From an uncultured Atopobiaceae bacterium (lineage in GTDB: Bacteria > Actinomycetota > Coriobacteriia > Coriobacteriales > Atopobiaceae), in contig CALUNW010000007.1 in NCBI GenBank assembly GCA_944322145.1, positions 1 through 64,000 of the forward strand: a stretch of 64,000 nt of DNA. The letters run 5' to 3'. Below, in pieces: positions 1 to 64,000 of the stretch (its first letter is position 1; each line of letters starts with the position of its first letter). Made by a program: the position numbers and the translations under genes. A model generated the notes under the pieces. That model was not told the DNA's origin, did no database searches, and saw nothing but the letters and a program-made list of their open reading frames with translations.

Positions 1-1
1 G

Positions 2-199
2 CGCGTCATCTCCGGCGAGTCCGGCGCCGTGGGCGCGGGCCTGATCACCACGCTCATGGAGTCCGACGAGTACGCCGGCCTCCGCGAGGCCATCGGCCTC
101 GACGAGAAGAGCTCCGTGCTCATGTTCTCGACCGAGGGCGACACGGACCCGGTCAACTACCGCAAGGTCGTGTGGGACGGAGCGTACCCCGCCGAGTAG
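2..199 (+). CDS. ygeX: Diaminopropionate ammonia-lyase, C-terminal end (partial)
   Basis: The window opens inside this gene; the last 65 codons are visible, ending in TAG. The visible part has the look of the C-terminus of PLP-dependent 2,3-diaminopropionate ammonia-lyase: a GESGAVGAG loop, which in this fold contacts the cofactor phosphate, followed by a conserved tail with FSTEGDTDP. The family cleaves diaminopropionate to pyruvate and ammonia. ygeX followed by ygeY and ygeW is the order seen in the anaerobic purine/ureide cluster of E. coli and gut anaerobes, so context supports the call. The N-terminal PLP lysine lies outside the window. Confidence 0.88.
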   Translation, partial: RVISGESGAVGAGLITTLMESDEYAGLREAIGLDEKSSVLMFSTEGDTDPVNYRKVVWDGAYPAE

Positions 200-221
200 C
201 TTTTGGAACGTCGCTGCGAGG

Positions 222-315
222 GGAGGTCCTTGTCCCTCCGCCCGCAGCTCTGCAGTGAGGCGAGCGTTCTTCTCGCCGAGCGAAGCTGTTTGAGGACGGA
301 GGGACAAGGACCTCC
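222..315. repeat. Inverted repeat between ygeX and ygeY
   Basis: Perfect 19-base arms at 222-240 and 297-315 (GGAGGTCCTTGTCCCTCCG and its complement) enclose a 56-base loop. The loop carries one copy of the window-wide oligomer in reverse orientation (266-274). The downstream arm ends 25 bases before the ygeY start. A long RNA hairpin here could separate ygeX from ygeY expression. No T-run follows, so a simple terminator is not evident. Confidence 0.75.
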
Positions 316-340
316 ACCCCCGAGAGTGAGGAGCACTGAA

Positions 341-1747
341 ATGGCCAAGGAACTGAACTTCGACGAGATCAAGAGCGCGGCGGCGGCGTACGGCCCCGAC
401 ATGACCGCCTTCCTGCGCGCGATGATCTCCCACCCCTCCGAGTCCTGCGAGGAGGGCGAGGTCGTGGCCTGCATCAAGGCCGAGATGGAGAAGCTCGGCT
501 TTGACAAGGTCGAGGTCGACGGCCTGGGCAACGTCATCGGCTGGATGGGCGAGGGCGAGAAGATCATCGCCATCGACTCCCACATCGACACCGTGGGCAT
601 CGGCAACCGCGACAACTGGGAGGCCGACCCCTACGAGGGCTACGAGACCGACGACCTCATCTACGGCCGCGGCGGCTCCGACCAGGAGGGCGGCATGGCC
701 TCCGCCACGTACGCCGCGAAGATGATGAAGGACCTCGGCCTCATCCCCGAGGGCTACAAGATCATGGTCGTGGGCTCCGTCCAGGAGGAGGACTGCGACG
801 GCATGTGCTGGCAGTACATCGTCAACAAGTACTTCGACGGTCCCGAGGACGCCCGCGAGAAGATCGACTTTGTGATCTCCACCGAGCCCACCGACGGCGG
901 CATCTACCGCGGCCACCGCGGCCGCATGGAGATCCGCGTGGACGTCCACGGCGTCTCCTGCCACGGCTCCGCGCCCGACCGCGGAGACAACGCCATCTAC
1001 AAGATGGCCGACATCATCGCCGACGTCCGCGCCCTCAACAACAACGGCTGCGACGAGTCCACCGACATCAAGGGCCTCGTCAAGATGCTCGACCCCAAGT
1101 ACAACCCCGAGCACTTCGAGGACGCGCGCTTCCTGGGCCGCGGCACCTGCACCGTGTCGCAGATCTTCTACACCTCGCCGAGCCGCTGCGCCGTGGCCGA
1201 CTCCTGCGCGATCTCCATCGACCGCCGCATGACCGCCGGCGAGACCTGGGACTCCTGCCTCCAGGAGATCCGCGACCTGCCCGCCGTCAAGAAGTACGGC
1301 GACGACGTCAAGGTCTCCATGTACATGTACGACCGCCCGAGCTGGAAGGGCACCGTCTACGAGACCGAGGCCTACTTCCCCACGTGGATCAACGCCGAGA
1401 GCGCGGCCCACGTCCAGGCCCTCGTTGACGCGCACCACGCCCTCTACGGCGACGAGCGCATCGGCTGCGAGGCCTCCATGGACAAGCGCACCGGCCGCCC
1501 GCTCACGGACAAGTGGACCTTCTCGACCAACTGCGTCTCCATCCAGGGCCGCTACGGCATCCCGTGCGTGGGCTTTGGCCCCGGCGCCGAGAGCCAGGCG
1601 CACGCGCCCAACGAGGTCACCTACAAGCAGGACCTCGTGACCTGCGCCGCGCTCTACACCGCCGCGCTCAACCTCTACGACCCGTCCAAGAAGACCGGCG
1701 ACGTCACCGTCTTCCGCGCCGGCGCCACCGACAACGACATCCAGTAA
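341..1747 (+). CDS. ygeY: YgeY family M20-type metallo-hydrolase/deacetylase
   Basis: This 468-residue protein belongs to the ArgE/DapE/ACY1 M20 family. Metal-binding elements are visible: [10 protein letters not shown] near residue 80, [10 protein letters not shown] near 110, the QEED acidic pair near 150, TEPTDGG near 180, and a late AHAPNE histidine. The dimerisation-domain signature [12 protein letters not shown] also fits. The frame stays open back to 203, but ATG at 341 is preceded by GTGAGGAG and gives the family's usual N-terminus. YgeY is one of the gut-bacterial purine-degradation genes; its exact substrate cannot be read from sequence. It lies between ygeX and ygeW, as in E. coli. 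Confidence 0.92.
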
Positions 1748-1754
1748 CCGGAGT

Positions 1755-1830
1755 GATTCAAAAGGGGACAGACCCCTTTTGAATCAATCAGAACAGAATG
1801 ATTCAAAAGGGGTCTGTCCCCTTTTGAATC
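1755..1830. repeat. GGGGACAG palindrome, inverted pair
   Basis: Two 31-base units (1755-1785 and 1800-1830) are arranged head to head. Each unit is nearly palindromic: GATTCAAAAGGGG, a short centre, then CCCCTTTTGAATC. The second unit is the exact reverse complement of the first. The pair fills almost the whole ygeY-ygeW gap. The RNA could fold as two small hairpins or one long one. The same family recurs at 5240, 6674 and 11643. Confidence 0.92.
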
Positions 1831-1850
1831 ACTACCGAAAGGAAACCGCA

Positions 1851-3053
1851 ATGGCTAAGGACTTCTCCGCCCTTCTCGACGAGCTCTCCGGCTACGACTT
1901 CTCCGGCATGTACGACGCCGACTTCCTGCACACCTGGGACAAGACCACCGACGAGCTGCGCGCCCTCTACGTCGTGGCCGCCGCCCTGCGCAACCTCCGC
2001 GAGCGCAACATCTCGCCGCGCATCTTCGACTCCGGCCTGGCCGTCTCGCTCTTCCGCGACAACTCCACGCGCACGCGCTTCTCGTTCTCCAAGGCCACGA
2101 ACCTCCTGGGCCTCCAGCTCCAGGACCTCGACGAGGGCAAGTCCCAGATCGCCCACGGCGAGACCGTCCGCGAGACCGCCACGATGATCTCCTTCATGGC
2201 CGACGTCATCGGCATCCGCGACGACATGTACATCGGCAAGGGCGACGCCTACATGGCCGAGGTCGCAGAGTCCGTCGACGAGGCCTATCACGACGGCGTG
2301 CTCGACCACCGTCCGACGCTCATCTCCCTGCAGTCCGACTCCGACCACCCGACCCAGTCCTCCGCCGACATGCTCTACCTCATCGAGGAGTTCGGTGGCC
2401 TGGAGAACCTGCGCGGCAAGAAGGTCGCCGTGACCTGGGCCTACTCGCCCTCCTACGGCAAGCCGCTCTCCTGCCCGCAGTCGCTCATCTCGCTGCTCCC
2501 GCGCTTCGGCATGGACGTCACGCTGGCCCACCCCGAGGGCTATGACCTCATGAGCGACCGCGTCGAGGCCGCCAAGGCCTACGCCGCCGAGTCCGGCTGC
2601 ACCTTCAAGCAGGTCAACACCATGGCCGAGGCCTTCGAGGGCGCCGACATCGTCATCCCCAAGAGCTGGGCTCCCTACGCCGCCATGGAGAAGCGCACCA
2701 ACCTCTACGCCGAGGGCGACGACGCTGGCATCAAGGCGCTCGAGAAGGAGCTGCTCGCCCAGAACGCCACCCACATGGACTGGTGCTCCACGACCGACCT
2801 CATGGCCAAGACCGCAAACGGCCAGGACACCATCTACATGCACCCGCTGCCCGCCGACATCTCCGGCGTCTCCTGCGAGCACGGCGAGGTCATGGCGGAC
2901 GTCTTTGACATGCACCGCGTCGGCATGTACAAGGAGGCCAGCTACAAGCCGTACGCCATCGCGGCCATGATCTTCCTGCAGAAGGTCAAGGACCCCGTGG
3001 CCACGCTCGCGGCGCTCGAGGCCGCGGCCAAGCCCCGCTGGAACCAGGCGTAG
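1851..3053 (+). CDS. ygeW: YgeW family knotted carbamoyltransferase
   Basis: A 400-residue protein of the aspartate/ornithine carbamoyltransferase superfamily. The carbamoyl-phosphate loop DNSTRTRFSF is near residue 70, SDHPTQSSADMLYL near 170, and the family's HPLPAD motif near 335. ATG 1851 follows GAAAGGAAACC. In this family carbamoyl phosphate is formed from, or transferred to, a ureido-type acceptor. In the purine cluster it probably acts in the phosphorolytic direction and feeds the carbamate kinase gene just downstream. The amino-group acceptor is not identifiable from sequence. Confidence 0.92.
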   Translation: MAKDFSALLDELSGYDFSGMYDADFLHTWDKTTDELRALYVVAAALRNLRERNISPRIFDSGLAVSLFRDNSTRTRFSFSKATNLLGLQLQDLDEGKSQIAHGETVRETATMISFMADVIGIRDDMYIGKGDAYMAEVAESVDEAYHDGVLDHRPTLISLQSDSDHPTQSSADMLYLIEEFGGLENLRGKKVAVTWAYSPSYGKPLSCPQSLISLLPRFGMDVTLAHPEGYDLMSDRVEAAKAYAAESGCTFKQVNTMAEAFEGADIVIPKSWAPYAAMEKRTNLYAEGDDAGIKALEKELLAQNATHMDWCSTTDLMAKTANGQDTIYMHPLPADISGVSCEHGEVMADVFDMHRVGMYKEASYKPYAIAAMIFLQKVKDPVATLAALEAAAKPRWNQA

Positions 3054-3075
3054 GAACAATCGCTCGTCCGGGTGA

Positions 3076-3143
3076 GGGCCGCCTATAAGTCGTTCGCTCA
3101 CTGCGCCTTGCGCAGAAGTCGCTCACTGACTTATGGGCGGCCC
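3076..3143. other. Hairpin between ygeW and yqeA
   Basis: Arms GGGCCGCCTATAAGTC (3076-3091) and GACTTATGGGCGGCCC (3128-3143) pair with one wobble. A second hairpin, CTGCGC/GCGCAG (3101-3115), sits in the loop. The CTGCGCCTTGCGC core also appears in the hairpin after ridA at 7171. It may be an mRNA processing or attenuation element. Confidence 0.65.
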
Positions 3144-3168
3144 CGTCCTTACGTTGAGAGGGCATCAA

Positions 3169-4110
3169 ATGGGAAAGAGAATCGTCATCGCCCTCGGTGG
3201 CAACGCCCTGGGCAACAACCTGCCTGAGCAGATGGAGGCGGTCAAGCACACGGCGCGCGCGATCGTGGACCTCATCGAGCAGGGCAACGAGGTCGTGGTG
3301 GCGCACGGCAACGGCCCGCAGGTGGGCATGATCCAGGAGGCCATGACCCAGCTCACGCGCTCCAACCCCGAGAAGTACATCCCGTGCCCGCTCTCGGTCT
3401 GCGTTGCCATGAGCCAGGGCTACATCGGCTACGACCTGCAGAACGCCCTGCGCGAGGAGATGCTGGACCGCGGGATCGATCACGGAGCGGCCACCGTGCT
3501 CACCCAGGTCGAGGTCGACCCCGCCGACCCCGCGTTCGCCAACCCCACCAAGCCCATCGGCGCCTTCATGACGCGCGAGGAGGCCGACCGCATGATCGCG
3601 GAGCGCGGCTACAACGTGGTCGAGGACGCTGGGCGCGGGTACCGCCGCGTGGTGGCCTCGCCCAAGCCGGCGGGCATCGTGGAGCTGGACACCATCCGCT
3701 CGCTCGTGGAGACCAACCACGTGGTCATCGCCTGCGGTGGCGGCGGCATTCCCGTGTTCAAGACCGAGGGCAACCACCTCAAGGGCGCCGCGGCGGTCAT
3801 CGACAAGGACTTCGCGGCGGCCAAGCTTGCCGAGCAGCTGGACGCGGACTTCCTCGTGATTCTGACGGCGGTGGAGAAGGTTGCCGTGAACTTTGGCAAG
3901 CCCGACCAGCGCTGGCTCGACGAGCTCACGCCCGCCGACGTGGAGCGCTACGTGGCGGAGGGCCAGTTCGCGCCCGGCTCGATGCTGCCCAAGGTCCAGG
4001 CGGCGCTCGCGTTTGCGCAGTCCGGCGCGGGCCGCTCGTCGCTGATCACGCTCCTTGAGCGGGCGAGCGACGGCATCGCCGGCAAGACGGGTACCATCGT
4101 ACGTGGGTAG
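3169..4110 (+). CDS. yqeA: Carbamate kinase
   Basis: A 313-residue amino-acid-kinase-fold protein, full length for carbamate kinases. Visible motifs are IALGGNALGNN at the N-terminus, HGNGPQVG near residue 50, ACGGGGIPV near 190, and DADFLVILTAVEKV near 225. It makes ATP from carbamoyl phosphate and ADP, releasing CO2 and ammonia. Directly after ygeW, this gives the pathway its substrate-level ATP yield. The frame is open from 3133, but that part lies in the upstream hairpin; ATG 3169 after GAGAGGGC fits better. Confidence 0.94.
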   Translation: MGKRIVIALGGNALGNNLPEQMEAVKHTARAIVDLIEQGNEVVVAHGNGPQVGMIQEAMTQLTRSNPEKYIPCPLSVCVAMSQGYIGYDLQNALREEMLDRGIDHGAATVLTQVEVDPADPAFANPTKPIGAFMTREEADRMIAERGYNVVEDAGRGYRRVVASPKPAGIVELDTIRSLVETNHVVIACGGGGIPVFKTEGNHLKGAAAVIDKDFAAAKLAEQLDADFLVILTAVEKVAVNFGKPDQRWLDELTPADVERYVAEGQFAPGSMLPKVQAALAFAQSGAGRSSLITLLERASDGIAGKTGTIVRG

Positions 4111-4153
4111 CTGACCGCCGCCTGTCGCTCGCCACCCGTCGTCCGCCGAGGGA

Positions 4154-4227
4154 TTAACGCGCACCGTTTGTTTTGACATTCTATATCCGCAGGTGGTTTT
4201 TGTGGGCAATGCAAACTGTGCGCGTTA
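4154..4227. repeat. Short inverted-repeat element, copy 1
   Basis: This 74-bp element is bounded by TAACGCGCACCGTTTG and CAAACTGTGCGCGTTA, imperfect inverted ends. Its inner part reads TTTTGACATTCTATATCCGC. A second copy with the same ends and the TATATCCGCAGG core lies at 29946-30018. Size and structure resemble a MITE or REP-like element, or a dispersed promoter/operator module. No flanking target duplication is evident. Confidence 0.7.
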
Positions 4228-4296
4228 TTTCTCGCGAGCGGCCGGGCGGCGGCGCGCGGCGGCGCGGCAACGGAGAAGGACGGGGGAGCGCGGGGC

Positions 4297-5241
4297 ATGA
4301 GACCCGACCTCAGGGCATATCTTCTGGGCGACGACGGGCGCCGGGTCTTTGGGCCCGGCCCCGTCGACCTGCTGGAGCGCGTGGGCGAGCTGGGGAGCCT
4401 GCGCGCCGCGGCCATCGACATGGGCATGGCCTACACCAAGGCCACGCGCCTCGTGCGCGACGCGGAGCTCGCCTTTGGCTTCCCGCTGACGGAGCGCACG
4501 GTCGGCGGCTCGGGCGGCGGCGGGTCGCGGCTCACCGCGCAGGCCCTCGACCTCATCGAGCGCTACCGCGCCTTCGAGCGCACGAGCCGCTGGGCCCTCG
4601 CGGCCGCCTACGAGACGTGCTTCTCGGGCTTTGCCGACGTGGCGCGCCTGGGCTGCGTGGTCATGGCGTCCGGGGAGGGGGCGCGCTTTGGCGGCGAGTT
4701 GGGCGAGAAGCTCGTGGCGCCGCTGGCCGGCACGCCCGTTCTCGAGCGCACGCTCGCCGCGCTGCCCGCCGACCTGCTCGACGTGGTGGTCGTGACGCGC
4801 TGGGACGCGGTCGAGGACCTGTGCGGGAGGCTCGGGGTGCGCTGCGTTCGCGCCGCCGGCCCGCGGAAGAGCGACACCATGCGTGCGGGCCTCGAGGCGC
4901 TGGGGCACCGGGCGGGCTGCCTGTTCGTGACCGGCGACCAGCCGCTTCTTACCGAGAAGAGCGTGCGCTCGCTGGTTGCGGCGCTCACGCACGAGCCCAC
5001 GGCGATCGTGCGCCTGGCGTGGCGCGGCCGCGGGGCCAACCCCGTGCTCTGGCCGTCGGACACGCTGGGCGCGCTCGCGCGGCTTGAGGGCGAGTCCGGG
5101 GGGCGCGTCCTTCTCGCCGGCCATGCCGAGCTGGAGGGCCGCGTGCGCCTGGTGGAGGCTACGGACGAGTGGGAGCTCGCGGACGTGGACACGCCCGATG
5201 ACCTGGCGCGCCTCGAGGACGCGCTAGCCGAGAGAAAGTGA
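4297..5241 (+). CDS. ModE-type HTH fused to MocA/MobA-like nucleotidyltransferase (YgfJ-like)
   Basis: A 314-residue two-domain protein. Residues about 1-95 match the ModE N-terminal winged helix: LLERVGELGSLRAAAIDMGM, then TKATRLVRDAE and GGSRLTAQALDLIERY. Residues about 115-310 form a MobA/MocA/YgfJ NTP-transferase domain with the P-loop-like MASGEGARFGG..EK, the metal-site GDQPLL, RGANPVLWP, and DVDTPDDL near the end. It probably edits or matures the molybdenum cofactor while binding DNA. The position between yqeA and hyuA matches ygfJ in related clusters. Its stop TGA lies in the palindrome at 5240. A ModE-like operator is seen at 13124. Confidence 0.85.
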   Translation: MRPDLRAYLLGDDGRRVFGPGPVDLLERVGELGSLRAAAIDMGMAYTKATRLVRDAELAFGFPLTERTVGGSGGGGSRLTAQALDLIERYRAFERTSRWALAAAYETCFSGFADVARLGCVVMASGEGARFGGELGEKLVAPLAGTPVLERTLAALPADLLDVVVVTRWDAVEDLCGRLGVRCVRAAGPRKSDTMRAGLEALGHRAGCLFVTGDQPLLTEKSVRSLVAALTHEPTAIVRLAWRGRGANPVLWPSDTLGALARLEGESGGRVLLAGHAELEGRVRLVEATDEWELADVDTPDDLARLEDALAERK

Positions 5242-5270
5242 TTCAAAAGGGGACAGACCCCTTTTGAATC
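5240..5270. repeat. GGGGACAG palindrome, single unit
   Basis: One 31-base unit of the same family as 1755. It overlaps the stop codon of the upstream ModE/MocA-like gene (TGA 5239-5241) and ends 20 bases before the next start codon. Insertion at, or recruitment as, a gene end is a recurring feature of this family. Confidence 0.9.
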
Positions 5271-5290
5271 ATTCGCAGAGGGGAGAGCCG

Positions 5291-6664
5291 ATGAGAAGGA
5301 TTCTGGCAAACGGCACGCTGGTCACGCCGGATGGCCTGCGCCGCGGCGACCTCGCGCTGGAGGGCGAGAAGATCGTGGCGCTCGCGGCCCACGTGGAGCC
5401 CGAGCCCGGCGACGAGGTCGAGGACGTCTCCGGCTGCTGGGTCTTCCCCGGCTTCATCGACGCGCACACGCACCTGCAGTGCTGGACCGGCATGGACTGG
5501 ACGGCCGACAGCTTTGAGACCGGCACGCGCGCCGCCGCCTGCGGCGGCACCACCTGCATCGTGGACTACGCCACGGCCGACCGCGGCGTCACGATGGACG
5601 AGGCGCTGGCCGAGTGGCACGAGCGTGCGGCGTCCGGCGCCGGCTGCACGGCCAACTACGGCTTCCACATGGCGATCGCCGAGTGGGGCGAGGACTCGCC
5701 CGCCCAGATGCGCCGCATGCGCGAGGCGGGCGTGAGCAGCTTCAAGACCTACCTCGCCTACGACCACCTGCGCCTTTCGGACGCCGAGACGCTGCGCTGC
5801 CTGGAGGTCGTCCGTGACCTGGACGCCGTGCTCTGCGTGCACTGCGAGAACGGCGACGTGGTGAACGAGCTGCAGCGTCGGGTGCTGGCCGAGGGCATCA
5901 CGGGGCCGGAGGGGCACCCGCTCTCCCGTCCGGCCGAGGCGGAGGCGGACGCCGTCTCCCGCCTGCTCTACCTGGCCCGCATTGCCGGCGCGCGCGTGAA
6001 CGTGGTGCACCTGTCCACGGAGCTCGGGCTGGCCGCCGTGCGCGCCGCCCGCGCCCGCGGCCAGGGGGGCATCTACGTGGAGACCTGCCCGCAGTACCTC
6101 ACGCTCGACGACACGCGCTACCTCGAGTGCGGCGACGACGGCTTCGCGGGCGCCAAGTACGTGATGAGCCCGCCCTTGCGCAAGCCGTCGGACGTGCGGG
6201 CTCTGCGCGGGGCCGTGCTCGCCGGCGAGGTGGACTCCATCGCGACGGACCACTGCTCGTTCAACCTGCACGGCCAGAAGGACCGCGGCATAGGTGACTT
6301 CACCAAGATCCCCAACGGCGGGCCCGGCATCGAGCACCGTCCGGCCGTGATGGCCACGACCTTCGAGGGACAGCTCGGCCCCGAGGAGCTGTGCCGCCTG
6401 TTGGCGGAGGGCCCGGCGCGCACCTTCGGCCTCTGGCCGGAGCGCGGGCGGCTGGCCGTGGGCGCCGCCGCCGACGTCTGCGTGTGGGACCCGTCGGCCC
6501 GCTGGACCATCAGCGCGGCGACCCAGCACCAGGCCGTGGACTACACGCCGTGGGAGGGCTTCAAGGCACACGGCCGCGCGCACCTCGTCTACGTTGGCGG
6601 CGAGCTCGTGGCCCGCGACGGCGAGCCCACCGGCGCCACCCCCGGCCGTTACGTGGCAAGATAG
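5291..6664 (+). CDS. hyuA: Dihydropyrimidinase/hydantoinase-type amidohydrolase
   Basis: A 457-residue TIM-barrel cyclic amidohydrolase. Metal ligands are visible in PGFIDAHTHLQ near residue 55. The lysine that is normally carboxylated is in SSFKTYLAYD near 150. Further sites are HCENG near 185, HLSTE near 240, and the catalytic ATDHCSFN near 315. It opens cyclic ureides such as hydantoins or dihydropyrimidines. In the purine cluster HyuA acts on a ring-opened purine intermediate. ATG 5291 follows AGAGGGGAGAG; the longer frame begins inside the palindrome. Confidence 0.92.
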   Translation: MRRILANGTLVTPDGLRRGDLALEGEKIVALAAHVEPEPGDEVEDVSGCWVFPGFIDAHTHLQCWTGMDWTADSFETGTRAAACGGTTCIVDYATADRGVTMDEALAEWHERAASGAGCTANYGFHMAIAEWGEDSPAQMRRMREAGVSSFKTYLAYDHLRLSDAETLRCLEVVRDLDAVLCVHCENGDVVNELQRRVLAEGITGPEGHPLSRPAEAEADAVSRLLYLARIAGARVNVVHLSTELGLAAVRAARARGQGGIYVETCPQYLTLDDTRYLECGDDGFAGAKYVMSPPLRKPSDVRALRGAVLAGEVDSIATDHCSFNLHGQKDRGIGDFTKIPNGGPGIEHRPAVMATTFEGQLGPEELCRLLAEGPARTFGLWPERGRLAVGAAADVCVWDPSARWTISAATQHQAVDYTPWEGFKAHGRAHLVYVGGELVARDGEPTGATPGRYVAR

Positions 6665-6673
6665 CAACAAGGT

Positions 6674-6746
6674 GATTCAATCGGGGACAGACCCCTTTTG
6701 AATCATCGTCCTAATGATTCAAAAGGGGTCTGTCCCCGATTGAATC
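6674..6746. repeat. GGGGACAG palindrome, inverted pair with compensating changes
   Basis: Units at 6674-6704 and 6716-6746 are exact reverse complements of each other. Compared with the 1755 pair, one half-site reads GATTCAATCGGGG instead of GATTCAAAAGGGG, and the matching half of the partner unit carries the complementary change. Within one unit the symmetry is therefore broken while symmetry across the pair is kept. The pair fills the hyuA-ridA gap. Confidence 0.92.
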
Positions 6747-6767
6747 ACCGAGACTAAGGAGAAGAAC

Positions 6768-7154
6768 ATGGCAATCGAGGCAATCGTCACCGACAAGGCG
6801 CCCGCGGCGCTCGGCCCCTACTCCGCGGCGGTGGCCGCTCCGGCCACCAAGGCGATCCACGTGTCCGGCCAGCTGCCGATCGACCCCGCCACCGGCGAGT
6901 TCGCCGGCGAGGACATCCAGGCCCAGACCCGTCAGAGCCTGACCAACATCAAGAACATCCTCGAGGCCGCCGGCGCCTCCATGGCCGACGTCGCCGAGGT
7001 CACCGTCCTTCTCGACGACATCAACGACTTCGCGGCCATGAACGAGGTCTACGGCGAGTTCTTCACGGCGCCGTACCCCAGCCGCGCCGCCTTCGAGGTG
7101 GCCGCGCTGCCCAAGGCCGCCAAGGTCGAGATCAAGGCCGTGGCCTACCTGTAG
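6768..7154 (+). CDS. ridA: RidA/YjgF/Rid family deaminase
   Basis: A 128-residue protein with the complete RidA fold signature: LGPYSAAV, HVSGQLPIDP, the ALGASM-like region AAGASMADV, and PSRAAFEVAALPK, whose arginine binds the substrate carboxylate. RidA proteins hydrolyse reactive enamine/imine intermediates. The upstream diaminopropionate lyase makes just such 2-aminoacrylate, so the gene fits as the last member of the cluster. ATG 6768 follows AAGGAGAAGAAC. Confidence 0.95.
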   Translation: MAIEAIVTDKAPAALGPYSAAVAAPATKAIHVSGQLPIDPATGEFAGEDIQAQTRQSLTNIKNILEAAGASMADVAEVTVLLDDINDFAAMNEVYGEFFTAPYPSRAAFEVAALPKAAKVEIKAVAYL

Positions 7155-7170
7155 GCAGAGTCTCACGCAC

Positions 7171-7205
7171 AGGGCGGCCCGCTGCGCCTTGCGCCGGGCC
7201 GCCCT
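7171..7205 (+). terminator. GC-rich hairpin after ridA
   Basis: Arms AGGGCGGCCC and GGGCCGCCCT flank GCTGCGCCTTGCGCC, starting 16 bases after the ridA stop. It is a likely transcript end for the purine cluster, although the T-run is poor and the long palindrome at 7204 begins on its last bases. Confidence 0.6.
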
Positions 7206-7350
7206 CGAGAAACGCCTGGTGCCGGTTTTCCGAGAAATGCGTGAATTGGTGCGGGAATCGGCCCATCCGCGTGTTTTCCGTACGCAGATGGGCCGATTCC
7301 CGCACCAATTCACGCAGAAGGCGGAAATCCGGCACCAGGCGTTTCTCGAG
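7204..7350. repeat. Long nested palindrome between ridA and the HTH gene
   Basis: Outer arms CTCGAGAAACGCCTGGTGCC... (7204-7225) pair with 7329-7350. Inner 29-base arms (7239-7267 and 7287-7315, GCGTGAATTGGTGC...) are perfect complements. The two arm sets are nested about one centre near 7277. It carries no credible gene. It lies between convergent genes and could be a cruciform-forming element or a non-autonomous mobile palindrome. Confidence 0.85.
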
Positions 7351-7377
7351 GGGCACCCCAAATCCGGGGTGGCGCCG

Positions 7378-7752
7378 CTAGTCCTTCACCTCGCGGAGAA
7401 GGTCAGCGGGGTCGACGCCGTAGAGGCGGGCGACCTTGATGAGGTTGCTCGTGCTGGGCTCCGCGGCGCCCGATTCCCACTTCGACACGGCCTGCCTGCT
7501 CACGCCGATCTTCTCGGCTACGAGCTCCTGCGTCATCTTGCAGCGCTCGCGATGGGCACGCAGCACCTCGCCGAGCGACCGGCGCACGGCGACGCGTTCG
7601 GGGTCCTTGTGCTCGCGCTCCTGGCGGAGGAACCAGCGGATGGCGAGAATCGCCAGCACCACGAGCAGAATCCACGGAAGGGCCCTCAGCAGCAGGAAGA
7701 TGAGAAAAAAGACGAGCTCCAACGGTCCCAGACCAATGATTCTGCCGTCCAT
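7378..7752 (-). CDS. Membrane-anchored XRE-family HTH protein
   Basis: A 124-residue protein. Residues about 8-45 form one or two tightly spaced hydrophobic segments (LELVFFLIFLLLRALPWILL, then VVLAILAIRWFL). Residues about 62-118 are a Cro/C1-type HTH: MTQELVAEKIGVSRQAVSKW, then ESGAAEPSTSNLIKVARLYG. The order is unusual, since the membrane part precedes the DNA-binding part. ATG 7752 follows GGAGAGGAGCGCTC; a longer open frame upstream has no better site. The target is unknown. It is transcribed towards ridA. Confidence 0.85.
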   Translation of the reverse strand: MDGRIIGLGPLELVFFLIFLLLRALPWILLVVLAILAIRWFLRQEREHKDPERVAVRRSLGEVLRAHRERCKMTQELVAEKIGVSRQAVSKWESGAAEPSTSNLIKVARLYGVDPADLLREVKD

Positions 7753-7884
7753 GAGCGCTCCTCTCCGCGTGGCTCTGGCACAACCATAGCAATCTCGTCT
7801 GGTTGACAACAGCACCTATCGCGCAACTTTGGGTTGCGCCTGGTTGCGCGGTGAGTTTTGTGGCGCTCCGACGGTCCTGGACGC

Positions 7885-8550
7885 CTAGGGCAGAGCAGCG
7901 AACCCGGCGCGGACGCTGCCCACAAACGCCGGCATGCCGAGAAGGACGGTGAGCTCGCGGGCCGCATCGGGCGCGACGTCGGCCTGGTTGACGAGTGCGA
8001 CGTCGGCGAGGGCCTCGGCGCGCGCGGCGCGCGCCACGAGCTTCGGCGTGGCGGCGTCCTCCGGCGCGCAGCCGGCGAGCTCGCAGAAGATCTCCGGGCG
8101 GTGCACGACGTCGCGGACGGGCCGTCCCATGCCGGACGCGCCGAGCACGAGAATCGTGCGTCCCGAGCACGCGGGGATGACGGGCTCCCAGGCGGCGTGC
8201 GCCTTGAGGGGGAGCCGGCGCGCGCCGTCGGCCTCCACGAGGACGTGGTCCGCGAGGGACGCCAGCGCGTCGATGCCCAGCTCGGGCGCCACGAGCTTGT
8301 CGTTCTTCTCTGCCCGCGATCCCACGCAGACCACGCGCGACGCCGCGAGCGCCTCCGCGACCGCGTCCGGGTCCGCTGACGTAACGAGCGGAACGCCCTC
8401 AAACGGCAGGATGTGCGTGGTCGTGGTGAGCACGACTGTGCCCGGCAGCTCGCGCGCGAGCGCCGCCAGCAGCGACGTCTTGCCGCCGCTGCCGATGACC
8501 GACGCCACGCCCGGGCCCACGCCCAGCGCCTCCGCAAGTGCCATACGCAT
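7885..8550 (-). CDS. yqeC: Selenium-dependent hydroxylase accessory protein YqeC
   Basis: A 221-residue P-loop protein with VIGSGGKTSLL near residue 20 and HVLVEADGARRLPLKAHA near 105, both typical of the YqeC family. YqeC and YqeB mark genomes carrying selenium-dependent molybdenum hydroxylases that use a labile, non-selenocysteine selenium. It probably uses ATP in selenium insertion into the molybdenum site. It is divergent from the dehydratase-like gene at 8669, with a palindromic site between them. Confidence 0.88.
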   Translation of the reverse strand: MRMALAEALGVGPGVASVIGSGGKTSLLAALARELPGTVVLTTTTHILPFEGVPLVTSADPDAVAEALAASRVVCVGSRAEKNDKLVAPELGIDALASLADHVLVEADGARRLPLKAHAAWEPVIPACSGRTILVLGASGMGRPVRDVVHRPEIFCELAGCAPEDAATPKLVARAARAEALADVALVNQADVAPDAARELTVLLGMPAFVGSVRAGFAALP

Positions 8551-8581
8551 CTCCTCGACGCATCCCTACCGCTCACAGTCA

Positions 8582-8601
8582 TTGTAGTTTCAAAACTACA
8601 A
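8582..8601. promoter_or_regulatory. Palindromic operator candidate in the yqeC/yjiM-like divergent gap
   Basis: Perfect arms TTGTAGTTT and AAACTACAA are separated by CA, followed at once by CGCTG. The right half plus flank (AAAACTACAACGCTG) resembles the right half of the ModE-like palindrome at 13124 (AAAATATAACGCTG). It sits 31 bases from the yqeC start and 67 from the opposite start, well placed to control both. Confidence 0.6.
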
Positions 8602-8668
8602 CGCTGCATTACTCTTTGTTTGGACGCCAAACACTTTTTTGACCATACCGAAGACCCAGGGAGGACCC

Positions 8669-9829
8669 ATGCCCACGACTGCCATCGAGCTGCCGCGCAC
8701 CTTCGAGGAGTTCAACGAGCAGCGCCGCCAGAGCTTCCTCAAGGTGAAGGACTTCAAGCAGGCGGGCGGCCGCCTGGTGGGCTATCTCTGCAGCTACACG
8801 CCGCTCGAGGTGATCGACGCCGCCGGCGCCTCGGGCGTGGGGCTGTGCGGCACCTCCGACGAGGTCATCCCAGCGGCAGAGGAGGTCCTGCCGGCCAACC
8901 TCTGCCCGCTCATCAAGTCAACCTACGGCTTTGCCTACTCGCAGAAGTGCCCGTTCACGCACTTTTCCGACCTCATCGTGGGCGAGACCACCTGCGACGG
9001 CAAGAAGAAGATGTACGAGCTGCTGAACGAGCTCAAGCCCACCTACGTCCTGCACCTGCCGCAGAGCCGCTCCCGCGCGCACGAGCGCGAGGGCTGGTAC
9101 CAGGAGGTCGTTGGCCTTAAACGAGCCCTCGAGCGGCTCTATGGCATCCAGATCACCGACGACGCCCTGCGCGAGGCCGCGCGCCTGCGCAACCGCCTGC
9201 GCCGCGCGATCCTGGCCCTCTACGACCTGCAGCGGAGCGTGCCGCCGGCGATGAGCGGCGTGGAGCTCATGAGCACGATGTTCGCCGGAACGTTCAACTT
9301 TGATGTCCGCGCCTACGTGGAGAGCCTGGAGCGCCTCTGCGAGCAGCGCCGCGCGGAGGCCGCCACGGCCGGCAGCCCCATCAGCGCGGGGGCCAAGCGC
9401 ATCCTCATCACGGGCTGCCCCGTCGGCGGCGTCATCAACAAGGTTGGCGCCACGATCGAACGCAACGGCGGCGTGGTGGTCTGCGAGGACGACTGCTCCG
9501 GCGAGCGCACCAACCGCTTCATGGTGGACGAGGACGCGCCGGACATCCTGCGCGCGATCGCCGACCGCTACCTCCAGATCAACTGCTCCGTCATGACGCC
9601 CAACGACGACCGCTTTGCCGCGACGCTGGAGATGGCCGAGAAGTACCAGGTGGACGGCGTGGTCGAGTGTGTGCTCACGGCGTGCCACACCTTCAACGTG
9701 GAGTCCGCGCGGGTGGAGCGCGCCGTCGAGGGCGCGGGAATCCCCTACATGAAGGTGGAAACCGACTACTCCGCCGGTGACACGGGCCAGCTCGAGACGC
9801 GCATCGCCGCGTTCATCGAGACGTTGTAA
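8669..9829 (+). CDS. 2-hydroxyacyl-CoA dehydratase-type iron-sulfur protein (YjiM/double-cubane family)
   Basis: A 386-residue member of the HgdB/BcrB/YjiM family. Conserved cysteines appear in GYLCSYTPLE, ANLCPLIKSTYG, QKCPFTHF, TTCDGKKKM, ITGCPVGG and CEDDCSGERT, consistent with [4Fe-4S] or double-cubane cluster ligation. The next gene is its ATP-dependent activator. These pairs do radical dehydrations or low-potential reductions; the double-cubane members reduce small molecules. The true substrate is unknown, but the pair is common beside yqeB/yqeC. ATG 8669 follows AGGGAGG; the longer frame start at 8639 lacks a site. Confidence 0.85.
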   Translation: MPTTAIELPRTFEEFNEQRRQSFLKVKDFKQAGGRLVGYLCSYTPLEVIDAAGASGVGLCGTSDEVIPAAEEVLPANLCPLIKSTYGFAYSQKCPFTHFSDLIVGETTCDGKKKMYELLNELKPTYVLHLPQSRSRAHEREGWYQEVVGLKRALERLYGIQITDDALREAARLRNRLRRAILALYDLQRSVPPAMSGVELMSTMFAGTFNFDVRAYVESLERLCEQRRAEAATAGSPISAGAKRILITGCPVGGVINKVGATIERNGGVVVCEDDCSGERTNRFMVDEDAPDILRAIADRYLQINCSVMTPNDDRFAATLEMAEKYQVDGVVECVLTACHTFNVESARVERAVEGAGIPYMKVETDYSAGDTGQLETRIAAFIETL

Positions 9830-9841
9830 GGGAGCACGGCG

Positions 9842-10642
9842 GTGGGCGAGAAGGACGTGCGCTCCGGGCGCCTGGGCATAGGTGTTGACATCGGCTCCAC
9901 CGCGACCAAGGTTGCCGTGGTGGGCGCTGACGGCTCGCTCGTGCACGCCGAGCTCATGCCCACGGGCTTCTCCAGCGTGGACGCCGCCGAGCGTGCCCGC
10001 TCCGCCCTCGATGCGTGGAAAGGGGACGGGCACTTCTGCACGCTCGACGCGCGGGTGGTGGCCACAGGCTACGGCCGCGTTGCCGTGCCGTATGCCGACA
10101 AGGTCGTGACCGAGATCACGTGCCACGGGCGCGGGGCCGCGCGGCTCTTTGGCTCGGAGGGCACCGTGATCGACGTGGGTGGCCAGGATACCAAGGTCAT
10201 CCGCCTGCGCGGCGGTCGCGTGTTTAAGTTTGTGATGAACGACAAGTGCGCGGCGGGCACGGGCCGCTTCCTGGAGATCATGGCGGACCGGCTGGGCGTG
10301 GGACACGACGAGCTGGCCGCGCTCGCACGCGCCGGCGAGCCCACGCAGATCACCAGCATGTGCACGGTCTTCGCGGAGAGCGAGGTCATTAGCCTCGTGG
10401 GCCGCGGGGAGCCGCGGGCCAACATCGCCCGCGGCGTGATCGAGAGCGTCGTGGGACGCGTGGCCACGCTCGCCGCCACGGCCGGCGGCACGGCGCCGTA
10501 CTATCTCACGGGCGGCCTCTGCGACAACGAGTACGTGGTGGAGCTGTTGGGCGAGCGGCTTGGCACGCCCGTGGAGACGTGCCCGGAGGCGCGCTATGCC
10601 GGGGCGCTGGGCGCGGCGCTCATGGCGTTGGAGCTGGAGTAG
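9842..10642 (+). CDS. BadF/BcrA/HgdC-type activator ATPase (YjiL-like)
   Basis: A 266-residue actin-fold ATPase with GIGVDIGSTATKV near residue 12 and IDVGGQDTKVI near 110. The two cysteines that share the inter-subunit [4Fe-4S] cluster are in NDKCAAGTGRF near 130 and SMCTVFAESEV near 168. A TGGLCDNE loop is near 220. It passes one electron at low potential to the preceding dehydratase-like protein at the cost of ATP. The start is GTG 9842. The first codons (GEKD) are made by a copy of the window-wide oligomer. Confidence 0.9.
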   Translation: MGEKDVRSGRLGIGVDIGSTATKVAVVGADGSLVHAELMPTGFSSVDAAERARSALDAWKGDGHFCTLDARVVATGYGRVAVPYADKVVTEITCHGRGAARLFGSEGTVIDVGGQDTKVIRLRGGRVFKFVMNDKCAAGTGRFLEIMADRLGVGHDELAALARAGEPTQITSMCTVFAESEVISLVGRGEPRANIARGVIESVVGRVATLAATAGGTAPYYLTGGLCDNEYVVELLGERLGTPVETCPEARYAGALGAALMALELE

Positions 10643-10716
10643 GGTAGGAGCGAGGGCGCGGGCCGAGGTTCTTCTCGCCCGCTGAGCGAGGCCCGGACGG
10701 GCCGAGAGGAGACGAC

Positions 10717-11367
10717 ATGGCAGACATGGTGCTCACGGTCGACGCACGCGGGGACGCGTGCCCGATCCCGGTGGTGAAGACGCTGAAGGCGCTCGGGGCG
10801 CTGGCGGGCCCGGGCTCGGTCGAGACGCTTGTGGACAACGAGATCGCGGTGGCAAACCTCACGCGCATGGGAGAGGGCAAGGGCTGCGCGGTCGCGACCG
10901 AGCGCCTGGGCGAGAGGGAGTGGCGCGTGACCGTGACGGCCTCGGCGGCGCTCGCGGTGAGCGATGCGGAGGCCGAGTCGGCGACGTGCGAGGTGCCGGT
11001 GGCGGGCGCGCCGTCCTTCTCGCCCGCGCCGAAGAACGTGGTGGTGGCGATCACCTCCGAGTGCATGGGCACCGGCGACGACGTCCTGGGTCGCAAGCTC
11101 ATGGGCAGCTTCGTCTACTCGCTCACGCAGCTCGACGAGCTGCCCGCGACCGTGCTGCTCTACAACGGCGGCGCGCACCTCAGCTGCGAGGGGTCGGCGG
11201 CGCTCGAGGACCTGCGCGGCCTTGCGGCCTCCGGCGTGGAGGTGCTCACCTGCGGGACCTGCCTCGACCACTACGGCATCGCGGACACGCTGGCCGTGGG
11301 CGAGGTCACCAACATGTACGTGATCGCGCAGCGGCTCACCGGCGCGAGCCTCGTGGTGCGGCCGTAG
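10717..11367 (+). CDS. yedF: Selenium metabolism protein YedF (TusA domain plus DsrE-like domain)
   Basis: A 216-residue two-domain protein. The N-terminus is TusA-like with the carrier cysteine in GDACPIPV (Cys15). After a linker (SFSPAPKN) the C-terminal half is DsrE-like with TSECMGTGDD and CGTCLDHYGI. The family is restricted to selenium-using bacteria and is thought to carry activated selenium or sulfur. It sits upstream of the DUF3343 carrier and the cysteine desulfurase. ATG 10717 follows CGAGAGGAG. Confidence 0.92.
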   Translation: MADMVLTVDARGDACPIPVVKTLKALGALAGPGSVETLVDNEIAVANLTRMGEGKGCAVATERLGEREWRVTVTASAALAVSDAEAESATCEVPVAGAPSFSPAPKNVVVAITSECMGTGDDVLGRKLMGSFVYSLTQLDELPATVLLYNGGAHLSCEGSAALEDLRGLAASGVEVLTCGTCLDHYGIADTLAVGEVTNMYVIAQRLTGASLVVRP

Positions 11368-11392
11368 TGCCGGGCGCGGGCTGGGGTCGGCG

Positions 11393-11644
11393 ATGGCGCG
11401 AGTGCGGGTGCCGTCTTTGGTGGTGACGTTTCCCACCACGGCGGCGGCGATGTCATGCGAGGAGTGCTGCCAGCGGCGCGGCCTGGGCGGACGGATGATC
11501 CCGGTGCCCGGCGAGGTCGCGGCCGGCTGCGGCCTGGCGTGGAAGACGGCGCCCGAGGCGCGCGAGGAGCTCGCTGCGGCGCTGGAGGCCGACGGCGTGC
11601 CCGTCGAGGCCATGACCGTGATCGAGCTCCTCGAGTTCCGATGA
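11393..11644 (+). CDS. DUF3343 putative Se/S carrier protein
   Basis: An 83-residue small protein of the DUF3343 (Se/S carrier-like) family. It has TFPTTAAAMSCEECC near residue 12 and PGEVAAGCGLAWK near 40; the CxxCC group and the later cysteine suit persulfide or selenide transfer. It lies between yedF and a cysteine desulfurase, the usual arrangement. The stop TGA (11642-11644) is part of a GGGGACAG palindrome. Confidence 0.85.
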   Translation: MARVRVPSLVVTFPTTAAAMSCEECCQRRGLGGRMIPVPGEVAAGCGLAWKTAPEAREELAAALEADGVPVEAMTVIELLEFR

Positions 11645-11673
11645 TTCAAAAGGGGACAGACCCCTTTTGAATC
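11643..11673. repeat. GGGGACAG palindrome, single unit
   Basis: One 31-base unit, identical in sequence to the 1755 and 5240 units, overlapping the stop codon of the DUF3343 gene and ending 24 bases before the desulfurase start. Confidence 0.9.
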
Positions 11674-11697
11674 ATTTGCGAGAAGGACGTGGGGACG

Positions 11698-12846
11698 ATG
11701 ATCTACCTGGACAACGCGGCGACGACGATGCGCAAGCCGCAGGAGGTCGTGGACGCCGTCGTGGCGGCGCTGGGGTCGCTCGGCAATGCCGGGCGCGGCG
11801 CGTCGGCCGGGGCGCTCGATGCCTCGCGCACGGTGCTGCGCTGCCGCGAGGCGGTGGCGGCGCTGCTCGGCTGTCCGCGCGCCGACCATGTGTGCTTCTC
11901 GGCCAACTCGACGGCGGCGCTGAACGCGGCGCTGTCCGGCCTGGTGGGGCCGGGCGAGCGCGTGGTCACCACGGTCCTGGAGCACAACTCCGTGCTGCGA
12001 CCGCTCGCGCGCCTGGCTGACGAGCGGGGCGTCGAGGTCGCCTACGCGGGCTGCGACGCCCACGGGTTTCTCGACATGGAGGAGCTCGAGCGCCTGGTCT
12101 GCCCGGGCACGCGCCTGGTGGCGGTGACGCATGGCTCCAACGTGACGGGCAACCTCGTGGACGTGGCCCGCGTGGCGGAGATGGCGCATGCGGCGGGTGC
12201 GCTCTGCCTGGTAGATGCGTCGCAGACGGCGGGCTCCGTGCCGCTGGACATGGCGGCCATGGGTCTTGACGTCGTCTGCTTCACCGGTCACAAGGGCCTC
12301 ATGGGGCCGCAGGGCACGGGCGGGATGGCCGTGGCCGAGGGCGTCGACGTGCGGCCCTGGGCCGAGGGCGGCTCCGGCGTGCACTCGTTCGAGCGTCGGC
12401 ACCCGCTGGAGTGGCCCACGCGACTGGAGGCGGGGACGCTCAACGCGCATGGCCTTGCGGGCCTTGCGGCAGGGATAGCGTTTATCGAGAAGAACGGCGG
12501 GCCTTCGGCGGTCGGCGCGCGCGAGCACGCGCTTGCGTTGCGGCTCTACGAGGGCGTGGCCGATACGCCCGGCGTCACGGTGTACGGCGGCTGGTCCGTG
12601 GCCCCCGAGCGCTGCGGGTCCATCGTGGCGCTCAACGTGGACGGGCTCGACTCGGCGGAGGTCGCCGACGCGCTGGCCTCGGGGTGGGGGATCGCGTGCC
12701 GCGCGGGCGCCCACTGCGCGCCGCTCATGCATCGCGCGCTGGGGACCGAGCGTCAGGGCATCGTGCGTCTGAGCTGCGGCTGGTTCAACACGGAGGAGGA
12801 GATTGACGTTGCGGCGGCCGCCATTCGCGACATCGCCACCGGCTGA
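11698..12846 (+). CDS. Cysteine desulfurase family protein (NifS/CsdB type)
   Basis: A 382-residue PLP enzyme. It opens with IYLDNAATTMRKP; HGSNVTGN is near residue 145. The PLP lysine is in FTGHKGLMGPQG near 200, and the catalytic cysteine is in RAGAHCAPLMHRALGT near 340. It releases sulfur or selenium from (seleno)cysteine. Next to yedF and DUF3343, and with selD 9 kb away, selenium delivery is the likely job. ATG 11698 is taken as start; GTG 11689 in frame, preceded by AGAAGGA, is an alternative. Confidence 0.9.
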   Translation: MIYLDNAATTMRKPQEVVDAVVAALGSLGNAGRGASAGALDASRTVLRCREAVAALLGCPRADHVCFSANSTAALNAALSGLVGPGERVVTTVLEHNSVLRPLARLADERGVEVAYAGCDAHGFLDMEELERLVCPGTRLVAVTHGSNVTGNLVDVARVAEMAHAAGALCLVDASQTAGSVPLDMAAMGLDVVCFTGHKGLMGPQGTGGMAVAEGVDVRPWAEGGSGVHSFERRHPLEWPTRLEAGTLNAHGLAGLAAGIAFIEKNGGPSAVGAREHALALRLYEGVADTPGVTVYGGWSVAPERCGSIVALNVDGLDSAEVADALASGWGIACRAGAHCAPLMHRALGTERQGIVRLSCGWFNTEEEIDVAAAAIRDIATG

Positions 12847-12886
12847 GGTCCTTCTCGTCCATGGCAGGGCGTGGTCTGCGTAGAAT

Positions 12887-12920
12887 CCGGTTACCTACTG
12901 GTCTATCAGTAGGTAACCGG
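12887..12920. promoter_or_regulatory. Large palindrome upstream of yqeB-xdhC (operator candidate)
   Basis: Perfect 14-base arms CCGGTTACCTACTG and CAGTAGGTAACCGG surround GTCTAT. The half-site CAGTAGGTAA recurs at 12971-12980. The 323-base gap from 12847 to 13169 holds no gene but is dense in symmetrical sites, so it looks like a regulated promoter region. The site may also fold as a terminator for the desulfurase operon. Confidence 0.6.
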
Positions 12921-12970
12921 CATCAGCTGGGGTGTTTTGTCGAGCAGACCCCACTTATATACTGGTTTTC

Positions 12971-12990
12971 CAGTAGGTAATTAACTTACC
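12971..12990. promoter_or_regulatory. Second AGTAGGTAA-type site
   Basis: CAGTAGGTAA is followed by TTAACTTACC, so GGTAA/TTACC forms a short palindrome with a TTAAC centre. It repeats the half-site of the 12887 palindrome, suggesting two binding positions for one regulator. Confidence 0.45.
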
Positions 12991-13082
12991 GATAAGAACC
13001 TGTGGGCCGGTGCCTGCGGGGTTGAGCCGTCCGGGGGCGGTTCCACGCCGTCGACGGGGCACGGCGCAGGGGCAGACTTTTT

Positions 13083-13097
13083 GTAAGCTATACTTAC
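13083..13097. promoter_or_regulatory. Palindrome overlapping a likely -10 box
   Basis: GTAAG-CTATA-CTTAC is a perfect palindrome whose centre contains TATACT, a good -10 element about 75 bases before the yqeB-xdhC start codon. No strong -35 is visible, as expected for an activated promoter. Confidence 0.45.
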
Positions 13098-13123
13098 TCG
13101 TTGGAATCCAAAGTCTGACGCAG

Positions 13124-13151
13124 AGCGTTATATTTTTGAAAATATAACGCT
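13124..13151. promoter_or_regulatory. ModE-like operator before yqeB-xdhC
   Basis: A 28-base palindrome has perfect 13-base arms AGCGTTATATTTT and AAAATATAACGCT around TG. The CGTTATAT half resembles the half-site of the E. coli molybdate regulator ModE. It lies between the TATACT box and the start codon, a position suited to repression. The molybdate-type ABC genes follow in the same operon, and a ModE-type HTH is encoded at 4297. Confidence 0.65.
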
Positions 13152-13169
13152 GACGAGGGGGAATGTTAG

Positions 13170-15089
13170 ATGCTGGTCGTGATTCGCGGTGCGGGGGACA
13201 TCGCCTCGGGCATCGCGCTGCGCCTCCGCCGCGCAGGCATGCAGGTCGTGATGTGTGACCTCGCGGTGCCCACGTCCATCCGGCGCACCGTGTGCTTCTC
13301 GGAGGCCATCCGTCTGGGCGAGGTGCGCGTCGAGGACGTGCGCGGCGTGCTGTGCGAGAACGTCGAGATGGCCCGCGCGGCGACAGCAGCCGGCGACGTG
13401 GCCGTGCTTGTGGATCCGGATGCCTCCTGCGTGCGCGACCTTGCGCCGGACGCGCTGGTGGACGCGATTCTCGCCAAGCGCAACCTTGGGACCACGCGCG
13501 ACGTGGCGCCCGTCGTCATTGGCGTAGGACCCGGCTTCACCGCGCGCGAGGACTGCGACGCCGCCGTGGAGACCATGCGCGGCCACTACCTGGGGCGCGT
13601 CTACTACGAGGGCTCGCCGATCCCCAACACGGCGGTGCCCGGGCTCATCGGCGGCTACGCGGGCGAGCGCGTGATGCGCGCGCCGGCGGACGGCGTCTTC
13701 GAGCCGTGCGTGGAGATCGGAGCGCAGGTAAAAGCTGGCGACGTCTGCGCCACGGTGGCGGGCGAGCCCATGCGCGCGACCATCGACGGGGTGGTGCGCG
13801 GGCTGCTCCAGGCGGGCGTCCCCGTTCGCGCGGGCATGAAGTCCGGCGACGTCGACCCGCGCTGCCACCCGGAATACATCGAGAGCTCCTCGGACAAGGC
13901 GCTCGCGGTGGGCGGCGGCGTGCTCGAGGCGATCCTCGCCCTTGCCGACGCTCTGGGCGAGAATAACGGGCGCGTCGTGGACGTTTTGGCGCCGCAAAGT
14001 GACCACAGCCAGCCCGCTATCGCAGGCCCAGCCGATAACGGGCTGGATTCGGACGTTTTGGAACCCCAGACCGTCCAGAACCGGCCCGTTATCGAACGGA
14101 TAGGGTCCACCCTCTCCGACGTTGCGCTCGTCTCGGTGCTCGCCGCAGAGCTCTCCGCCGGGCGGCGCGTGGGCCTGGCGAGCCTGCTCGCCACCCGCGG
14201 CTCGATGCCGCGTCACGAGGGCGCTCGCCTGGCCGTGACCGAGAAGGACCAGCTGCTCGGGACCGTCGGCGGCGGCGCGATCGAGCGGCGTGCCATAGAG
14301 CGCGCACGGGCCGCCCGCGACGGCGACGCGCCGAGCCTGACGTGGTACCGTACCGGCGACGAGATGGCCTGCGGCGGCGACGCGCTGCTCGCAGCCCGGG
14401 CGCTCACGGCCGGCGACCTGCCCGTCCTTCTCGCCCTGCGCGACGCGCTCGATCACGGCGAGCCCGCCACCGTGACTGAGGACTGGTCCGAGCCGGCAGC
14501 CCCCACGATCGCGCTCGCCCCGGCGACGCGCCTCGCCGGCCCGACCTGGGACGACGCGCGTGCCACCTACCGCGAGCCCGTTGCCGCGCCCAGCAGTCTG
14601 CACGTCTTCGGCGCCGGGCACGTGGGGGCGGCGCTCGTCGGCATGGCCTCGGCGGCCGGCTTCGAGTGCCACGTCTACGACGACCGCCCGGAGCTCGCCA
14701 CTCCGGCCAACCTGCCCGCGGCGACATCAGTGAACTGCGGCTCGTTTGGAGAGCTGGCCGCCGCGGCCGCCATCGGCCCGCGCGACTCCGTCGTCGTGCT
14801 CACCCACGGGCACGCCCACGACGAGACCGTCCTTCTCGCCATGCTGACCCGCGACGTCCAGCCCGCCTACGTGGGCTGCATCGGCAGCGCCCGCAAGGCC
14901 GCCCTCGCGCGCGAGCACCTCGTTGCCGCCGGCGTGCCTCAGGAGCGCGTCGACGCCGTCGCCATGCCCATCGGCCTCGCCATCGGCGCCGTCACGCCCG
15001 CCGAGATCGCCCTCGCCATCACCGCGCAGCTCGTTCGCCGGCGCGCCGAGCGACGCGGCGAGGGTCCGGGGAAGGGCGAGCGCGCATGA
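13170..15089 (+). CDS. Fused YqeB/EF2563-type maturation protein and XdhC-family protein
   Basis: A 639-residue protein. Residues about 1-263 are YqeB-like: VVIRGAGDIASGIALRLRRA at the start, GVGPGFTAREDCD near 115, GVVRGLLQAG near 205. Residues about 310-630 are XdhC/CoxI-like: LASLLATRGSMPRHEGARLA, GTVGGGAIE, the Rossmann motif HVFGAGHVGAALVG, and VGCIGSARK. YqeB and XdhC both help load sulfur/selenium and cofactor into molybdenum hydroxylases. The linker (about 264-308) is encoded by palindromic repeats (13960-14093). ATG 13170 follows GAGGGGG. The stop overlaps the permease start. Confidence 0.9.
   Translation: MLVVIRGAGDIASGIALRLRRAGMQVVMCDLAVPTSIRRTVCFSEAIRLGEVRVEDVRGVLCENVEMARAATAAGDVAVLVDPDASCVRDLAPDALVDAILAKRNLGTTRDVAPVVIGVGPGFTAREDCDAAVETMRGHYLGRVYYEGSPIPNTAVPGLIGGYAGERVMRAPADGVFEPCVEIGAQVKAGDVCATVAGEPMRATIDGVVRGLLQAGVPVRAGMKSGDVDPRCHPEYIESSSDKALAVGGGVLEAILALADALGENNGRVVDVLAPQSDHSQPAIAGPADNGLDSDVLEPQTVQNRPVIERIGSTLSDVALVSVLAAELSAGRRVGLASLLATRGSMPRHEGARLAVTEKDQLLGTVGGGAIERRAIERARAARDGDAPSLTWYRTGDEMACGGDALLAARALTAGDLPVLLALRDALDHGEPATVTEDWSEPAAPTIALAPATRLAGPTWDDARATYREPVAAPSSLHVFGAGHVGAALVGMASAAGFECHVYDDRPELATPANLPAATSVNCGSFGELAAAAAIGPRDSVVVLTHGHAHDETVLLAMLTRDVQPAYVGCIGSARKAALAREHLVAAGVPQERVDAVAMPIGLAIGAVTPAEIALAITAQLVRRRAERRGEGPGKGERA
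13960..14093. repeat. ATAACGGGC-type palindromic repeats inside a coding region
   Basis: Two roughly 60-base units (about 13960-14022 and 14033-14093) each begin with ATAACGGGC and end with GCCCGTTATC or a variant, with GACGTTTTGG..CC centres. The same family lies between genes at 35650-35774. Here it is read in frame as the linker joining the YqeB and XdhC domains. Confidence 0.82.
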
Positions 15090-16102
15090 GTGCCGCCCTG
15101 CGCAAACACCCCGTCCGCATCATCGCCCTTCTCGGCGTGCTGCTCGTGGCCGTCGTGCTCGTGTCGCTTGCGCTGGGCCGCTATCCCATCGGCCCGGCCG
15201 ACGCGCTCGAGCTCCTGGTCTCACGCGTGGTGCCCGGCCTCGGCGACTTCTCCGCGCAGCAGGAGACGCTCTTCTTCAACGTGCGCCTGCCGCGCATCCT
15301 GCTCGTGATTCTCGTGGGCGCGAGCCTCTCGGCCGCCGGCGCCGCATTCCAGGGCATCTTCCAGAACCCGCTCGTCTCGCCGGACTTCCTGGGCGCGTCG
15401 CAGGGCGCGGCCTTCGGCGCCTGCTGGGCCATCCTCGCGGGCGGCACCTCGCTTGCGATCTCCGGCTCGGCCTTCGCCGTCTCGCTCGCCGCGGTGGGCA
15501 TCGTGCTGCTGGTGAGCAGCCGGGCGCGCGGCAACCGAATCCTCGTCACCGTCCTCGCGGGCATCATGGTGAAGTCGCTCTTCGAGGCCGGCGTCTCCTA
15601 TACCAAGCTCGTGGCCGACCCGTCCAACCAGCTGCAGGCCATCACCTTCTGGCTGCTCGGCTCGTTCAACGGCGCCAAGGTGGCCGACCTCGCGCTGGCT
15701 GCCGGCCCCATCGCAATCGGCCTCGCGGGCCTCATGGCCATGCGCTGGCGCCTCAACGTCCTCACGATGTCAGACGACGAGGCGCTTTCCATGGGCGTCA
15801 ACGCCCCGCGCGTCCGCGCCGTGGCCGTGCTCTTCTCGGCGCTCGTGACCGCGGCGAGCGTTGCGGTCTCCGGGCTCATCGGCTGGGTGGGCCTGGTGGT
15901 GCCGCACCTCACGCGCGGCCTGGTGGGCAGCGACTATCGCCACCTGCTACCGGCCAGCATGCTCGCGGGGGCAACGTTTTTGCTGGTGGTCGATGACATC
16001 GCGCGCCTGGCGCTCACGGCGGAGATCCCCATCGGCATCCTCACGTCCGTGGTGGGCGCGCCGTTTTTCCTGTGGCTCATCGTGAAGAGGGGGCGCGGCT
16101 GA
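15086..16102 (+). CDS. FecCD-family ABC transporter permease, molybdate/metal-type
   Basis: A 338-residue BtuC/FecCD-type permease with about nine hydrophobic segments. It has family motifs GASLSAAGAAFQGIFQNPL near residue 78, DFLGASQGAAFGA near 100, and SVAVSGLIGWVGLVVPH near 255. ATG 15086 overlaps the stop of the yqeB-xdhC gene, which indicates translational coupling. With the ATPase and lipoprotein downstream it makes a type II importer. The MolBC family of Haemophilus takes up molybdate and tungstate, and the SDMH context makes that the best guess here. Confidence 0.88.
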   Translation: MSAALRKHPVRIIALLGVLLVAVVLVSLALGRYPIGPADALELLVSRVVPGLGDFSAQQETLFFNVRLPRILLVILVGASLSAAGAAFQGIFQNPLVSPDFLGASQGAAFGACWAILAGGTSLAISGSAFAVSLAAVGIVLLVSSRARGNRILVTVLAGIMVKSLFEAGVSYTKLVADPSNQLQAITFWLLGSFNGAKVADLALAAGPIAIGLAGLMAMRWRLNVLTMSDDEALSMGVNAPRVRAVAVLFSALVTAASVAVSGLIGWVGLVVPHLTRGLVGSDYRHLLPASMLAGATFLLVVDDIARLALTAEIPIGILTSVVGAPFFLWLIVKRGRG

Positions 16103-16161
16103 TGCGGGCGAGAAGAACCTGGCGCCCCGGCCCCGCGGCGGGCGAGAGGGGGCGCGGCTGA
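16087..16161. repeat. 16-bp direct duplication flanking an oligomer copy
   Basis: GAGGGGGCGCGGCTGA occurs at 16087-16102, the end of the permease gene, and again at 16146-16161, just before the ATPase start. The 59-base period between them contains one GGCGAGAAGAAC copy (core 16110-16118). It looks like a small tandem duplication that moved the ATPase start away from the permease stop. Confidence 0.75.
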
Positions 16162-16162
16162 C

Positions 16163-16972
16163 ATGAGCTTCGAGATCTCCGGCCTCAGCTTCTCCTACGG
16201 CGACCAAGCGGTGCTCGAGGGCGTTGACCTCACCGTCGCCGACGACGAGCTCGCGTGCGTGCTCGGGCCCAACGGCGTGGGCAAGACGACGCTCTTCCGC
16301 TGCATCCTGGGTCTCGAGCGACCCCGCGCGGGGACCATCCTCGTGAACGGGCGGCCTCTCGACCAGCTCTCCGTTGCCGAGCGCGCCCGGGAGATGGCCT
16401 TCGTCCCGCAGAGCCACGCGCAGGTCTTTGACTACGAGGTGCTCGACGTGGTGCTCATGAGCGCGGCGTCGCGCCTGGGTCCGCTGCGCGCGCCCGCCGC
16501 GGCCGACCGCGCCCGTGCCGAGGAGGCGCTCGAGCGCGTGGGCGTGGCGCACCTCGCGCACCGGAGCTTCATGCAGGTCTCGGGCGGCGAGCGACAGCTC
16601 GTCCTCATTGCCCGCGCCATCGCGCAGGACGCGCGCTCGATCGTGATGGACGAGCCCACGAGCGCGCTCGACTTTGGCAACACGGCGCGCGTGATGGCGG
16701 TGGTACGCCGGCTCGCGAGCGAGGGGCTCTCGGTCATCGCGTCCACGCACGCGCCCGACCTGGCCTATCTCTACGCGGACACGGTGCTCGCGCTCGACGG
16801 CGGCCGCGTCCGCGCGTGCGGCTCGCCAGCGGACGTCATCACCGGGCCGCTCCTGAGCGAGCTTTACGGCCTGCCCGTGGAGGTCAGCTCGCTCTACGAC
16901 GACCGGGCGCGCGCCTGCGTGCCCGCCTGTGAATTGGGGACAGTCCCCGATTCACACAAAAGTTTTATGTGA
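16163..16972 (+). CDS. ABC transporter ATP-binding protein (FecE/MolC-like)
   Basis: A 269-residue ATPase with Walker A GPNGVGKTT near residue 37, Q-loop FVPQS near 80, signature VSGGERQ near 137, Walker B SIVMDEPTSALD near 155, and H-loop ASTHAPDL near 192. It powers the FecCD-type permease encoded just upstream. The last codons (CELGTVPDSHKSFM) are not family sequence: they are read from the palindromic repeat at 16928, and the stop TGA lies inside it. The repeat has therefore replaced or extended the original C-terminus. Confidence 0.9.
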   Translation: MSFEISGLSFSYGDQAVLEGVDLTVADDELACVLGPNGVGKTTLFRCILGLERPRAGTILVNGRPLDQLSVAERAREMAFVPQSHAQVFDYEVLDVVLMSAASRLGPLRAPAAADRARAEEALERVGVAHLAHRSFMQVSGGERQLVLIARAIAQDARSIVMDEPTSALDFGNTARVMAVVRRLASEGLSVIASTHAPDLAYLYADTVLALDGGRVRACGSPADVITGPLLSELYGLPVEVSSLYDDRARACVPACELGTVPDSHKSFM

Positions 16973-16996
16973 ATTGGGGACTGTCCCCAATTCACA
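16928..16996. repeat. AATTGGGGACAG palindrome pair, supplies the ATPase C-terminus
   Basis: Two 29-base units, 16928-16956 and 16968-16996, each run TGTGAATTGGGGAC..GTCCCC..TTCACA, with ACAAAAGTTTTA between them. Unit 1 has one half-site change (CCGATTCACA). It encodes the last 14 ATPase codons and ends 17 bases before the lipoprotein start. A nearly identical pair is at 22778. Confidence 0.92.
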
Positions 16997-17013
16997 GGCC
17001 GAAGGGAGAAGAA

Positions 17014-18099
17014 ATGAGGAGAAGAACGTTCTTGTCGGCAGTTGCGGCGCTTGCGGTGGCGGTGTCGCTCGGGGCGTGCGACGGTGCTCCGGCCGAGCAG
17101 CAGTCCGCTGCGGAGCAGGCAGCCACGCGCGTGGTCACGGACTCGCTCGGGCGCGAGGTGGAGATCCCGGCCGAGGTCGAGCGCATCGCGGCGTCCGGCC
17201 CCGTGGCCCAGCAGGTGCTGCTCACCGTGGCGCCCGAGAAGATGGTCGGCCTCTCCGGCGAGCTCACGGACGAGCAGCTCGCCTACCTCGGCGAGGACCT
17301 CGCCGGCCTGCCCGTCTTTGGCCAGATCTACGGCGGCAAGGGCGACTTCAACAAGGAGGCCGTCGCCGCGGCGGACCCGCAGCTGATCATCGACGTCGGC
17401 GAGGCCAAGGACTCGCTCGCCGAGGAGCTGGACACGCTGCAGGGCCAGATCGGCATCCCGTGCGTGCACATCGACTCCACGGACCTCCACAGCTACGCTG
17501 ACCTCTACGACCAGCTCGCGGAGATTCTGAACTCCGAGAAGGCCGCCGAGCTCGCGGACTACTGCCGCAATGCCGTGGAGGAGGTCGAGACCGTCGTGGC
17601 GGAGGTGCCCGAGGACGAGCGCCCGCGCGCGGCGTATCTGCTCGGCGACACGGGCACCAACGCGATGGCGCGCGGCGGCTTCCAGTCCGGCATCATCGAC
17701 CTCTGCTCCGAGAACGTCGTGGTGGTGGACGACCCGTCCTCCAGCGGCAAGGGCAACGAGATTGGCCTCGAGCAGATCGCGCTCTGGGACCCCGAGCTCA
17801 TAGTCTTCGTGGGCGACTCGATCTATGACACCGTGGGAGACGAGCCGGCCTGGGCCGAGCTCAGCGCCATCAAGTCCGGCAACTACTTCCGCGCGCCGAG
17901 CGTGCCGTACAACTGGATCTCCATGCCGGCCTCGGTGAACCAGATCATCGGCCTGCAGTGGTACGCGCGCCTGTGCTACCCGAGCTGCTTCGACGATGAC
18001 CTGCGCGACGTGGTGGGGGAGTACTATCAGCTCTTCTACGGCCACGACCTCACGGACGAGGAGTATGACGCGCTGATGCGCGGTGCTGTGCGGGAGTAG
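17014..18099 (+). CDS. ABC transporter substrate-binding lipoprotein (FecB/MolA-like)
   Basis: A 361-residue secreted lipoprotein. Its signal peptide MRRRTFLSAVAALAVAVSLG ends at a lipobox cysteine (Cys22). The mature part has the helical-backbone type III binding-protein look: VVTDSLGREVEIPAEVERI, AASGPVAQQVLL, and QLIIDVGEAKDS. The sequence class includes haem, siderophore, cobalamin and, for MolA, molybdate/tungstate binders; the operon favours an oxyanion. ATG 17014 follows GAAGGGAGAAGAA. No second transporter operon is nearby. Confidence 0.88.
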   Translation: MRRRTFLSAVAALAVAVSLGACDGAPAEQQSAAEQAATRVVTDSLGREVEIPAEVERIAASGPVAQQVLLTVAPEKMVGLSGELTDEQLAYLGEDLAGLPVFGQIYGGKGDFNKEAVAAADPQLIIDVGEAKDSLAEELDTLQGQIGIPCVHIDSTDLHSYADLYDQLAEILNSEKAAELADYCRNAVEEVETVVAEVPEDERPRAAYLLGDTGTNAMARGGFQSGIIDLCSENVVVVDDPSSSGKGNEIGLEQIALWDPELIVFVGDSIYDTVGDEPAWAELSAIKSGNYFRAPSVPYNWISMPASVNQIIGLQWYARLCYPSCFDDDLRDVVGEYYQLFYGHDLTDEEYDALMRGAVRE

Positions 18100-18108
18100 T
18101 GCCGGCGG

Positions 18109-18669
18109 CTAGGAGCGGGCGAGAAGGACCTCGCGCAGGCGGGACGCGCCGGCCTCGTCCGGGCGTACGAGCTCGACGGCGGCCCATGCGGGGCGCAGGC
18201 GTGCGGCGGCCTCCTCTGCCAGCGCGGAGCGCACGACCACGAGCGCGTGCGGCCAGGCGGGCGCGGGGCCGGCGTCCAGCAGCGCGAGCGCCTCGGTAAG
18301 GCCGCCGCCGCGCCTGAGCTCGAGCGGACCGATCTCGTCTACGGCGAGCAGCCCGGGGCGCGCGTCCTTCTCGCCCGCCGTCGTGGCCAGCCCTGCGAGG
18401 TGCGCGTTCACGCGTGCGAGCGCCGCCGCATCAAAGTCCCAACCACACCTGTCAATTGGGGACTGTCCCCGATTGACAGGCGTGGCGAGAAGGACGCGCT
18501 CGCGCGAGGGCAGCAGCTCGTTCTCTATCCCGACCTTCTCGCCGCCGCGCCAGACGCCCGGCGCGAGCACGCCGCGCACGGGCACGCCCGCCGCATCGAG
18601 CTCGGCCGTGCGCGCCCGCAGCCACGTGGTCTTGCCCGTCCGGACGTCCCCGGTGAGAATGAACAGCAT
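18109..18669 (-). CDS. THEP1-like nucleoside-triphosphatase with a repeat-encoded insertion
   Basis: A 186-residue P-loop protein with FILTGDVRTGKTTWL at the N-terminus and Walker B LLAVDEIGPLEL near residue 110, typical of the THEP1/NTPase_1 family. It converges on the lipoprotein gene. Residues about 63-74 (TPVNRGQSPIDR) are read from a GGGGACTG palindrome (18449-18480), and GEKD near 99 comes from an oligomer copy, so the protein has absorbed two repeated sequences in frame. The function is uncertain; family members occur beside molybdopterin and metal-transport genes. Confidence 0.75.
   Translation of the reverse strand: MLFILTGDVRTGKTTWLRARTAELDAAGVPVRGVLAPGVWRGGEKVGIENELLPSRERVLLATPVNRGQSPIDRCGWDFDAAALARVNAHLAGLATTAGEKDARPGLLAVDEIGPLELRRGGGLTEALALLDAGPAPAWPHALVVVRSALAEEAAARLRPAWAAVELVRPDEAGASRLREVLLARS
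18449..18480. repeat. AATTGGGGACTG palindrome inside the NTPase gene
   Basis: CCTGTCAATTGGGGAC and GTCCCCGATTGACAGG form a 32-base palindrome with one mismatch. It lies in the reading frame of the NTPase gene and adds about 11 residues between the Walker A and Walker B regions. Confidence 0.9.
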
Positions 18670-18718
18670 GTTGCCTCCCGACCGCCCAAGCCGCGACTAA
18701 CCCAACCTGGAGGAAATG

Positions 18719-19561
18719 ATGACAGATGCGTGGTCACTCTACGACCGGATGATCGCCCAGGTGCCCGTGGGCGCGCTCGTGCGGGGCGTGGTCATGGGCG
18801 CGCACCACTGCCTTGTCGAGGCCGAGTGCGGGACGGGCGTGGCGGCGCTCCATCGCGGCGGCGCGCGCCTGCGCTTGGAGCGCTCTTGGGCGGGGCGTCC
18901 CCTGCGGGAGCTTGCCTCCTGCGCGAAGTCGTGGGACTTCGAGGTGGCGTCGGTGGGCGTCGCGGCGCTCAACGCCTGGCACAACCAGCCCGAGCGGCTG
19001 GGCGCGCTGGGCCTGGTCGCGGACGCGGAGAGCGTGGACCCGTTCGTGTTCCTGGCTCCGGTGGCCGCGCGCATGGCGGCCGAGAAGAACGACGGATCGC
19101 GTCCCCGCGCCGTGGTGATCGGCCACTTCCCGCACCTCGCGGCCATCGCGGGGCACGCGGACGTCGCCGTGCTGGAGCGCTCCCCGCGCGCGGACACGGA
19201 CCTGCCGGACACCGCCTGCGAGTACCTGCTGCCGGGCGCGGACCTCGTCGTCATGACGGGCATGACGCTCGCCAACAAGTCCATGCCGCGCCTGCTCGAG
19301 CTCGCGCGCGACGCGCTCACCTGCGTGGTGGGCCCGTCGGCCACGATCTGCTCGGCGGCCCAGGAGGCGGGCGCGGACCTCGTCGCCGGAAGCGTGGTCG
19401 CGGACGCGGCGCTCGCCCGCGAGGTCGTGGCCTGCGGCGCGCCGCTTCACGGCTCCGGCGCCCTCGAGCACGTGCTCGTGGCGACGCCCCGCGGCCGCGC
19501 GGCGCTCTTCTCCGGCAGACTCGGCCAGGCAGGTTTCCGGGCGAAGGGGGAGCGCGCATGA
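18719..19561 (+). CDS. DUF4213/DUF364 family protein
   Basis: A 280-residue protein resembling the DUF364 (putative heavy-metal chelation) family with its DUF4213 N-terminus. Visible blocks are SVGVAALNAWHNQPERLG near residue 78, VVIGHFPHL near 135, LPGADLVVMTGMTLANKSM near 170, and VGPSATICS near 205. It is commonly found with FecCD-type importers and molybdenum enzyme genes. Two adjacent ATGs compete; 18719 has the better 5-base distance from GGAGG, while 18716 is only two bases away. Its stop overlaps the next start. Confidence 0.82.
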   Translation: MTDAWSLYDRMIAQVPVGALVRGVVMGAHHCLVEAECGTGVAALHRGGARLRLERSWAGRPLRELASCAKSWDFEVASVGVAALNAWHNQPERLGALGLVADAESVDPFVFLAPVAARMAAEKNDGSRPRAVVIGHFPHLAAIAGHADVAVLERSPRADTDLPDTACEYLLPGADLVVMTGMTLANKSMPRLLELARDALTCVVGPSATICSAAQEAGADLVAGSVVADAALAREVVACGAPLHGSGALEHVLVATPRGRAALFSGRLGQAGFRAKGERA

Positions 19562-20343
19562 TTCGCGCGGCATTCTTCGACATCGACGGCACGCTCGTGA
19601 GCATGCGCACGCACGAGATCCCCGCCTCGGCGGTGCGGGCGCTCGAGGCGCTGCACCGCCGTGGCGTCCTGCTCTTCATCGCGACCGGCCGCGCGTCCTC
19701 CGAGATCCCGACGTCGGTGCGCGCGCTCGACGCCCGTCTGCCCTTCGACGGCTTTCTCACCTTCAACGGCCAGTACTGCTACGACGCGGCGGGCGTGGTC
19801 TACCGCGACTGCCCGATCGACCCGGAGGACGTGCGGCGCATCGTGGAGCTCGCGGAGCGCGGCGTCCTCGACGTCGCCGTGATGCAGCGCTCGGGGCAGT
19901 TCGTGAGCGGCCACTCGCCGCGCGTCGTGGAGTCCGAGCGCAACGTGGACAGCCTGATGCCCGAGAAGGACCTGCGCCTCGCGCTTGCGGAGCCCACCTA
20001 CCAGTTCTGCGCCTACGTGGACCCCGAGGACACGCATCTCTTCATGGACGTGTGCGAGCACGTGGAGCATACGCGCTGGTGCGACCTCTTCTGCGACGTC
20101 ATCCCCGCGGGCGGCGGCAAGCCGGCCGGCATCGCGGCCACGCTCGAGCGCTGGGGCCTGGCGCCGGAGGAGTGCGTGGCCTTCGGCGACGGCGGCAACG
20201 ACGTGCCGATGTTTGGCTGCGTGGGGACGAGCGTGGCGATGGGAAACGCCAGCGACGACGTCAAGGGCGCCGCGACGATGGTGGCGCCGGACATCGACGA
20301 CGACGGCCTGCTTGCCGCCTGCCGGGAGCTGGGGCTCGCGTAG
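19558..20343 (+). CDS. HAD superfamily Cof-type phosphatase
   Basis: A 261-residue HAD hydrolase with a C2 cap. The nucleophile motif FFDIDGTLVS is near residue 7, motif II ATGR near 43, the lysine region GGGKPAG near 187, and GDGGNDVPMF near 210. These enzymes dephosphorylate sugar phosphates or cofactors. ATG 19558 overlaps the DUF364 stop, so it belongs to the same transcript. Confidence 0.9.
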   Translation: MIRAAFFDIDGTLVSMRTHEIPASAVRALEALHRRGVLLFIATGRASSEIPTSVRALDARLPFDGFLTFNGQYCYDAAGVVYRDCPIDPEDVRRIVELAERGVLDVAVMQRSGQFVSGHSPRVVESERNVDSLMPEKDLRLALAEPTYQFCAYVDPEDTHLFMDVCEHVEHTRWCDLFCDVIPAGGGKPAGIAATLERWGLAPEECVAFGDGGNDVPMFGCVGTSVAMGNASDDVKGAATMVAPDIDDDGLLAACRELGLA

Positions 20344-20373
20344 GCGCGTTCTTCTCGTCTGGCGACTGGGCGC

Positions 20374-20724
20374 CTAGCCCCGCAGGACCTTCTCCAGCGC
20401 CTTTCCTCGGGCGAGCTCGTCGACGAGCTTGTCCAGGTAGCGGGCGTCGCGCTCCACCGGGTCCTCGATGGCGGTCACGTCAACGCCGCAGACCTTGCCG
20501 GTGATGAGCGCACGATTGGGGTTCATTGCCGGAGCCTCGTCAAAGAGCTCCTGGTAGGTGATGCCGCGCTCGAGCTGCCGGGCGAGGCCCGCCTCGTCGT
20601 AGCCGGTGAGCCAGCAGCATGCGGCGTCGACCTCCGCGCGCGTGCGCCCCTTGCGCTCGGCCTTCTGCACCAGCAGGGGATAGACCTGCGAGAACGACAT
20701 CTCCGCGATCGACTTGCGCGCCAT
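20374..20724 (-). CDS. DUF2200 family protein
   Basis: A 116-residue protein with MSFSQVYPLLVQKAERKGRT near the start and WLTGYDEAGLARQLERGITY in the middle, followed by NPNRALITGKVCGV. This matches the DUF2200 family, small cytoplasmic proteins without known function. The frame starts cleanly at ATG 20724. It converges with the phosphatase gene. Confidence 0.8.
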   Translation of the reverse strand: MARKSIAEMSFSQVYPLLVQKAERKGRTRAEVDAACCWLTGYDEAGLARQLERGITYQELFDEAPAMNPNRALITGKVCGVDVTAIEDPVERDARYLDKLVDELARGKALEKVLRG

Positions 20725-20751
20725 GGGGCCTCCTTCGAACGTCTCGTTAGC

Positions 20752-20883
20752 TTACCCCTGCTCGGGGTCGTGGTGCGCGAGCTGGACGAGGGCCAGGCAC
20801 GCGACGCCGATGCCGAGAAGACCGAGCGCGTTTCTCGGCTCCACCTCGTCCATGATGGTGAGCGCGGTCACGCCCACGCCCAT
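20752..20883 (-). CDS. Small membrane protein, start uncertain
   Basis: From ATG 20883 the frame gives 43 residues, MGVGVTALTIMDEV..., with a second hydrophobic stretch LGLLGIGVACLALVQLA. The frame stays open upstream, and a further hydrophobic run (ALVELVLKAVALA) just before this ATG suggests the real protein is longer. The long hairpin at 21061 may have separated it from its original start. No family was recognised. Confidence 0.35.
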   Translation of the reverse strand: MGVGVTALTIMDEVEPRNALGLLGIGVACLALVQLAHHDPEQG

Positions 20884-21060
20884 GGCGAGCGCGACCGCCT
20901 TGAGGACGAGCTCTACGAGCGCGGGCGCCTTGGGCCCCGCCGGCTCCTCCTGCGCCGCCGCCCCGCGCTCAACCGACCGCCGGCTGAGTTGGCTCGACCG
21001 TTGGTAGAGTCCCAGTTTACGGCAGGTGAGCCGGGGATTGTCCGGCGCGGGGCAGAATCG

Positions 21061-21132
21061 CGCCGAGTAAGAGTTTCTTGCGAGAAGTGCCCCAGAATCT
21101 GCCACTCTTTTGCAGGAAACTCTTACTCGGCG
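21061..21132. repeat. Long hairpin upstream of the DUF188 gene
   Basis: Arms CGCCGAGTAAGAGTTTC (21061-21077) and GAAACTCTTACTCGGCG (21116-21132) are perfect complements. AGTG and CACT lie in the loop near CCCAGAATCTGC. The end is 51 bases before the DUF188 start, so it may act in its leader. Confidence 0.8.
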
Positions 21133-21183
21133 CGGCGGCGCCTCCGGCGCTACAATCTCCGCAGTTTGCTGCAAAGGAGCCCC

Positions 21184-21693
21184 ATGTCCCGCAATCGCAC
21201 CCTCTACATCGACGCCGACGCGTGCCCAGTGACGCGCGAGGCGCTCGCCTGCGCCCGGCGGGCGCGCGTGCCCGTCGTGATCGTGGGCAACACCACGCAG
21301 AACCTCGGGCGTCACATCCGGCGCGACGACCCGCGCGACGAGGAGCGCGCTCGTGGCCGTGACACCACGCACGGCGGCTTCTGGGTGGATGTGCTTGACG
21401 TTTCGATCGGCGCGGACAGCGCGGACTTTGCGATCGTGGAGCGCCTGCAGCCGGACGACGTGGTGGTCACGCAGGACATCGGCCTCGCGAGCATGGTGCT
21501 GGGCCGCGGGGCGGCGGCGATCGGCGTGCGCGGGCGCGTCTACACCAGGGCCACGATCGACATGGACCTCTTCATCCGGCACGAGGAGAAGAAGGTGCGC
21601 CGCGCCGGCGGCCGCGCGCGCGGGCCCGCGGCGTTCACGGACGACGACCGCGAGCGCTTTACCCGCAACCTCGCCGATCTTCTCGCCAGGTGA
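21184..21693 (+). CDS. UPF0178/DUF188 (YaiI/YqxD) family protein
   Basis: A 169-residue protein with LYIDADACPVTREAL at the start, DVVVTQDIGLASMVLGRGAA near 90, and FTDDDRERF near the end, the three family blocks. It has a PIN-like nuclease fold, but the cellular role is unknown. ATG 21184 follows AAAGGAG. The stop TGA (21691-21693) lies in a palindrome shared with selD. Confidence 0.92.
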   Translation: MSRNRTLYIDADACPVTREALACARRARVPVVIVGNTTQNLGRHIRRDDPRDEERARGRDTTHGGFWVDVLDVSIGADSADFAIVERLQPDDVVVTQDIGLASMVLGRGAAAIGVRGRVYTRATIDMDLFIRHEEKKVRRAGGRARGPAAFTDDDRERFTRNLADLLAR

Positions 21694-21721
21694 TGAAAAG
21701 GGACTGTCCCTTTTCATCACC
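21689..21721. repeat. Palindrome providing both stop codons of convergent genes
   Basis: A perfect 33-base palindrome with arms GGTGATGAAAAGGGAC and GTCCCTTTTCATCACC. TGA on the top strand ends the DUF188 gene and TGA on the bottom strand ends selD. It probably also acts as a two-way terminator. It is closely related to the 26145 unit, with paired base changes (GGGACTGTCCC here, GGGGACAGTCCCC there). Confidence 0.92.
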
Positions 21722-22766
21722 TGCCTACGACGACGCTCTTCTCGCCGCGCGGGACGGCGCGGCCGATGACGGCAGCGGGGAGTCCCTCGGCGCGCAGGGC
21801 GTCGGTCAGGCGCTCCGCGTCCTTCTCGCCCAGCGCCAGGAGCAGGCCGCCTGAGGTCTGCGGGTCAAAGAGCACGTCGGTGAGGTCGAGCGGCAGCGTG
21901 GCGTCGAGCGCCACGCGCGGGCCGAAGAAGTCCCGGTTGCGGTAGGCGCCCGCGGGGATGAGGCCCATCGCGGCCATCTCGCGTGCGCGCGCCATGAGCG
22001 GCACGGCGGCGGCGTCGATCTGAAGCGTGACGCCCGAGGCCTCCGCCATCTCGCAGGCGTGTCCCATGAGCGAGAAGCCCGTGACGTCGGTGGCCGCGTG
22101 CGGCCAAGAGCCCAGCTCGCGTGCCATGCGGATGGGCGCCTCGTTGAGCGTGGTCATGGAGTCGGTGGCCACGCGCACGCCGGCGTCGTCGAGGAGGCCG
22201 CCCTTGTGCGCCGTGGTGAGGATGCCCGTGCCGAGCGCCTTGGTGAGCACGAGCGCGTCGCCCGCGCGGGCGCCGCCGTTTTCCAGCCGCTCGTCCAGCT
22301 GCACGAAGCCCGTCACCGCGAGGCCGTACTTGGGCTCGTGGTCGTTGATCGAGTGGCCGCCCGCCACGACGCACCCGGCGCGGCGGCACGCGTCGGCGCC
22401 GCCGGCGAGAATCTGGCCCGCCACCTCGATGCCCAGGCAGTTGGGGAAGCACAGGAGGTTGAGCGCGAGCGTGGGCCGGCCGCCCATGGCGTAGACGTCG
22501 GAGAGCGCGTTGGTGGCAGCGACCTGGCCAAAGAGGAACGGGTCGTCCACCATCGGCGGGAAGAAGTCCGTCGTCGCGATGAGGCCGCGGCCGTCGCCGA
22601 GATCCCACACGCAGGCGTCGTCGGAGGCGTCGAAGCCCACTACGAGCTCCGGAGCGTCCAGGCGCGGCAGGCCGGACAGCACGCCCGCGAGCTCGCCCGG
22701 CGCGATCTTGGCCGCGCAGCCCGCCGCCTCCACGAGCTCCGTGAGGCGCACCCCGGTCATGTCCAT
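21717..22766 (-). CDS. selD: Selenophosphate synthase
   Basis: A 349-residue SelD. Cys17 and Lys20 in AAGCAAKIAP correspond to the catalytic residues of E. coli SelD, so this is the cysteine form rather than the selenocysteine form. Other motifs are VVGFDASDDACVW, TTDFFPPMVDDP, NALSDVYAMGG and the glycine-rich GGHSINDHEPKYG. It makes selenophosphate from selenide and ATP. No selA or selB is in view, so the selenium may serve labile cofactors in molybdenum hydroxylases. ATG 22766 follows GGGAGCGAGC. Confidence 0.95.
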   Translation of the reverse strand: MDMTGVRLTELVEAAGCAAKIAPGELAGVLSGLPRLDAPELVVGFDASDDACVWDLGDGRGLIATTDFFPPMVDDPFLFGQVAATNALSDVYAMGGRPTLALNLLCFPNCLGIEVAGQILAGGADACRRAGCVVAGGHSINDHEPKYGLAVTGFVQLDERLENGGARAGDALVLTKALGTGILTTAHKGGLLDDAGVRVATDSMTTLNEAPIRMARELGSWPHAATDVTGFSLMGHACEMAEASGVTLQIDAAAVPLMARAREMAAMGLIPAGAYRNRDFFGPRVALDATLPLDLTDVLFDPQTSGGLLLALGEKDAERLTDALRAEGLPAAVIGRAVPRGEKSVVVGR

Positions 22767-22777
22767 GCTCGCTCCCG

Positions 22778-22850
22778 TCTGTCAGTTGGGGACAGTCCCC
22801 AATTCACATAAAAGTTTTCTGTTAATTGGGGACTGTCCCCAAATGACAGA
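22778..22850. repeat. AATTGGGGACAG palindrome pair upstream of selD
   Basis: Two units, 22778-22807 and about 22818-22850, lie around CATAAAAGTTTT. Outer ends TCTGTCA and TGACAGA are complementary. It closely matches the pair at 16928. Position suggests it is in the selD leader. Confidence 0.9.
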
Positions 22851-22878
22851 CGCCCCCGGGACCGAGGTCTCGGGGGCG
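22851..22878 (-). terminator. GC-rich hairpin between selD and the DUF1508 gene
   Basis: CGCCCCCG and CGGGGGCG flank GGACCGAGGTCT. It lies 30 bases beyond the DUF1508 stop on the bottom strand and probably ends that transcript. Confidence 0.55.
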
Positions 22879-22907
22879 TGCCGAGTCAACGTTCCTTGTG
22901 CCAGCCG

Positions 22908-23279
22908 CTAGTTCTCGTCGGCGGCGAGGGAGGAGTCGCATTCCGCGCGCGTGCGCTCGATGCGCCTGAGCAGGGACTCCTTGAGCTCATAGGTGTGCGA
23001 GCGCGCGATGTCGCCGGCCTCGTGCGTGATGAAGCGGAAGAAGAAGTGGCCGTCAAAGTCCTCGTAGATGCGGAACTTGGGCGTAGGCTCGCGATCGAAG
23101 GCGTCGATCGTGCTGTCCTCGATCTCCGCGTTGGCCGCGGAGTTGCGCACGCACTCGATGCCATGCAGGCACTCGTCCTTGGACGGGAAGATGATCGACG
23201 ACATGAGGATGTGCCCGTTGGACGCGCACAGATTGAAGCAGTAGCGGCCCTCGTTCTCAACTACGACGTACTGTCCCAT
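22908..23279 (-). CDS. DUF1508 (YegP-like) domain protein
   Basis: A 123-residue protein. Residues about 10-50 (GRYCFNLCASNGHILMSSII, then PSKDECLHGIECVRNSA) match a DUF1508 repeat; a second, weaker one follows (FRIYEDFDGHFFFRFITHEA). These small proteins form beta-rich dimers of unknown role. ATG 23279 follows AGGTGGTG; the frame also starts at 23291. Confidence 0.8.
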   Translation of the reverse strand: MGQYVVVENEGRYCFNLCASNGHILMSSIIFPSKDECLHGIECVRNSAANAEIEDSTIDAFDREPTPKFRIYEDFDGHFFFRFITHEAGDIARSHTYELKESLLRRIERTRAECDSSLAADEN

Positions 23280-23487
23280 GCAAATCACCACCTAGATCTC
23301 TTACCTACCGATTACAAAATCGTAGTCCGCCGCGACGCGACCGGGCGCGTGAACTATGCGGGCGGTTGGATTTTGTCGGGGAGGAAGTTAGCGCCGGGCG
23401 AGAAGTGCGTGTGCCCCGTGCGACGACATCATATGGGAGCGATTACGCACCTACGCTTGGGCTGAGACAAAATGGGGTATGATGTTT

Positions 23488-23592
23488 TTACATCCCCCGA
23501 ACAGACGGGTTGGCGTGGTCGGGGGACGCGCCAACCCACCAGACGGATATGGCCCCGGTCGCAGCGCTGCGACCGGGGCCTCGTCGTTTTCT
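23488..23592 (+). ncRNA. Candidate structured small RNA with pseudoknot and terminator
   Basis: After a TATGAT box (23478-23483) the sequence can fold into a hairpin, GGGTTGGCG/CGCCAACCC (about 23509-23539). Its loop holds TCGGGGGA, an exact complement of TCCCCCGA just upstream (23492-23499). A strong GC hairpin (GGCCCCGGTCGCAG/CTGCGACCGGGGCC, 23551-23580) followed by TCGTCGTTTT ends the unit. No open frame covers it and both flanking genes run the other way. The roughly 100-base length, promoter, pseudoknot and terminator suggest an independent RNA. It matches no RNA family I recognise. Confidence 0.6.
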
Positions 23593-23659
23593 GACGGGAC
23601 GCTTCAGTGCGCGCTCGTAGGCGAGAAGAACCTCTTAAGCGCACCCAAATAACGGGAAA

Positions 23660-23699
23660 GCGCGTTCAGTGCGCCCGCGGGGGAGTGCACTGAACGCGC
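23660..23699. repeat. Hairpin downstream of iorB
   Basis: GCGCGTTCAGTGC (23660-23672) and GCACTGAACGCGC (23687-23699) pair around GCCCGCGGGGGAGT. TTCAGTGCGC also appears at 23612. It probably ends the bottom-strand ior operon. Confidence 0.65.
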
Positions 23700-23731
23700 G
23701 GTCAGGTTGGTGTGCGGCCGTGCGGACGAGG

Positions 23732-24352
23732 CTAGCGCGCGGCCCCGCGCAGGGCGGCGTCGCGGCCTGCGTCGAACGCCGCGAGGTTGGCGTCCACGGT
23801 GGCGGCGGGAACGCAGGAGCGCACCGCCTCGCGCCACAGCTCGGCGTCGAAGGGCAGCGCCGTGGAGAGCGCGCCCACGAGCACGACGTTGGTGGAGCGC
23901 GGCGAGCCCAGCCCGCGCGCGATGACGCCGGCGTCGAGCAGGTGCGCGCCCATCTCGCGCAGGCGCTCGTCCACGCGCTCGGGCATCGAGAAGGTGCCGA
24001 TGTTAACCGAGACGGGGGTGATCTGCTCGTCGTTGACGAACATGCGCCCATCCGCGGCGAGGTAGTGCTGGGCGCGCAGCGCCTCGACGGCCTCGAAGGC
24101 CACGACCACGTCGGCGCAGCCGTCGTCGCAGACCATGGTGGAGACGTGCTCGCCCAGGCGGATGACGGTGCTCACGGAGCCGCCGCGCTGGCTCATGCCG
24201 TGGATCTCGGAGACCTTGACGTCGAGCCCGGCCTCGGCGGCCACCGTGGCGAGGAGCTTGCCCGCGAGGATGGTGCCCTGGCCGCCCACGCCCACGAGGA
24301 GGATGGTCTTGGTGCCGTCAACGACCGCGCCGTTCTTCTCGGTATCTGCCAT
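23732..24352 (-). CDS. iorB: Indolepyruvate:ferredoxin oxidoreductase, beta subunit
   Basis: A 206-residue protein with LLVGVGGQGTILAGKLLA near residue 18 and SEIHGMSQRGGSVSTVIRLG near 48, the gamma-domain signature of 2-oxoacid oxidoreductases. With IorA it oxidatively decarboxylates aryl pyruvates to aryl-acetyl-CoA and reduces ferredoxin. Its start lies three bases from the iorA stop, so the two are co-translated. Confidence 0.93.
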   Translation of the reverse strand: MADTEKNGAVVDGTKTILLVGVGGQGTILAGKLLATVAAEAGLDVKVSEIHGMSQRGGSVSTVIRLGEHVSTMVCDDGCADVVVAFEAVEALRAQHYLAADGRMFVNDEQITPVSVNIGTFSMPERVDERLREMGAHLLDAGVIARGLGSPRSTNVVLVGALSTALPFDAELWREAVRSCVPAATVDANLAAFDAGRDAALRGAAR

Positions 24353-24355
24353 TGC

Positions 24356-26125
24356 TTACTCCTTCGTGATGCAGCCGAACGGGCAGGACTGGACGCACTG
24401 GTCGCATCCGATGCACTGCGTGGGGTCGATGGCGGCGGTGCCGTCCTTGGCGCGCCCGAGCGCGGGGCAGCCGATCTTGATGCACTGGCCGCACGCGCGG
24501 CAGTCGCGGATCGTGGGCTGCTTGCCGCGGCTGCGGTCGATTAGGCGGCACGGCGCCTTGAAGACGATGACGGAGAGGCGGTCCGTGGCGGACGTGGCCG
24601 CCTTGAGCGCGGAGCGCACGGCCTGGAGGTCCTGGGCGTCCACCTCGACGACGTCCTCCACGCCCATCGCGCGGCACAGGGCGAGAAGGTCGAGCGCCTT
24701 GCCGGTGGGGTTGTCCAGCGGGCCGATCTTGTGCGAGCTGTCCGTGAGGGTGACGCCGTTCACGGGGTTGCCCTGCGTGCCGGTCATGGCCGTGGTGCGG
24801 TTGTCCAGGATGCAGAGGGTGCCGGTGCCGCCGTTGTAGATGGTGCCGAGCATGCTCGTGATGCCGGAGTGCGCGAACGTGGAGTCGCCGATGACGCCGA
24901 CGACGGGACGGCCGGTGCGCTCGGTGGCGCCGGCGAGCTCCATGCCGTGGGCCATCGAGAGCGAGGCGCCCATGTCGATGACCGTGTGGCACGCGCCGTA
25001 GGGCGCGACGGCGCCGAGGGTGTAGCAGCCGATGTCGCCGGTGACGATGGCCTTGAGGCGGCGCAGCTCGCAGAAGACGAGGCGGTGCGGGCAGCCGGGG
25101 CAGAACGCCGGCGGGCGCGGCGGGAGGTCGGTGGCGGGGGCCAGGTGCGCGGGCTGCGCGATGCCGAAGGCCGCGCGGATGAGCTCGGGCTTGAGCTCGC
25201 CGGCGACGGGGAGCGGCGCCGCGGGGGGCTCGGCGAGCTCGATGCCGAGGGCGCGGACGCGCGAGGAGAAGTAGTCGCTGGCCTCCTCGACGACGTAGCA
25301 GGCATCGACGGACGCGGCGAAGTCGGCGAGCGCGCGGGCGGGCAGCGGCCAGGCGAGGCCGAGCTTGAACGTGGAGGCATCGGGCAGCGCCTCGCGGACG
25401 TGCTGGTAGACGGCGCCGGCGCAGATGACGCCGATCTTCTCGCTGCGGCGCTCGACCTTATTGAACGGGCAGGTCTCTGCGTAGGCCTCGAGCTCTGCCT
25501 GGCGCTCGTCCACCACGAGGCGGCGCTTGACGGCGTTGGCCGGCATCATGACGTACTTGGGGATGTCGTCGGTGTAGTCGCGCGGCGCCACGGCCTCGCG
25601 CGCGCCGGAGGTCGCGACCAGCGTGCGGGTGTGCGCGATGCGCATGGTCTCATGCAGCATGACCGGCGTGTCGAAGCGCTCGGAGAGCTCGAAGGCGGCG
25701 CGGGTCATCTCGTAGCAGTCCTGCGAGTCGGCGACGTCCAGGCACGGGATGCGGCCGAAGGCGGCGTAGAAGCGCGAGTCCTGCTCGTTCTGGGACGAGT
25801 AGCAGGAGGGGTCGTCCGCGGCCAGGAGCACGAGGCCGGCGTTGACGCCGGTGGACGCGGCGGCCATGAAGGGGTCGGCGGCCACGTTGACGCCGACGTG
25901 CTTCATCGTGACCAGCGAGCGCGCGCCCGCGATGGCGGCTCCCAGGCCCACCTCGAAGGCGACCTTCTCGTTGGGGGACCACTCGCAGTAGACGTCGTCC
26001 TTGCGCACGAGCGCCTCGAGCGTCTCGGTGGACGGCGTGCCGGGGTAGCCGACGCCGACGGCGACGCCCGCCTCCCAGGCGCCCTGGGCGATGGCCTCGT
26101 TGCCGGACATGAGGTTCTTGTCCAT
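24356..26125 (-). CDS. iorA: Indolepyruvate:ferredoxin oxidoreductase, alpha subunit
   Basis: A 589-residue protein. The N-terminal pyrimidine domain has GVGYPGTPSTETLEALV; the TPP domain near residues 355-450 has PAFCPGCPHR, GDIGCYTLG and GDSTFAHSG. Two [4Fe-4S] motifs end the chain: CRACGQCIKIGCP and CIGCDQCVQSCPFGC. ATG 26125 follows GGAGAGGAG; the longer frame runs through a palindrome. It works with IorB and the downstream-facing ligase in aromatic amino acid fermentation. Confidence 0.94.
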   Translation of the reverse strand: MDKNLMSGNEAIAQGAWEAGVAVGVGYPGTPSTETLEALVRKDDVYCEWSPNEKVAFEVGLGAAIAGARSLVTMKHVGVNVAADPFMAAASTGVNAGLVLLAADDPSCYSSQNEQDSRFYAAFGRIPCLDVADSQDCYEMTRAAFELSERFDTPVMLHETMRIAHTRTLVATSGAREAVAPRDYTDDIPKYVMMPANAVKRRLVVDERQAELEAYAETCPFNKVERRSEKIGVICAGAVYQHVREALPDASTFKLGLAWPLPARALADFAASVDACYVVEEASDYFSSRVRALGIELAEPPAAPLPVAGELKPELIRAAFGIAQPAHLAPATDLPPRPPAFCPGCPHRLVFCELRRLKAIVTGDIGCYTLGAVAPYGACHTVIDMGASLSMAHGMELAGATERTGRPVVGVIGDSTFAHSGITSMLGTIYNGGTGTLCILDNRTTAMTGTQGNPVNGVTLTDSSHKIGPLDNPTGKALDLLALCRAMGVEDVVEVDAQDLQAVRSALKAATSATDRLSVIVFKAPCRLIDRSRGKQPTIRDCRACGQCIKIGCPALGRAKDGTAAIDPTQCIGCDQCVQSCPFGCITKE

Positions 26126-26144
26126 GTCTCTCCTCTCCTGTGGC

Positions 26145-26177
26145 GGTGATGAAAGGGGACAGTCCCCTTTCATCACC
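26145..26177. repeat. GGGGACAG palindrome between the ligase and iorA
   Basis: GGTGATGAAAGGGGAC and GTCCCCTTTCATCACC form a 33-base palindrome. A further CATCACC follows. It lies 8 bases past the ligase stop and 19 before the iorA start, inside the probable operon. Confidence 0.9.
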
Positions 26178-26185
26178 TTCATCAC

Positions 26186-27823
26186 CTAGTGGCGCGTCTC
26201 GCGCGCGACGATGGAGTCGGCGCCGTACTTGGCGCGCAGCGCCGGCTTCTCGATCTTGCCCGTGGGGTTTCTCGGCACGGGCGCAAAGATGACCCGACGC
26301 GGCCGCTTGTAGCGCGGCAGCCGCTTGCAGAACCGCATGACGTCGTCCTCGGTGAGCGCCGCCGCCTCGGGCTTGAGCTCGATGATCGCCGCGGGGATCT
26401 CGCCAAGGCGCTCGTCGGGCAGGCCGATGACCGCCACGTCCTTTATCGCGGGGTGCCCCATGAGGAAGCCCTCGACCTCCACGGGGTAGATGTTCTCGCC
26501 GCCCATGATGACGACGTCCTTCTTGCGGTCCACGAGCCAGTAGAAGCCGTCCTCGTCCTGGCGGGCCATGTCGCCGGTGTGCAGCCACCCGGCGACGAGC
26601 GTCTCGGCCGTGGCCTCGGGGTCCTTGTAGTAGCACTCCATCAGGCCGGGGCCGCGCACGCACAGCTCGCCGACCTCGCCGGGCTCGACCTCGTGGCCGA
26701 CCTCGTCCACGATCTTGCACTCCCAGCGGTATCCCGGCACGCCGATGGCGCCCACGTGGTCGATGTTCTCGAGCCCGAGGTGGACGCAGCCCGGGCCCAT
26801 GGACTCGGACAGGCCGTAGTTGGTGTCGTAGGCGTGGTGCGGGAAGACCGCGCGCCAGCGGCGGATGAGGCTCTCGGGGACGGGCTGGGCGCCGATGTGC
26901 ATGAGGCGCCACTGGTCCAGGTGGTAGTTCTCCAGCCGCACCGTGCCCTCCTCCAGGGCCACGAGGATGTCCTGGGCCCAGGGCACGAGCAGCCACACGA
27001 TGGTGCAGCCCTCGTTGGAGACGGTCTCGAGCACGGTCTTGGGCGACACGCCGCGCAGGAGCACGCCGCGCCCGCCCGCGAGCAGGCTGCCCATCCAGTG
27101 CATGCACGCGCCCGTGTGATAGAGCGGCGGGATGCACAGGAACACGTCGTCGTGGGTCTGCCCGTGGTGGCGCTGCTCCATCTCGGCCGCCTGCGTGAGG
27201 CTCTGGTGGTGGTGCAGGATCGCCTTGGGAAAGCCCGTGGTGCCGCTGGAGAAGTAGATCGCGGCGTCCTCGTCGGCCGAGAGCGGCACGCGCGGGTCCG
27301 CCGAGGAGCACAAGGAGGCCAGCTCTCGATAGCTCTCCGCCCAGGTTGGGCAGTCGTCGCCCACGTAGAAGAGGAGGCGCCCGGCGTGGATGCGGTCGAC
27401 GATCTCCTCGACGCGGCCGATGAACTCCGGGCCAAAGACGAGGATGTCGACGTCGGCCTTGTCGAGGCAGTACGCGATCTCGTCGGAGGAGTAGCGGAAG
27501 TTGAGCGGCACCACCGTGGCGCCCGACTTCAGGACGCCAAAGTAGAGCGGCAGCCACTCGATGCAGTTGTAGAGCAGGATGGCGACCTTGTCGTCCTTGC
27601 GGACGCCGCGGGAGAGCAGCAGGTTGGCAAAGCGGTTGGCCTTCTCGTCAAAGACCGACCAGGTCATCTCGCGGCGGAAGGGCTCGTCGTCGGTGGTCTC
27701 CACCAGGTCGTAGTCGCGCCACGTGATGTGGCGGTTCTCGCGCCGCTCGGGGTTGACCTCCACGAGGGCGACCTCGCTCGGGTACTTCTCGGCGTTTGCG
27801 CGCAGCATGTCGACGATGGTCAT
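26186..27823 (-). CDS. AMP-forming acyl/aryl-CoA synthetase
   Basis: A 545-residue ANL-superfamily enzyme. The P-loop IYFSSGTTGFPKAI is near residue 197, YGLSESMGPG near 325, the ATP-site aspartate in WLHTGDMARQDEDGF near 415, and the catalytic lysine in NPTGKIEKP near 520. The family activates carboxylic acids as adenylates and then CoA thioesters. As the first gene of the iorAB transcript it probably interconverts aryl-acetates and their CoA esters. The acid specificity cannot be read. Confidence 0.88.
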   Translation of the reverse strand: MTIVDMLRANAEKYPSEVALVEVNPERRENRHITWRDYDLVETTDDEPFRREMTWSVFDEKANRFANLLLSRGVRKDDKVAILLYNCIEWLPLYFGVLKSGATVVPLNFRYSSDEIAYCLDKADVDILVFGPEFIGRVEEIVDRIHAGRLLFYVGDDCPTWAESYRELASLCSSADPRVPLSADEDAAIYFSSGTTGFPKAILHHHQSLTQAAEMEQRHHGQTHDDVFLCIPPLYHTGACMHWMGSLLAGGRGVLLRGVSPKTVLETVSNEGCTIVWLLVPWAQDILVALEEGTVRLENYHLDQWRLMHIGAQPVPESLIRRWRAVFPHHAYDTNYGLSESMGPGCVHLGLENIDHVGAIGVPGYRWECKIVDEVGHEVEPGEVGELCVRGPGLMECYYKDPEATAETLVAGWLHTGDMARQDEDGFYWLVDRKKDVVIMGGENIYPVEVEGFLMGHPAIKDVAVIGLPDERLGEIPAAIIELKPEAAALTEDDVMRFCKRLPRYKRPRRVIFAPVPRNPTGKIEKPALRAKYGADSIVARETRH

Positions 27824-27943
27824 GTTGGGCCTTTCGTTTTGTCACACAGTCTGTCCATGATAGTCCGGCGACGGGCGAGAAGAACGGGCGGGCCGCAAGC
27901 GGTAACAGGTGTGTGACGTGGGCGCCGCGGCCGGGCGTGCGGC

Positions 27944-28085
27944 AGAGGGTATGTACAGCCCCCTTTGAGGGTATGTACAGCCCGCCGGCTGTGCGTTCTT
28001 CTCGGCAGCTCGTCTACCTGCGCGTTTGCAACCAATCCAAAACCGGCGGGTGTACATACCCTGAAGGTGCGGTGTACATACCCTC
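27944..28085. repeat. Nested inverted repeats with GGGTATGTAC units
   Basis: GAGGGTATGTACAGCCC occurs twice in a row (27944 and 27966), and its complement GGTGTACATACCCT occurs twice at 28048-28085. CCGCCGG/CCGGCGG pairs inside. The 334-base gap between the ligase and the response regulator holds no gene beyond this element and three oligomer copies (27877, 27994, 28093). Arms this similar suggest a duplicated palindrome. Confidence 0.8.
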
Positions 28086-28157
28086 GCGCGGGCGAGAAGG
28101 ACGTGGCGTCCCGGTCGTGTGCTAACCTTGCGTGCAATCACGAGACGGGAGGTGCCC

Positions 28158-28829
28158 ATGCGACGGCTGCTGGTGGTGGAGGACGACGCGCGCCTGCGCG
28201 ACGAGCTCTGCGTCCTGCTCGAGCGCAACGGCTACGAGGCGGTGGCGCTCACGAGCTTCGAGGACACGGCGGGGCAGATCCTCGCCGCGGCACCCGACCT
28301 GGTGCTGCTCGACCTCAATCTGCCCGGCGTCGACGGCCAGTTCGTCTGCCGGGAGGTCCGCCGCCGCTCGGAGGTGCCCATCGTCGTGGTGACCTCGCGC
28401 GACAACGACATGGACGAGCTGCTCACGCTCTCGCTGGGCGCGGACGACTTCGTGCCCAAGCCCTACAACGACCAGGTCCTTCTCGCCCACGTGGCGACGG
28501 TCCTCAAGCGCAGCTACGGGGAGGGGGCCGCGGCGGCCGAGATCAGCCACGGCGGCGTCGCGCTGGATACGGCGCGCTGCCGCGTGAGCTTCCAGGGCCG
28601 CACGGCCGAGCTCACCAAGAACGAGCTGCGCATCCTCGCGCTGCTCATGCGCAATGCCGGCGCCGTGGTGAGCCGCCAGCGCATCCAGGAGGAGCTCTGG
28701 GCCTCCGACGAGTTCGTGGACGACAACACGCTCACGGTGAACGTGTCCCACCTGCGCTCCACGCTCGCCAAGATCGGCGTGGAGGACTACGTGCTCACCA
28801 AGCGCGGCATGGGCTATCTGGTGGAGTAG
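28158..28829 (+). CDS. OmpR-family response regulator, BceR-like
   Basis: A 223-residue regulator. The receiver domain has acidic residues VVEDDAR, the phospho-acceptor Asp52 in LVLLDLNLPG, and KPYN near 102. A winged-helix output domain follows (LTKNELRILALLMRN..., VNVSHLRSTLAKIG). ATG 28158 follows GGGAGGTGC. The neighbours (a two-TM kinase and a BceAB-type transporter) mark it as the regulator of a peptide-antibiotic resistance module. Confidence 0.92.
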   Translation: MRRLLVVEDDARLRDELCVLLERNGYEAVALTSFEDTAGQILAAAPDLVLLDLNLPGVDGQFVCREVRRRSEVPIVVVTSRDNDMDELLTLSLGADDFVPKPYNDQVLLAHVATVLKRSYGEGAAAAEISHGGVALDTARCRVSFQGRTAELTKNELRILALLMRNAGAVVSRQRIQEELWASDEFVDDNTLTVNVSHLRSTLAKIGVEDYVLTKRGMGYLVE

Positions 28830-28844
28830 CGAGACGGTGGGGAC

Positions 28845-29873
28845 ATGGGCTTTGGCGCATACATAGCCGACCGCCTGGTGCCGCTCGTCGTGGGCGCTGT
28901 GGCGCTCGCCTTCGCGGCCCTGGTCATGACGGTCTACGGGCTCGACGCCGCGGCGACGGCCTTCGTGTGCGGGGTGCTCGTGCTCGCGGCCGCCGTGGCG
29001 CTGCTGCTCGACTGGCTGCATCGACGCGCGTTCTACCAGAAGCTCTCCGACGTGCTGGACTCCCTCGACGAGACGTATCTCGCCACGGAGCTCGTGGGCC
29101 GCCCGGGCTTTCTCGAGGGCGAGCTCTTCTACGACGCGCTCGACCGCGAGTCCAAGGCAATGCGCGACCGCATCGCCGCGGCGCGCCGGCGCTCTCGCGA
29201 GTACCGCGAGTACGTCGAGACCTGGGTGCACGAGATCAAGACGCCCATCGCGGCCGCCCGCCTGATCGCCAAGAACAACCCCTCGCCGGTCGTGGACTCC
29301 ATCGACGCCGAGGTCGACGCCATCGAGGGCTACGTCGAGCAGGCGCTCTACTACTCGCGCGGCACCTCGCTCGAGCGTGACTTCCAGATTCGCGAGGTGG
29401 ACCTCGGCGAGGTCGTGCGCGACGCGCTGCGCCACAAGGCGCGCACGCTCATCGGCGCGCGGGTGGTCCCGGAGCTGGGCTCGCTCGACTTCACGGTGCA
29501 CGCCGACCCCAAGTGGCTCGCCTTCGTCATAGGGCAGGTGCTCGTGAACGCCGCCAAGTACCAGGGCGAGAAGGACGGTGGAGGCCGCGTGCGCATCTGG
29601 GCGGAGCGCGAGGAGACGGGCCTCGACGCATGGGTCACGCGCCTGGCGATCGCGGACGACGGCGTGGGCATCCCGGCGGCGGACGTGGGCCGCGTCTTTG
29701 ACAAGGGCTTCACCGGCGAGAACGGCCGGCGCTTCGCCCGCTCCACCGGCATGGGCCTCTACCTCGTGCGCGAGCTCTGCGCCAAGATGGGCGTCGACGT
29801 GTGGCTTGAGTCCGAGGAGGGCGTCGGCACCACGGTCTGCCTCGACTTCCCCGACATGGTCGAGCGCGCTTAG
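28845..29873 (+). CDS. Intramembrane-sensing histidine kinase, BceS-like
   Basis: A 342-residue kinase. Two closely spaced membrane segments (about 12-30 and 36-56) leave almost no outside loop, the hallmark of kinases that sense through an ABC transporter. The phospho-histidine is His129 in WVHEIKTPIAAARL. ATPase boxes are VLVNAAKYQ, IADDGVGIP and STGMGLYLV. GEKDGGG after the N box matches an oligomer copy at 29567. It partners the regulator 15 bases upstream. Confidence 0.93.
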   Translation: MGFGAYIADRLVPLVVGAVALAFAALVMTVYGLDAAATAFVCGVLVLAAAVALLLDWLHRRAFYQKLSDVLDSLDETYLATELVGRPGFLEGELFYDALDRESKAMRDRIAAARRRSREYREYVETWVHEIKTPIAAARLIAKNNPSPVVDSIDAEVDAIEGYVEQALYYSRGTSLERDFQIREVDLGEVVRDALRHKARTLIGARVVPELGSLDFTVHADPKWLAFVIGQVLVNAAKYQGEKDGGGRVRIWAEREETGLDAWVTRLAIADDGVGIPAADVGRVFDKGFTGENGRRFARSTGMGLYLVRELCAKMGVDVWLESEEGVGTTVCLDFPDMVERA

Positions 29874-29945
29874 GGTTGTCGCGGTCGCCACGCGCGTCCC
29901 GTCCCGCGCGGCCCGCCCCACCCGTCCTGCCCCGCACGCCCCAAA

Positions 29946-30018
29946 TAACGCGCACGGTTTGTTTTGATTTCATATATCCGCAGGATTTTTCAGCGCGCCT
30001 TGCAAACTGTGTGCGTTA
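29946..30018. repeat. Short inverted-repeat element, copy 2
   Basis: Starts TAACGCGCACGGTTTG, ends CAAACTGTGTGCGTTA, with TATATCCGCAGG inside. It matches the 4154 element in ends, length and core, while the middle differs. It separates the kinase gene from the transporter genes. Confidence 0.7.
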
Positions 30019-30149
30019 GTGGGGAAGCGACGGGGCGGGGCGGCGCGAACCTTGCAAAACCATAAGGTGCCGATAAGCCCCGTCGATGGCGCCGTTCTTC
30101 TCGCCAAGCGAGTATGGTCGTGTACCAGAACCCAGACGAGAGGAGCCCC

Positions 30150-30947
30150 ATGGCACCCGCTCACGCACCTCGCGCACCTCACGCACGGCCCGTCCTGTCC
30201 TGCCAGGACGTCGAGAAGCTCTACGGCACCCGCTCCAACGTCACGCGCGCCCTCGACGGCGTGTCCTTCGACGTGGCCGCCGGCGAGTACATCGCCATCA
30301 TGGGCCCGTCTGGCTCGGGCAAGACCACGCTGCTCAACTGCGTCTCCACGATCGACCGACCCACCTCGGGCCACATCTACGTGGACGGCCAGGACATCAC
30401 GGCGCTGCGCTCGGGCCAGCTCTCCAAGTTCCGCCGCGAGCGCCTGGGCTTCGTCTTCCAGGACTCCAACCTGCTCGACACGCTCACCGCGCGCGAGAAC
30501 ATCGCGCTGGCGCTCACGATCAACCACGCGCCGGCCCGCGAGGTGCCCGCCCGCGTGGAGCAGGTCGCCGCGCGCCTGGGCGTCGCCGACGTGCTCGACA
30601 AGTTCCCGCACCAGATGTCCGGCGGCCAGAAGCAGCGCGTGGCCGCAGCCCGCGCCATCGTGACCAACCCGTCGCTGGTGCTGGCCGACGAGCCCACCGG
30701 CGCGCTCGACTCCAAGAACTCGCGCCGGCTGCTCGAGAGCCTCGAGGCGCTCAACGCCGACGGCGCCACGATCATCATGGTCACGCACGACTCCTTCGCC
30801 GCGAGCTACGCGCGCCGCGCGCTCTTCCTCAAGGACGGCCGCGTCTGGAACGAGATCGTCCGCGGCACCAAGACGCGCAAGGCCTTCTTCGACGAGATCA
30901 TGGACGTCGTGTCCTTCCTGGGAGGGGAGGGCGCAGATGTACGCTAA
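30150..30947 (+). CDS. ABC transporter ATPase, BceA-like
   Basis: A 265-residue MacB/LolD-type ATPase with Walker [14 protein letters not shown] near residue 52, [14 protein letters not shown] near 100, signature [15 protein letters not shown] near 155, and [16 protein letters not shown] near 177. It pairs with the FtsX-type permease whose gene overlaps its end by 11 bases. ATG 30150 follows GAGAGGAGCCCC. The pair removes or senses peptide antibiotics acting on cell-wall lipids. Confidence 0.93.
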
Positions 30948-33048
30948 GATCGCGCTCGGCAACGTCCGCAAGTCCTTCCGGGACTTCTCGGTCTTCTTCC
31001 TCACGCTCGCCTTTGGCGTGTGCGTGTTCTACGCCTTCGGATCGATCACCGACCAGGCAGCCGTCATCCAGATGGGCGAGGACCAGCGCCGCATGGTGCA
31101 GGCCCTCACGGACATCCTCTCCGGCCTCTCCGTGTTTGTCGTCATCATCCTCGGGTTTCTCGTGGTCTATGCCAACCGCTTCCTCATCCGGCGGCGCAAG
31201 CGCGAGTTTGGCATCTACCTCACGCTGGGCATGGACATCCGCCACGTGTCGCTGATCGTGGTCATCGAGACGCTCGCGGTGGGCGTGGTCGCGCTCGCGG
31301 TGGGCCTCTTGCTGGGACTCGCGCTCTCGCAGGTCATGATGTACGTGACCGCGGGGCTCTTCGAGGCCACGATCAAGGGCTTCGTCTTTGCGTTCTCGCC
31401 GTCGGCGTGCCTCTCCACGGTGGCCTGCTTCGCGGGAATCTTCCTCGTGACGCTCGTCTTCAACGTGACCACGGTCAGCCGCTACAGGCTCATCGACCTC
31501 ATCAACGCGGACAAGGTGAGCGAGAAGGTCCGTCTGCGCAGCCTGCCGCTCTCCGTGGTGCTCTTTCTCGTGTCGCTCGCGCTGATCGGCGTGGCGTACA
31601 AGGTCCTGCTGGAGCACGGCATGATGGAGGAGGGCCCGTACTTCGCTATCGCAACGGGCCTGGTCACGGTGGGAACGCTGCTCTTCTTCTTTTCGATCTC
31701 CGGCTTTGCCCTGCGCGCGCTCCAGGCGAGCCCGCGCGCCTACCTCAAGGGCCTTAACATGTTCGTGATGCGCCAGCTCAACAGCCGCATCAACACCGCG
31801 TGGCTCTCCATCTCCATGGTGTGCGCGATGCTCTTCCTCGCCATCTGCGGCGTGTGCACGGGCTTCTCGGTGGCCACGGGTATGAACGAGAGCCTCAAGG
31901 TCGGCACGCGCTACGACATGTCGCTCGTGAGCTACCCGATGGGCATGGCCTCGGCGCTCGTCTCCGCCGATCCCGAGGAGGGCCCTGCCGCGGCGGACGG
32001 CTACGACGCCATCGCCCGCCTGCGCGCCGACCTGCCAAACTACGACGAGCTCTTCCGCGACGCCGTGCAGGTCAACCAGTACACCTACGACGCGGAGGGC
32101 AACCCGGTCGTGGACACCACGGTTGAGGAGCTCTTTGCCAACACCGACTTCACGGGCAACGCGACCATGCAGACCATGATGCAGGGAAACACCGACCAGC
32201 GCCTCGTCATCGTGCCCGTCTCGCAGTACAACGCCCTGGCCCAGATGGTGGGCGAGAAGAACGTGGAGCTCGCGGCCGACGAGTGCCTGCTCTGGAACGA
32301 CATGTCGTCCCTCGACGAGCTCTGGGAGGCCGTGATCGCCCAGAACCCCGAGGTCGAGGTTGACGGCCAGACGCTGCGCTTCGCCGACGAGCCGCTCGCG
32401 CGCCTGCCCTTCTCGGACTCGAGCGCCGGCGGCACGGTGTCGGGCGCGCTCATCGTTCCCGACGACCTGGTCCCGGAGGGCGTCGGTCCCACCACGACCG
32501 TGGTGAACCTCATGTACAACGGCGAGCGCTCGGAGGTGGAGCCCGTCGCCGTCGCCGTGATCGACGGGGCCTATGGCGACATCATGAATCAGGGCTCCAC
32601 CCTCGACGCCTGGCCGGTCTGGATGTGCACGACCGCCCAGAGCCTGCTCGACCAGGCGTCCGGCACGACCGTGGTTGTCACCTACCTCGCCATCTACATC
32701 GGCGTGATCCTGCTCGTGTGCTGCGCGACGGTGCTGGCGCTTCAGCAGCTCTCCGAGGCGGCGGACAACGTGGGCCGCTACCGCGTGCTCGCCGAGCTCG
32801 GCGCCGAGAAGCGCATGGTCGACCACGCCCTTCTCGCCCAGGTGGGGGTGTATTTCCTCTTCCCGCTGGTGGTGGCCGTGGCGCACGCGGCGGTGGCGCT
32901 CTCCGTGGTCAACGACATCGTGGCGCTGCTCACGGGGTTCCAGATCGGCACGGCGCTCGTGGGGACGGTGGCCTTTGTCGTGGCGCTCTACGGCGGCTAC
33001 TTCCTCGTGACCTACCTCACCTCCCGGAGCATCCTCTCCCGCGCGTAG
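30937..33048 (+). CDS. FtsX-family permease, BceB-like
   Basis: A 703-residue permease with the BceB layout. Hydrophobic helices lie near residues 18-36, 58-80 and 105-125. A large extracytoplasmic domain (about 330-570) contains TYDAEGNPVVDTTVEEL, and three helices follow before the end. The start overlaps the ATPase gene; the ribosome site GGAGGGGAGGGC is inside it. GEKN near 443 is an oligomer copy. With the kinase it senses and detoxifies antimicrobial peptides such as bacitracin-like compounds. Confidence 0.92.
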   Translation: MYAKIALGNVRKSFRDFSVFFLTLAFGVCVFYAFGSITDQAAVIQMGEDQRRMVQALTDILSGLSVFVVIILGFLVVYANRFLIRRRKREFGIYLTLGMDIRHVSLIVVIETLAVGVVALAVGLLLGLALSQVMMYVTAGLFEATIKGFVFAFSPSACLSTVACFAGIFLVTLVFNVTTVSRYRLIDLINADKVSEKVRLRSLPLSVVLFLVSLALIGVAYKVLLEHGMMEEGPYFAIATGLVTVGTLLFFFSISGFALRALQASPRAYLKGLNMFVMRQLNSRINTAWLSISMVCAMLFLAICGVCTGFSVATGMNESLKVGTRYDMSLVSYPMGMASALVSADPEEGPAAADGYDAIARLRADLPNYDELFRDAVQVNQYTYDAEGNPVVDTTVEELFANTDFTGNATMQTMMQGNTDQRLVIVPVSQYNALAQMVGEKNVELAADECLLWNDMSSLDELWEAVIAQNPEVEVDGQTLRFADEPLARLPFSDSSAGGTVSGALIVPDDLVPEGVGPTTTVVNLMYNGERSEVEPVAVAVIDGAYGDIMNQGSTLDAWPVWMCTTAQSLLDQASGTTVVVTYLAIYIGVILLVCCATVLALQQLSEAADNVGRYRVLAELGAEKRMVDHALLAQVGVYFLFPLVVAVAHAAVALSVVNDIVALLTGFQIGTALVGTVAFVVALYGGYFLVTYLTSRSILSRA

Positions 33049-33166
33049 TGTCAATTGGGGACTTGTTTTTTCGTGCAGACGTTTTGGGACAGGTTCGGGG
33101 CGGCATGCCAGCCGCCCCGAACCTGCCCCTTTTCGTCTGCACGAAAAAACACGTCCCCAATTGGCA
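33049..33166. repeat. Compound palindrome nested in a GGGGAC-type unit
   Basis: Outer arms TGTCAATTGGGGAC and GTCCCCAATTGGCA belong to the GGGGACTG family. Inside are GTTTTTTCGTGCAGAC and GTCTGCACGAAAAAAC, and inside those GGTTCGGGGCGGC and GCCGCCCCGAACC. The 118-base structure starts on the base after the BceB stop. One palindrome seems to have inserted into another. Confidence 0.88.
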
Positions 33167-33276
33167 GGCCCGCTGGCCGAATGGCTTCAAGCAGGGCATG
33201 AGGTCCGCCTGTTACACGAGTACCATAGATGGGTACGAGGGTTTTGAAGCGCACGCATGCGACCAGGAGGTAGCCC

Positions 33277-33843
33277 ATGGGACTATTCGATAAGATCAAG
33301 AGCGCGTTCGTCAGCGCCGACGGCAAGGTCACGCACCCCGAGGCCACGTTCGCCACACGTCCGGACACGGTCTACGCGCCCGCATCGGGCGTTCTTCTCA
33401 GCCTGCAGGAGGTCAACGACCAGGTTATCTCCGCCGGCCTGCTGGGTGACGGCTACGGCATCCTGCCCACCGGCTCGGGCGTGCTCTACGCCCCGGTCTC
33501 CGGCCGCATCAGCGTCGTGACGGTCACCAACCACGCCATCGGCCTGCGCACCGACGACGGCATGGAGGTCCTCATGCACATCGGCATCGACACGGTGAAG
33601 ATGGAGGGCAAGGGCTTCACGCGCCTGGTCGAGGCCAACGACGTCGTCCACGCCGGCCAGCCGCTCATCACCTTCGACGTCGAGGCCATCAAGCTCGCCG
33701 GCTACGAGGAGGTCATCGCCTGCGTCATCTCCAACCCGGACGCCTTTGCCTCCATCGAGCACGTCGGCGACTCCGGCACGCTGCTCGGCGGCCGACCGCT
33801 CGTCAAGGTCGGCGACCCGCTGCTCGTGGCGCGCAAGGCGTAA
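33277..33843 (+). CDS. PTS glucose-type EIIA protein (first of a tandem pair)
   Basis: A 188-residue stand-alone EIIA(Glc) domain. The two active-site histidines are His86 (NHAIGL) and His101 (LMHIGIDTVKMEGKGF). GDGYGILPT and the C-terminal GDPLL blocks also fit. It passes phosphate from HPr to an EIIB domain and may regulate other proteins. No EIIBC partner is adjacent. ATG 33277 follows CCAGGAGGTAGCCC. Confidence 0.92.
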   Translation: MGLFDKIKSAFVSADGKVTHPEATFATRPDTVYAPASGVLLSLQEVNDQVISAGLLGDGYGILPTGSGVLYAPVSGRISVVTVTNHAIGLRTDDGMEVLMHIGIDTVKMEGKGFTRLVEANDVVHAGQPLITFDVEAIKLAGYEEVIACVISNPDAFASIEHVGDSGTLLGGRPLVKVGDPLLVARKA

Positions 33844-33871
33844 GGTAAGAAAAGAAAGAGGGAGAAGTACC

Positions 33872-34438
33872 ATGGGACTGTTTGACAAGTTCAAGAGCAA
33901 GTTCGTCTCGCCCGAGGGCCGCGCCAACCCGCCCGAGGCCACGTTCGCCACGCGCCCGGACACGGTCTGCGCCCCGATCTCCGGCGTGCTGGTGAGCCTG
34001 CAGGAGGTCAAGGACGAGGTCCTGCCGGTGGGCCTTCTGGGCGACGGCTACGGCATCGTGCCCACCACCGACACGGGCGTCATCTACTCCCCGGTGAGCG
34101 GCGTCGTGGGCGCCACCACGGCGACCAACCACTCGATCGTCATCGCCACCGAGGAGGGCGTCGAGGTCCTCGTGCACGTGGGCATCGGCACCGTGAACAT
34201 GAAGGGCAAGGGCTTCAACGGCCTCGTCAAGATGGGCGACACCGTCCGCGCCGGCCAGCCGCTGCTGACCTTCAGCAACGACTCCATCAAGCTCGCGGGC
34301 TACGACGACGTCGTGACCGTCACGGTCTCCAACCCGGACGCCTTCGCGCGCATCGACCACGTGGGCGACACGAGCACGCTGCTCGGCGGCCGTCCGCTCG
34401 TCAAGATCGGCGATCCGCTGCTCGTCGTTCGTAAGTAG
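33872..34438 (+). CDS. PTS glucose-type EIIA protein (second of a tandem pair)
   Basis: A 188-residue paralogue of the preceding protein, alike along its whole length (MGLFDKFKSKFVS, FATRPDTVCAPISGVL, and VHVGIGTVNMKGKGF with the active histidine). It appears to be a tandem duplication with a 28-base spacer. Differences cluster at surface positions. A split of duties between sugar phosphotransfer and regulation is possible. The start follows AGAGGGAGAAGTACC. Confidence 0.92.
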   Translation: MGLFDKFKSKFVSPEGRANPPEATFATRPDTVCAPISGVLVSLQEVKDEVLPVGLLGDGYGIVPTTDTGVIYSPVSGVVGATTATNHSIVIATEEGVEVLVHVGIGTVNMKGKGFNGLVKMGDTVRAGQPLLTFSNDSIKLAGYDDVVTVTVSNPDAFARIDHVGDTSTLLGGRPLVKIGDPLLVVRK

Positions 34439-34463
34439 AAGTATTACGATAGAAACCAGCATA

Positions 34464-34498
34464 GGCTCCGTACGTTAGGGCGTGCGGAGCCTTCTTCT
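34464..34498 (+). terminator. Terminator between the EIIA pair and glycerol dehydrogenase
   Basis: GGCTCCGTACG and CGTGCGGAGCC pair around TTAGGG and run into TTCTTCT. It is a plausible rho-independent terminator ending about 20 bases before the gldA start. Confidence 0.7.
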
Positions 34499-34517
34499 AT
34501 GGAGAGAGGGGAACAGC

Positions 34518-35609
34518 ATGGCACGCATCTTCATCAGCCCGAGCAAGTACGTCCAGGCCCCCGGCGAACTCGCCCGCCTCGGCAGCTATGTCAAGGCGTA
34601 CGGCGCGCACGCGCTCGTCGTCATCTCCGAGGGCGGCCTGCGCCGCTCCGGCGACGTCATCTCGACCAGCCTGTCCGAGGCCGGCGTGGCCTGCACCTAT
34701 GACAACTTCAACGGCGAGTGCTCCCAGGCAGAGATCGACCGCCTCGTCGAGGTCTACCGCGCGGCCGGCACCGACGTCGTCGTGGGCGTGGGCGGCGGCA
34801 AGATCTTCGACACCGCCAAGGCCGTCGCCGCCGCGGTGGACGCGCCCGTGGTGATCGTCCCCACGATCGCGGCGACCGACGCGCCCTGCTCGGCGCTCTC
34901 CGTCATCTACACCGACGACGGCCAGTTCAAGGAGTACCAGTTCTTCAAGAGCAACCCCAACCTCGTGCTCATGGACACCGACGTCATCTCCAAGAGCCCG
35001 GTGCGCCTGACGGTCTCCGGCATGGGCGACGCGTTGGCCACCTACTTCGAGGCCCGCGCCTGCACGCGCTCCGACGCCACCACCTGCGCCGGCGGCCACG
35101 TGACCGAGGCCGCGATGGCGCTCGCCCAGCTCTGCTACGAGACGCTCATCTCCGACGGCCTCAAGGCCAAGCTCGCTCTGGAGGCCGGCGCCTGCACCGA
35201 GTCGGTCGAGAAGATCATCGAGGCCAACACCCTGCTCTCCGGCCTGGGCTTTGAGTCCGCGGGCCTGGCCGGCGCGCACGCCATCCACAACGGCATGACC
35301 GCGCTGCCCGAGACCCACGCCTACTACCACGGCGAGAAGGTCGCCTTCGGCACGCTCACCCAGCTCGTGCTCGAGAACGCCGACGAGCTCTACGAGGTGC
35401 TCGACTTCTGCGTCGAGGTGGGCCTGCCGGTGACCTTCGCGCAGCTCGGCGTCGAGGACGCGAGCTACGAGCGCGTGCTCGAGGTCGCCAAGCTCGCCTG
35501 CGCGCCCAGCGACACCCTCGGCAACATGCCCTTCGAGGTCACGCCCGAGAAGGTCGCCGCCGCCATGCTCGCGGCCGACGCCTACGGCCGCGCCGCCCTC
35601 GCAGAGTAG
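34518..35609 (+). CDS. gldA: Glycerol dehydrogenase (iron-containing alcohol dehydrogenase family)
   Basis: A 363-residue enzyme with the nucleotide loop GVGGGKIFDTAKAV near residue 90 and PTIAATDAPCSALSVIYTDD near 118. Metal ligands sit in GMGDALATYFEA, AGAHAIHNG and YYHGEKVAFG. It oxidises glycerol to dihydroxyacetone with NAD or runs the reverse reaction. ATG 34518 follows GAGAGGGGAACAGC. The adjacent EIIA proteins might link it to PTS-based dihydroxyacetone use, but no Dha kinase is in view. Confidence 0.93.
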   Translation: MARIFISPSKYVQAPGELARLGSYVKAYGAHALVVISEGGLRRSGDVISTSLSEAGVACTYDNFNGECSQAEIDRLVEVYRAAGTDVVVGVGGGKIFDTAKAVAAAVDAPVVIVPTIAATDAPCSALSVIYTDDGQFKEYQFFKSNPNLVLMDTDVISKSPVRLTVSGMGDALATYFEARACTRSDATTCAGGHVTEAAMALAQLCYETLISDGLKAKLALEAGACTESVEKIIEANTLLSGLGFESAGLAGAHAIHNGMTALPETHAYYHGEKVAFGTLTQLVLENADELYEVLDFCVEVGLPVTFAQLGVEDASYERVLEVAKLACAPSDTLGNMPFEVTPEKVAAAMLAADAYGRAALAE

Positions 35610-35649
35610 GGGGTTTGCGCCTGCGCGTCGTGGTTCTTCTCGCCTGAGA

Positions 35650-35774
35650 GATAACGGGCTGGTTGTGGTCACTTCTGGGCTCAGAAACGTCCGCAGCCGG
35701 CCCGTTATCATGCCGAGAAGAATAACGGGCCGGTTGTGGTCACTTTCAGCCCCAGAAGTGACCACAACCGGCCC
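35650..35774. repeat. ATAACGGGC-type palindromes between genes
   Basis: Unit 1 (35650-35709) runs GATAACGGGCTGG to GCCCGTTATC. Unit 2 (35721-35774) has near-perfect arms CCGGTTGTGGTCACTT and AAGTGACCACAACCGG. GGGGCCGG..CCGGCCCC (35780-35807) follows as a likely terminator. It is the same family as the in-frame copy at 13960. The 224-base gap holds no gene. Confidence 0.85.
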
Positions 35775-35833
35775 AAAAAGGGGCCGGCCCCAGGCGGGAC
35801 CGGCCCCGATGCGTGCGAAGGTGAGGTGCGGAC

Positions 35834-36142
35834 CTACTCGTCCTTCTCGCCGGAGAGGGAGGCGTAGAACGTGGCGTGGTCGAAGACCTCCTGGATGGTC
35901 TTGCCGTTGACGAAGGGGAGGGCGAGGAACTCGTCGACGGTGGGGACGAGCTCGGAGCAGTCGACGAAGTGGTTCTTCTCGTTGCGACGGCTCGTGTCCT
36001 GGGCGCGCCAAGACTCGTAGTTGCAGTCGGTGAGATAGTAGACGGTCGAGCCGATCTTCATGTACACGGAGTGATTGCAGTGCAGATACTCGACCAGTCC
36101 CTCGTAGTTGATGTCGAGAGCCTCGGCTGCCTTCTTTCCCAT
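35834..36142 (-). CDS. Conserved small protein of unknown function
   Basis: A 102-residue acidic cytoplasmic protein with no signal or membrane segment. It contains HCNHSVYMKIGSTVYYLTDC, WRAQDTSRRNEKNHFVDC, and ends SGEKDE. The Cys/His-rich middle is notable, but no family was recognised. The two NEKN/GEKD spots are copies of the window-wide oligomer. ATG 36142 follows AAAGGAACCGCC. Confidence 0.65.
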   Translation of the reverse strand: MGKKAAEALDINYEGLVEYLHCNHSVYMKIGSTVYYLTDCNYESWRAQDTSRRNEKNHFVDCSELVPTVDEFLALPFVNGKTIQEVFDHATFYASLSGEKDE

Positions 36143-36260
36143 GGCGGTTCCTTTCTACGGAGGCCAAACGGACGTTAGCAAGACTATAACCCGTGCGGCG
36201 CCGTGTTATGCACCCGTTCTCAAATTGTTAGGCGAGCGTAGCCTCGCGCCGCTGCGGGCG

Positions 36261-36920
36261 TCAGCCGAGAAGGACCTCGGCCAGCTCCTCCGGCGTGTCC
36301 ACGAAGGTCGTCGCGCCGGCGGCAGTGAGCTCGTCGCGCGTGCGGAAGCCCCACGTGCACGAGAGGCACGGGCACCCCGCGTTGGCCGCCGTCTGCACGT
36401 CGACCTCGGAGTCGCCCACGTAGACCATGCCGTCGCGGCCGCGTCCCATGCGCGCGAGCGCCGCCTCCACCATGGCGGGCGCGGGCTTCTTGGAGATCCC
36501 CGCCGCCTCGTTCTCGCCCAGGACTGCGTCGAAGGTTCCCGGGAACTGCCGCTCCACGAGCTCCTGCACGGCGAAGTCCGCCTTGTTGGAGACCACCGCG
36601 AGCGCGACGCCGGCCGCGCGCAGGCGCTCGAGCATCTCGGGGATGCCGGGGTAGGGGCTGGTATGGTCCTCGCAGTGGGCGCCGTAGTGGCGCTTGAAGT
36701 CCTCGAGCACCGCGGCCTCGACGTCTGCCGGGGTCCCGGCGGGCACGGCGCGGTGGATGAGCAGGGCGATCCCGTTGCCCACGAAGCGGCGCACGTGCTC
36801 GATGGGGTGCGCGGGCATCCCGTGCGCGGCGAGCGCGGCGTTGGTGGAGATGGTGAGGTCCTCGAGCGTGTTCAGCAGGGTTCCGTCGAGGTCGAAGACC
36901 GCGGTCTGGTAGGCGGGCAT
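36261..36920 (-). CDS. gph: HAD-family phosphoglycolate phosphatase-like enzyme
   Basis: A 219-residue HAD hydrolase with the nucleophile VFDLDGTLLNTLEDL, motif II VVSNKADF near residue 110, the lysine in ISKKPAPAMVEAAL near 143, and VGDSEVDVQTAANAG near 168. It is typical of Gph/PgmB-like phosphatases; the real substrate is uncertain. ATG 36920 follows GAAGGAGCGACC. Confidence 0.88.
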   Translation of the reverse strand: MPAYQTAVFDLDGTLLNTLEDLTISTNAALAAHGMPAHPIEHVRRFVGNGIALLIHRAVPAGTPADVEAAVLEDFKRHYGAHCEDHTSPYPGIPEMLERLRAAGVALAVVSNKADFAVQELVERQFPGTFDAVLGENEAAGISKKPAPAMVEAALARMGRGRDGMVYVGDSEVDVQTAANAGCPCLSCTWGFRTRDELTAAGATTFVDTPEELAEVLLG

Positions 36921-37047
36921 GGTCGCTCCTTCGTTTGGCCGGTCCGGGCCGCACGCTAGGGTAGCACGTCGGGCGGGTGGGAGCCCGCACTTCTTGCGGG
37001 ATTGCTTAGAATATTCGCCTCGTCCGGGGCGGCGACGGCCGACCCCG

Positions 37048-37323
37048 CTACTGCACGCCGTCGTACTCGACGAGGCAGCGCGGCGCGGCGCCGTCGAGCC
37101 CGAAGAAGAGGTCGGTCAGCGGGACGTCGAGCCCGTCCGCGATCTTCACGAGCACGTCCAGCGAGACGTTGCTCTTGCCGCCGATGAGCTGGTTGAGGTG
37201 GGAGCGGTCGATGCCGACCATGGCCGCGAGGCGGGACTGGCTCAGGCCCTTGTCATGACAGAGCGCGCCGACGTTGACGCCGACGCGCGCGCGAACGAAC
37301 CTGCAGGTCTCTCCGGTATCCAT
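37048..37323 (-). CDS. XRE-family regulator, divergent from the RM genes (C-protein candidate)
   Basis: A 91-residue Cro/C1-type HTH protein: DKGLSQSRLAAMVGIDRSHL, then NQLIGGKSNVSLDVLVKIA. Size and position (divergent, 109 bases from the first methyltransferase gene) match controller proteins that time restriction-modification expression. A palindrome suited to it lies at 37394. A house-keeping XRE regulator remains possible. Confidence 0.8.
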   Translation of the reverse strand: MDTGETCRFVRARVGVNVGALCHDKGLSQSRLAAMVGIDRSHLNQLIGGKSNVSLDVLVKIADGLDVPLTDLFFGLDGAAPRCLVEYDGVQ

Positions 37324-37393
37324 GCGGTCAATGCTATTTTCTGCCGCCGCCAGAGCTGTTGGTTATAGACCACAACGAAAGAATCTGCTATAG

Positions 37394-37423
37394 CTCAACT
37401 GTTGAATATATCCAACAGTTGAG
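37394..37423. promoter_or_regulatory. Operator candidate before the RM operon
   Basis: Perfect 11-base arms CTCAACTGTTG and CAACAGTTGAG surround AATATATC, ending nine bases before the start codon of the first RM gene. It overlaps where the ribosome site would be, so it could block both transcription and translation. Confidence 0.65.
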
Positions 37424-37432
37424 GCGGGGACG

Positions 37433-38107
37433 ATGGCAGGTCAGGTCAGATCGCGGCGGCGCGTCGTCGACCACGGCGAGGTCTTCACGGCCGAGCGCGA
37501 GGTCAACGCCATGCTCGACCTCGTCAGGGCGGAGACCGAGCGCATCGAGTCCCGCTTCCTCGAGCCGGCCTGCGGCAACGGCAACTTCATCGCCGAGGTG
37601 CTGCGCCGCAAGCTCGCCGTCGTGGCCTCGCGCTACCGCAAGAGCCCGAACGAGTATCAGCGCTACGCGTTTCTCGCCGTGAGCAGCGTATATGGCGTTG
37701 ACATCCTTGCCGACAACGTGGGGGAGTGCCGCGAGCGCCTCTTCAGGATCGTCGAGAAGGACGCGCGCTCGAACATCAAGGGCTCCATTGAGCCTGCGTT
37801 TCTCGACGCGGTGCGCTACGTGCTGGAGAAGAACATCCTGTGCGGCGACGCCCTGACCCTCAGGGACGCCTCCGGCGAGCCGATCACCTTCGCCGAGTGG
37901 TCGATGCTGGGCGGCGACCTCGTCAAGCGGCGCGACTTCCTCCTGAGCGAGCTCCTGGAGGGAAACGTCGAGAAGAACGAGCAAGCCTCGCTCTTTGGCG
38001 AGGCGCTCATGCGCTGGGACTTCGACGAGGAGACCCGGGCCTACCTTCCCGCCCCGGTGCGCGAGTATCCGCCCGTCGACTACCGGGAGGTGGGCCGCAA
38101 TGGCTAG
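37433..38107 (+). CDS. DNA methyltransferase-like protein, motif I only
   Basis: A 224-residue protein with a motif X-like DHGEVFTAEREVNAMLD and the AdoMet motif I FLEPACGNGNFIAEVL near residue 42. It then continues VSSVYGVDIL and CGDALTLRD, but no NPPY motif follows. It therefore looks like the AdoMet half of an N6-adenine methylase without the catalytic loop. The next gene overlaps by 8 bases and carries NPPY. The two could act as a pair, or this one could be a regulatory or specificity partner. Confidence 0.75.
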   Translation: MAGQVRSRRRVVDHGEVFTAEREVNAMLDLVRAETERIESRFLEPACGNGNFIAEVLRRKLAVVASRYRKSPNEYQRYAFLAVSSVYGVDILADNVGECRERLFRIVEKDARSNIKGSIEPAFLDAVRYVLEKNILCGDALTLRDASGEPITFAEWSMLGGDLVKRRDFLLSELLEGNVEKNEQASLFGEALMRWDFDEETRAYLPAPVREYPPVDYREVGRNG

Positions 38108-39639
38108 CCCGCTCGGGGGCACTCACAACCCCGACGTGCTCACATGCCTGGCCAACCTCTCCAACGACGAGGTCTTTACGCCGCCGGAGCTCGCCGACCG
38201 CGTGCTCGACCTGCTTCCCGAGGAGCTCTGGCACGACCCGACGGTCAGGATCCTCGACCCGTTCTGCAAGTCGGGCGTCTTTCTGCGCGAGGCCGCCAAG
38301 CGCTTCATCCGAGGGCTCGAGCCCGTCTTTCCCGACTTGCAGGAGCGCGTGGACCACATCATGCACGAGCAGCTCTGCGGCATCGCCATCACGGAGCTGA
38401 CCGCGCTGCTATCCCGTCGGAGCCTCTACTGCTCCAAGTTTCCCAACGGCCGCTTCTCCGTGAGCGCTTTCGGCGGGGACGAGGGCAACGTCCGCTTCCG
38501 CAACATCAGCCACACGTGGCGAGAAGGACGGTGCGCGTACTGCGGGGCGTCGCGGAGCGGCTATGACCGCGACGAGAGCCTCGAGACGCACGCGTACGAG
38601 TTCATCCACACCACGCATCCCGAGGAGATCTTTGGCATGAAGTTCGACGTCATCGTCGGCAACCCGCCGTACCAGCTCAACGTGGGGGTTGAGAAGGAGA
38701 ACTACGCCGTGGCGATCTACGACAAGTTCGTGAGCCAGGCCAAGCGCCTCAACCCCCGATACCTGACGATGATCATCCCGTCGCGCTGGTTCGCCGGCGG
38801 GCGCGGGCTCGACGCCTTTCGCGCGGAGATGCTCCACGACGACCGCCTGAGGGTCCTGCACGACTTCCCCAATGCGTCCGACTGCTTCCCGGGGGTGCAG
38901 ATCAAGGCGGGCGTCTGCTACTTCCTGTGGGACCGCGACCATCCCGGCCCGTGCGAGGTGACGACGCACCTCGACGGCGTCTCCCCCGAGCCGATGACCC
39001 GGCCGCTGCTCGAGCCCGGCATGGACACCTTTGTCCGCTACAACCAGGCGATCTCCATCCTGCGCAAGGTCCGCGCGACGAGCTTCACCCCCATGAGCAC
39101 GATGGTGAGCCCGCAGACGCCCTTCGGGATCGTGACCAGCTACAAGGGGCACCCGACGAGAGAGCTACCCACCGACATCAAGATGTACATCAGCGGCAAC
39201 GACGCGGCGCACAAGGGCAAGGCCTTCTACGCTCCCGCCGAGATGGTGACCAAGGGCCACGAGATGATCCCCTGGCACAAGCTCTACATCAACATGGCGG
39301 GCAGCGGCAGCGACTCCTTCCCGCACCAGATCCTGAGCAAGCCGTTCTACGGCGAGCCGGGGACCATCTGCAACCAGAGCTACCTCGTCATCGGGCCGTT
39401 CGCGGACCGCGAGGAGGCGGAGAACGCCCGGAGCTACATCGCGACCAAGTTCTTCCGGTTCATGGTCCTGCAGAAGAAGAACGCCCAGCACGCGATGCGC
39501 GGCGTCTACGAGTTCGTGCCGGTCCAGGACTTCTCCCACCCCTGGACCGACGAGATGCTCTACGAGAGGTACGGCCTCGACGACGGCGAGGTCGCGTTCA
39601 TCGAGTCCATGATCAAGCCGATGAACCTGGGTGAGCCCG

Positions 39640-39650
<11 letters not shown>
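38100..39650 (+). CDS. Eco57I/TaqI-type N6-adenine DNA methyltransferase
   Basis: A 516-residue protein with its own motif X/I (NDEVFTPPELADRVLDLLP, then ILDPFCKSGVFLREAAKRF) and the catalytic VIVGNPPYQLN near residue 195. YLTMIIPSRWFAGG follows, and a long C-terminal half probably recognises DNA. A cysteine pair CAYCGASR near 150 might bind zinc. It overlaps the previous gene and is itself overlapped by the helicase gene. ATG 38100 follows GGGAGGTGGG. Confidence 0.85.
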
Positions 39651-42171
<2,521 letters not shown>

Positions 42172-42224
42172 GGTGGGGCGAAGAAGCTAAGCGAGAAAGA
42201 CCGGCAGTGCCGGATGGGGCGCGC

Positions 42225-42313
42225 TGGCAGCGTAGCCTTTCCGATTATTCACAAATTGGCAGAGCTACGCTGCCAATTTTGGTAAAATTGGCAGGGCTAC
42301 GCTGCCAATTTGG
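42225..42313. repeat. Tandem palindromes before the AAA ATPase gene
   Basis: AAATTGGCAGAGCTACGCTGCC (first 20 bases AAATTGGCAGAGCTACGCTG) with matching AATTT end occurs at 42252-42281 and again, with one base changed, at 42285-42313. GGCAGCGTAGC at 42226 is an inverted part copy. The last unit overlaps the ribosome site of the next gene (TTTGGAGG), so folding could limit its translation. Confidence 0.8.
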
Positions 42314-42321
42314 AGGCTGCC

Positions 42322-43680
42322 ATGAACGAAGTGATAACCCGCACGCTCAGAGACTTCTCGCTCGATGCGTACAAGCCCATCATTCCGAGGAGCCTCGACT
42401 TGGGGGAGCCTCTTTCCCCGCGCGCGGGGAACCTGGTCAAGGTTGTGATTGGAATGCGGCGCAGCGGCAAGTCCTACCGGCTGTTCCAAGAGATGGAGCG
42501 CCTGATTTCCTCTGGAGTGCTGACCAATCGCATTTGCTATTTCGACTTTGATGATGACCGGCTCAAGCCCATCACGCCCTTGACGGGCGACGCGGTGCTC
42601 GAGGCGTTCTATGCCATCAATCCCTCCGCGCTCTCGGAGGGCGCGTATCTCTTCTTTGACGAGCTTCAGGAGATGGCGGAGTGGGGGTCGTGGCTCAGAC
42701 GCATCGTGGCAACGAGAAAGGCGACCATCTACGTGAGCGGGTCCTCCTCGAAGATGCTCTCGACGGAGATTGCGACGGAGTTTCGCGGCAGAGCGCTCGA
42801 CTTTGAGCTTCTGCCCTTCTCGTTCAGGGAGTATGCCGGCGCCCATGACATTGCGGGGGTCGACGCGGTCGCACGCTCCACCGAGGAGGAGCTCCGCCTT
42901 GAGGAGGCGTTCCGTCGGTACCTGCGCGATGGCGGCTTTCCCGCAACGTTCGACCTGCCGGCCAGCCAGTCTGTCGCACTCCTGCAGTCGTATGTCCAGC
43001 GCGTCGTCGCTCGCGACGTCATCGAGCGGCATAACGTGAGGCAGCCGAGGGTGGCGGCGCTCTTCGCCCAGCGCCTCCTCGGGACCAACGCGCGGCAGCT
43101 GTCGCTCAGAAAGACGGCAAACGACCTCAGGTCGGCGGGAATCCCCACTTCCAAGGAGACGCTTGGCGATCTTCTTGCGTACTTTCAGGAGGCTTATCTC
43201 GTCTTTGCGATTCACGAGCTCTCGTTCTCGCTCTCCGAGTCGACCACGAGCCAGCCCAAGGTATATGCGGTCGACCCGGGGCTTGCCCTCGCGGGAGGAA
43301 TCGCCCATGCGGCAGACGAGGGCCAGCGCCTCGAAGACGTCGTGTACCTCGAGCTGCGCAGAAGGATGCCGGGGATGCGAAGGGAGAGCATCGCGTCGCT
43401 TCGCACCAAAGGGCACGGATACGAGGTCGACTTTGTGGTCGGAGACGCCCTTTCGGGCGAGCTCTACGACCTTTACCAGGTTTGCGTTGACGTGGATGAC
43501 TCCGCCACCTACGAGCGTGAGGTGCGCGCCCTGTGGGAGGTGCTCGCGGAGAGCCGCTGTGAGGAGGCGACGCTCATCGTTGGGCGCGGCGCGGATGCGG
43601 TGCTTGAGCGCGACGGGAAGCGCATCGTCCAGGTCCCGGCATGGAAGTGGCTCCTGGGCGGGTGCGCCCTGCGGCTGTAA
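42322..43680 (+). CDS. AAA_14/DUF4143 family ATPase
   Basis: A 452-residue protein with Walker A VIGMRRSGKSYRLF near residue 48, Walker B YLFFDELQEM near 115, sensor VSGSSSKML near 143, and a C-terminal DUF4143-like nuclease fold (KVYAVDPGLA near 315, GHGYEVDFVV near 372). The family is widespread in gut bacteria without known function; toxin or defence roles are guessed. ATG 42322 follows TTTGGAGG. It follows the RM operon but has its own leader. Confidence 0.85.
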   Translation: MNEVITRTLRDFSLDAYKPIIPRSLDLGEPLSPRAGNLVKVVIGMRRSGKSYRLFQEMERLISSGVLTNRICYFDFDDDRLKPITPLTGDAVLEAFYAINPSALSEGAYLFFDELQEMAEWGSWLRRIVATRKATIYVSGSSSKMLSTEIATEFRGRALDFELLPFSFREYAGAHDIAGVDAVARSTEEELRLEEAFRRYLRDGGFPATFDLPASQSVALLQSYVQRVVARDVIERHNVRQPRVAALFAQRLLGTNARQLSLRKTANDLRSAGIPTSKETLGDLLAYFQEAYLVFAIHELSFSLSESTTSQPKVYAVDPGLALAGGIAHAADEGQRLEDVVYLELRRRMPGMRRESIASLRTKGHGYEVDFVVGDALSGELYDLYQVCVDVDDSATYEREVRALWEVLAESRCEEATLIVGRGADAVLERDGKRIVQVPAWKWLLGGCALRL

Positions 43681-44073
43681 TTAGAAGAGGTCCTCATAGA
43701 AGCTGAACGAGCCGCCGTTGAACGCCTCGCAGCGGTCGCACCACTCCTCCTTGCCGTATTTGATCTCGTCCAGCAGCTGGTCATATGACGTCTGCTGGAT
43801 GAGGCCGGCGCCCAGCATCGACTTGTAGAACTTCTTGAGCGAGGCGCAGTATTGGCGGATGGCGGCAGGTGTGGACCACATGCACTTGCGGATGAAGAAG
43901 TCGCCCTGGAATCCGTTTACCTGCGCGCAGCCGTCCTCCATCCTGTTGATGTCGTAGTACAACAGGAAGTCATTGAGGTAAAACGATACGTTATCAAGAT
44001 GTCGATTGATGGTTGAGCGTGCGAGCCCGGCGCCTGTGAGGTCACGTTCGAAGATGTCGAGATAGCGCGCTAT
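43681..44073 (-). pseudogene. 5'-truncated fragment of an unknown protein
   Basis: The frame from 44073 to 43681 reads sensible protein without an ATG at its front: ARYLDIFERDLTGAGLARST, NRHLDNVSFYLNDFLLYYDI, IRKCMWSTPAAIRQYCASLK, and it ends SFSFYEDLF. An in-frame TAA stands at 44074-44076. The first ATG (43962) would drop about 37 residues that look genuine. This suggests loss of the 5' end. The helical start resembles the SAM-like arm of integrase-type proteins, but I do not recognise the family. The gap to 44288 holds nothing else I can identify. Confidence 0.55.
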
Positions 44074-44288
44074 TTATCCGATACGGCTGCAAAACTCGGG
44101 AGAGCGTCTACACGGCGTAGGTTTCGCGTCGACCCTACATCGATAGCGCACCCGCAAGGCGCGGACAGATATGCCCGATCGACCATCTTGCGTGGCCGGT
44201 CGGTCGTTTTAGATGCGGGTACATTGTTGCACGCGGGTGGCGCCAGGGGCCTTTCCGCTTTCAGGGACGAACCGGGTGGGCTGCCTGC

Positions 44289-45065
44289 CTATGCTTCGTC
44301 ATGCGACGAGACGACGAGCCGGGTGGAGCCCTCCACGAGGGTGCTCTGCTCTGGTGTGATGCTCGCATCGGTGATGAGCGCGTCGATGCGCTCAAGGTTG
44401 CAGAAGTTGTAGAAGTCCTGCAGCCCGATCTTGGCCGCATCGCACACGAGGTAACGCTCGTCGCTGCGGTCGCATGCGAGGGACTGGAGCCGGCCCTCGT
44501 CCAAATTGGATGTGAACGCGGCGCCGTTGCTCACGCCGTTCGCGCCAATGAAGCACTTGTCGATCCCGATGGGGGCGAGCATCTCCTCCGTGACGGCGCC
44601 CACGAGGGATCCGGAGCGGCTGCGGTATTGCCCGCCCAGAATGAAGATCTCGATGGCGGGGTTGCGCTGGAGGATGTTGAAGGCGATTAGGCTGCTGGTC
44701 ACCACGCGCAGGGGGATCGCGGGCAGCAGGCGCGCGATCGATGCGCAGGTCGACCCCGGGCCCAGGAAGACCGTGTCGCTCTCCTTGATGAGCGAGCACG
44801 CGGCACGGGCGATGTCCTGCTTCTCGCGCGGGCGTATCGAGAGCTTCTCGAAATACGGGAGCTCGCTCGGGGGCGCTTGCAGGGGGCTGGGCAGGCAGAT
44901 TCCGCCATGTTCGCGGATCACGCGACCGGCTGCCGCGAGCTCGTCGAAGTCGCGGCGCGCGGTCATCTCGGAGATGCAGAAAGAGCGGGCGGCCTGCCTC
45001 ACGGAGAGCGACCCCTGCTGGTGGCACAGTTCGAGCAGCTTTTCCAGGCGTTCGGTTTTGAGCAT
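44289..45065 (-). CDS. DeoR-family transcriptional regulator (1)
   Basis: A 258-residue regulator. Its N-terminal HTH (QQGSLSVRQAARSFCISEMT, then ARRDFDELAAAGRVIREHGG) precedes a sugar-phosphate sensing domain with FLGPGSTCASIARLLP and ITDASITPEQ. DeoR proteins repress sugar genes and are released by phosphosugars. It is encoded 51 bases after a second DeoR gene on the same strand. Target genes are probably the neighbouring PTS and lac genes. Confidence 0.88.
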   Translation of the reverse strand: MLKTERLEKLLELCHQQGSLSVRQAARSFCISEMTARRDFDELAAAGRVIREHGGICLPSPLQAPPSELPYFEKLSIRPREKQDIARAACSLIKESDTVFLGPGSTCASIARLLPAIPLRVVTSSLIAFNILQRNPAIEIFILGGQYRSRSGSLVGAVTEEMLAPIGIDKCFIGANGVSNGAAFTSNLDEGRLQSLACDRSDERYLVCDAAKIGLQDFYNFCNLERIDALITDASITPEQSTLVEGSTRLVVSSHDEA

Positions 45066-45116
45066 GGAGACTTCTTTCAGATGGCGATGGCCGGTGGGGG
45101 ACGCAGCGCCCGTGCG

Positions 45117-45881
45117 TTAGCCGGTGATGACGTTGGTCCAGAATCGAAGCGCCTCGAGGTGCTCCGGGGTGGCGTCGGGGTTGGTGAACACGGCGTCTAT
45201 GCGGTCGAGGGTAGTGAACGCGTAGTAATCGCGCCTGCCCACTTTCTGGTCATCGGTGACGATGTATCGCTCATCGGCCCGATTCAGGGCGTCGGCGAGG
45301 ACCGTGGCGGCGTCGATATGGGAGCCGAACACCTCGTTGTCGAAGATGCCGGTCGCGGAGACGAACGCCTTGGAGGCGGTGAGCCCGAAAAACCCGCTGT
45401 TGCTGCTTGGTAGGATGAAGGCGCGGGTCTTGGGCTGGTACGTGCCGCCGATCAGGTAGAGGTCGACCTCGGCGTTGTCGGCGAGCAGGCTGAAGACGGG
45501 GGCGCTGTTGGTCAGCACTCGGATGCCTCGCTTGGGCAGGTACTCGCACATCATCTCGAGGATCGAGCCGCCGCCCATGAAAATCGAGTCGCCCGTATGG
45601 ACGTGTTGCGCGGCGAGCATGGCCACGGCGCGCTTCTGCTGCACGTTCTGATGGTGCTTCTCATCGGGGCTGTGGATGCGCGACAGGGTGGTCCCGTGGG
45701 CGCTGTGGGGAAGCTGGGCCCCTCCGTGGATGCGGGTGACGAGCCCCTCCGCGGAGAGGTCGGCGAGGTCGCGACGGACGGTCATGGTCGAGACGCCGAG
45801 TTCATGGGCGATGTCGTTGACGGAGACCGTATGGCGCCGCTCAAGGAGATTGAGGATAGCTTGATGCCGCTCGGACTTCAC
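45117..45881 (-). CDS. DeoR-family transcriptional regulator (2), LacR-like
   Basis: A 254-residue DeoR protein with the HTH RRHTVSVNDIAHELGVSTMT, then VRRDLADLSAEGLVTRIHGG. Its effector domain has FMGGGSILEMMCEYLP, LIGGTYQPKTRA and VTDDQKVGRRDY. Divergent from it lies the decayed PTS; a palindrome at 45906 sits 25 bases from its start, fitting autoregulation. LacR of lactococci, which senses tagatose-6-phosphate, is in the same family. Confidence 0.88.
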   Translation of the reverse strand: MKSERHQAILNLLERRHTVSVNDIAHELGVSTMTVRRDLADLSAEGLVTRIHGGAQLPHSAHGTTLSRIHSPDEKHHQNVQQKRAVAMLAAQHVHTGDSIFMGGGSILEMMCEYLPKRGIRVLTNSAPVFSLLADNAEVDLYLIGGTYQPKTRAFILPSSNSGFFGLTASKAFVSATGIFDNEVFGSHIDAATVLADALNRADERYIVTDDQKVGRRDYYAFTTLDRIDAVFTNPDATPEHLEALRFWTNVITG

Positions 45882-45905
45882 AGTGCCTCCTAGAATGTTA
45901 TTAAT

Positions 45906-45933
45906 GATGTTCGTTTTAATTTAAACGAACATC
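45906..45933. promoter_or_regulatory. DeoR-type operator candidate
   Basis: Arms GATGTTCGTTT and AAACGAACATC are separated by TAATTT. A half-site (AAACAAACATGA) recurs at 46124-46135. The surrounding 270 bases are AT-rich and contain the promoters of the divergent DeoR gene and PTS remnant. Confidence 0.65.
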
Positions 45934-46153
45934 AAACTATCTGACAAGTATGCCTCGATATGAACATATCTTTCACTAGTAAAAAGCTACCGTTTAGGAT
46001 AGAAAATAATAAACAAGCTGGTAAAAAGGGCGATTAATCGTATTGCTACAAATCCGAATCTTGATAATACGGCAAACATCGAGAATCATAAGATCACAGA
46101 ATAAAACAACGGAGAACGTTTTAAACAAACATGAGCTTGGGAACGTACTGCGC

Positions 46154-46348
46154 ATGCGCATCGGAGTATTCCTCGCAAGCCATGGAGAGTTCGCGCGAGC
46201 AGCCCTCGGCGCCATCGAGATGATCGCGGGCAAGCAGCCCGACGTCGTCGCCCTCGGTCCGACCGCCGAGAAGAGCCTTGAGACGTTCGTGGCGGAGAGG
46301 CGCACGGCGTACGAGGAACTCAATGCCGAGTGCGACCTCGACCTCTAG
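46154..46348 (+). pseudogene. Mannose-family PTS EIIA, truncated
   Basis: Reads MRIGVFLASHGEFARAALGA with the active-site histidine at position 10, then stops after 64 residues (ECDLDL). Intact EIIA(Man) domains have about 130-140 residues. The missing half is not found downstream in any frame. It is the first of three cut-down PTS genes. Confidence 0.8.
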
Positions 46349-46502
46349 GGACACCGCGTCGATCCCGGGCACGCGCCCACGCCCCCACAGGGCGCGCGCC
46401 CAACACATCGCCCGCGCGGAGCTCGCGTCTCTCGACGCCCGCGTGAGGGGATGGGGTAGCCATGCGGCAAAGAAGGCAAGTGCGAACGATAAGGAGAACC
46501 TC

Positions 46503-46652
46503 ATGGAACTAAAGCTCGTCGACATCGATGACCGCCTGGTCCACGGCCAGGTCGCCACCGCCTGGATTCCCGACTACGGCATCGAGTCCGCGATCATCGT
46601 TTCCGACAAGGTCCCCAACGACCCCGCGGTCGAGCTCCTCAAGAATTACTAG
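46503..46652 (+). pseudogene. Mannose-family PTS EIIB, truncated
   Basis: Forty-nine residues beginning MELKLVDIDDRLVHGQVATA contain the active-site histidine of EIIB(Man/Sor). The frame then stops at PAVELLKNY, about 110 residues short. The start has a good ribosome site (AAGGAGAACCTC), which shows the gene was once functional. Confidence 0.82.
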
Positions 46653-46722
46653 GCACCGGTAATCAGCTTTGGGCAAGAGGGGCCTGGGGTGTGCCCGTGA
46701 AGCGCGAGCGGAGCGGGCGGAT

Positions 46723-47655
46723 ATGGAAGTAGAGCGTATGCTTCAGGCACTTCTGCTCGCCATTTGGGCGGGCCTGTGCACCTGGGACCAGTTCGGTCCT
46801 CACCTGGGCTTCCGTAAGCCCCTGCTGGCGTCCGTGGGCATCGGCATCATCCTCGGTGACATGAAGACAGCCATCATGATCCGTGTGACCATGGAGCTCA
46901 TGTGGCTCGGCGTCAACAACATCGGCGCCTATGTTCAGCCGGATGTCATCTCCGGCACCATTGTAGGCGCGGACCTCGGCATCGGATTCTTCGTGATCGA
47001 GGATATCGTGAACTTCTTGCAGAACCAGGTTCCGTGGGTCCTCTCCGGCTTCTCCACCGCCGGCGGCATGATGCCCGCCGTCGGCCTGGCCATGCTCCTC
47101 GCCATGATGATGAAGAAGAACATGCGGATCTTCCTGCTGCTCGGCTTCATCATGGCCGCCTTCCTCAACGTCCCGACCGTGGGCATCGCCCTGCCCGGCG
47201 GGGGTCGCGCCACCGGCAAGAGCGAGAGCCTCGTCGAGCTCATGGGCCTCATGCCCACCCTGTTCGATCTGTGCGGGCTATCCATTCCCGAGGGGGTCGA
47301 GGGGTCGTCGCTGGCGCAGGAGCTCGCCGGCGCCGAAAAGCTCGATCGCGCGTACCTGCACGGCGAGCAGAGCCGCGACCGCGATCAGTCCAATCAGCGG
47401 ATCGTCACCGAGCGCGATAAGTACCTGTGGTTCACCCAGACAGGCGTCGAGCAGTACTTCAATCTGGACGAGGACCCGCGGGAGACGCGTGGTCTCATCG
47501 ACGACCCCGCCTGCGCCGAGCACATCGCGGAACTGTGCGGCCTGCTCATCGACGAGCTCGAGGACCGTGAGGAGGGGTACGTCGAGGACGGGAAGCTGGT
47601 CGTTGGCCGCACGCCCGTGAAGGTGCTCGAGCATCCGCGTTCCGCGCACCGATAG
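46723..47655 (+). pseudogene. Chimeric remnant: PTS EIIC N-terminal part joined to a sulfatase C-terminal part
   Basis: The first 170 or so residues are EIIC(Man)-like (MLQALLLAIWAGLCTWDQFG..., MIRVTMELMWLGVNNIGAYV, MMPAVGLAMLLAMMMKKNM). From about residue 175 the sequence changes to the C-terminus of a type I sulfatase (LVELMGLMPTLFDLCGLSIP, DKYLWFTQTGVEQYFNLDED). The sulfatase active-site CxPSR region is missing. The joint suggests a deletion that removed the rest of EIIC, all of EIID and most of the sulfatase. It is unlikely to work as either. Confidence 0.85.
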
Positions 47656-47682
47656 GTAAGTCATCCCGTCAAGGGGCATGTT

Positions 47683-47713
47683 GCCCCGCCCCTTTCGGTT
47701 CGCGGGGCGGGGC
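47683..47713 (+). terminator. GC-rich hairpin after the sulfatase remnant
   Basis: GCCCCGCCC and GGGCGGGGC flank CTTTCGGTTCGCG. It lies 28 bases after the remnant's stop and just before the next gene's ribosome site. Confidence 0.6.
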
Positions 47714-47726
47714 GTTGGGGGGCATC

Positions 47727-48332
47727 ATGGATATGAAGACGATCGGCATGATCAGTCTCATCGTGTCCGGCGCGGCGCTCATCTTCGTCGAGGTGAAGAA
47801 GCGCACGACGTTCGCCCGCCTGGAGCATAACCTGGGCGAGCGGGATTTCGATGCGTGCTTGGCGCTGCTCGACCAGCCAATCACGAAGGCCCTGTACTCG
47901 GAGTACAACCGCCTGTACATGAGCCTTAACGCGTACCTCGTGCTCGGCGACAACGAGAATTCCACCCGCGTGATCGAGCGGATGCTGCCCCTGCGCATGA
48001 ACAAGAAGCAGGAGCTCGCCCTCGCGATCCGCGCGTTCAGCTTCTATGTCGAGGTGGAGGACAAGGAGGCGGCCCACGACATGCTCAAGCGCATAGAGGT
48101 GAGCGGCTCGGAGGCCATGGCCAAGGGCAGTCGCGAGACGTACGACATTTTCCTGTGCGGGTCTTCGGCATGCGTGGATGAGATGGAGGGCGCTTTGAAG
48201 GGCGCCCGGCAGGCCGAGGAGCTCCGCCTGTGCCAGTTGCTGGCGATCCAGTACGAGAACCGCGAGGACGAGGTGCGAGCCAAGGAGCACCAGGCCCGCG
48301 CGGAGAAAGTGCTCGAGGACGCCCTCAAGTAG
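47727..48332 (+). CDS. Membrane-anchored helical (TPR-like) protein of unknown function
   Basis: A 201-residue protein with one N-terminal membrane segment (IGMISLIVSGAALIFVEV) followed by helix pairs resembling tetratricopeptide repeats (FDACLALLDQPITKALYSEY, LALAIRAFSFYVEVEDKEAA). The body probably faces the cytoplasm. ATG 47727 follows GGGGGGC; TTG 47715 is less likely. No family was recognised. It is isolated by terminators on both sides. Confidence 0.6.
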   Translation: MDMKTIGMISLIVSGAALIFVEVKKRTTFARLEHNLGERDFDACLALLDQPITKALYSEYNRLYMSLNAYLVLGDNENSTRVIERMLPLRMNKKQELALAIRAFSFYVEVEDKEAAHDMLKRIEVSGSEAMAKGSRETYDIFLCGSSACVDEMEGALKGARQAEELRLCQLLAIQYENREDEVRAKEHQARAEKVLEDALK

Positions 48333-48368
48333 GGCTTCTCGCGCTTGATACCGCTGATTCCAACGGCG

Positions 48369-48408
48369 TGCGCCGCCGAGAGGGTGATTCTCGGCGGCGC
48401 GTTTTTTT
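48369..48408 (+). terminator. Rho-independent terminator, convergent genes
   Basis: CGCCGCCGAG and CTCGGCGGCG pair around AGGGTGATT and are followed by CGTTTTTTTA, the best-formed terminator in the window. It ends the helical-protein gene and overlaps the last bases of lacG on the other strand. Confidence 0.9.
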
Positions 48409-49840
48409 ATGCCAGTCGTCCCGTCTGGGCTATGCGCTTGAACCAGTAGGCGCTCGCCTTCGGCGTGCGCTTCTGCGTCTCGAAGTCGACGTAGAAGAAC
48501 CCGTAGCGCTTGTTGTAGCCGTTGGTCCAGGAGAACTGGTCTTGCAGGCTCCACATGAAGTAACCGGTGACGTTCACGCCGCATTCAACGGCCTTGAGGA
48601 TCCAGCGCAGGTGGTCCTCGACATAGGAGATGCGCTCGGAGTCATCGACCGCACCGTCCACGAGCTCGTCCTTGCGCCCCATGCCGTTCTCGGTGACGAG
48701 GAGCTCCTTGTAGTTGGGGTAGCGCAGGGAGATGTCCATCATGAGGTCGAAGAGCCCCTTGGGGTAGATGATCCAGTCCCAATCCGTGGTGGGGATGCCG
48801 GGGCGCAGCGCGCGCTCGCCCACGCCGGCAACGCGCCAGCGGCCGGTGCCCTTGTCACCCGTGCCGTTGTGATGCAGGTCGTTTTCGCCGTCATAGGCCT
48901 TGAGGAAGCGGCTCTGGTAGTAGTTGATGCCCATGCAGTCGTTGAGCTGGGCGGCGCGCCGCATGATGGCGAGGTCGCCCTCGGGGGCGCGGAACGTACC
49001 GCCGCTCACGGCGCACAGCGCCTCGATGCGGGCGAGCGTGTCGGGCGCGTAGTCGCCGCGGAAGGTGGCGTCGAGCAGCAGGCGGTTCTGCAGCACGTCG
49101 TCGTTGGCTGCGGCTTCGATATCCGCGGCGCTGCGGGGGTCGTAGGGATACTTGTACTCGAGTGCGTGGATGACGCCGATCTTGCCCGGATGGCCGCACT
49201 CCTCGAAGGCGAGCACCGCCCGCGCGTGGGCGAGCATCATGTTGTGCTGGGCCTGGAGGCACTCGTGCAGGCAGACCTTCTTTCCCAGGGGCCAGGTGCC
49301 CTCGACATAGCGATTGATGGTCGCCGCCGCTATCTCGTTGAAGGTGAACCAGTTCGCGACCTCGGGGAACTCCTCAAAGCAATAGCGCGCGTAGGCTTCG
49401 AAGGCGTCGATGGTGGCGGGGTTGAGGAAGTCGCCGTCGGCATAGAGCGCGGCGGGGGAGTCGAAGTGATGGAGGGTCACGTAGGGCTCGACGCCGTGGG
49501 CTCGGCAGCTGGCGAAGAGGTCGTGGTAGAACCGGACGCCCTCTTCGTTGACCGGACCGGTGCCGCCCTCGGGGAAGATGCGGCTCCAGGCGATCGACAC
49601 GCGGATGCCGTTCATGCCAAAGCGCTCGCACAGCTCAAGGTCGGAGTCGTAGCGGTTGTAGAAATCGCAGGCGGGCTCGGGTGAGAAACGCCCCTGCTCG
49701 GCGAGGTAGTCGTCCCAAGCGACCTTGCCTTTGCCGTGGCTTTGGCAGGCGCCCTCCACTTGGTACGCGGCGGTGGCGCCGCCAAAAACAAAGCTGTCGG
49801 GAAAGCGCTGGGAGGTATCGGCGGGGGACATGTGGCTCAT
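48407..49840 (-). CDS. lacG: 6-phospho-beta-galactosidase (GH1)
   Basis: A 477-residue GH1 enzyme. It opens FVFGGATAAYQVEGA and has KGKVAWDDYL, which fits LacG better than glucosidases. The acid/base glutamate is in FTFNEI near 168 and the nucleophile in LLVTENGMG near 377. The C-terminal GYNKRYGFFYVDF probably binds the phosphate. It splits lactose-6-phosphate to galactose-6-phosphate and glucose. It forms one bottom-strand group with lacE. ATG 49840 is preceded only by a weak ribosome site. Confidence 0.9.
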   Translation of the reverse strand: MSHMSPADTSQRFPDSFVFGGATAAYQVEGACQSHGKGKVAWDDYLAEQGRFSPEPACDFYNRYDSDLELCERFGMNGIRVSIAWSRIFPEGGTGPVNEEGVRFYHDLFASCRAHGVEPYVTLHHFDSPAALYADGDFLNPATIDAFEAYARYCFEEFPEVANWFTFNEIAAATINRYVEGTWPLGKKVCLHECLQAQHNMMLAHARAVLAFEECGHPGKIGVIHALEYKYPYDPRSAADIEAAANDDVLQNRLLLDATFRGDYAPDTLARIEALCAVSGGTFRAPEGDLAIMRRAAQLNDCMGINYYQSRFLKAYDGENDLHHNGTGDKGTGRWRVAGVGERALRPGIPTTDWDWIIYPKGLFDLMMDISLRYPNYKELLVTENGMGRKDELVDGAVDDSERISYVEDHLRWILKAVECGVNVTGYFMWSLQDQFSWTNGYNKRYGFFYVDFETQKRTPKASAYWFKRIAQTGRLA

Positions 49841-49977
49841 GGCGAATCCAATCTTGTTTGAAGGGCTGTTAGGGCTGAAGGGGTTAGGGGCGGTCCGGGA
49901 GAAGACGGTAGAGCGTGCTGCCCCCGGACCGCGGAAATGGGGGCTCTATTCGAGCGCGCCGTCGCACGTGCAGGGAT

Positions 49978-51852
49978 CTAGAGGCCCAACTGCTGGGCTA
50001 CAAATGCCAGCGATGCCTCGCCGTCGCGGGTGAGGTCGATGTACTGCTTGCCGCGGGTGACGCAGCAGGCAACGCCCATACGCTCGCCGTCGGCCTTGAG
50101 GTCGTCGAAGTAGGACGCTGCCTGGGGCGCCAGGATAACAAGGTCAAAGTCCGGCATGATGTCCAGATGGCTGCCGTAAGCGTCCGCTGCGGTCTCAAGG
50201 TCGATGCCGTGCTCGCGGGCAGCTTTGGCCAGCGCGTTGGCGAGCAGGCCGGAGGTTCCGCCTCCCTGGCACAGGACAAGGACGCGACGACCGTTGAGCG
50301 CTGCATAGGGGTCGCTCGCAGCGGCGATGGTGCTGGACGAGGCGCTGGCAACGGCGTTATCAGATGCAGCGGGGGTGGCGTTGCCCGCAGATTCTTCGTC
50401 CATAGACTGGCCGGCGGCACGCTTTTTCTCTGCTGCCATGCTCGCAGCGGCCTTGGCGACGGCACCGGTGGCGACGCTTGCGGTGTCGGCCTTGCCCTGG
50501 AATGCGGCGTTCATGGCAGCCTGCTTATGGGCGGCGCGCTGGGCGACCTCAGCCTGATCGGCCTCGGCTTCTTCAGCGCACTTCTCGCGGTCGTATACCT
50601 TGAAGAAGGGGAAATAGATGAGGAAATCGACAATCAGCAGGGCGGGGATGAGCAGGAACGCAAGGGGCTGAAGTCCCAGGCCCATGGCGATGCCAACGGG
50701 TGCGGGGGTGGTCCAGGGAAGGCTGAACATGAAGCCGTTCATACCCAAGACGTCGATGAAGAACTTGGTGATCCAGATATTGGCGATGGGCGCGAAGATG
50801 AAGGGGATGAAGAAGATGGGGTTCAAGACCATGGGCGCGCCGAAGAGGAACGGTTCGTTGACGCCAAAGCAAACCGGTACGGCTGAGGCACGGCCCACGG
50901 CGCGCATCTCTTTGGACTTGGCGAGGAAGGCGAACATGAAGCAGATCACCAACGTGGCACCAGTGCCGCCCATGGCGACGACGAAATCCTGAAGCGGTTT
51001 GGTGAGGACGGCGGTTGCGTGCTCGCCGGCCTGGTACATGGCCATGTTGAGCTCGAGGTTGGAGATGAGGGCGGCGGAGATTGCGGGCTCGATGATGGAG
51101 GGGCCGTGGACGCCTACAAACCAGAAGAGAGACATGGCGCCGTAGATGATGGCGAGGCCAACATAGCCGTCTGCCGCGGAGAAGAGCGGCTGGAACACCT
51201 GGATAACGCCTTGGGCGAAACAGAAGCCAAAGATGTTGCGGAATGCAAAGTCAAAGCCCCAGAAGAAGACCAGGCAGACGCCAAAGGGGATGATGTCCTT
51301 GAAGGTCTGGGAGATATTGGGCGGCACCTGTTCGGGCATCCTGATGGTGATGTTGCGCTTGATAAAGAACTTGTAGATGATGCCGGTGGCGAACGCGCAG
51401 ATAAAGGCGGTTAGCAGGCCCTTGGATCCCATGTAGCCGTTGGCGAGGCCGGAGATGGAGACCCCGTTATCCGTGAAGCTGATGGCGTCGCTGGAGAGCA
51501 GCAGAAAACCGATGAGCGATGCGATCATGACCGAGATGAAGTTGATCTGGTTGTTCTTGGGCAGGTCGCGGTTTTGCGCATCGCAGAAGTGCTTGGCCGT
51601 GGTGGCCGCTGCGCAGATGCCGACGATGCCCATCGAGTAGTTGTAGGCCTTCATGAGCACGTCGTTGATCTCTGCGGGCCAGTAGAAGCCCCAGACGTTG
51701 GGGACGGCGCTGACGAGCAGGAAGACGCTCGACACGATGATGATGGGCATGACGGAGATGAAGCCGTCGCGAATCGCCTTGAGGTACTTGTTGCGCGCGA
51801 TGGCGTTGAAGAAGGGCTTTCCCTTCTCGATGAGCGCGATGAGTTTTTCCAT
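49978..51852 (-). CDS. lacE: Lactose-type PTS EIICB component
   Basis: A 625-residue protein. The EIIC membrane domain covers about 20-420 with conserved SLFWFVGVHGPSIIEPAIS and CFGVNEPFLFGAP. An Ala/Lys-rich linker follows (about 440-515), then an EIIB domain with the phospho-cysteine in VLVLCQGGGTSGLL near 528. It imports and phosphorylates lactose using the EIIA encoded at 53303. ATG 51852 follows GGAGGATCC; the longer frame is rejected. It is co-oriented with lacG. Confidence 0.92.
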   Translation of the reverse strand: MEKLIALIEKGKPFFNAIARNKYLKAIRDGFISVMPIIIVSSVFLLVSAVPNVWGFYWPAEINDVLMKAYNYSMGIVGICAAATTAKHFCDAQNRDLPKNNQINFISVMIASLIGFLLLSSDAISFTDNGVSISGLANGYMGSKGLLTAFICAFATGIIYKFFIKRNITIRMPEQVPPNISQTFKDIIPFGVCLVFFWGFDFAFRNIFGFCFAQGVIQVFQPLFSAADGYVGLAIIYGAMSLFWFVGVHGPSIIEPAISAALISNLELNMAMYQAGEHATAVLTKPLQDFVVAMGGTGATLVICFMFAFLAKSKEMRAVGRASAVPVCFGVNEPFLFGAPMVLNPIFFIPFIFAPIANIWITKFFIDVLGMNGFMFSLPWTTPAPVGIAMGLGLQPLAFLLIPALLIVDFLIYFPFFKVYDREKCAEEAEADQAEVAQRAAHKQAAMNAAFQGKADTASVATGAVAKAAASMAAEKKRAAGQSMDEESAGNATPAASDNAVASASSSTIAAASDPYAALNGRRVLVLCQGGGTSGLLANALAKAAREHGIDLETAADAYGSHLDIMPDFDLVILAPQAASYFDDLKADGERMGVACCVTRGKQYIDLTRDGEASLAFVAQQLGL

Positions 51853-51966
51853 GGATCCTCCGTTCACATGGCAGGTTGTTCCGCAGATGTCAATAGCCAG
51901 CTGAAAACAGGTGTCTGCGGTGGGCGGCGGCTGCATGACGGGCCTGTTGCCCGGATGCGATCCCGT

Positions 51967-52006
51967 AATGAGCACGTGCCCATAACTACAATGAGCACGT
52001 TAACAT
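51967..52006. promoter_or_regulatory. Two LacI-type operator copies before lacE
   Basis: AATGAGCACGTGCCCAT (51967-51983) and AATGAGCACGTTAACAT (51990-52006) share AATGAGCACGT, with a central CG step typical of LacI-family sites. They lie between the divergent lacE and regulator genes. A perfect palindromic copy precedes lacF at 53658. Confidence 0.75.
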
Positions 52007-52146
52007 ACGGCATGCGAGATCGACCGAGCCGCCGTGAGGCGGCCTGTGAAGGGCGTGAAATCGTCCGTGAGCGGCGTTGGCCGCTCGGCGGCGATGATGA
52101 TAGAGTGGGCCAGTGCATCTTGAACAAGTCGAGGGGGGGTGCCCGA

Positions 52147-53193
52147 GTGGGGCGGTCGGTAGCAGGAGAGACGGGTGCGGCGGCGGGCCGGCGCGGAACC
52201 CGCGCGGTGTCGATGGCGGACGTCGCGCGCTTGGCGGGCGTCTCGCGCCAGACGGTCTCGCGCGTGGTGAACAATCAGGCGTGCGTCGTCGAGGAGACAC
52301 GCAAGCGCGTCGAGGACGCCATGGATGAGCTCGGCTTCTACCCAAGCTTCGCCGGCAGGTCCCTGCGCGGCGGGAAGTACGGCTGCATAGGCCTGTGCAT
52401 GTTCGACATCACCCGCGCCGGCAACGTGGCGACTCTCGACGGCATCGTCTCCGCGGCGCGCGATTGCGGCTACGCGGTGACGCTCGTCGAGTTCGACGAG
52501 GGAGGGCCGGTGCGCCTTCGCAACGTCGCGCGCCGCCTGGCGGAGCTTCCCGTTGACGGCATGATCTTCAACACCAACCGCGCGGTGGAGGACTTCGACG
52601 AGTTCAAGCCCGTGCCCGGCCTGCCCACGATCATCATCTCGATGAAGGAGCATCCTCGTTGCACGACGATAGACTCCGATCAGTACGGCTGCTCGCGCAT
52701 GGTCGTCGACTATCTGCGGGAGCGCGGCCATGCGCACATCAGGCACCTCGCCGGACCCGAGGGCTCGATCACGGCCGACTTCCGCCTGCGCGGCTGGGCC
52801 GACGCCCTCGACGCTGCCGGGCTTGAGCGGCTCGAGCCCCTGCGCGGCGATTGGACGGCGGACAGCGGTTATGAGCTTGGCGTCAAGCTTGCGCAGGACA
52901 AGGACATGACAGCGCTGTACGTCGGCAACGACCAGATGGCGATGGGGGCGATGACCGCCCTGAGGGCCCATGGGCGTCGGGTGCCCGAGGACGTGAGCGT
53001 CGTGGGTGTGGACGACTCCCTGCAAGGCGTGGTGCCGCACAACACGTTGACCACGGTTCGATTTGACCTGCGCGAGCGGGGAAAGAGGACGTTCGACCAC
53101 TTCTTCGCCCAGATGTCGGGGGAGGAGCGCGTCGAGGCGGTGCGTCTTCCGGGTGCAATAGTCGAGCGCGCCACGGTCGCGGTGAGACCGTAG
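52147..53193 (+). CDS. LacI-family transcriptional regulator
   Basis: About 348 residues. The HTH (MADVARLAGVSRQTVSRVVN) is near residue 23, the hinge GRSLRGGKYGCIGL near 70, and a periplasmic-binding-like effector domain follows (VDGMIFNTNR, YVGNDQMAMGAM, VSVVGVDDSL). GTG 52147 after GAGGGGGGGTG gives the best start; ATG 52213 would begin at the HTH. The three ATGAGCACGT sites next to lacE and lacF are the natural targets. Confidence 0.88.
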   Translation: MGRSVAGETGAAAGRRGTRAVSMADVARLAGVSRQTVSRVVNNQACVVEETRKRVEDAMDELGFYPSFAGRSLRGGKYGCIGLCMFDITRAGNVATLDGIVSAARDCGYAVTLVEFDEGGPVRLRNVARRLAELPVDGMIFNTNRAVEDFDEFKPVPGLPTIIISMKEHPRCTTIDSDQYGCSRMVVDYLRERGHAHIRHLAGPEGSITADFRLRGWADALDAAGLERLEPLRGDWTADSGYELGVKLAQDKDMTALYVGNDQMAMGAMTALRAHGRRVPEDVSVVGVDDSLQGVVPHNTLTTVRFDLRERGKRTFDHFFAQMSGEERVEAVRLPGAIVERATVAVRP

Positions 53194-53302
53194 CGCGCTC
53201 GGACTCGCATACCCTGGGGCGATGCTCGGAGTGTTTTGATTCGCCGCGAGCCCAGGGTGAGCGTGTGTGACCGTGCCGGGGCGATAGGACCTTGGCGCCC
53301 GC

Positions 53303-53641
53303 CTAGGCGAGCTTCGCCTCGAGCGAGGCGATTCGCTCATAGGCGTCTATGGTGAAGCGGGTCTGCTTCTCGAGCATCATGGTGGTCATGAGGGTGTCCT
53401 GGGCGTGGACCATGATGAAGGTGACGTCCATTTCGCAGCCGCCCGCCTCTTGGGAAAGCAGCCGGGTTTGGACATTGTGGGCGTCGATGAGCGCCTGCTT
53501 CGCCGAGGCGTGGAGTTCGCGCGCCCCGGCGATGTCACCGGAGCTGGCCTTCTCGCATGCGGTGAGCAGGTCGGTCTGGGCGTCCCCCGCGTAAGCGATG
53601 ATTTCAAAACCGATCATCGAGATTTCTTCTTTAGATGCCAC
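53303..53641 (-). CDS. lacF: Lactose-type PTS EIIA component
   Basis: A 112-residue three-helix EIIA(Lac/Cel). The phospho-histidine is His79 in FIMVHAQDTLMT, and AGDAQTDLLTACEKA near residue 18 is the usual first helix. It passes phosphate from HPr to the EIIB domain of LacE. It stands alone on the bottom strand with its own operator 17 bases upstream. Confidence 0.93.
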   Translation of the reverse strand: MASKEEISMIGFEIIAYAGDAQTDLLTACEKASSGDIAGARELHASAKQALIDAHNVQTRLLSQEAGGCEMDVTFIMVHAQDTLMTTMMLEKQTRFTIDAYERIASLEAKLA

Positions 53642-53657
53642 GAGGCTCCTCCTTTCT

Positions 53658-53677
53658 AAATGAGCACGTGCTCATTT
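53658..53677. promoter_or_regulatory. Perfect LacI-type operator before lacF
   Basis: AAATGAGCAC and GTGCTCATTT form a perfect 20-base palindrome with a central CG. It matches the half-sites at 51967 and 51990. Confidence 0.82.
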
Positions 53678-53947
53678 TGGTGGATATAAAAAATGCGTAG
53701 AGCATCCGGGCACAACGCAGCCTAGCATAGCAACAAAAGTAAACACCTTGCTATACGCATGGAGATGGATAGATGGTATGAATAGGCCGGTAAACGGTGG
53801 ATAGTGCAAGATTCGAACGAATATCCTCGAAGATTACGTGAGTTCGAAATAGTTCTTGCATGATTGAAAGTGTTTGATTATGTTGAATAATGTGAATAGG
53901 CACAATGACGCGCAACGTGAGCGTCATGGGAAAAGGAGGAGGGCAAC
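53678..53947 (+). promoter_or_regulatory. AT-rich lacA leader/promoter region
   Basis: With the operator above this makes a 306-base gap without genes. It is AT-rich compared with its surroundings, holds TTCGAACGAA (a short palindrome near 53815) and TTGATTATGTTGAATAA-type repeats near 53875, and ends in the strong ribosome site AAAAGGAGG before lacA. Confidence 0.4.
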
Positions 53948-54376
53948 ATGAGGGTTGTCATCGGTTCTGACGCGGCTGGCATGCCGCTCAAGGAACTCGT
54001 CAAGGAGACGCTGATAGAGGACGGCCACGAGGTCGTGGACCTGTCCGAGACCCCTGCCGCGGACTTCGTGGACTCCGCCTGCGCGGTCGCCGCGGACCTG
54101 CTTGAGAACGAGGGTTCCCAGGGTCTTTGCTTCGACGAGTACGGCGTGGGCAGCTACCTCGCCGCCACCCGCGTGAAGGGCATGGTTGCCGCCAACATCT
54201 CCGACGAGCGCAGCGCCTACATGACCCGCGAGCACAACAACGCCCGCATGGTCTGCATGGGCTCCGGCGTCGTCGGCCCCGAGGTCGCCAAGAAGATCGC
54301 CCGTGAGTTCCTGAAGGCCGACTACGCCGCCGGCCGTCATCAGATCCGCGTCGACATGCTCAACAAGATGGCCTAA
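53948..54376 (+). CDS. lacA: Galactose-6-phosphate isomerase, LacA subunit
   Basis: A 142-residue RpiB/LacAB-family protein with VVIGSDAAGMPLKELVKETL at the start, GLCFDEYGVGS near residue 60 in place of the catalytic loop of LacB, and EHNNARMVCMGSGVVGPEVA near 95. With LacB it converts galactose-6-phosphate to tagatose-6-phosphate. A strong ribosome site precedes ATG 53948, and lacB follows 12 bases on. Confidence 0.92.
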   Translation: MRVVIGSDAAGMPLKELVKETLIEDGHEVVDLSETPAADFVDSACAVAADLLENEGSQGLCFDEYGVGSYLAATRVKGMVAANISDERSAYMTREHNNARMVCMGSGVVGPEVAKKIAREFLKADYAAGRHQIRVDMLNKMA

Positions 54377-54388
54377 GGGGGACAAGAA

Positions 54389-54916
54389 ATGACCAAGAAG
54401 ATCGTCGCCCTCGGCTGCGACCACATCGTCACCGACGAGAAGACCTACCTGCACGACCGCCTCGAGGAGGCCGGCTACGAGGTGCTGGACTGCGGCACGT
54501 TCAGCCACACCCGCACCCACTACCCCATCTACGGCAAGGCCGTGGGCGAGGCCGTGGCCTCCGGCGAGGCCGACCTGGGCGTCGTGCTCTGCGGCACCGG
54601 CATCGGCATCACCAACTCGGTGAACAAGGTTCCCGGCGCCCGCTGCGCCCTGGTCCGTGACATGACGAGCGCCCTGTACGCCCGCCGCGAGCTCAACGCC
54701 AACGTCGTCGGCTTCGGCGGCAAGATCACCGGTGAGTTCCTCATGGCCGATATCATGCTCGCCTTCCTCGAGGCCGAGTACGAGTCCACGCCCGAGCGTG
54801 ACGCCCTGGTGGCCAAGATCGACGCCGTCAACAAGGCCGACGCCGAGGCTCAGGCCGATCCGCACTTCTTCGATGAGTTCATCGAGAAGTGGGATCGCGG
54901 CGGCTATCACGACTAG
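54389..54916 (+). CDS. lacB: Galactose-6-phosphate isomerase, LacB subunit
   Basis: A 175-residue partner of LacA. It has [12 protein letters not shown] at the start, [20 protein letters not shown] near residue 68 (the catalytic cysteine loop), and a longer C-terminus ending [11 protein letters not shown]. It completes the entry of lactose-derived galactose into the tagatose pathway. The later genes lacC and lacD are not in the window. Confidence 0.93.
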
Positions 54917-54952
54917 TGCGGGCTTGCGTCCTGTGGCATAGCACCCCCTCAT

Positions 54953-54983
54953 CAGACGGGCCCGGGACTCCCGGGCCCGTCTG
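54953..54983 (+). terminator. Strong hairpin after lacB
   Basis: CAGACGGGCCCGGGA and TCCCGGGCCCGTCTG are near-perfect arms around C. Flanking GCATAGC/GCTATGC extend the pairing. It is 37 bases after the lacB stop. No T-run follows. Confidence 0.7.
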
Positions 54984-55116
54984 CGCTATGCGGCGCGGGT
55001 CGCTCGAACTCACCGGCGCCCTGCGGTACATGGTGCCGCACGCAGCTGACACGGGGCGTGTCTGCCGGCTCCGCGGGTATACTGAGCCTAACCGCCGCCG
55101 AGGTGAGGGGGATACC

Positions 55117-56688
55117 GTGGCACGAGAGCTCGTCAACCGCTATCCGGTGGGCGTTCAGTCGTTCGACGACATTCGCCGCCGCGACCTCGTCTACGTTGAC
55201 AAGACCGCCTACGTCTGGGACCTCGCCCACCAGGGCGGCAAGGCGTTCTTCCTCTCTCGGCCCCGCCGGTTTGGCAAGTCGCTTCTGCTCTCGACCATGC
55301 AGGCCTACTTCGAGGGGCGGCGGGAGCTCTTCGACGGTCTTGCCATCGAACGGCTGGAGACGGAGTGGGAGACGAGCCCTGTTATTCGGCTTGACATGAG
55401 CACGGTCAAGGCGACGAGCGTCGAGGGGCTTGAGGCACAGATTGACGACCTTCTCCAGAGGGTCGAGGAGGCGGTCTCGAGAGGCGATCGCCTTGCGGGG
55501 ACCTTCGGCGGGCGTCTCGCCGCCCTCATCCGCCATGCCGCGGCAGACAGGCCGGCGAGCGTCGTCGTCCTGGTTGACGAGTACGACGCGCCCCTGCTCA
55601 ACGTCATCGATGACGAGGTTCTTCTCGCCCGGTTCCGCCAGGTCATGCGGGAGCTCTACGCTCCGCTCAAGTCCTGCGACGAGCACCTGCGCTTCGTCTT
55701 CCTCGCAGGCATCACCAAGTTCTCCCAGCTCTCCATCTTCAGCGAGCTCAACAACCTGAGCAACATCTCGATGGAGCCTCGCTACGCCGGCATCTGCGGG
55801 ATCACGGAGGACGAGCTGCGCGGGCAGCTGGCGCCCGACGTGGCGGCGCTTGCGAACCGTCTCGGCATCGGTGCGGAAGAGACGTTCGACCGGCTCAAGG
55901 CCTATTACGACGGCTATCACTTCTGCGGCGACTCTCCCGACGTCTACAACCCGTTCAGCCTTGTCAGCGCCTTCGCCCGGGAGCGGATTGGGTCGTACTG
56001 GTTTGCCTCCGGGACGCCCTCCTCGCTCCTGAGGCTCGTCTCGGCGAGGGGCTGGCAGATCGTCGACTTGGAGGGGCGGCAGGCGCTGGAGACGAGCTTC
56101 GACGTTCCCACCGAGTCCGTGGACACGCCTCTCCCCATGCTCTACCAGTCTGGCTACCTCACCATCAAGGGGTACGATCCCGAGGCCAGCGTCTATACGC
56201 TGGGAATCCCCAACACCGAGGTGAGCCGCGGGCTCGCGGAGGGCCTGGTGCGCCTTTCTGGTCCCGGGGCCTTCGACGAGCACAGCACCTTTCTCATCAA
56301 GCTTGCGAGCGACCTGCGCGAGGGTAACCTCGAGTCAGCGCTGGGGCGCATCCGCGCGTATCTGGCGGGAATCCCGTACCACCTGGGAAGCCGCGACGAG
56401 CGGGGCTTCCAGACCAAGTTCTACCTCATCCTCGACCTTCTGGGCATCCAAATCGAAACCGAGTTCAGAACGGCGACGGGACACGTCGACGCCGTGGTGC
56501 GCTCGCGCGGCAACGTCTACGTCTTCGAGTTCAAGTACGACCGCCCCGCCACCGAGGCGCTCGCGCAGATCGACGACAAGGGGTATCTGGTCCCCTTCTC
56601 TGCCGGCGAGGGTCGCTTGCTCAAGGTGGGCGTGAGCTTCTCGGGCGAGACGCAGACCATCGGCGAGTGGGTGATCGCGGAGGGGTAG
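55117..56688 (+). CDS. AAA-ATPase-like protein with C-terminal PD-(D/E)XK domain
   Basis: A 523-residue protein of the AAA-ATPase_like/PDDEXK_9 family. Walker A FLSRPRRFGKSLLLSTM is near residue 50, Walker B VVLVDEYDAPLL near 158, and FVFLAGITKFSQLS near 195. The nuclease-like end has ETEFRTATGHVDAVVR and VYVFEFKYDRPA. These proteins are abundant in gut and oral bacteria; the function is unknown. The start is GTG 55117 after GAGGTGAGGGGG, since no nearer ATG exists. Window-wide oligomers reappear here (55618). Confidence 0.88.
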   Translation: MARELVNRYPVGVQSFDDIRRRDLVYVDKTAYVWDLAHQGGKAFFLSRPRRFGKSLLLSTMQAYFEGRRELFDGLAIERLETEWETSPVIRLDMSTVKATSVEGLEAQIDDLLQRVEEAVSRGDRLAGTFGGRLAALIRHAAADRPASVVVLVDEYDAPLLNVIDDEVLLARFRQVMRELYAPLKSCDEHLRFVFLAGITKFSQLSIFSELNNLSNISMEPRYAGICGITEDELRGQLAPDVAALANRLGIGAEETFDRLKAYYDGYHFCGDSPDVYNPFSLVSAFARERIGSYWFASGTPSSLLRLVSARGWQIVDLEGRQALETSFDVPTESVDTPLPMLYQSGYLTIKGYDPEASVYTLGIPNTEVSRGLAEGLVRLSGPGAFDEHSTFLIKLASDLREGNLESALGRIRAYLAGIPYHLGSRDERGFQTKFYLILDLLGIQIETEFRTATGHVDAVVRSRGNVYVFEFKYDRPATEALAQIDDKGYLVPFSAGEGRLLKVGVSFSGETQTIGEWVIAEG

Positions 56689-56916
56689 CGGTCGCACGTG
56701 CCGCGAGCTGGCTTGCCGCGGCCCGTCGTACTTCTCGAGCTTCTTGTCGTCCTTCTCGCCGCCGCGCGTTTATTGTGTTCAGGTTACGCGCCGGCATCTG
56801 CCCGCACGTGCGTAGTACAATCGGCCCCGCTGCGTCGCTCGCCGTCTACGCGCGTCGCGGCCATCCGGCAGTCGCCGCCCGTACGACACGGGGCGGCAGG
56901 ACGAGAAAGGCGACAT

Positions 56917-58686
56917 ATGGATTCGCACACCATGCATACCCACACCTGCGGCGAGCTGCGCCGCGAGCACATCGGCCAGACGGTCACGCTGACCGGATGG
57001 GTCTGGCACCGCCGCGACCACGGCGGCCTCATCTTTGTTGACCTGCGCGACCGCGACGGCGTGACGCAGGTCTCCTTTGACCCCGAGCACTCCGGCGGCG
57101 AGGCCTTCCACGCCGCCGAGACCATCCGCTCCGAGTGGCCCATCAAGGTCACCGGCGTCGTGCGCGAGCGTCCCGAGGGCATGGAGAACCCCAAGCTCGC
57201 CACCGGCGAGATCGAGGTCCTCATCGACCAGATCGTGGTCCTCAACTCCTCCAAGACGCCGCCCTTCCAGATCGAGGACCACGTGGACACCTCCGAGGAC
57301 GTGCGCCTGCGCTACCGCTACCTCGACCTGCGCCGTCCCCGCATGATGGCCAACCTCAAGCTGCGCTCCGACTTCACCTTCGCGCTGCGCGAGGCGCTGC
57401 ACAACCGCGACTTCATGGAGGTCGAGACGCCGGCCCTGTTCAAGTCCACGCCCGAGGGCGCGCGCGACTTCCTCGTGCCGTCCCGCACCCAGCCGGGCCA
57501 CTTCTACGCCCTGCCGCAGTCCCCGCAGCTCCTGAAGCAGCTGCTCATGGTCGGCGGCGTCGAGCGCTACTACCAGGTCGCCAAGTGCTTCCGCGACGAG
57601 GACCTGCGCGCCGACCGCCAGCCCGAGTTCACGCAGGTGGACATCGAGATGAGCTTCGTCGAGCAGGACGACGTCATGGGCGCGCTCGAGGACGTGCTGG
57701 CCGACGCCTTCGGCCGCATGGGCGTCGAGATGCCCACGCCGCTGCGCCGCCTGGACTACTGGGACGCGATGGACACCTACGGCTCCGACAAGCCCGACAC
57801 CCGCTTTGGCATGGAGCTCCACGACGTGACGTCGATCTTCTCGACCTCCAAGTTCAAGCTCTTTGCGAGCGCGGCGGCCACCGACGGCCAGTACGTCAAG
57901 GCCATCAACGCCAAGGGTGCCGGCGCCTGGCCGCGCGCGCAGATCGACAAGCTCGCGAACGTCGCCGCCGACTTTGGCGCCAAGGGCCTGGCCTGGATCG
58001 CCTTCCGAGAGGACGGCTCCGTCAACAGCCCTATCGTCAAGTTCTTCTCGGACGAGGAGATGGCGGCGCTGCGCGAGGAGATGGGCGTCGAGCTGGGCGA
58101 CCTCGTGATGTTTGCCGTGGCCGACCGCAAGGGCGCCGACGAGATCCTCGGCGGCATGCGCCTGCACATGGCGAACGCCCTCGACGTGCCGCGCGAGGGC
58201 CACGACTTCCTCTGGGTCGTGAACTTCCCGCTGTTCCACTGGGACGACGAGGCCAAGCGCTACGAGGCCGAGCACCAGCCCTTCACCCTGCCGACCGAGC
58301 TTGACGTCGAGAAGATCAAGGCGGACCCCCTGTCCATCGGATCGGCCACCTACGACTTCGTCATGGACGGCTGCGAGGCGGGCGGCGGCGGCATGCGCAT
58401 CCACAACTCGCAGATGCAGCTCGACATGCTCGAGCTCATGGGCTTCTCGATCGAGGGCGCCCGCGAGCAGTTCGGCTTCCTGATGGACGCCCTCGAGTTC
58501 GGCGCGCCCCCGATGGGCGGCTTCGCGCTCGGCCTCGACCGCGTGTGCATGCTGCTGGCCGGCGAGGACTCCATCCGCGACGTCATGGCGTTCCCCAAGA
58601 CGTCCTCGGGCTCTGACCTCATGTCCGACGCCCCGAGCGAGGTCTCGGGCAAGCAGCTCAAGGAAGTCTCCCTCCGCCTTCTGTAA
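56917..58686 (+). CDS. aspS: Aspartyl-tRNA synthetase
   Basis: A 589-residue class II synthetase of the bacterial type. It has an OB anticodon domain (TVTLTGWVWHRRDHGGLIFV), motif 2 YYQVAKCFRDEDLRADRQPE near 215, the GAD insertion (about 290-400), and motif 3 GFALGLDRVCMLLAGEDSIR near 535. It charges tRNA-Asp; whether it also misacylates tRNA-Asn cannot be told without the rest of the genome. ATG 56917 follows GAGAAAGGCG. A TACAAT box lies at 56815. Confidence 0.96.
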   Translation: MDSHTMHTHTCGELRREHIGQTVTLTGWVWHRRDHGGLIFVDLRDRDGVTQVSFDPEHSGGEAFHAAETIRSEWPIKVTGVVRERPEGMENPKLATGEIEVLIDQIVVLNSSKTPPFQIEDHVDTSEDVRLRYRYLDLRRPRMMANLKLRSDFTFALREALHNRDFMEVETPALFKSTPEGARDFLVPSRTQPGHFYALPQSPQLLKQLLMVGGVERYYQVAKCFRDEDLRADRQPEFTQVDIEMSFVEQDDVMGALEDVLADAFGRMGVEMPTPLRRLDYWDAMDTYGSDKPDTRFGMELHDVTSIFSTSKFKLFASAAATDGQYVKAINAKGAGAWPRAQIDKLANVAADFGAKGLAWIAFREDGSVNSPIVKFFSDEEMAALREEMGVELGDLVMFAVADRKGADEILGGMRLHMANALDVPREGHDFLWVVNFPLFHWDDEAKRYEAEHQPFTLPTELDVEKIKADPLSIGSATYDFVMDGCEAGGGGMRIHNSQMQLDMLELMGFSIEGAREQFGFLMDALEFGAPPMGGFALGLDRVCMLLAGEDSIRDVMAFPKTSSGSDLMSDAPSEVSGKQLKEVSLRLL

Positions 58687-58758
58687 CGCCGGCGACAAGA
58701 ACGTCCGCTCCGGGCCCGTCCCCGCGTGACCGCGGCGGCGGGCCCGTTCTTCTCGGCT

Positions 58759-58958
58759 TGCACAAAGATGCCGACTTGGCAGAGCAAACGCCGTCTGAAT
58801 GCACAAAGATGCCAACTTGGCACGGCGAGAAAAACGCGAGCTGGGGTTCTTCTCGCCCCCGTGCACAAAGGAGCCGACTTGGCATGCGAATCTCTGCCCA
58901 GTCGGCTCCTTTGTGCGCCGCAGGGCTCCGATCCCTGCCAAGTCAGTATCTTTGTGCA
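58759..58958. repeat. Cluster of TGCACAAAG..CTTGGCA repeats in both orientations
   Basis: Copies begin at 58759, 58800 and 58862 (TGCACAAAGATGCCGACTTG type) and end, inverted, at 58916 and 58958 (AGTCGGCTCCTTTGTGC, AAGTCAGTATCTTTGTGCA). The third and fourth form one 55-base palindrome. Two oligomer copies (58746, 58846) sit among them. The 337-base gap between aspS and the aquaporin also has CGGGCCCG arms near 58709-58744, a likely aspS terminator. No gene is seen. Confidence 0.82.
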
Positions 58959-59023
58959 GCCAAAGAAAGCGACGCCCGCCGGGGGAGCGGGCGCCGCGAG
59001 GTGGGGCGGTATGTCGAGAAGAA

Positions 59024-59737
59024 CTACTTCTCGGAGCCGTAGAAGCTCTTGAAGCCCTTGAAGATGACCGCGGCGAGGGCGGCGCCGGCGAGCGGGGCGA
59101 AGATGAAGACCCAGACCTGCTCGAGGGCGACGGTGTTGCCGGTCACGGCCATGGCGAGCGCGGGGCCGAAGCTGCGGGCGGGGTTCACGGAGGTGCCCGT
59201 CAGGGGGATGCCCATGATGTGCACGAAGGTGAGGCAGAGGCCGATCACGAGGCCGCCGAAGTGGCTGGTCTTGTTGTCGGCGGTCACGCCCAGGATGGTG
59301 AGCACGAAGACGCAGGTCAGGATGACCTCGACGACGAAGGCACCGATCATGGAGAGACCGGTCGTGGAGGCGTCGCCGAAGCCGTTGCAGCCGAGGCCGG
59401 TCTCGGCCACGCCGCCGAGGGCGCCGCACTGGGTCACGACGAGCAGCAGCGCGAAGCCGGCCACGATGGCGCCGACGAACTGGGCGATCCAGTAGCCGTA
59501 GAGCTCCTTGAGGGAGATGCGGCCGTCAACGTAGCAGCCGAAGGTCACGGCCGGGTTGATGTGGCAGCCCGAGACGTTGCCGATGACGAAGGCCATGGCG
59601 ACGATGGACAGGCCGAAGGCCAGCGCGATGCCCACGGTGCCCAGGGTGGCGCCGGCGATGCAGGCGCTGCCGCAGCCAAAGAACGTGAGCACGAAGGTGC
59701 CCAGGGCCTCAGCCAGGTACTTCTTGGTGGAATCCAA
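59024..59737 (-). CDS. aqpZ: Aquaporin, AqpZ-like
   Basis: A 237-residue MIP channel with six hydrophobic helices and both NPA loops (SGCHINPAVTFG near residue 60, TGTSVNPARSFGPA near 187). His in FVHIMGIPLTG, the Thr before SVNPAR, and the following Arg match the narrow selectivity filter of water channels rather than glycerol facilitators. An upstream segment FLGLSIVAMAF is also AqpZ-like. It is monocistronic. Confidence 0.92.
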   Translation of the reverse strand: MDSTKKYLAEALGTFVLTFFGCGSACIAGATLGTVGIALAFGLSIVAMAFVIGNVSGCHINPAVTFGCYVDGRISLKELYGYWIAQFVGAIVAGFALLLVVTQCGALGGVAETGLGCNGFGDASTTGLSMIGAFVVEVILTCVFVLTILGVTADNKTSHFGGLVIGLCLTFVHIMGIPLTGTSVNPARSFGPALAMAVTGNTVALEQVWVFIFAPLAGAALAAVIFKGFKSFYGSEK

Positions 59738-59941
59738 AACATCCTCCTTCAGAACGTGCCCGGCGACCCCTGCCCCCGGGCGACAAAACGCCCGCCATTG
59801 TGCCGAAGCGCTCGGCCGTCCTCAACACGTCCCGTCCAACCTCAATGGTCGGTTGAGTTAACGAGTCGCAGCTCAGCACGATACTCAAAACTGAGTTGAA
59901 TCCTAAAAAAGGCGCCCGTACCTGCAACTTTGCGCGAGATA

Positions 59942-60820
59942 ATGACAAACCGTTTGAATTGGCTGGTCAACGAGAAGTTCAAGGAGATGCAAGCGTTGAA
60001 TCTGACGAGACGATCGTTCGGCGCGCTCGCGCTGGGCGCGCTCCCCGCGAGCATGCTGCTGGCGGGCTGCGACAACCCCGTCGCCGACATGGGGTCGAAG
60101 GGAACGCTGCGCGCCGGCGTGCGCGCGGACGTCGTGGGCTTCGGCTACCTCAACGAGGACACCGGCAACTACTACGGCCTTGAGATCGACCTGGTGAACG
60201 ATCTCGTCGCGCGCCTGGGCTACGGTGACGTCGAGTTCGTGACCGTCCTGCCCGAGAACCGCAAGGAGATGCTGCTGGACGGCCAGATCGACCTCATCGC
60301 CGCCTGCTACTCCATCGCGGACACGCGTCTCGAGAACTTCGACTTCTCTCCCGCCTACTATGACGACCGCGTCATCGCCGTGGTGCAGAACTCCTCGCTC
60401 ATCGAGAAGATCGACGACATGCGCGGCCTCACCTTCGGCACGATGTCGGGCGCCAACACCGCGCCGCTGCTCTCCATCAAGCTCTACGAGATCGGCTTCT
60501 CCGACGGCGAGGCGCGCGCACTCGGCGCCAACAACGACGACGTGCAGTTCGACACCTGGCACCTGCTGCAGTTCCCCAGCTACGAGGAGCTCTCCGACGC
60601 GCTCGAGGACGGCACCGTGGACGCGATGGTGCTCGACGGCGCGATCGCACAGACCTACATGGACGACAAGCGCCACGTGATCGACGGCTTCGTGGTGGCC
60701 GAGCAGTCCTTCGGCATCGCCACGCAGAAGGACTCCGAGCTCTCCGCCCCGGTCGCCGAGGCGGTGCAGGCGATGCTGGACGACGGCACCATCGCCGCGC
60801 TCCAGGACAAGTGGGACTAG
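59942..60820 (+). CDS. Substrate-binding lipoprotein (SBP_bac_3 type)
   Basis: About 292 residues. A late signal segment reads NLTRRSFGALALGALPASML ending LAGC; the RRSF pair suggests Tat export followed by lipidation. The mature part is an amino-acid-type binding domain with LRAGVRADVVGFGYLNEDTG, EIDLVNDLVARLG, DLIAACYSIADTRLENFDFS and DAMVLDGAIAQTY. No ABC permease or ATPase is nearby; its stop is 12 bases from the Cache-MscS gene. The start could be ATG 59942 or ATG 59987. Confidence 0.82.
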   Translation: MTNRLNWLVNEKFKEMQALNLTRRSFGALALGALPASMLLAGCDNPVADMGSKGTLRAGVRADVVGFGYLNEDTGNYYGLEIDLVNDLVARLGYGDVEFVTVLPENRKEMLLDGQIDLIAACYSIADTRLENFDFSPAYYDDRVIAVVQNSSLIEKIDDMRGLTFGTMSGANTAPLLSIKLYEIGFSDGEARALGANNDDVQFDTWHLLQFPSYEELSDALEDGTVDAMVLDGAIAQTYMDDKRHVIDGFVVAEQSFGIATQKDSELSAPVAEAVQAMLDDGTIAALQDKWD

Positions 60821-60831
60821 GGGGTCAGACG

Positions 60832-63800
60832 ATGCAGATGTCACGCAAGCTCAAGGTCAAGATCGCGGCCATCGTCATCGCCGCCGTCGCGAGCATCGTC
60901 GTCATGGGCGTGCTGCTCTCCGGCATGCAGGGCGAGCTCACGCGCGCCAACTACGACGCCGAGATGGGGGCGGAGGCCGAGCAGCTCTCCACCCTCCTCG
61001 CTGAGGCGGACGACGAGAACGCCCAGAACAAGGAGACCTACGACGCCATCTACCAGTCCAAGGCGCAGAGCATCTCCTTCATCGCGGCGAACGACGCCGG
61101 CTTCGAGGCCACCGACGCCAAGATGCGCGAGTACCAGGAGCTCCTCGAGGTCGACAACGTGCTCACGGTAAGTGTCGACGGCACCGTCCTCGCGCAGGCC
61201 GCCGAGACCCGTGCGGACTTCTCGGCCGCCCGCTTCAACTACCTGCGCGAGTCGCTCTCCACGGGCGAGCCCTCCCGCGCCGTCGAGATCAACCTGCCCG
61301 AACAGGAGTGGCGCACGCGCTACTACGCGGCGCGCATCGACGACGCCACCATGGTCGTCATCGAGCAGGACCCCTCCGAGCTCTATGACCTCATCGAGTC
61401 CACCGGCTCCACCGCGAGCGTCCTCAAGAACGTGCAGATCGGCCAGGACGGCTACGTCTTCTCCCTCTCTGCCCAGACCTACGTCATCGAGTACCACCCC
61501 GACGAGGCCCTCGTGGGCGCCGACGCCCTCGACGCCGGCATCGATGCCGGCGACCTCGAGGACGGCTTCACGGGTTGGATGACGCTGGCGGGCCAGCGCA
61601 TCTACGCTCGCGTCTGCCTGATCGGCGACACCTACTACGTCGAGGCCGTCCCTGCCGCCGACATGAACGCGTCGGGAGACCTCACCGTCGGCGTCATCCT
61701 CTTCGTCTTTGCGGTCGTGGCGGCCTCCGTGGCGCTCTACGGCATCTTCGTCCTGCGCGCGGACGAGCGCGACGGCCAGGACGGGGAGGATGAGCTGCGC
61801 ATCTCCAGCACGCTGCGCGTCAACCGCCGCATCGCGAGCCGCGCCGCGGTCCTCTCCGCCGTAGGGTTTCTCGCCGTGATCGTCATCTCCTTCTACATGC
61901 AGACGCTCTTTGCGCTGTCGTCCCAGTCGCTCACGCTCACCGAGCGCGTCGACCAGGTGGCCTCCACGATCGAGCGCAGCCAGGACCGTGCCGAGGAGCT
62001 GGAGGGCCAGTACAACGAGCGCTACCTCTCCAAGGCGCGCGTCGCCGCCTACGTGCTGGACCAGAACCCCGCGCTCGCCAACCGCGCCAAGCTCCAGGAG
62101 CTGGCCGACGCGCTGCAGATCCAGTACCTCTTCACCTTTGACATCAACGGCACGATGACGGCGACCAACTCCAACTTCACCAACTTCGTGCTGTCCGAGG
62201 ACCCCGAGGACCAGTCCTACGAGTTCCGCAAGCTCCTCCAAGGCGTCGACTCCGTCGTGCAGCCCGCCGGCCCCGACGAGGTCTCCGGCGAGATGCGCCA
62301 GTACATCGGCGTGACCACGCACGACGCCTCCGGCACCGTGAACGGCTTCGTCCAGCTCGGCATCCGTCCGACGCGCCTGGAGACCGTGCTCGAGAGCGTC
62401 CAGATCGATCACGTCCTCGACGGCGTCCAGGTGGGCGTCGACGGCTTCGCCTTCGCGGTGAACAAGTCCGACGGGACCTTCGCCTACTATCCCAACGAGA
62501 ACATGGTGGGAAAGCTGGCAACCGACTGCGGCATGACCGAGGCCCAGCTCAAGGACGGCTACAGCGACTACGTCACCATCAACGGCGAGCAGCTCTACGC
62601 CGCCTCCGCCGAGACGAGCGACTACTACGTCTTCGCCGCCGGCTCCGACGGGGCCCTCATGGCCGAGCGCGGCCCGCTGACGGCGGCGACGGGCGCCATC
62701 GCGCTCGTGTGCCTGGCGGTCCTCTTCTGCCTGATGGTCTTCGAGCCCTCCGCCACCGTGTCCCAGGCAGTCGAGAAGGGCGAGGACGCCGCGCAGGAGG
62801 ACGGGCGCCCGCGCATGGTCGACGTCACCGTGGGCGGCCGCACCATGAAAACCGTCAGCGCCGCGAGCCGCTGGTTCCGTCGCTCCTTCGACTGGAACGA
62901 CATGACGCCCGAGCAGAAGCTCGGCCGCGTCCTGCGCTGGTTCGTCGGCGCGGGCGTGATCCTGGTCTGCCTCGCCGTCGTCTTCAAGGACGCCATCTTC
63001 GAGAGGGGCTCGATCTTCGCCTACATCCTCGGCGGGTCCTGGCAGCACGGCCTCAACATCTTCGCGATCACCGCGTCGATCATGTTCGCGTGCCTGTTCC
63101 TCACCATCGCCGAGATCCTCCAGAAGGTCCTCATGCTGATCTCGCGCGTGGTCGAGGCCCGCGGCGTCACGATGTGCCGCCTCGCGTCGAGCATCGTGAA
63201 GTACGCGTCGGTGATCGGCATCCTGTACTGGTGCCTCGCCCTTCTCGGCGTGGACACGGCGACGTTGCTCGCCTCCGCCGGCCTACTCACCTTCGCCGTC
63301 TCCCTCGGCGCCAAGGACATCGTCACCGACATCATCTCCGGCCTCTTCATCATCTTCGAGGGCGAGTTCCGCGTCGGTGACATCATCCAGGTGAGCGGCC
63401 AGCGCGGCACCGTCATGGAGATCGGCGTGCGCACCACCAAGATTAACGACGGCTCCGGCAACGTCCTGGTGCTGCGCAACTCCAACATCTCCAACGTTGT
63501 CAACATGACCAAGGAGCACTCGTTCGCCGCCGTCGAGGTGGGCATCGAGTACGGCGAGAGCCTCGAGCGCGTCGAGAACGTCCTCGCCAAGGAGTTCCCC
63601 AACATCAAGCGTCGCCTGCCCGCCATCATCGACGGCCCGTTCTACAAGGGCGTCACGATGCTCGCGGACAACTCGGTCAACATCAAGATCGTGGCCGAGT
63701 GCGCCGAGAAGGACCGCAGTGGCCTCACCAACGACCTCAACCGCGAGATCAAGCTGCTCTTCGACAAGTACGACATCTCGATCCCGTATCCCCAGGTCGT

Positions 63801-63948
63801 GATCAACCAGCCGACCGAGTTCAAGAAGGCGACCGTCGCCGAGAAGATCGCCGCAGACAAGTTCAACGCCGAGCAGAAGGAGGCCATCAAGAGCATGGCC
63901 GACGAGGACGAGGACTTCGACGAGTCCAACGACTCCGATCGCCGTTAG
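60832..63948 (+). CDS. MscS-family channel with two extracytoplasmic Cache-like domains
   Basis: A 1038-residue membrane protein. A helix at about 6-30 is followed by an outside domain (35-270; LSTGEPSRAVEI, VQIGQDGYVFSLSAQTYVIE). A helix pair (about 280-300 and 335-355) is followed by a second outside domain (360-600; VQVGVDGFAFAVNKSDGTFA, ASAETSDYYVFAAG). Further helices lead to a full MscS core: LLASAGLLTFAVSLGAKDIV, GLFIIFEGEFRVGDIIQVSG and RNSNISNVVNMTKE. The two outside parts look like tandem dCache sensors. A ligand-gated, not purely tension-gated, channel is inferred. Confidence 0.85.
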   Translation: MQMSRKLKVKIAAIVIAAVASIVVMGVLLSGMQGELTRANYDAEMGAEAEQLSTLLAEADDENAQNKETYDAIYQSKAQSISFIAANDAGFEATDAKMREYQELLEVDNVLTVSVDGTVLAQAAETRADFSAARFNYLRESLSTGEPSRAVEINLPEQEWRTRYYAARIDDATMVVIEQDPSELYDLIESTGSTASVLKNVQIGQDGYVFSLSAQTYVIEYHPDEALVGADALDAGIDAGDLEDGFTGWMTLAGQRIYARVCLIGDTYYVEAVPAADMNASGDLTVGVILFVFAVVAASVALYGIFVLRADERDGQDGEDELRISSTLRVNRRIASRAAVLSAVGFLAVIVISFYMQTLFALSSQSLTLTERVDQVASTIERSQDRAEELEGQYNERYLSKARVAAYVLDQNPALANRAKLQELADALQIQYLFTFDINGTMTATNSNFTNFVLSEDPEDQSYEFRKLLQGVDSVVQPAGPDEVSGEMRQYIGVTTHDASGTVNGFVQLGIRPTRLETVLESVQIDHVLDGVQVGVDGFAFAVNKSDGTFAYYPNENMVGKLATDCGMTEAQLKDGYSDYVTINGEQLYAASAETSDYYVFAAGSDGALMAERGPLTAATGAIALVCLAVLFCLMVFEPSATVSQAVEKGEDAAQEDGRPRMVDVTVGGRTMKTVSAASRWFRRSFDWNDMTPEQKLGRVLRWFVGAGVILVCLAVVFKDAIFERGSIFAYILGGSWQHGLNIFAITASIMFACLFLTIAEILQKVLMLISRVVEARGVTMCRLASSIVKYASVIGILYWCLALLGVDTATLLASAGLLTFAVSLGAKDIVTDIISGLFIIFEGEFRVGDIIQVSGQRGTVMEIGVRTTKINDGSGNVLVLRNSNISNVVNMTKEHSFAAVEVGIEYGESLERVENVLAKEFPNIKRRLPAIIDGPFYKGVTMLADNSVNIKIVAECAEKDRSGLTNDLNREIKLLFDKYDISIPYPQVVINQPTEFKKATVAEKIAADKFNAEQKEAIKSMADEDEDFDESNDSDRR

Positions 63949-63959
63949 CTGCAAATTGA

Positions 63960-64000
63960 GGGCGTGTGACAATTAGGACAGGTTGAATTGTCACACGCCC
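63960..64000 (+). terminator. Hairpin at the window end
   Basis: GGGCGTGTGACAATT (63960-63974) and AATTGTCACACGCCC (63986-64000) are perfect 15-base arms around AGGACAGGTTG. It starts 12 bases past the channel gene's stop. The loop AGGACAGG is reminiscent of the GGGGACAG family. Confidence 0.75.

What the first reader, a model, noticed from the sequence alone, without database searches (positions are those of the whole stretch)
266..63713. GGCGAGAAGRAC oligomer spread through the window, absent from a 13.9-kb stretch
The core GAGAAGRAC or its complement occurs about 50 times by eye, roughly evenly on both strands, in genes and in gaps (examples 266, 4273, 9848, 16110, 18121, 23623, 27877, 35633, 38521, 58846, 63705). 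Chance in 64 kb, both strands, is about one. Reading frames absorb it as GEKD/GEKN or VLLA. None was found between about 41,731 and 55,617, exactly the stretch with the lac and decayed PTS genes. It behaves like a genome-wide signal: a DNA-uptake word, a recombination hotspot or a chromosome-architecture site. I know of no such signal described for this group.
Basis: seen in the sequence. Interest (0 to 1): 0.82.

Follow-up and report, generated by a model that had tools for sequence, protein, structure and literature searches.

The report
DNA-uptake-like word in Gram-positive gut bacteria
A 12-letter DNA word is repeated about 1,600 times across the genome of this Gram-positive gut bacterium, and variants of it recur in many related genera; it looks like the self-recognition tag that a few Gram-negative bacteria use when taking up DNA, a kind of tag I found no report of for this group.

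Summary
GAGAAGRAC occurs 53 times in the window and 1,578 times in the 2.40-Mb genome, against 51 for the reversed word. The organism is close to Thermophilibacter/"Olsenella" (Atopobiaceae, Coriobacteriales). In 825 kb studied closely, CGAGAAGRAC is 15-fold over a third-order Markov expectation, falling to 2.2-fold with one mismatch. It shows no strand preference, is 3.6 times denser between genes than within them, and is 7.5-fold enriched antisense to genes after synonymous shuffling. The empty stretch matches a lactose island that 23 of 23 informative related loci lack. Other Atopobiaceae genera share the core CGAGAAG-NN-C with genus-specific flanks ("dialects"); 13 Collinsella/Enorma loci show no excess.

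These are published traits of DNA uptake sequences (Neisseriaceae, Pasteurellaceae). They fit Chi or KOPS poorly, because those are strand-polarised. The genome has ComEA, ComEC and a Tad/Flp pilus cluster, the type of pilus needed for DNA uptake in the actinobacterium Micrococcus luteus; type-IV pilins were detected in 0 of 4 genomes of its genus. I judge it a DNA-uptake word read through a Tad-pilus system. Uptake itself is untested, and the machinery does not track the word across the order.

The parts
266..274 (-). word GAGAAGAAC
4273..4281 (+). word GAGAAGGAC
5107..5115 (-). word GAGAAGGAC
6759..6767 (+). word GAGAAGAAC
7005..7013 (-). word GAGAAGGAC
7939..7947 (+). word GAGAAGGAC
8302..8310 (-). 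word GAGAAGAAC
9848..9856 (+). word GAGAAGGAC
10668..10676 (-). word GAGAAGAAC
11013..11021 (-). word GAGAAGGAC
11680..11688 (+). word GAGAAGGAC
12487..12495 (+). word GAGAAGAAC
12848..12856 (-). word GAGAAGGAC
14241..14249 (+). word GAGAAGGAC
14424..14432 (-). word GAGAAGGAC
14829..14837 (-). word GAGAAGGAC
16110..16118 (+). word GAGAAGAAC
17019..17027 (+). word GAGAAGAAC
18121..18129 (+). word GAGAAGGAC
18364..18372 (-). word GAGAAGGAC
18487..18495 (+). word GAGAAGGAC
19082..19090 (+). word GAGAAGAAC
19963..19971 (+). word GAGAAGGAC
20348..20356 (-). word GAGAAGAAC
21819..21827 (-). word GAGAAGGAC
23623..23631 (+). word GAGAAGAAC
24332..24340 (-). word GAGAAGAAC
27877..27885 (+). word GAGAAGAAC
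27995..28003 (-). word GAGAAGAAC
28094..28102 (+). word GAGAAGGAC
28476..28484 (-). word GAGAAGGAC
29568..29576 (+). word GAGAAGGAC
30094..30102 (-). word GAGAAGAAC
32254..32262 (+). word GAGAAGAAC
33391..33399 (-). word GAGAAGAAC
35633..35641 (-). word GAGAAGAAC
35840..35848 (-). word GAGAAGGAC
35972..35980 (-). word GAGAAGAAC
36267..36275 (+). word GAGAAGGAC
37754..37762 (+). word GAGAAGGAC
37826..37834 (+). word GAGAAGAAC
37970..37978 (+). word GAGAAGAAC
38521..38529 (+). word GAGAAGGAC
39858..39866 (-). word GAGAAGGAC
40797..40805 (-). word GAGAAGAAC
41722..41730 (+). word GAGAAGGAC (last before the gap)
43681..56756 (.). insertion poor in the word, ends approximate: DeoR x2, PTS EII-Sor, GH1 glycosidase, lactose/cellobiose PTS, LacI, LacAB, AAA-ATPase-like/PDDEXK_9. 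No match over 200 bases in any of 25 related loci, of which 23 reach far enough upstream to be informative
55618..55626 (-). word GAGAAGAAC (inside the insertion)
56749..56757 (-). word GAGAAGGAC (edge of the insertion)
58041..58049 (-). word GAGAAGAAC
58746..58754 (-). word GAGAAGAAC
58846..58854 (-). word GAGAAGAAC
59016..59024 (+). word GAGAAGAAC
63706..63714 (+). word GAGAAGGAC

Best explanation
The word G-N-C-GAGAAG-R-A-C is the dialect, in the genus of this bacterium, of a DNA-uptake-sequence-like signal used by much of the family Atopobiaceae (core CGAGAAG-NN-C). Proposed working: a surface receptor, probably a component of the Tad/Flp pilus or ComEA, prefers double-stranded DNA that carries the word. 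The pilus brings that DNA to ComEA and ComEC, and the strand that enters recombines with the chromosome. Because incoming homologous DNA with the word is favoured, point mutations that create it spread and those that destroy it are repaired. The word therefore accumulates wherever protein coding tolerates it, on either strand, while newly acquired islands lack it until they ameliorate. Shown here: genome-wide excess, absence of strand bias, intergenic and antisense enrichment, mismatch gradient, island depletion, genus dialects with a fixed core, presence of the genes. Inferred: that the word acts in uptake, that the Tad pilus is the uptake pilus, and which protein reads the word.
For: Copy number 1,578 per 2.40 Mb against 51, in the range of published uptake sequences (N. 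wadsworthii 2,426, K. oralis 5,918: Frye 2013, passages; H. influenzae 1,471: Bakkali 2007, passages). No strand bias: C1 106/111, C2 88/84, C3 50/44, window 26/27; heterogeneity over bins of 40 kb or less chi2 15.7, df 22, P = 0.83. Bakkali 2007 (passages) states that uptake sequences show no orientation bias, are commoner in non-coding DNA than expected, and are inverted repeats in only about 10%. Here intergenic density is 1.78/kb against 0.49/kb in genes; intergenic 209 against 2 for the control word, antisense 155 against 20.7 after synonymous shuffling. Excess by number of mismatches: 15.0, 2.15, 1.18, 1.11, 1.11 for 0-4. Coding words are kept better between species than scrambled words: antisense 66% vs 36%, sense 77% vs 49%. 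Dialects: among antisense and intergenic CGAGAAG sites, C stands at +9 in 71-89% in 11 of 12 Atopobiaceae sets (59% in g2), and in 40% in the Collinsella/Enorma set, which has no excess. Machinery: ComEA, ComEC and a Tad/Flp cluster, DprA. M. luteus, also an actinobacterium, needs tad genes for transformation (passages of PMC4322843).
Against: No experiment shows uptake in these bacteria, and my searches gave no report of competence in them. The machinery is nearly universal in the order (Tad-locus protein 115 of 120, ComEC 115 of 120), including the genomes of family f10, which I take to be the Collinsella family and which mostly lack the word, so gene presence does not predict the word. Intergenic words are not kept better than scrambled words between species (44% vs 42%). 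An AddAB-like nuclease pair exists, so a Chi system is available. Sense-strand words are hardly above the synonymous null (194 vs 171.5), though the peptides they encode are themselves in excess (EKD 117 vs 53). Six of the 10 word-free 5-kb bins have ordinary G+C (0.64-0.70), and density does not follow codon typicality (P = 0.14). Some family genera show little or no signal (g2 54 vs 50 reversed; g5, g6, g78, g89).
Confidence: 0.72

Rival explanations
1. The word is the Chi site of the AddAB-type recombinase: it turns the nuclease to recombination and is therefore abundant in the core genome and rare in islands.
For: Two adjacent large frames with PD-(D/E)XK nuclease domains on own contig C1, 196.7-201.3 kb. 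Core over-representation and lower density in acquired DNA are also Chi traits (PMC8022716 passages).
Against: Chi is polarised on the leading strand; here there is no strand bias in the contigs studied. A 3.6-fold higher density between genes is not a described Chi trait as far as I recall. Known Chi sites are 8 bases or fewer (recalled); here about 12 positions carry information with graded tolerance.
Confidence: 0.12
2. A chromosome-architecture or segregation site (KOPS-, matS- or nucleoid-protein-like) bound by a dedicated protein.
For: Many dispersed copies; distribution near Poisson (variance/mean 1.16 per 5 kb).
Against: KOPS-like sites are polarised and matS-like sites are confined to a domain (recalled); neither is seen over 825 kb of 2.40 Mb. 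Dialects that change by genus around a fixed core are a property described for uptake words.
Confidence: 0.07
3. Codon and dipeptide usage (Glu-Lys-Asp/Asn, Val-Leu-Leu-Ala) makes the word common without any function.
For: 188 of 349 coding words are sense GAG-AAG-RAC, and the synonymous null reproduces most of the sense copies (171.5 of 194).
Against: 212 of 564 words are intergenic; antisense words are 7.5-fold over the synonymous null; the reversed control word sits at its null (14 vs 13.9).
Confidence: 0.01
4. A self-marking motif of a modification-based defence system (for example BREX- or restriction-like), kept abundant so that own DNA is recognised.
For: Asymmetric, A-containing core; depletion in acquired DNA.
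Against: Such motifs are usually avoided rather than enriched (recalled); a core shared by many genera with graded dialects is unlike a methylase site. No defence system was tested against the word.
Confidence: 0.05

Closest known systems
DNA uptake sequences (DUS) of Neisseriaceae
   Same: Thousands of copies; excess in non-coding DNA; dialects around a fixed core (CTG there, CGAGAAG-NN-C here); similar length.
   Different: Here the bacteria are Actinomycetota, and type-IV pilins were detected in 0 of 4 genus genomes, so no ComP-type receptor was found. Inverted pairs: 17 within 60 bases, at most 34 of 564 words (not tested against chance), whereas Frye 2013 reports high numbers in Neisseriaceae.
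Uptake signal sequences (USS) of Pasteurellaceae
   Same: 1,471 copies in H. influenzae against 1,578 here; no orientation bias; excess falls with mismatches.
   Different: Different sequence; the USS receptor is predicted to be a type-IV minor pilin (PMC12616744, passages), which this genus lacks by the Pfam N_methyl test.
Flp/Tad-pilus-dependent natural transformation of Micrococcus luteus
   Same: Actinomycetota; comEA, comEC and tad genes, without other recognisable competence pilus genes.
   Different: The term 'uptake sequence' occurs 0 times in that paper; transformation here is untested. M. luteus has two tad clusters; I found one here, plus a PilT-family ATPase.
Chi sites
   Same: Over-represented in core DNA, fewer in acquired DNA.
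   Different: Not strand-polarised here; longer; denser between genes.

Membership tests
DNA uptake sequence (DUS/USS) | Hundreds to thousands of copies, far above composition | tested here: met
   1,578 vs 51 reversed; 506 vs 33.7 expected for CGAGAAGRAC in 825 kb
DNA uptake sequence (DUS/USS) | No orientation bias on the chromosome | tested here: met
   chi2 15.7, df 22, P = 0.83 over 825 kb; ori/ter not mapped
DNA uptake sequence (DUS/USS) | Higher density in non-coding DNA | tested here: met
   1.78 vs 0.49 per kb with my own gene caller
DNA uptake sequence (DUS/USS) | Over-representation falls with mismatches | tested here: met
   15.0, 2.15, 1.18, 1.11, 1.11; reversed control 1.32, 1.44, 1.31, 1.06, 1.01
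DNA uptake sequence (DUS/USS) | Dialects by lineage around a constant core | tested here: met
   11 of 12 sets; no tree was built; g2 shows no excess and G128 is weak
DNA uptake sequence (DUS/USS) | Frequent inverted pairs at terminators | tested here: inconclusive
   17 inverted pairs within 60 bases among 564 words, 13 of them intergenic; chance level and terminators not tested
DNA uptake sequence (DUS/USS) | Competence machinery present | tested here: met
   ComEA, ComEC, DprA, Tad cluster; also present in genomes without the word
DNA uptake sequence (DUS/USS) | Type-IV minor pilin receptor (ComP-like); known receptors are of this type, but it does not define the word | tested here: not met
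   PF07963 in 0 of 4 genus genomes, 8 of 61 family genomes
DNA uptake sequence (DUS/USS) | Preferential uptake of DNA with the word | not testable with these tools
   needs an uptake assay
Chi site | RecBCD/AddAB-type enzyme present | tested here: met
   PF12705 in two adjacent large frames; not named further
Chi site | Polarised on the leading strand | tested here: not met
   ori/ter not mapped
KOPS / FtsK-orienting site | Polarised toward the terminus | tested here: not met
   ori/ter not mapped

The most novel reading that the evidence does not exclude
Atopobiaceae, Gram-positive gut bacteria and their relatives, take up DNA selectively by a family-wide uptake word with genus dialects, read by a Tad/Flp pilus system instead of a type-IV pilus. 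Uptake specificity would then have arisen at least a third time, in Actinomycetota, and would act as a barrier to gene flow between genera.
Probability: 0.6. Interest if true: 0.9.

Novelty: new variant of a known kind. Interest (0 to 1): 0.85.

Why it matters
Sequence tags that restrict DNA uptake are described for two Gram-negative families (Pasteurellaceae and Neisseriaceae; PMC5031613 passages). An independent case in Actinomycetota, with a different pilus, would show that self-recognition in transformation evolves repeatedly, would give a long-open question (why such words accumulate) a third test system with many dialects, would predict that these gut bacteria are naturally transformable, and would tell people how to tag DNA to make them genetically tractable.

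Tried and rejected
Codon usage as the cause: rejected by intergenic and antisense enrichment. Strand-polarised sites (Chi, KOPS): no bias. Terminator hairpins as the main role: at most 34 of 564 words lie in inverted pairs within 60 bases. A dispersed mobile repeat: little conservation outside the about 12 bases. Presence or absence of machinery as a predictor of the word: no correlation. A receptor domain in the 670-aa TadG-like protein: no Pfam match up to E = 1. L011:1504-5334, looked at as a possible AddA, is DNA polymerase III alpha; the AddAB-like pair is the one found. Correlation of word density with codon typicality: not significant (rho 0.12, P = 0.14), while that with G+C is (rho 0.33). 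Three fetched sets (G092 and G100, family; G041, family f10; 60-80 kb each) were looked at only and left out: CGAGAAGNNC against reversed 53/9, 36/14 and 29/15. L175, a short Thermophilibacter-like locus, was left out. Structure prediction was not used, because its stated rule admits window proteins and loci from the search for related loci, the DNA search or the look-up of encoding contigs, and the Tad and Com proteins came from elsewhere.
Full report
What was checked. The gap from 41,731 to 55,617 is real. A third-order Markov model expects about 5.5 copies in the window, not one, so the excess is about 10-fold. In the whole genome (2,402,356 bases, 25 contigs) there are 799 + 779 copies against 24 + 27 of the reversed word.

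Which organism. AspRS from the window matches an uncultured Atopobiaceae MAG at 98%, and Thermophilibacter or 'Olsenella' strains mostly at 87-95%. Thermophilibacter belongs to Atopobiaceae, Coriobacteriales, Actinomycetota.

Distribution across relatives. In 149 genomes of the order the word is very frequent in the genus (10 genomes, own included: nine with 992-1,626 and one, G128, with 330; reversed-word controls 46-88) and intermediate in several genera of the family (for example G084 834 vs 63, G136 509 vs 66). In other families it is mostly below four times its control, with G090 (f10) at 317 vs 50. CGAGAAGNNC across 101 family genomes is 3,602 vs 488 in the own genome, and high in g12, g3, g4, g8, g85, g88 and G155 of g84; it is near control in g5, g6, g78, g89 and 3 of 5 genomes of g94. 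These whole-genome ratios include sense-coding copies, which alone may give about two (Collinsella/Enorma loci 59 vs 29). GGCGAGAAGNNC in 120 order genomes: own 978 vs 39; outside the family G090 477 vs 23, G017 179 vs 45, the others at most 91. The other f10 genomes have 41-84 copies against 2-28, so a faint trace there is not excluded. In G090 80 kb show the same core, with C at +9 in 83% of 54 antisense or intergenic sites, against 19 reversed sites.

Close study of the own genome used 824,722 of 2,402,356 bases: C1 whole, 240 kb of C2, 160 kb of C3, the window, and 20 kb each of C6 and C10. The motif is G-N-C-GAGAAG-R-A-C-(G/C). CGAGAAGRAC: 506 observed vs 33.7 expected, with excess by mismatch load 15.0, 2.15, 1.18, 1.11, 1.11; the reversed word gives 1.32, 1.44, 1.31, 1.06, 1.01. 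Density is 1.78/kb between genes and 0.49/kb within (212 intergenic, 349 coding, 3 across an edge, of 564). In genes, synonymous shuffling predicts 20.7 antisense and 171.5 sense copies; 155 and 194 are seen. The sense copies are thus mostly explained by the peptides, but the peptides are themselves in excess (EKD 117 vs 53.4, EKN 75 vs 33.0, GEKD 37 vs 4.6). Convergent gaps hold more words (2.43/kb) than tandem (1.79) or divergent ones (1.44). Inverted pairs within 60 bases number 17, of which 13 are intergenic; their chance number was not computed.

Strand. C1 106/111, C2 88/84, C3 50/44, window 26/27. Over 22 bins of 40 kb or less the strand counts vary no more than chance (P = 0.83). This argues against Chi, whose polarity on the leading strand is one of its known properties (PMC8022716, passages), and against KOPS. 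Origin and terminus were not mapped.

Islands. Density rises with G+C: 1.0 per 5 kb in the 3 bins under 58%, 3.9 in the 90 bins over 68%. A 13.7-kb gap on C1 (from 79.8 kb) coincides with bins of 54-55% G+C and holds a sulfotransferase-like and a TPP-enzyme gene; the low-G+C stretch goes on to about 115 kb with NTP-transferase/APH, AbiEii-like and S-layer-type genes. Against a simple rule, 6 of the 10 word-free bins have ordinary G+C (0.64-0.70). In the window, none of 25 related loci has a match over 200 bases between about 43,681 and 56,756. Twenty-three of them are informative: they match window sequence of 34.0-43.7 kb upstream of AspRS, the nearest match ending within about 2.2 kb of it where I checked (for example L106 window 35.8-37.3 kb, L182 and L119 to 42.1 kb, L118 and L121 to 43.7 kb). 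The other two, L112 and L113, hold under 1 kb upstream. The lactose genes are therefore an insertion. It holds 2 words, one of them at its edge, where 13.1 are expected.

Turnover between species. In aligned Thermophilibacter-like loci of 80-92% identity, antisense words are kept in 66% (n = 1,023) and sense words in 77% (n = 1,129) of comparisons, against 36% and 49% for 80 scrambled words. Intergenic words are kept in 44% (n = 280), no better than scrambled ones at 42%. An earlier count without classes agrees (61.5% vs 32.8% at 80-85% identity). Comparisons are ordered pairs of loci and not independent.

Dialects. With sense copies removed, CGAGAAG is followed at +9 by C in 71-89% of sites in 11 of 12 Atopobiaceae sets (own 88%, n = 841; smallest n = 54); in g2 it is 59% and there is no excess (54 vs 50 reversed). 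Flanks differ by genus: R-A in Thermophilibacter; GGG before and R-R after in g8; GG before in g3 and g88; A-C in g84. In the set of 12 Collinsella loci and one Enorma locus, all from the AspRS region, there is no excess (42 vs 50 reversed) and C at +9 is 40%.

Machinery. Own contig C2 has ComEA (SLBB and helix-hairpin-helix; TIGR00426 over its cut-off) next to ComEC. C6 has a Tad/Flp cluster: an RcpC-like protein (below cut-off), a TadZ-like ATPase, TadA, two T2SSF proteins (TadB, TadC), a 65-aa Flp-like pilin named from its sequence (weak Pfam matches only), TadE (over cut-off), and 670-aa and 144-aa proteins named TadG- and TadF-like by position and N-terminus only. DprA is in 60 of 61 family genomes, ComEC in 60 of 61. 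Type-IV pilins (PF07963) are in 8 of 61, and in 0 of 4 of the genus. M. luteus needs its tad genes for transformation and lacks other recognisable competence genes besides comEA and comEC (PMC4322843, passages). Across the order the Tad-locus protein is in 115 of 120 and ComEC in 115 of 120, so the machine is wider than the word; this does not support the uptake reading by itself, and it leaves the receptor unidentified.

Literature. Searches: 'DNA uptake sequence' + Olsenella (0); + Actinobacteria + overrepresented + competence (0); Atopobi + natural competence (5 papers, listing only, none on this by title); overrepresented + Coriobacteri + uptake + motif + competence (0); Coriobacteri + natural transformation + DNA uptake (2, listing only, neither on this by title). 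Wider listings showed no title on uptake words in Actinomycetota; only 15 of 88 were listed. The library holds open-licence PMC papers only. PMC5031613 (passages) names Pasteurellaceae and Neisseriaceae as the families with such sequence tags. Passages only were also seen of PMC8897410, PMC12616744 and PMC1939737.

Verdict. In most sequence tests that I could run the word behaves like a DNA uptake sequence; the exceptions are intergenic conservation, the absence of a ComP-type pilin and the lack of a shown excess of inverted pairs. It does so in a phylum where I found none reported, with a Tad pilus as the likely uptake machine. Function is inferred, not shown.

Noticed in passing
window 1,754-1,786; 1,799-1,831; 5,239-5,271; 6,692-6,728; 11,642-11,674: Inverted repeats made of TGATTCAAAAGGGG and CCCCTTTTGAATCA a few bases apart: 10 copies of CCTTTTGAATCA in the window, also on own C1, C2, C3 (5, 4 and 10 copies) and C10 (1). 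They look like REP/BIME-type elements; no transposase was sought.
   Followed up: partly
window 16,937; 16,976; 18,458; 22,789; 22,828; 26,156: A second short repeat, GGGACAGTCCCC, with 6 copies in the window; possibly related to the hairpin repeat.
   Followed up: no
L207 9869-10930 (own contig C10): A PilT-family retraction ATPase (TIGR01420 over its cut-off) in a genus with no type-IV pilins detected; a possible retraction motor for another pilus.
   Followed up: partly
L299-L302 (G090 C1 1-80,000): About 44-50 copies of a repeated unit containing CCCCGCTGACG, most likely a CRISPR array; no CRISPR tool was run.
   Followed up: no
window 42,225-42,312: Nested inverted repeats (AATTGGCAG..CTGCCAATT) just before the AAA_14/DUF4143 gene.
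   Followed up: no
G128 (same genus, one contig): Same genus but only 330 copies of GAGAAGRAC against 992 or more in the nine others, with the core CGAGAAG-NN-C still present (62 vs 29 reversed, C at +9 71%); perhaps a different dialect or a decaying signal.
   Followed up: partly
family f10 genomes and L127-L129, L149, L150, L152-L154, L157-L159, L162, L176: The f10 genomes (taken to be the Collinsella family) keep ComEC and the Tad-locus protein, yet the named Collinsella/Enorma loci show no such word, while one f10 genus, that of G090, does.
   Followed up: partly
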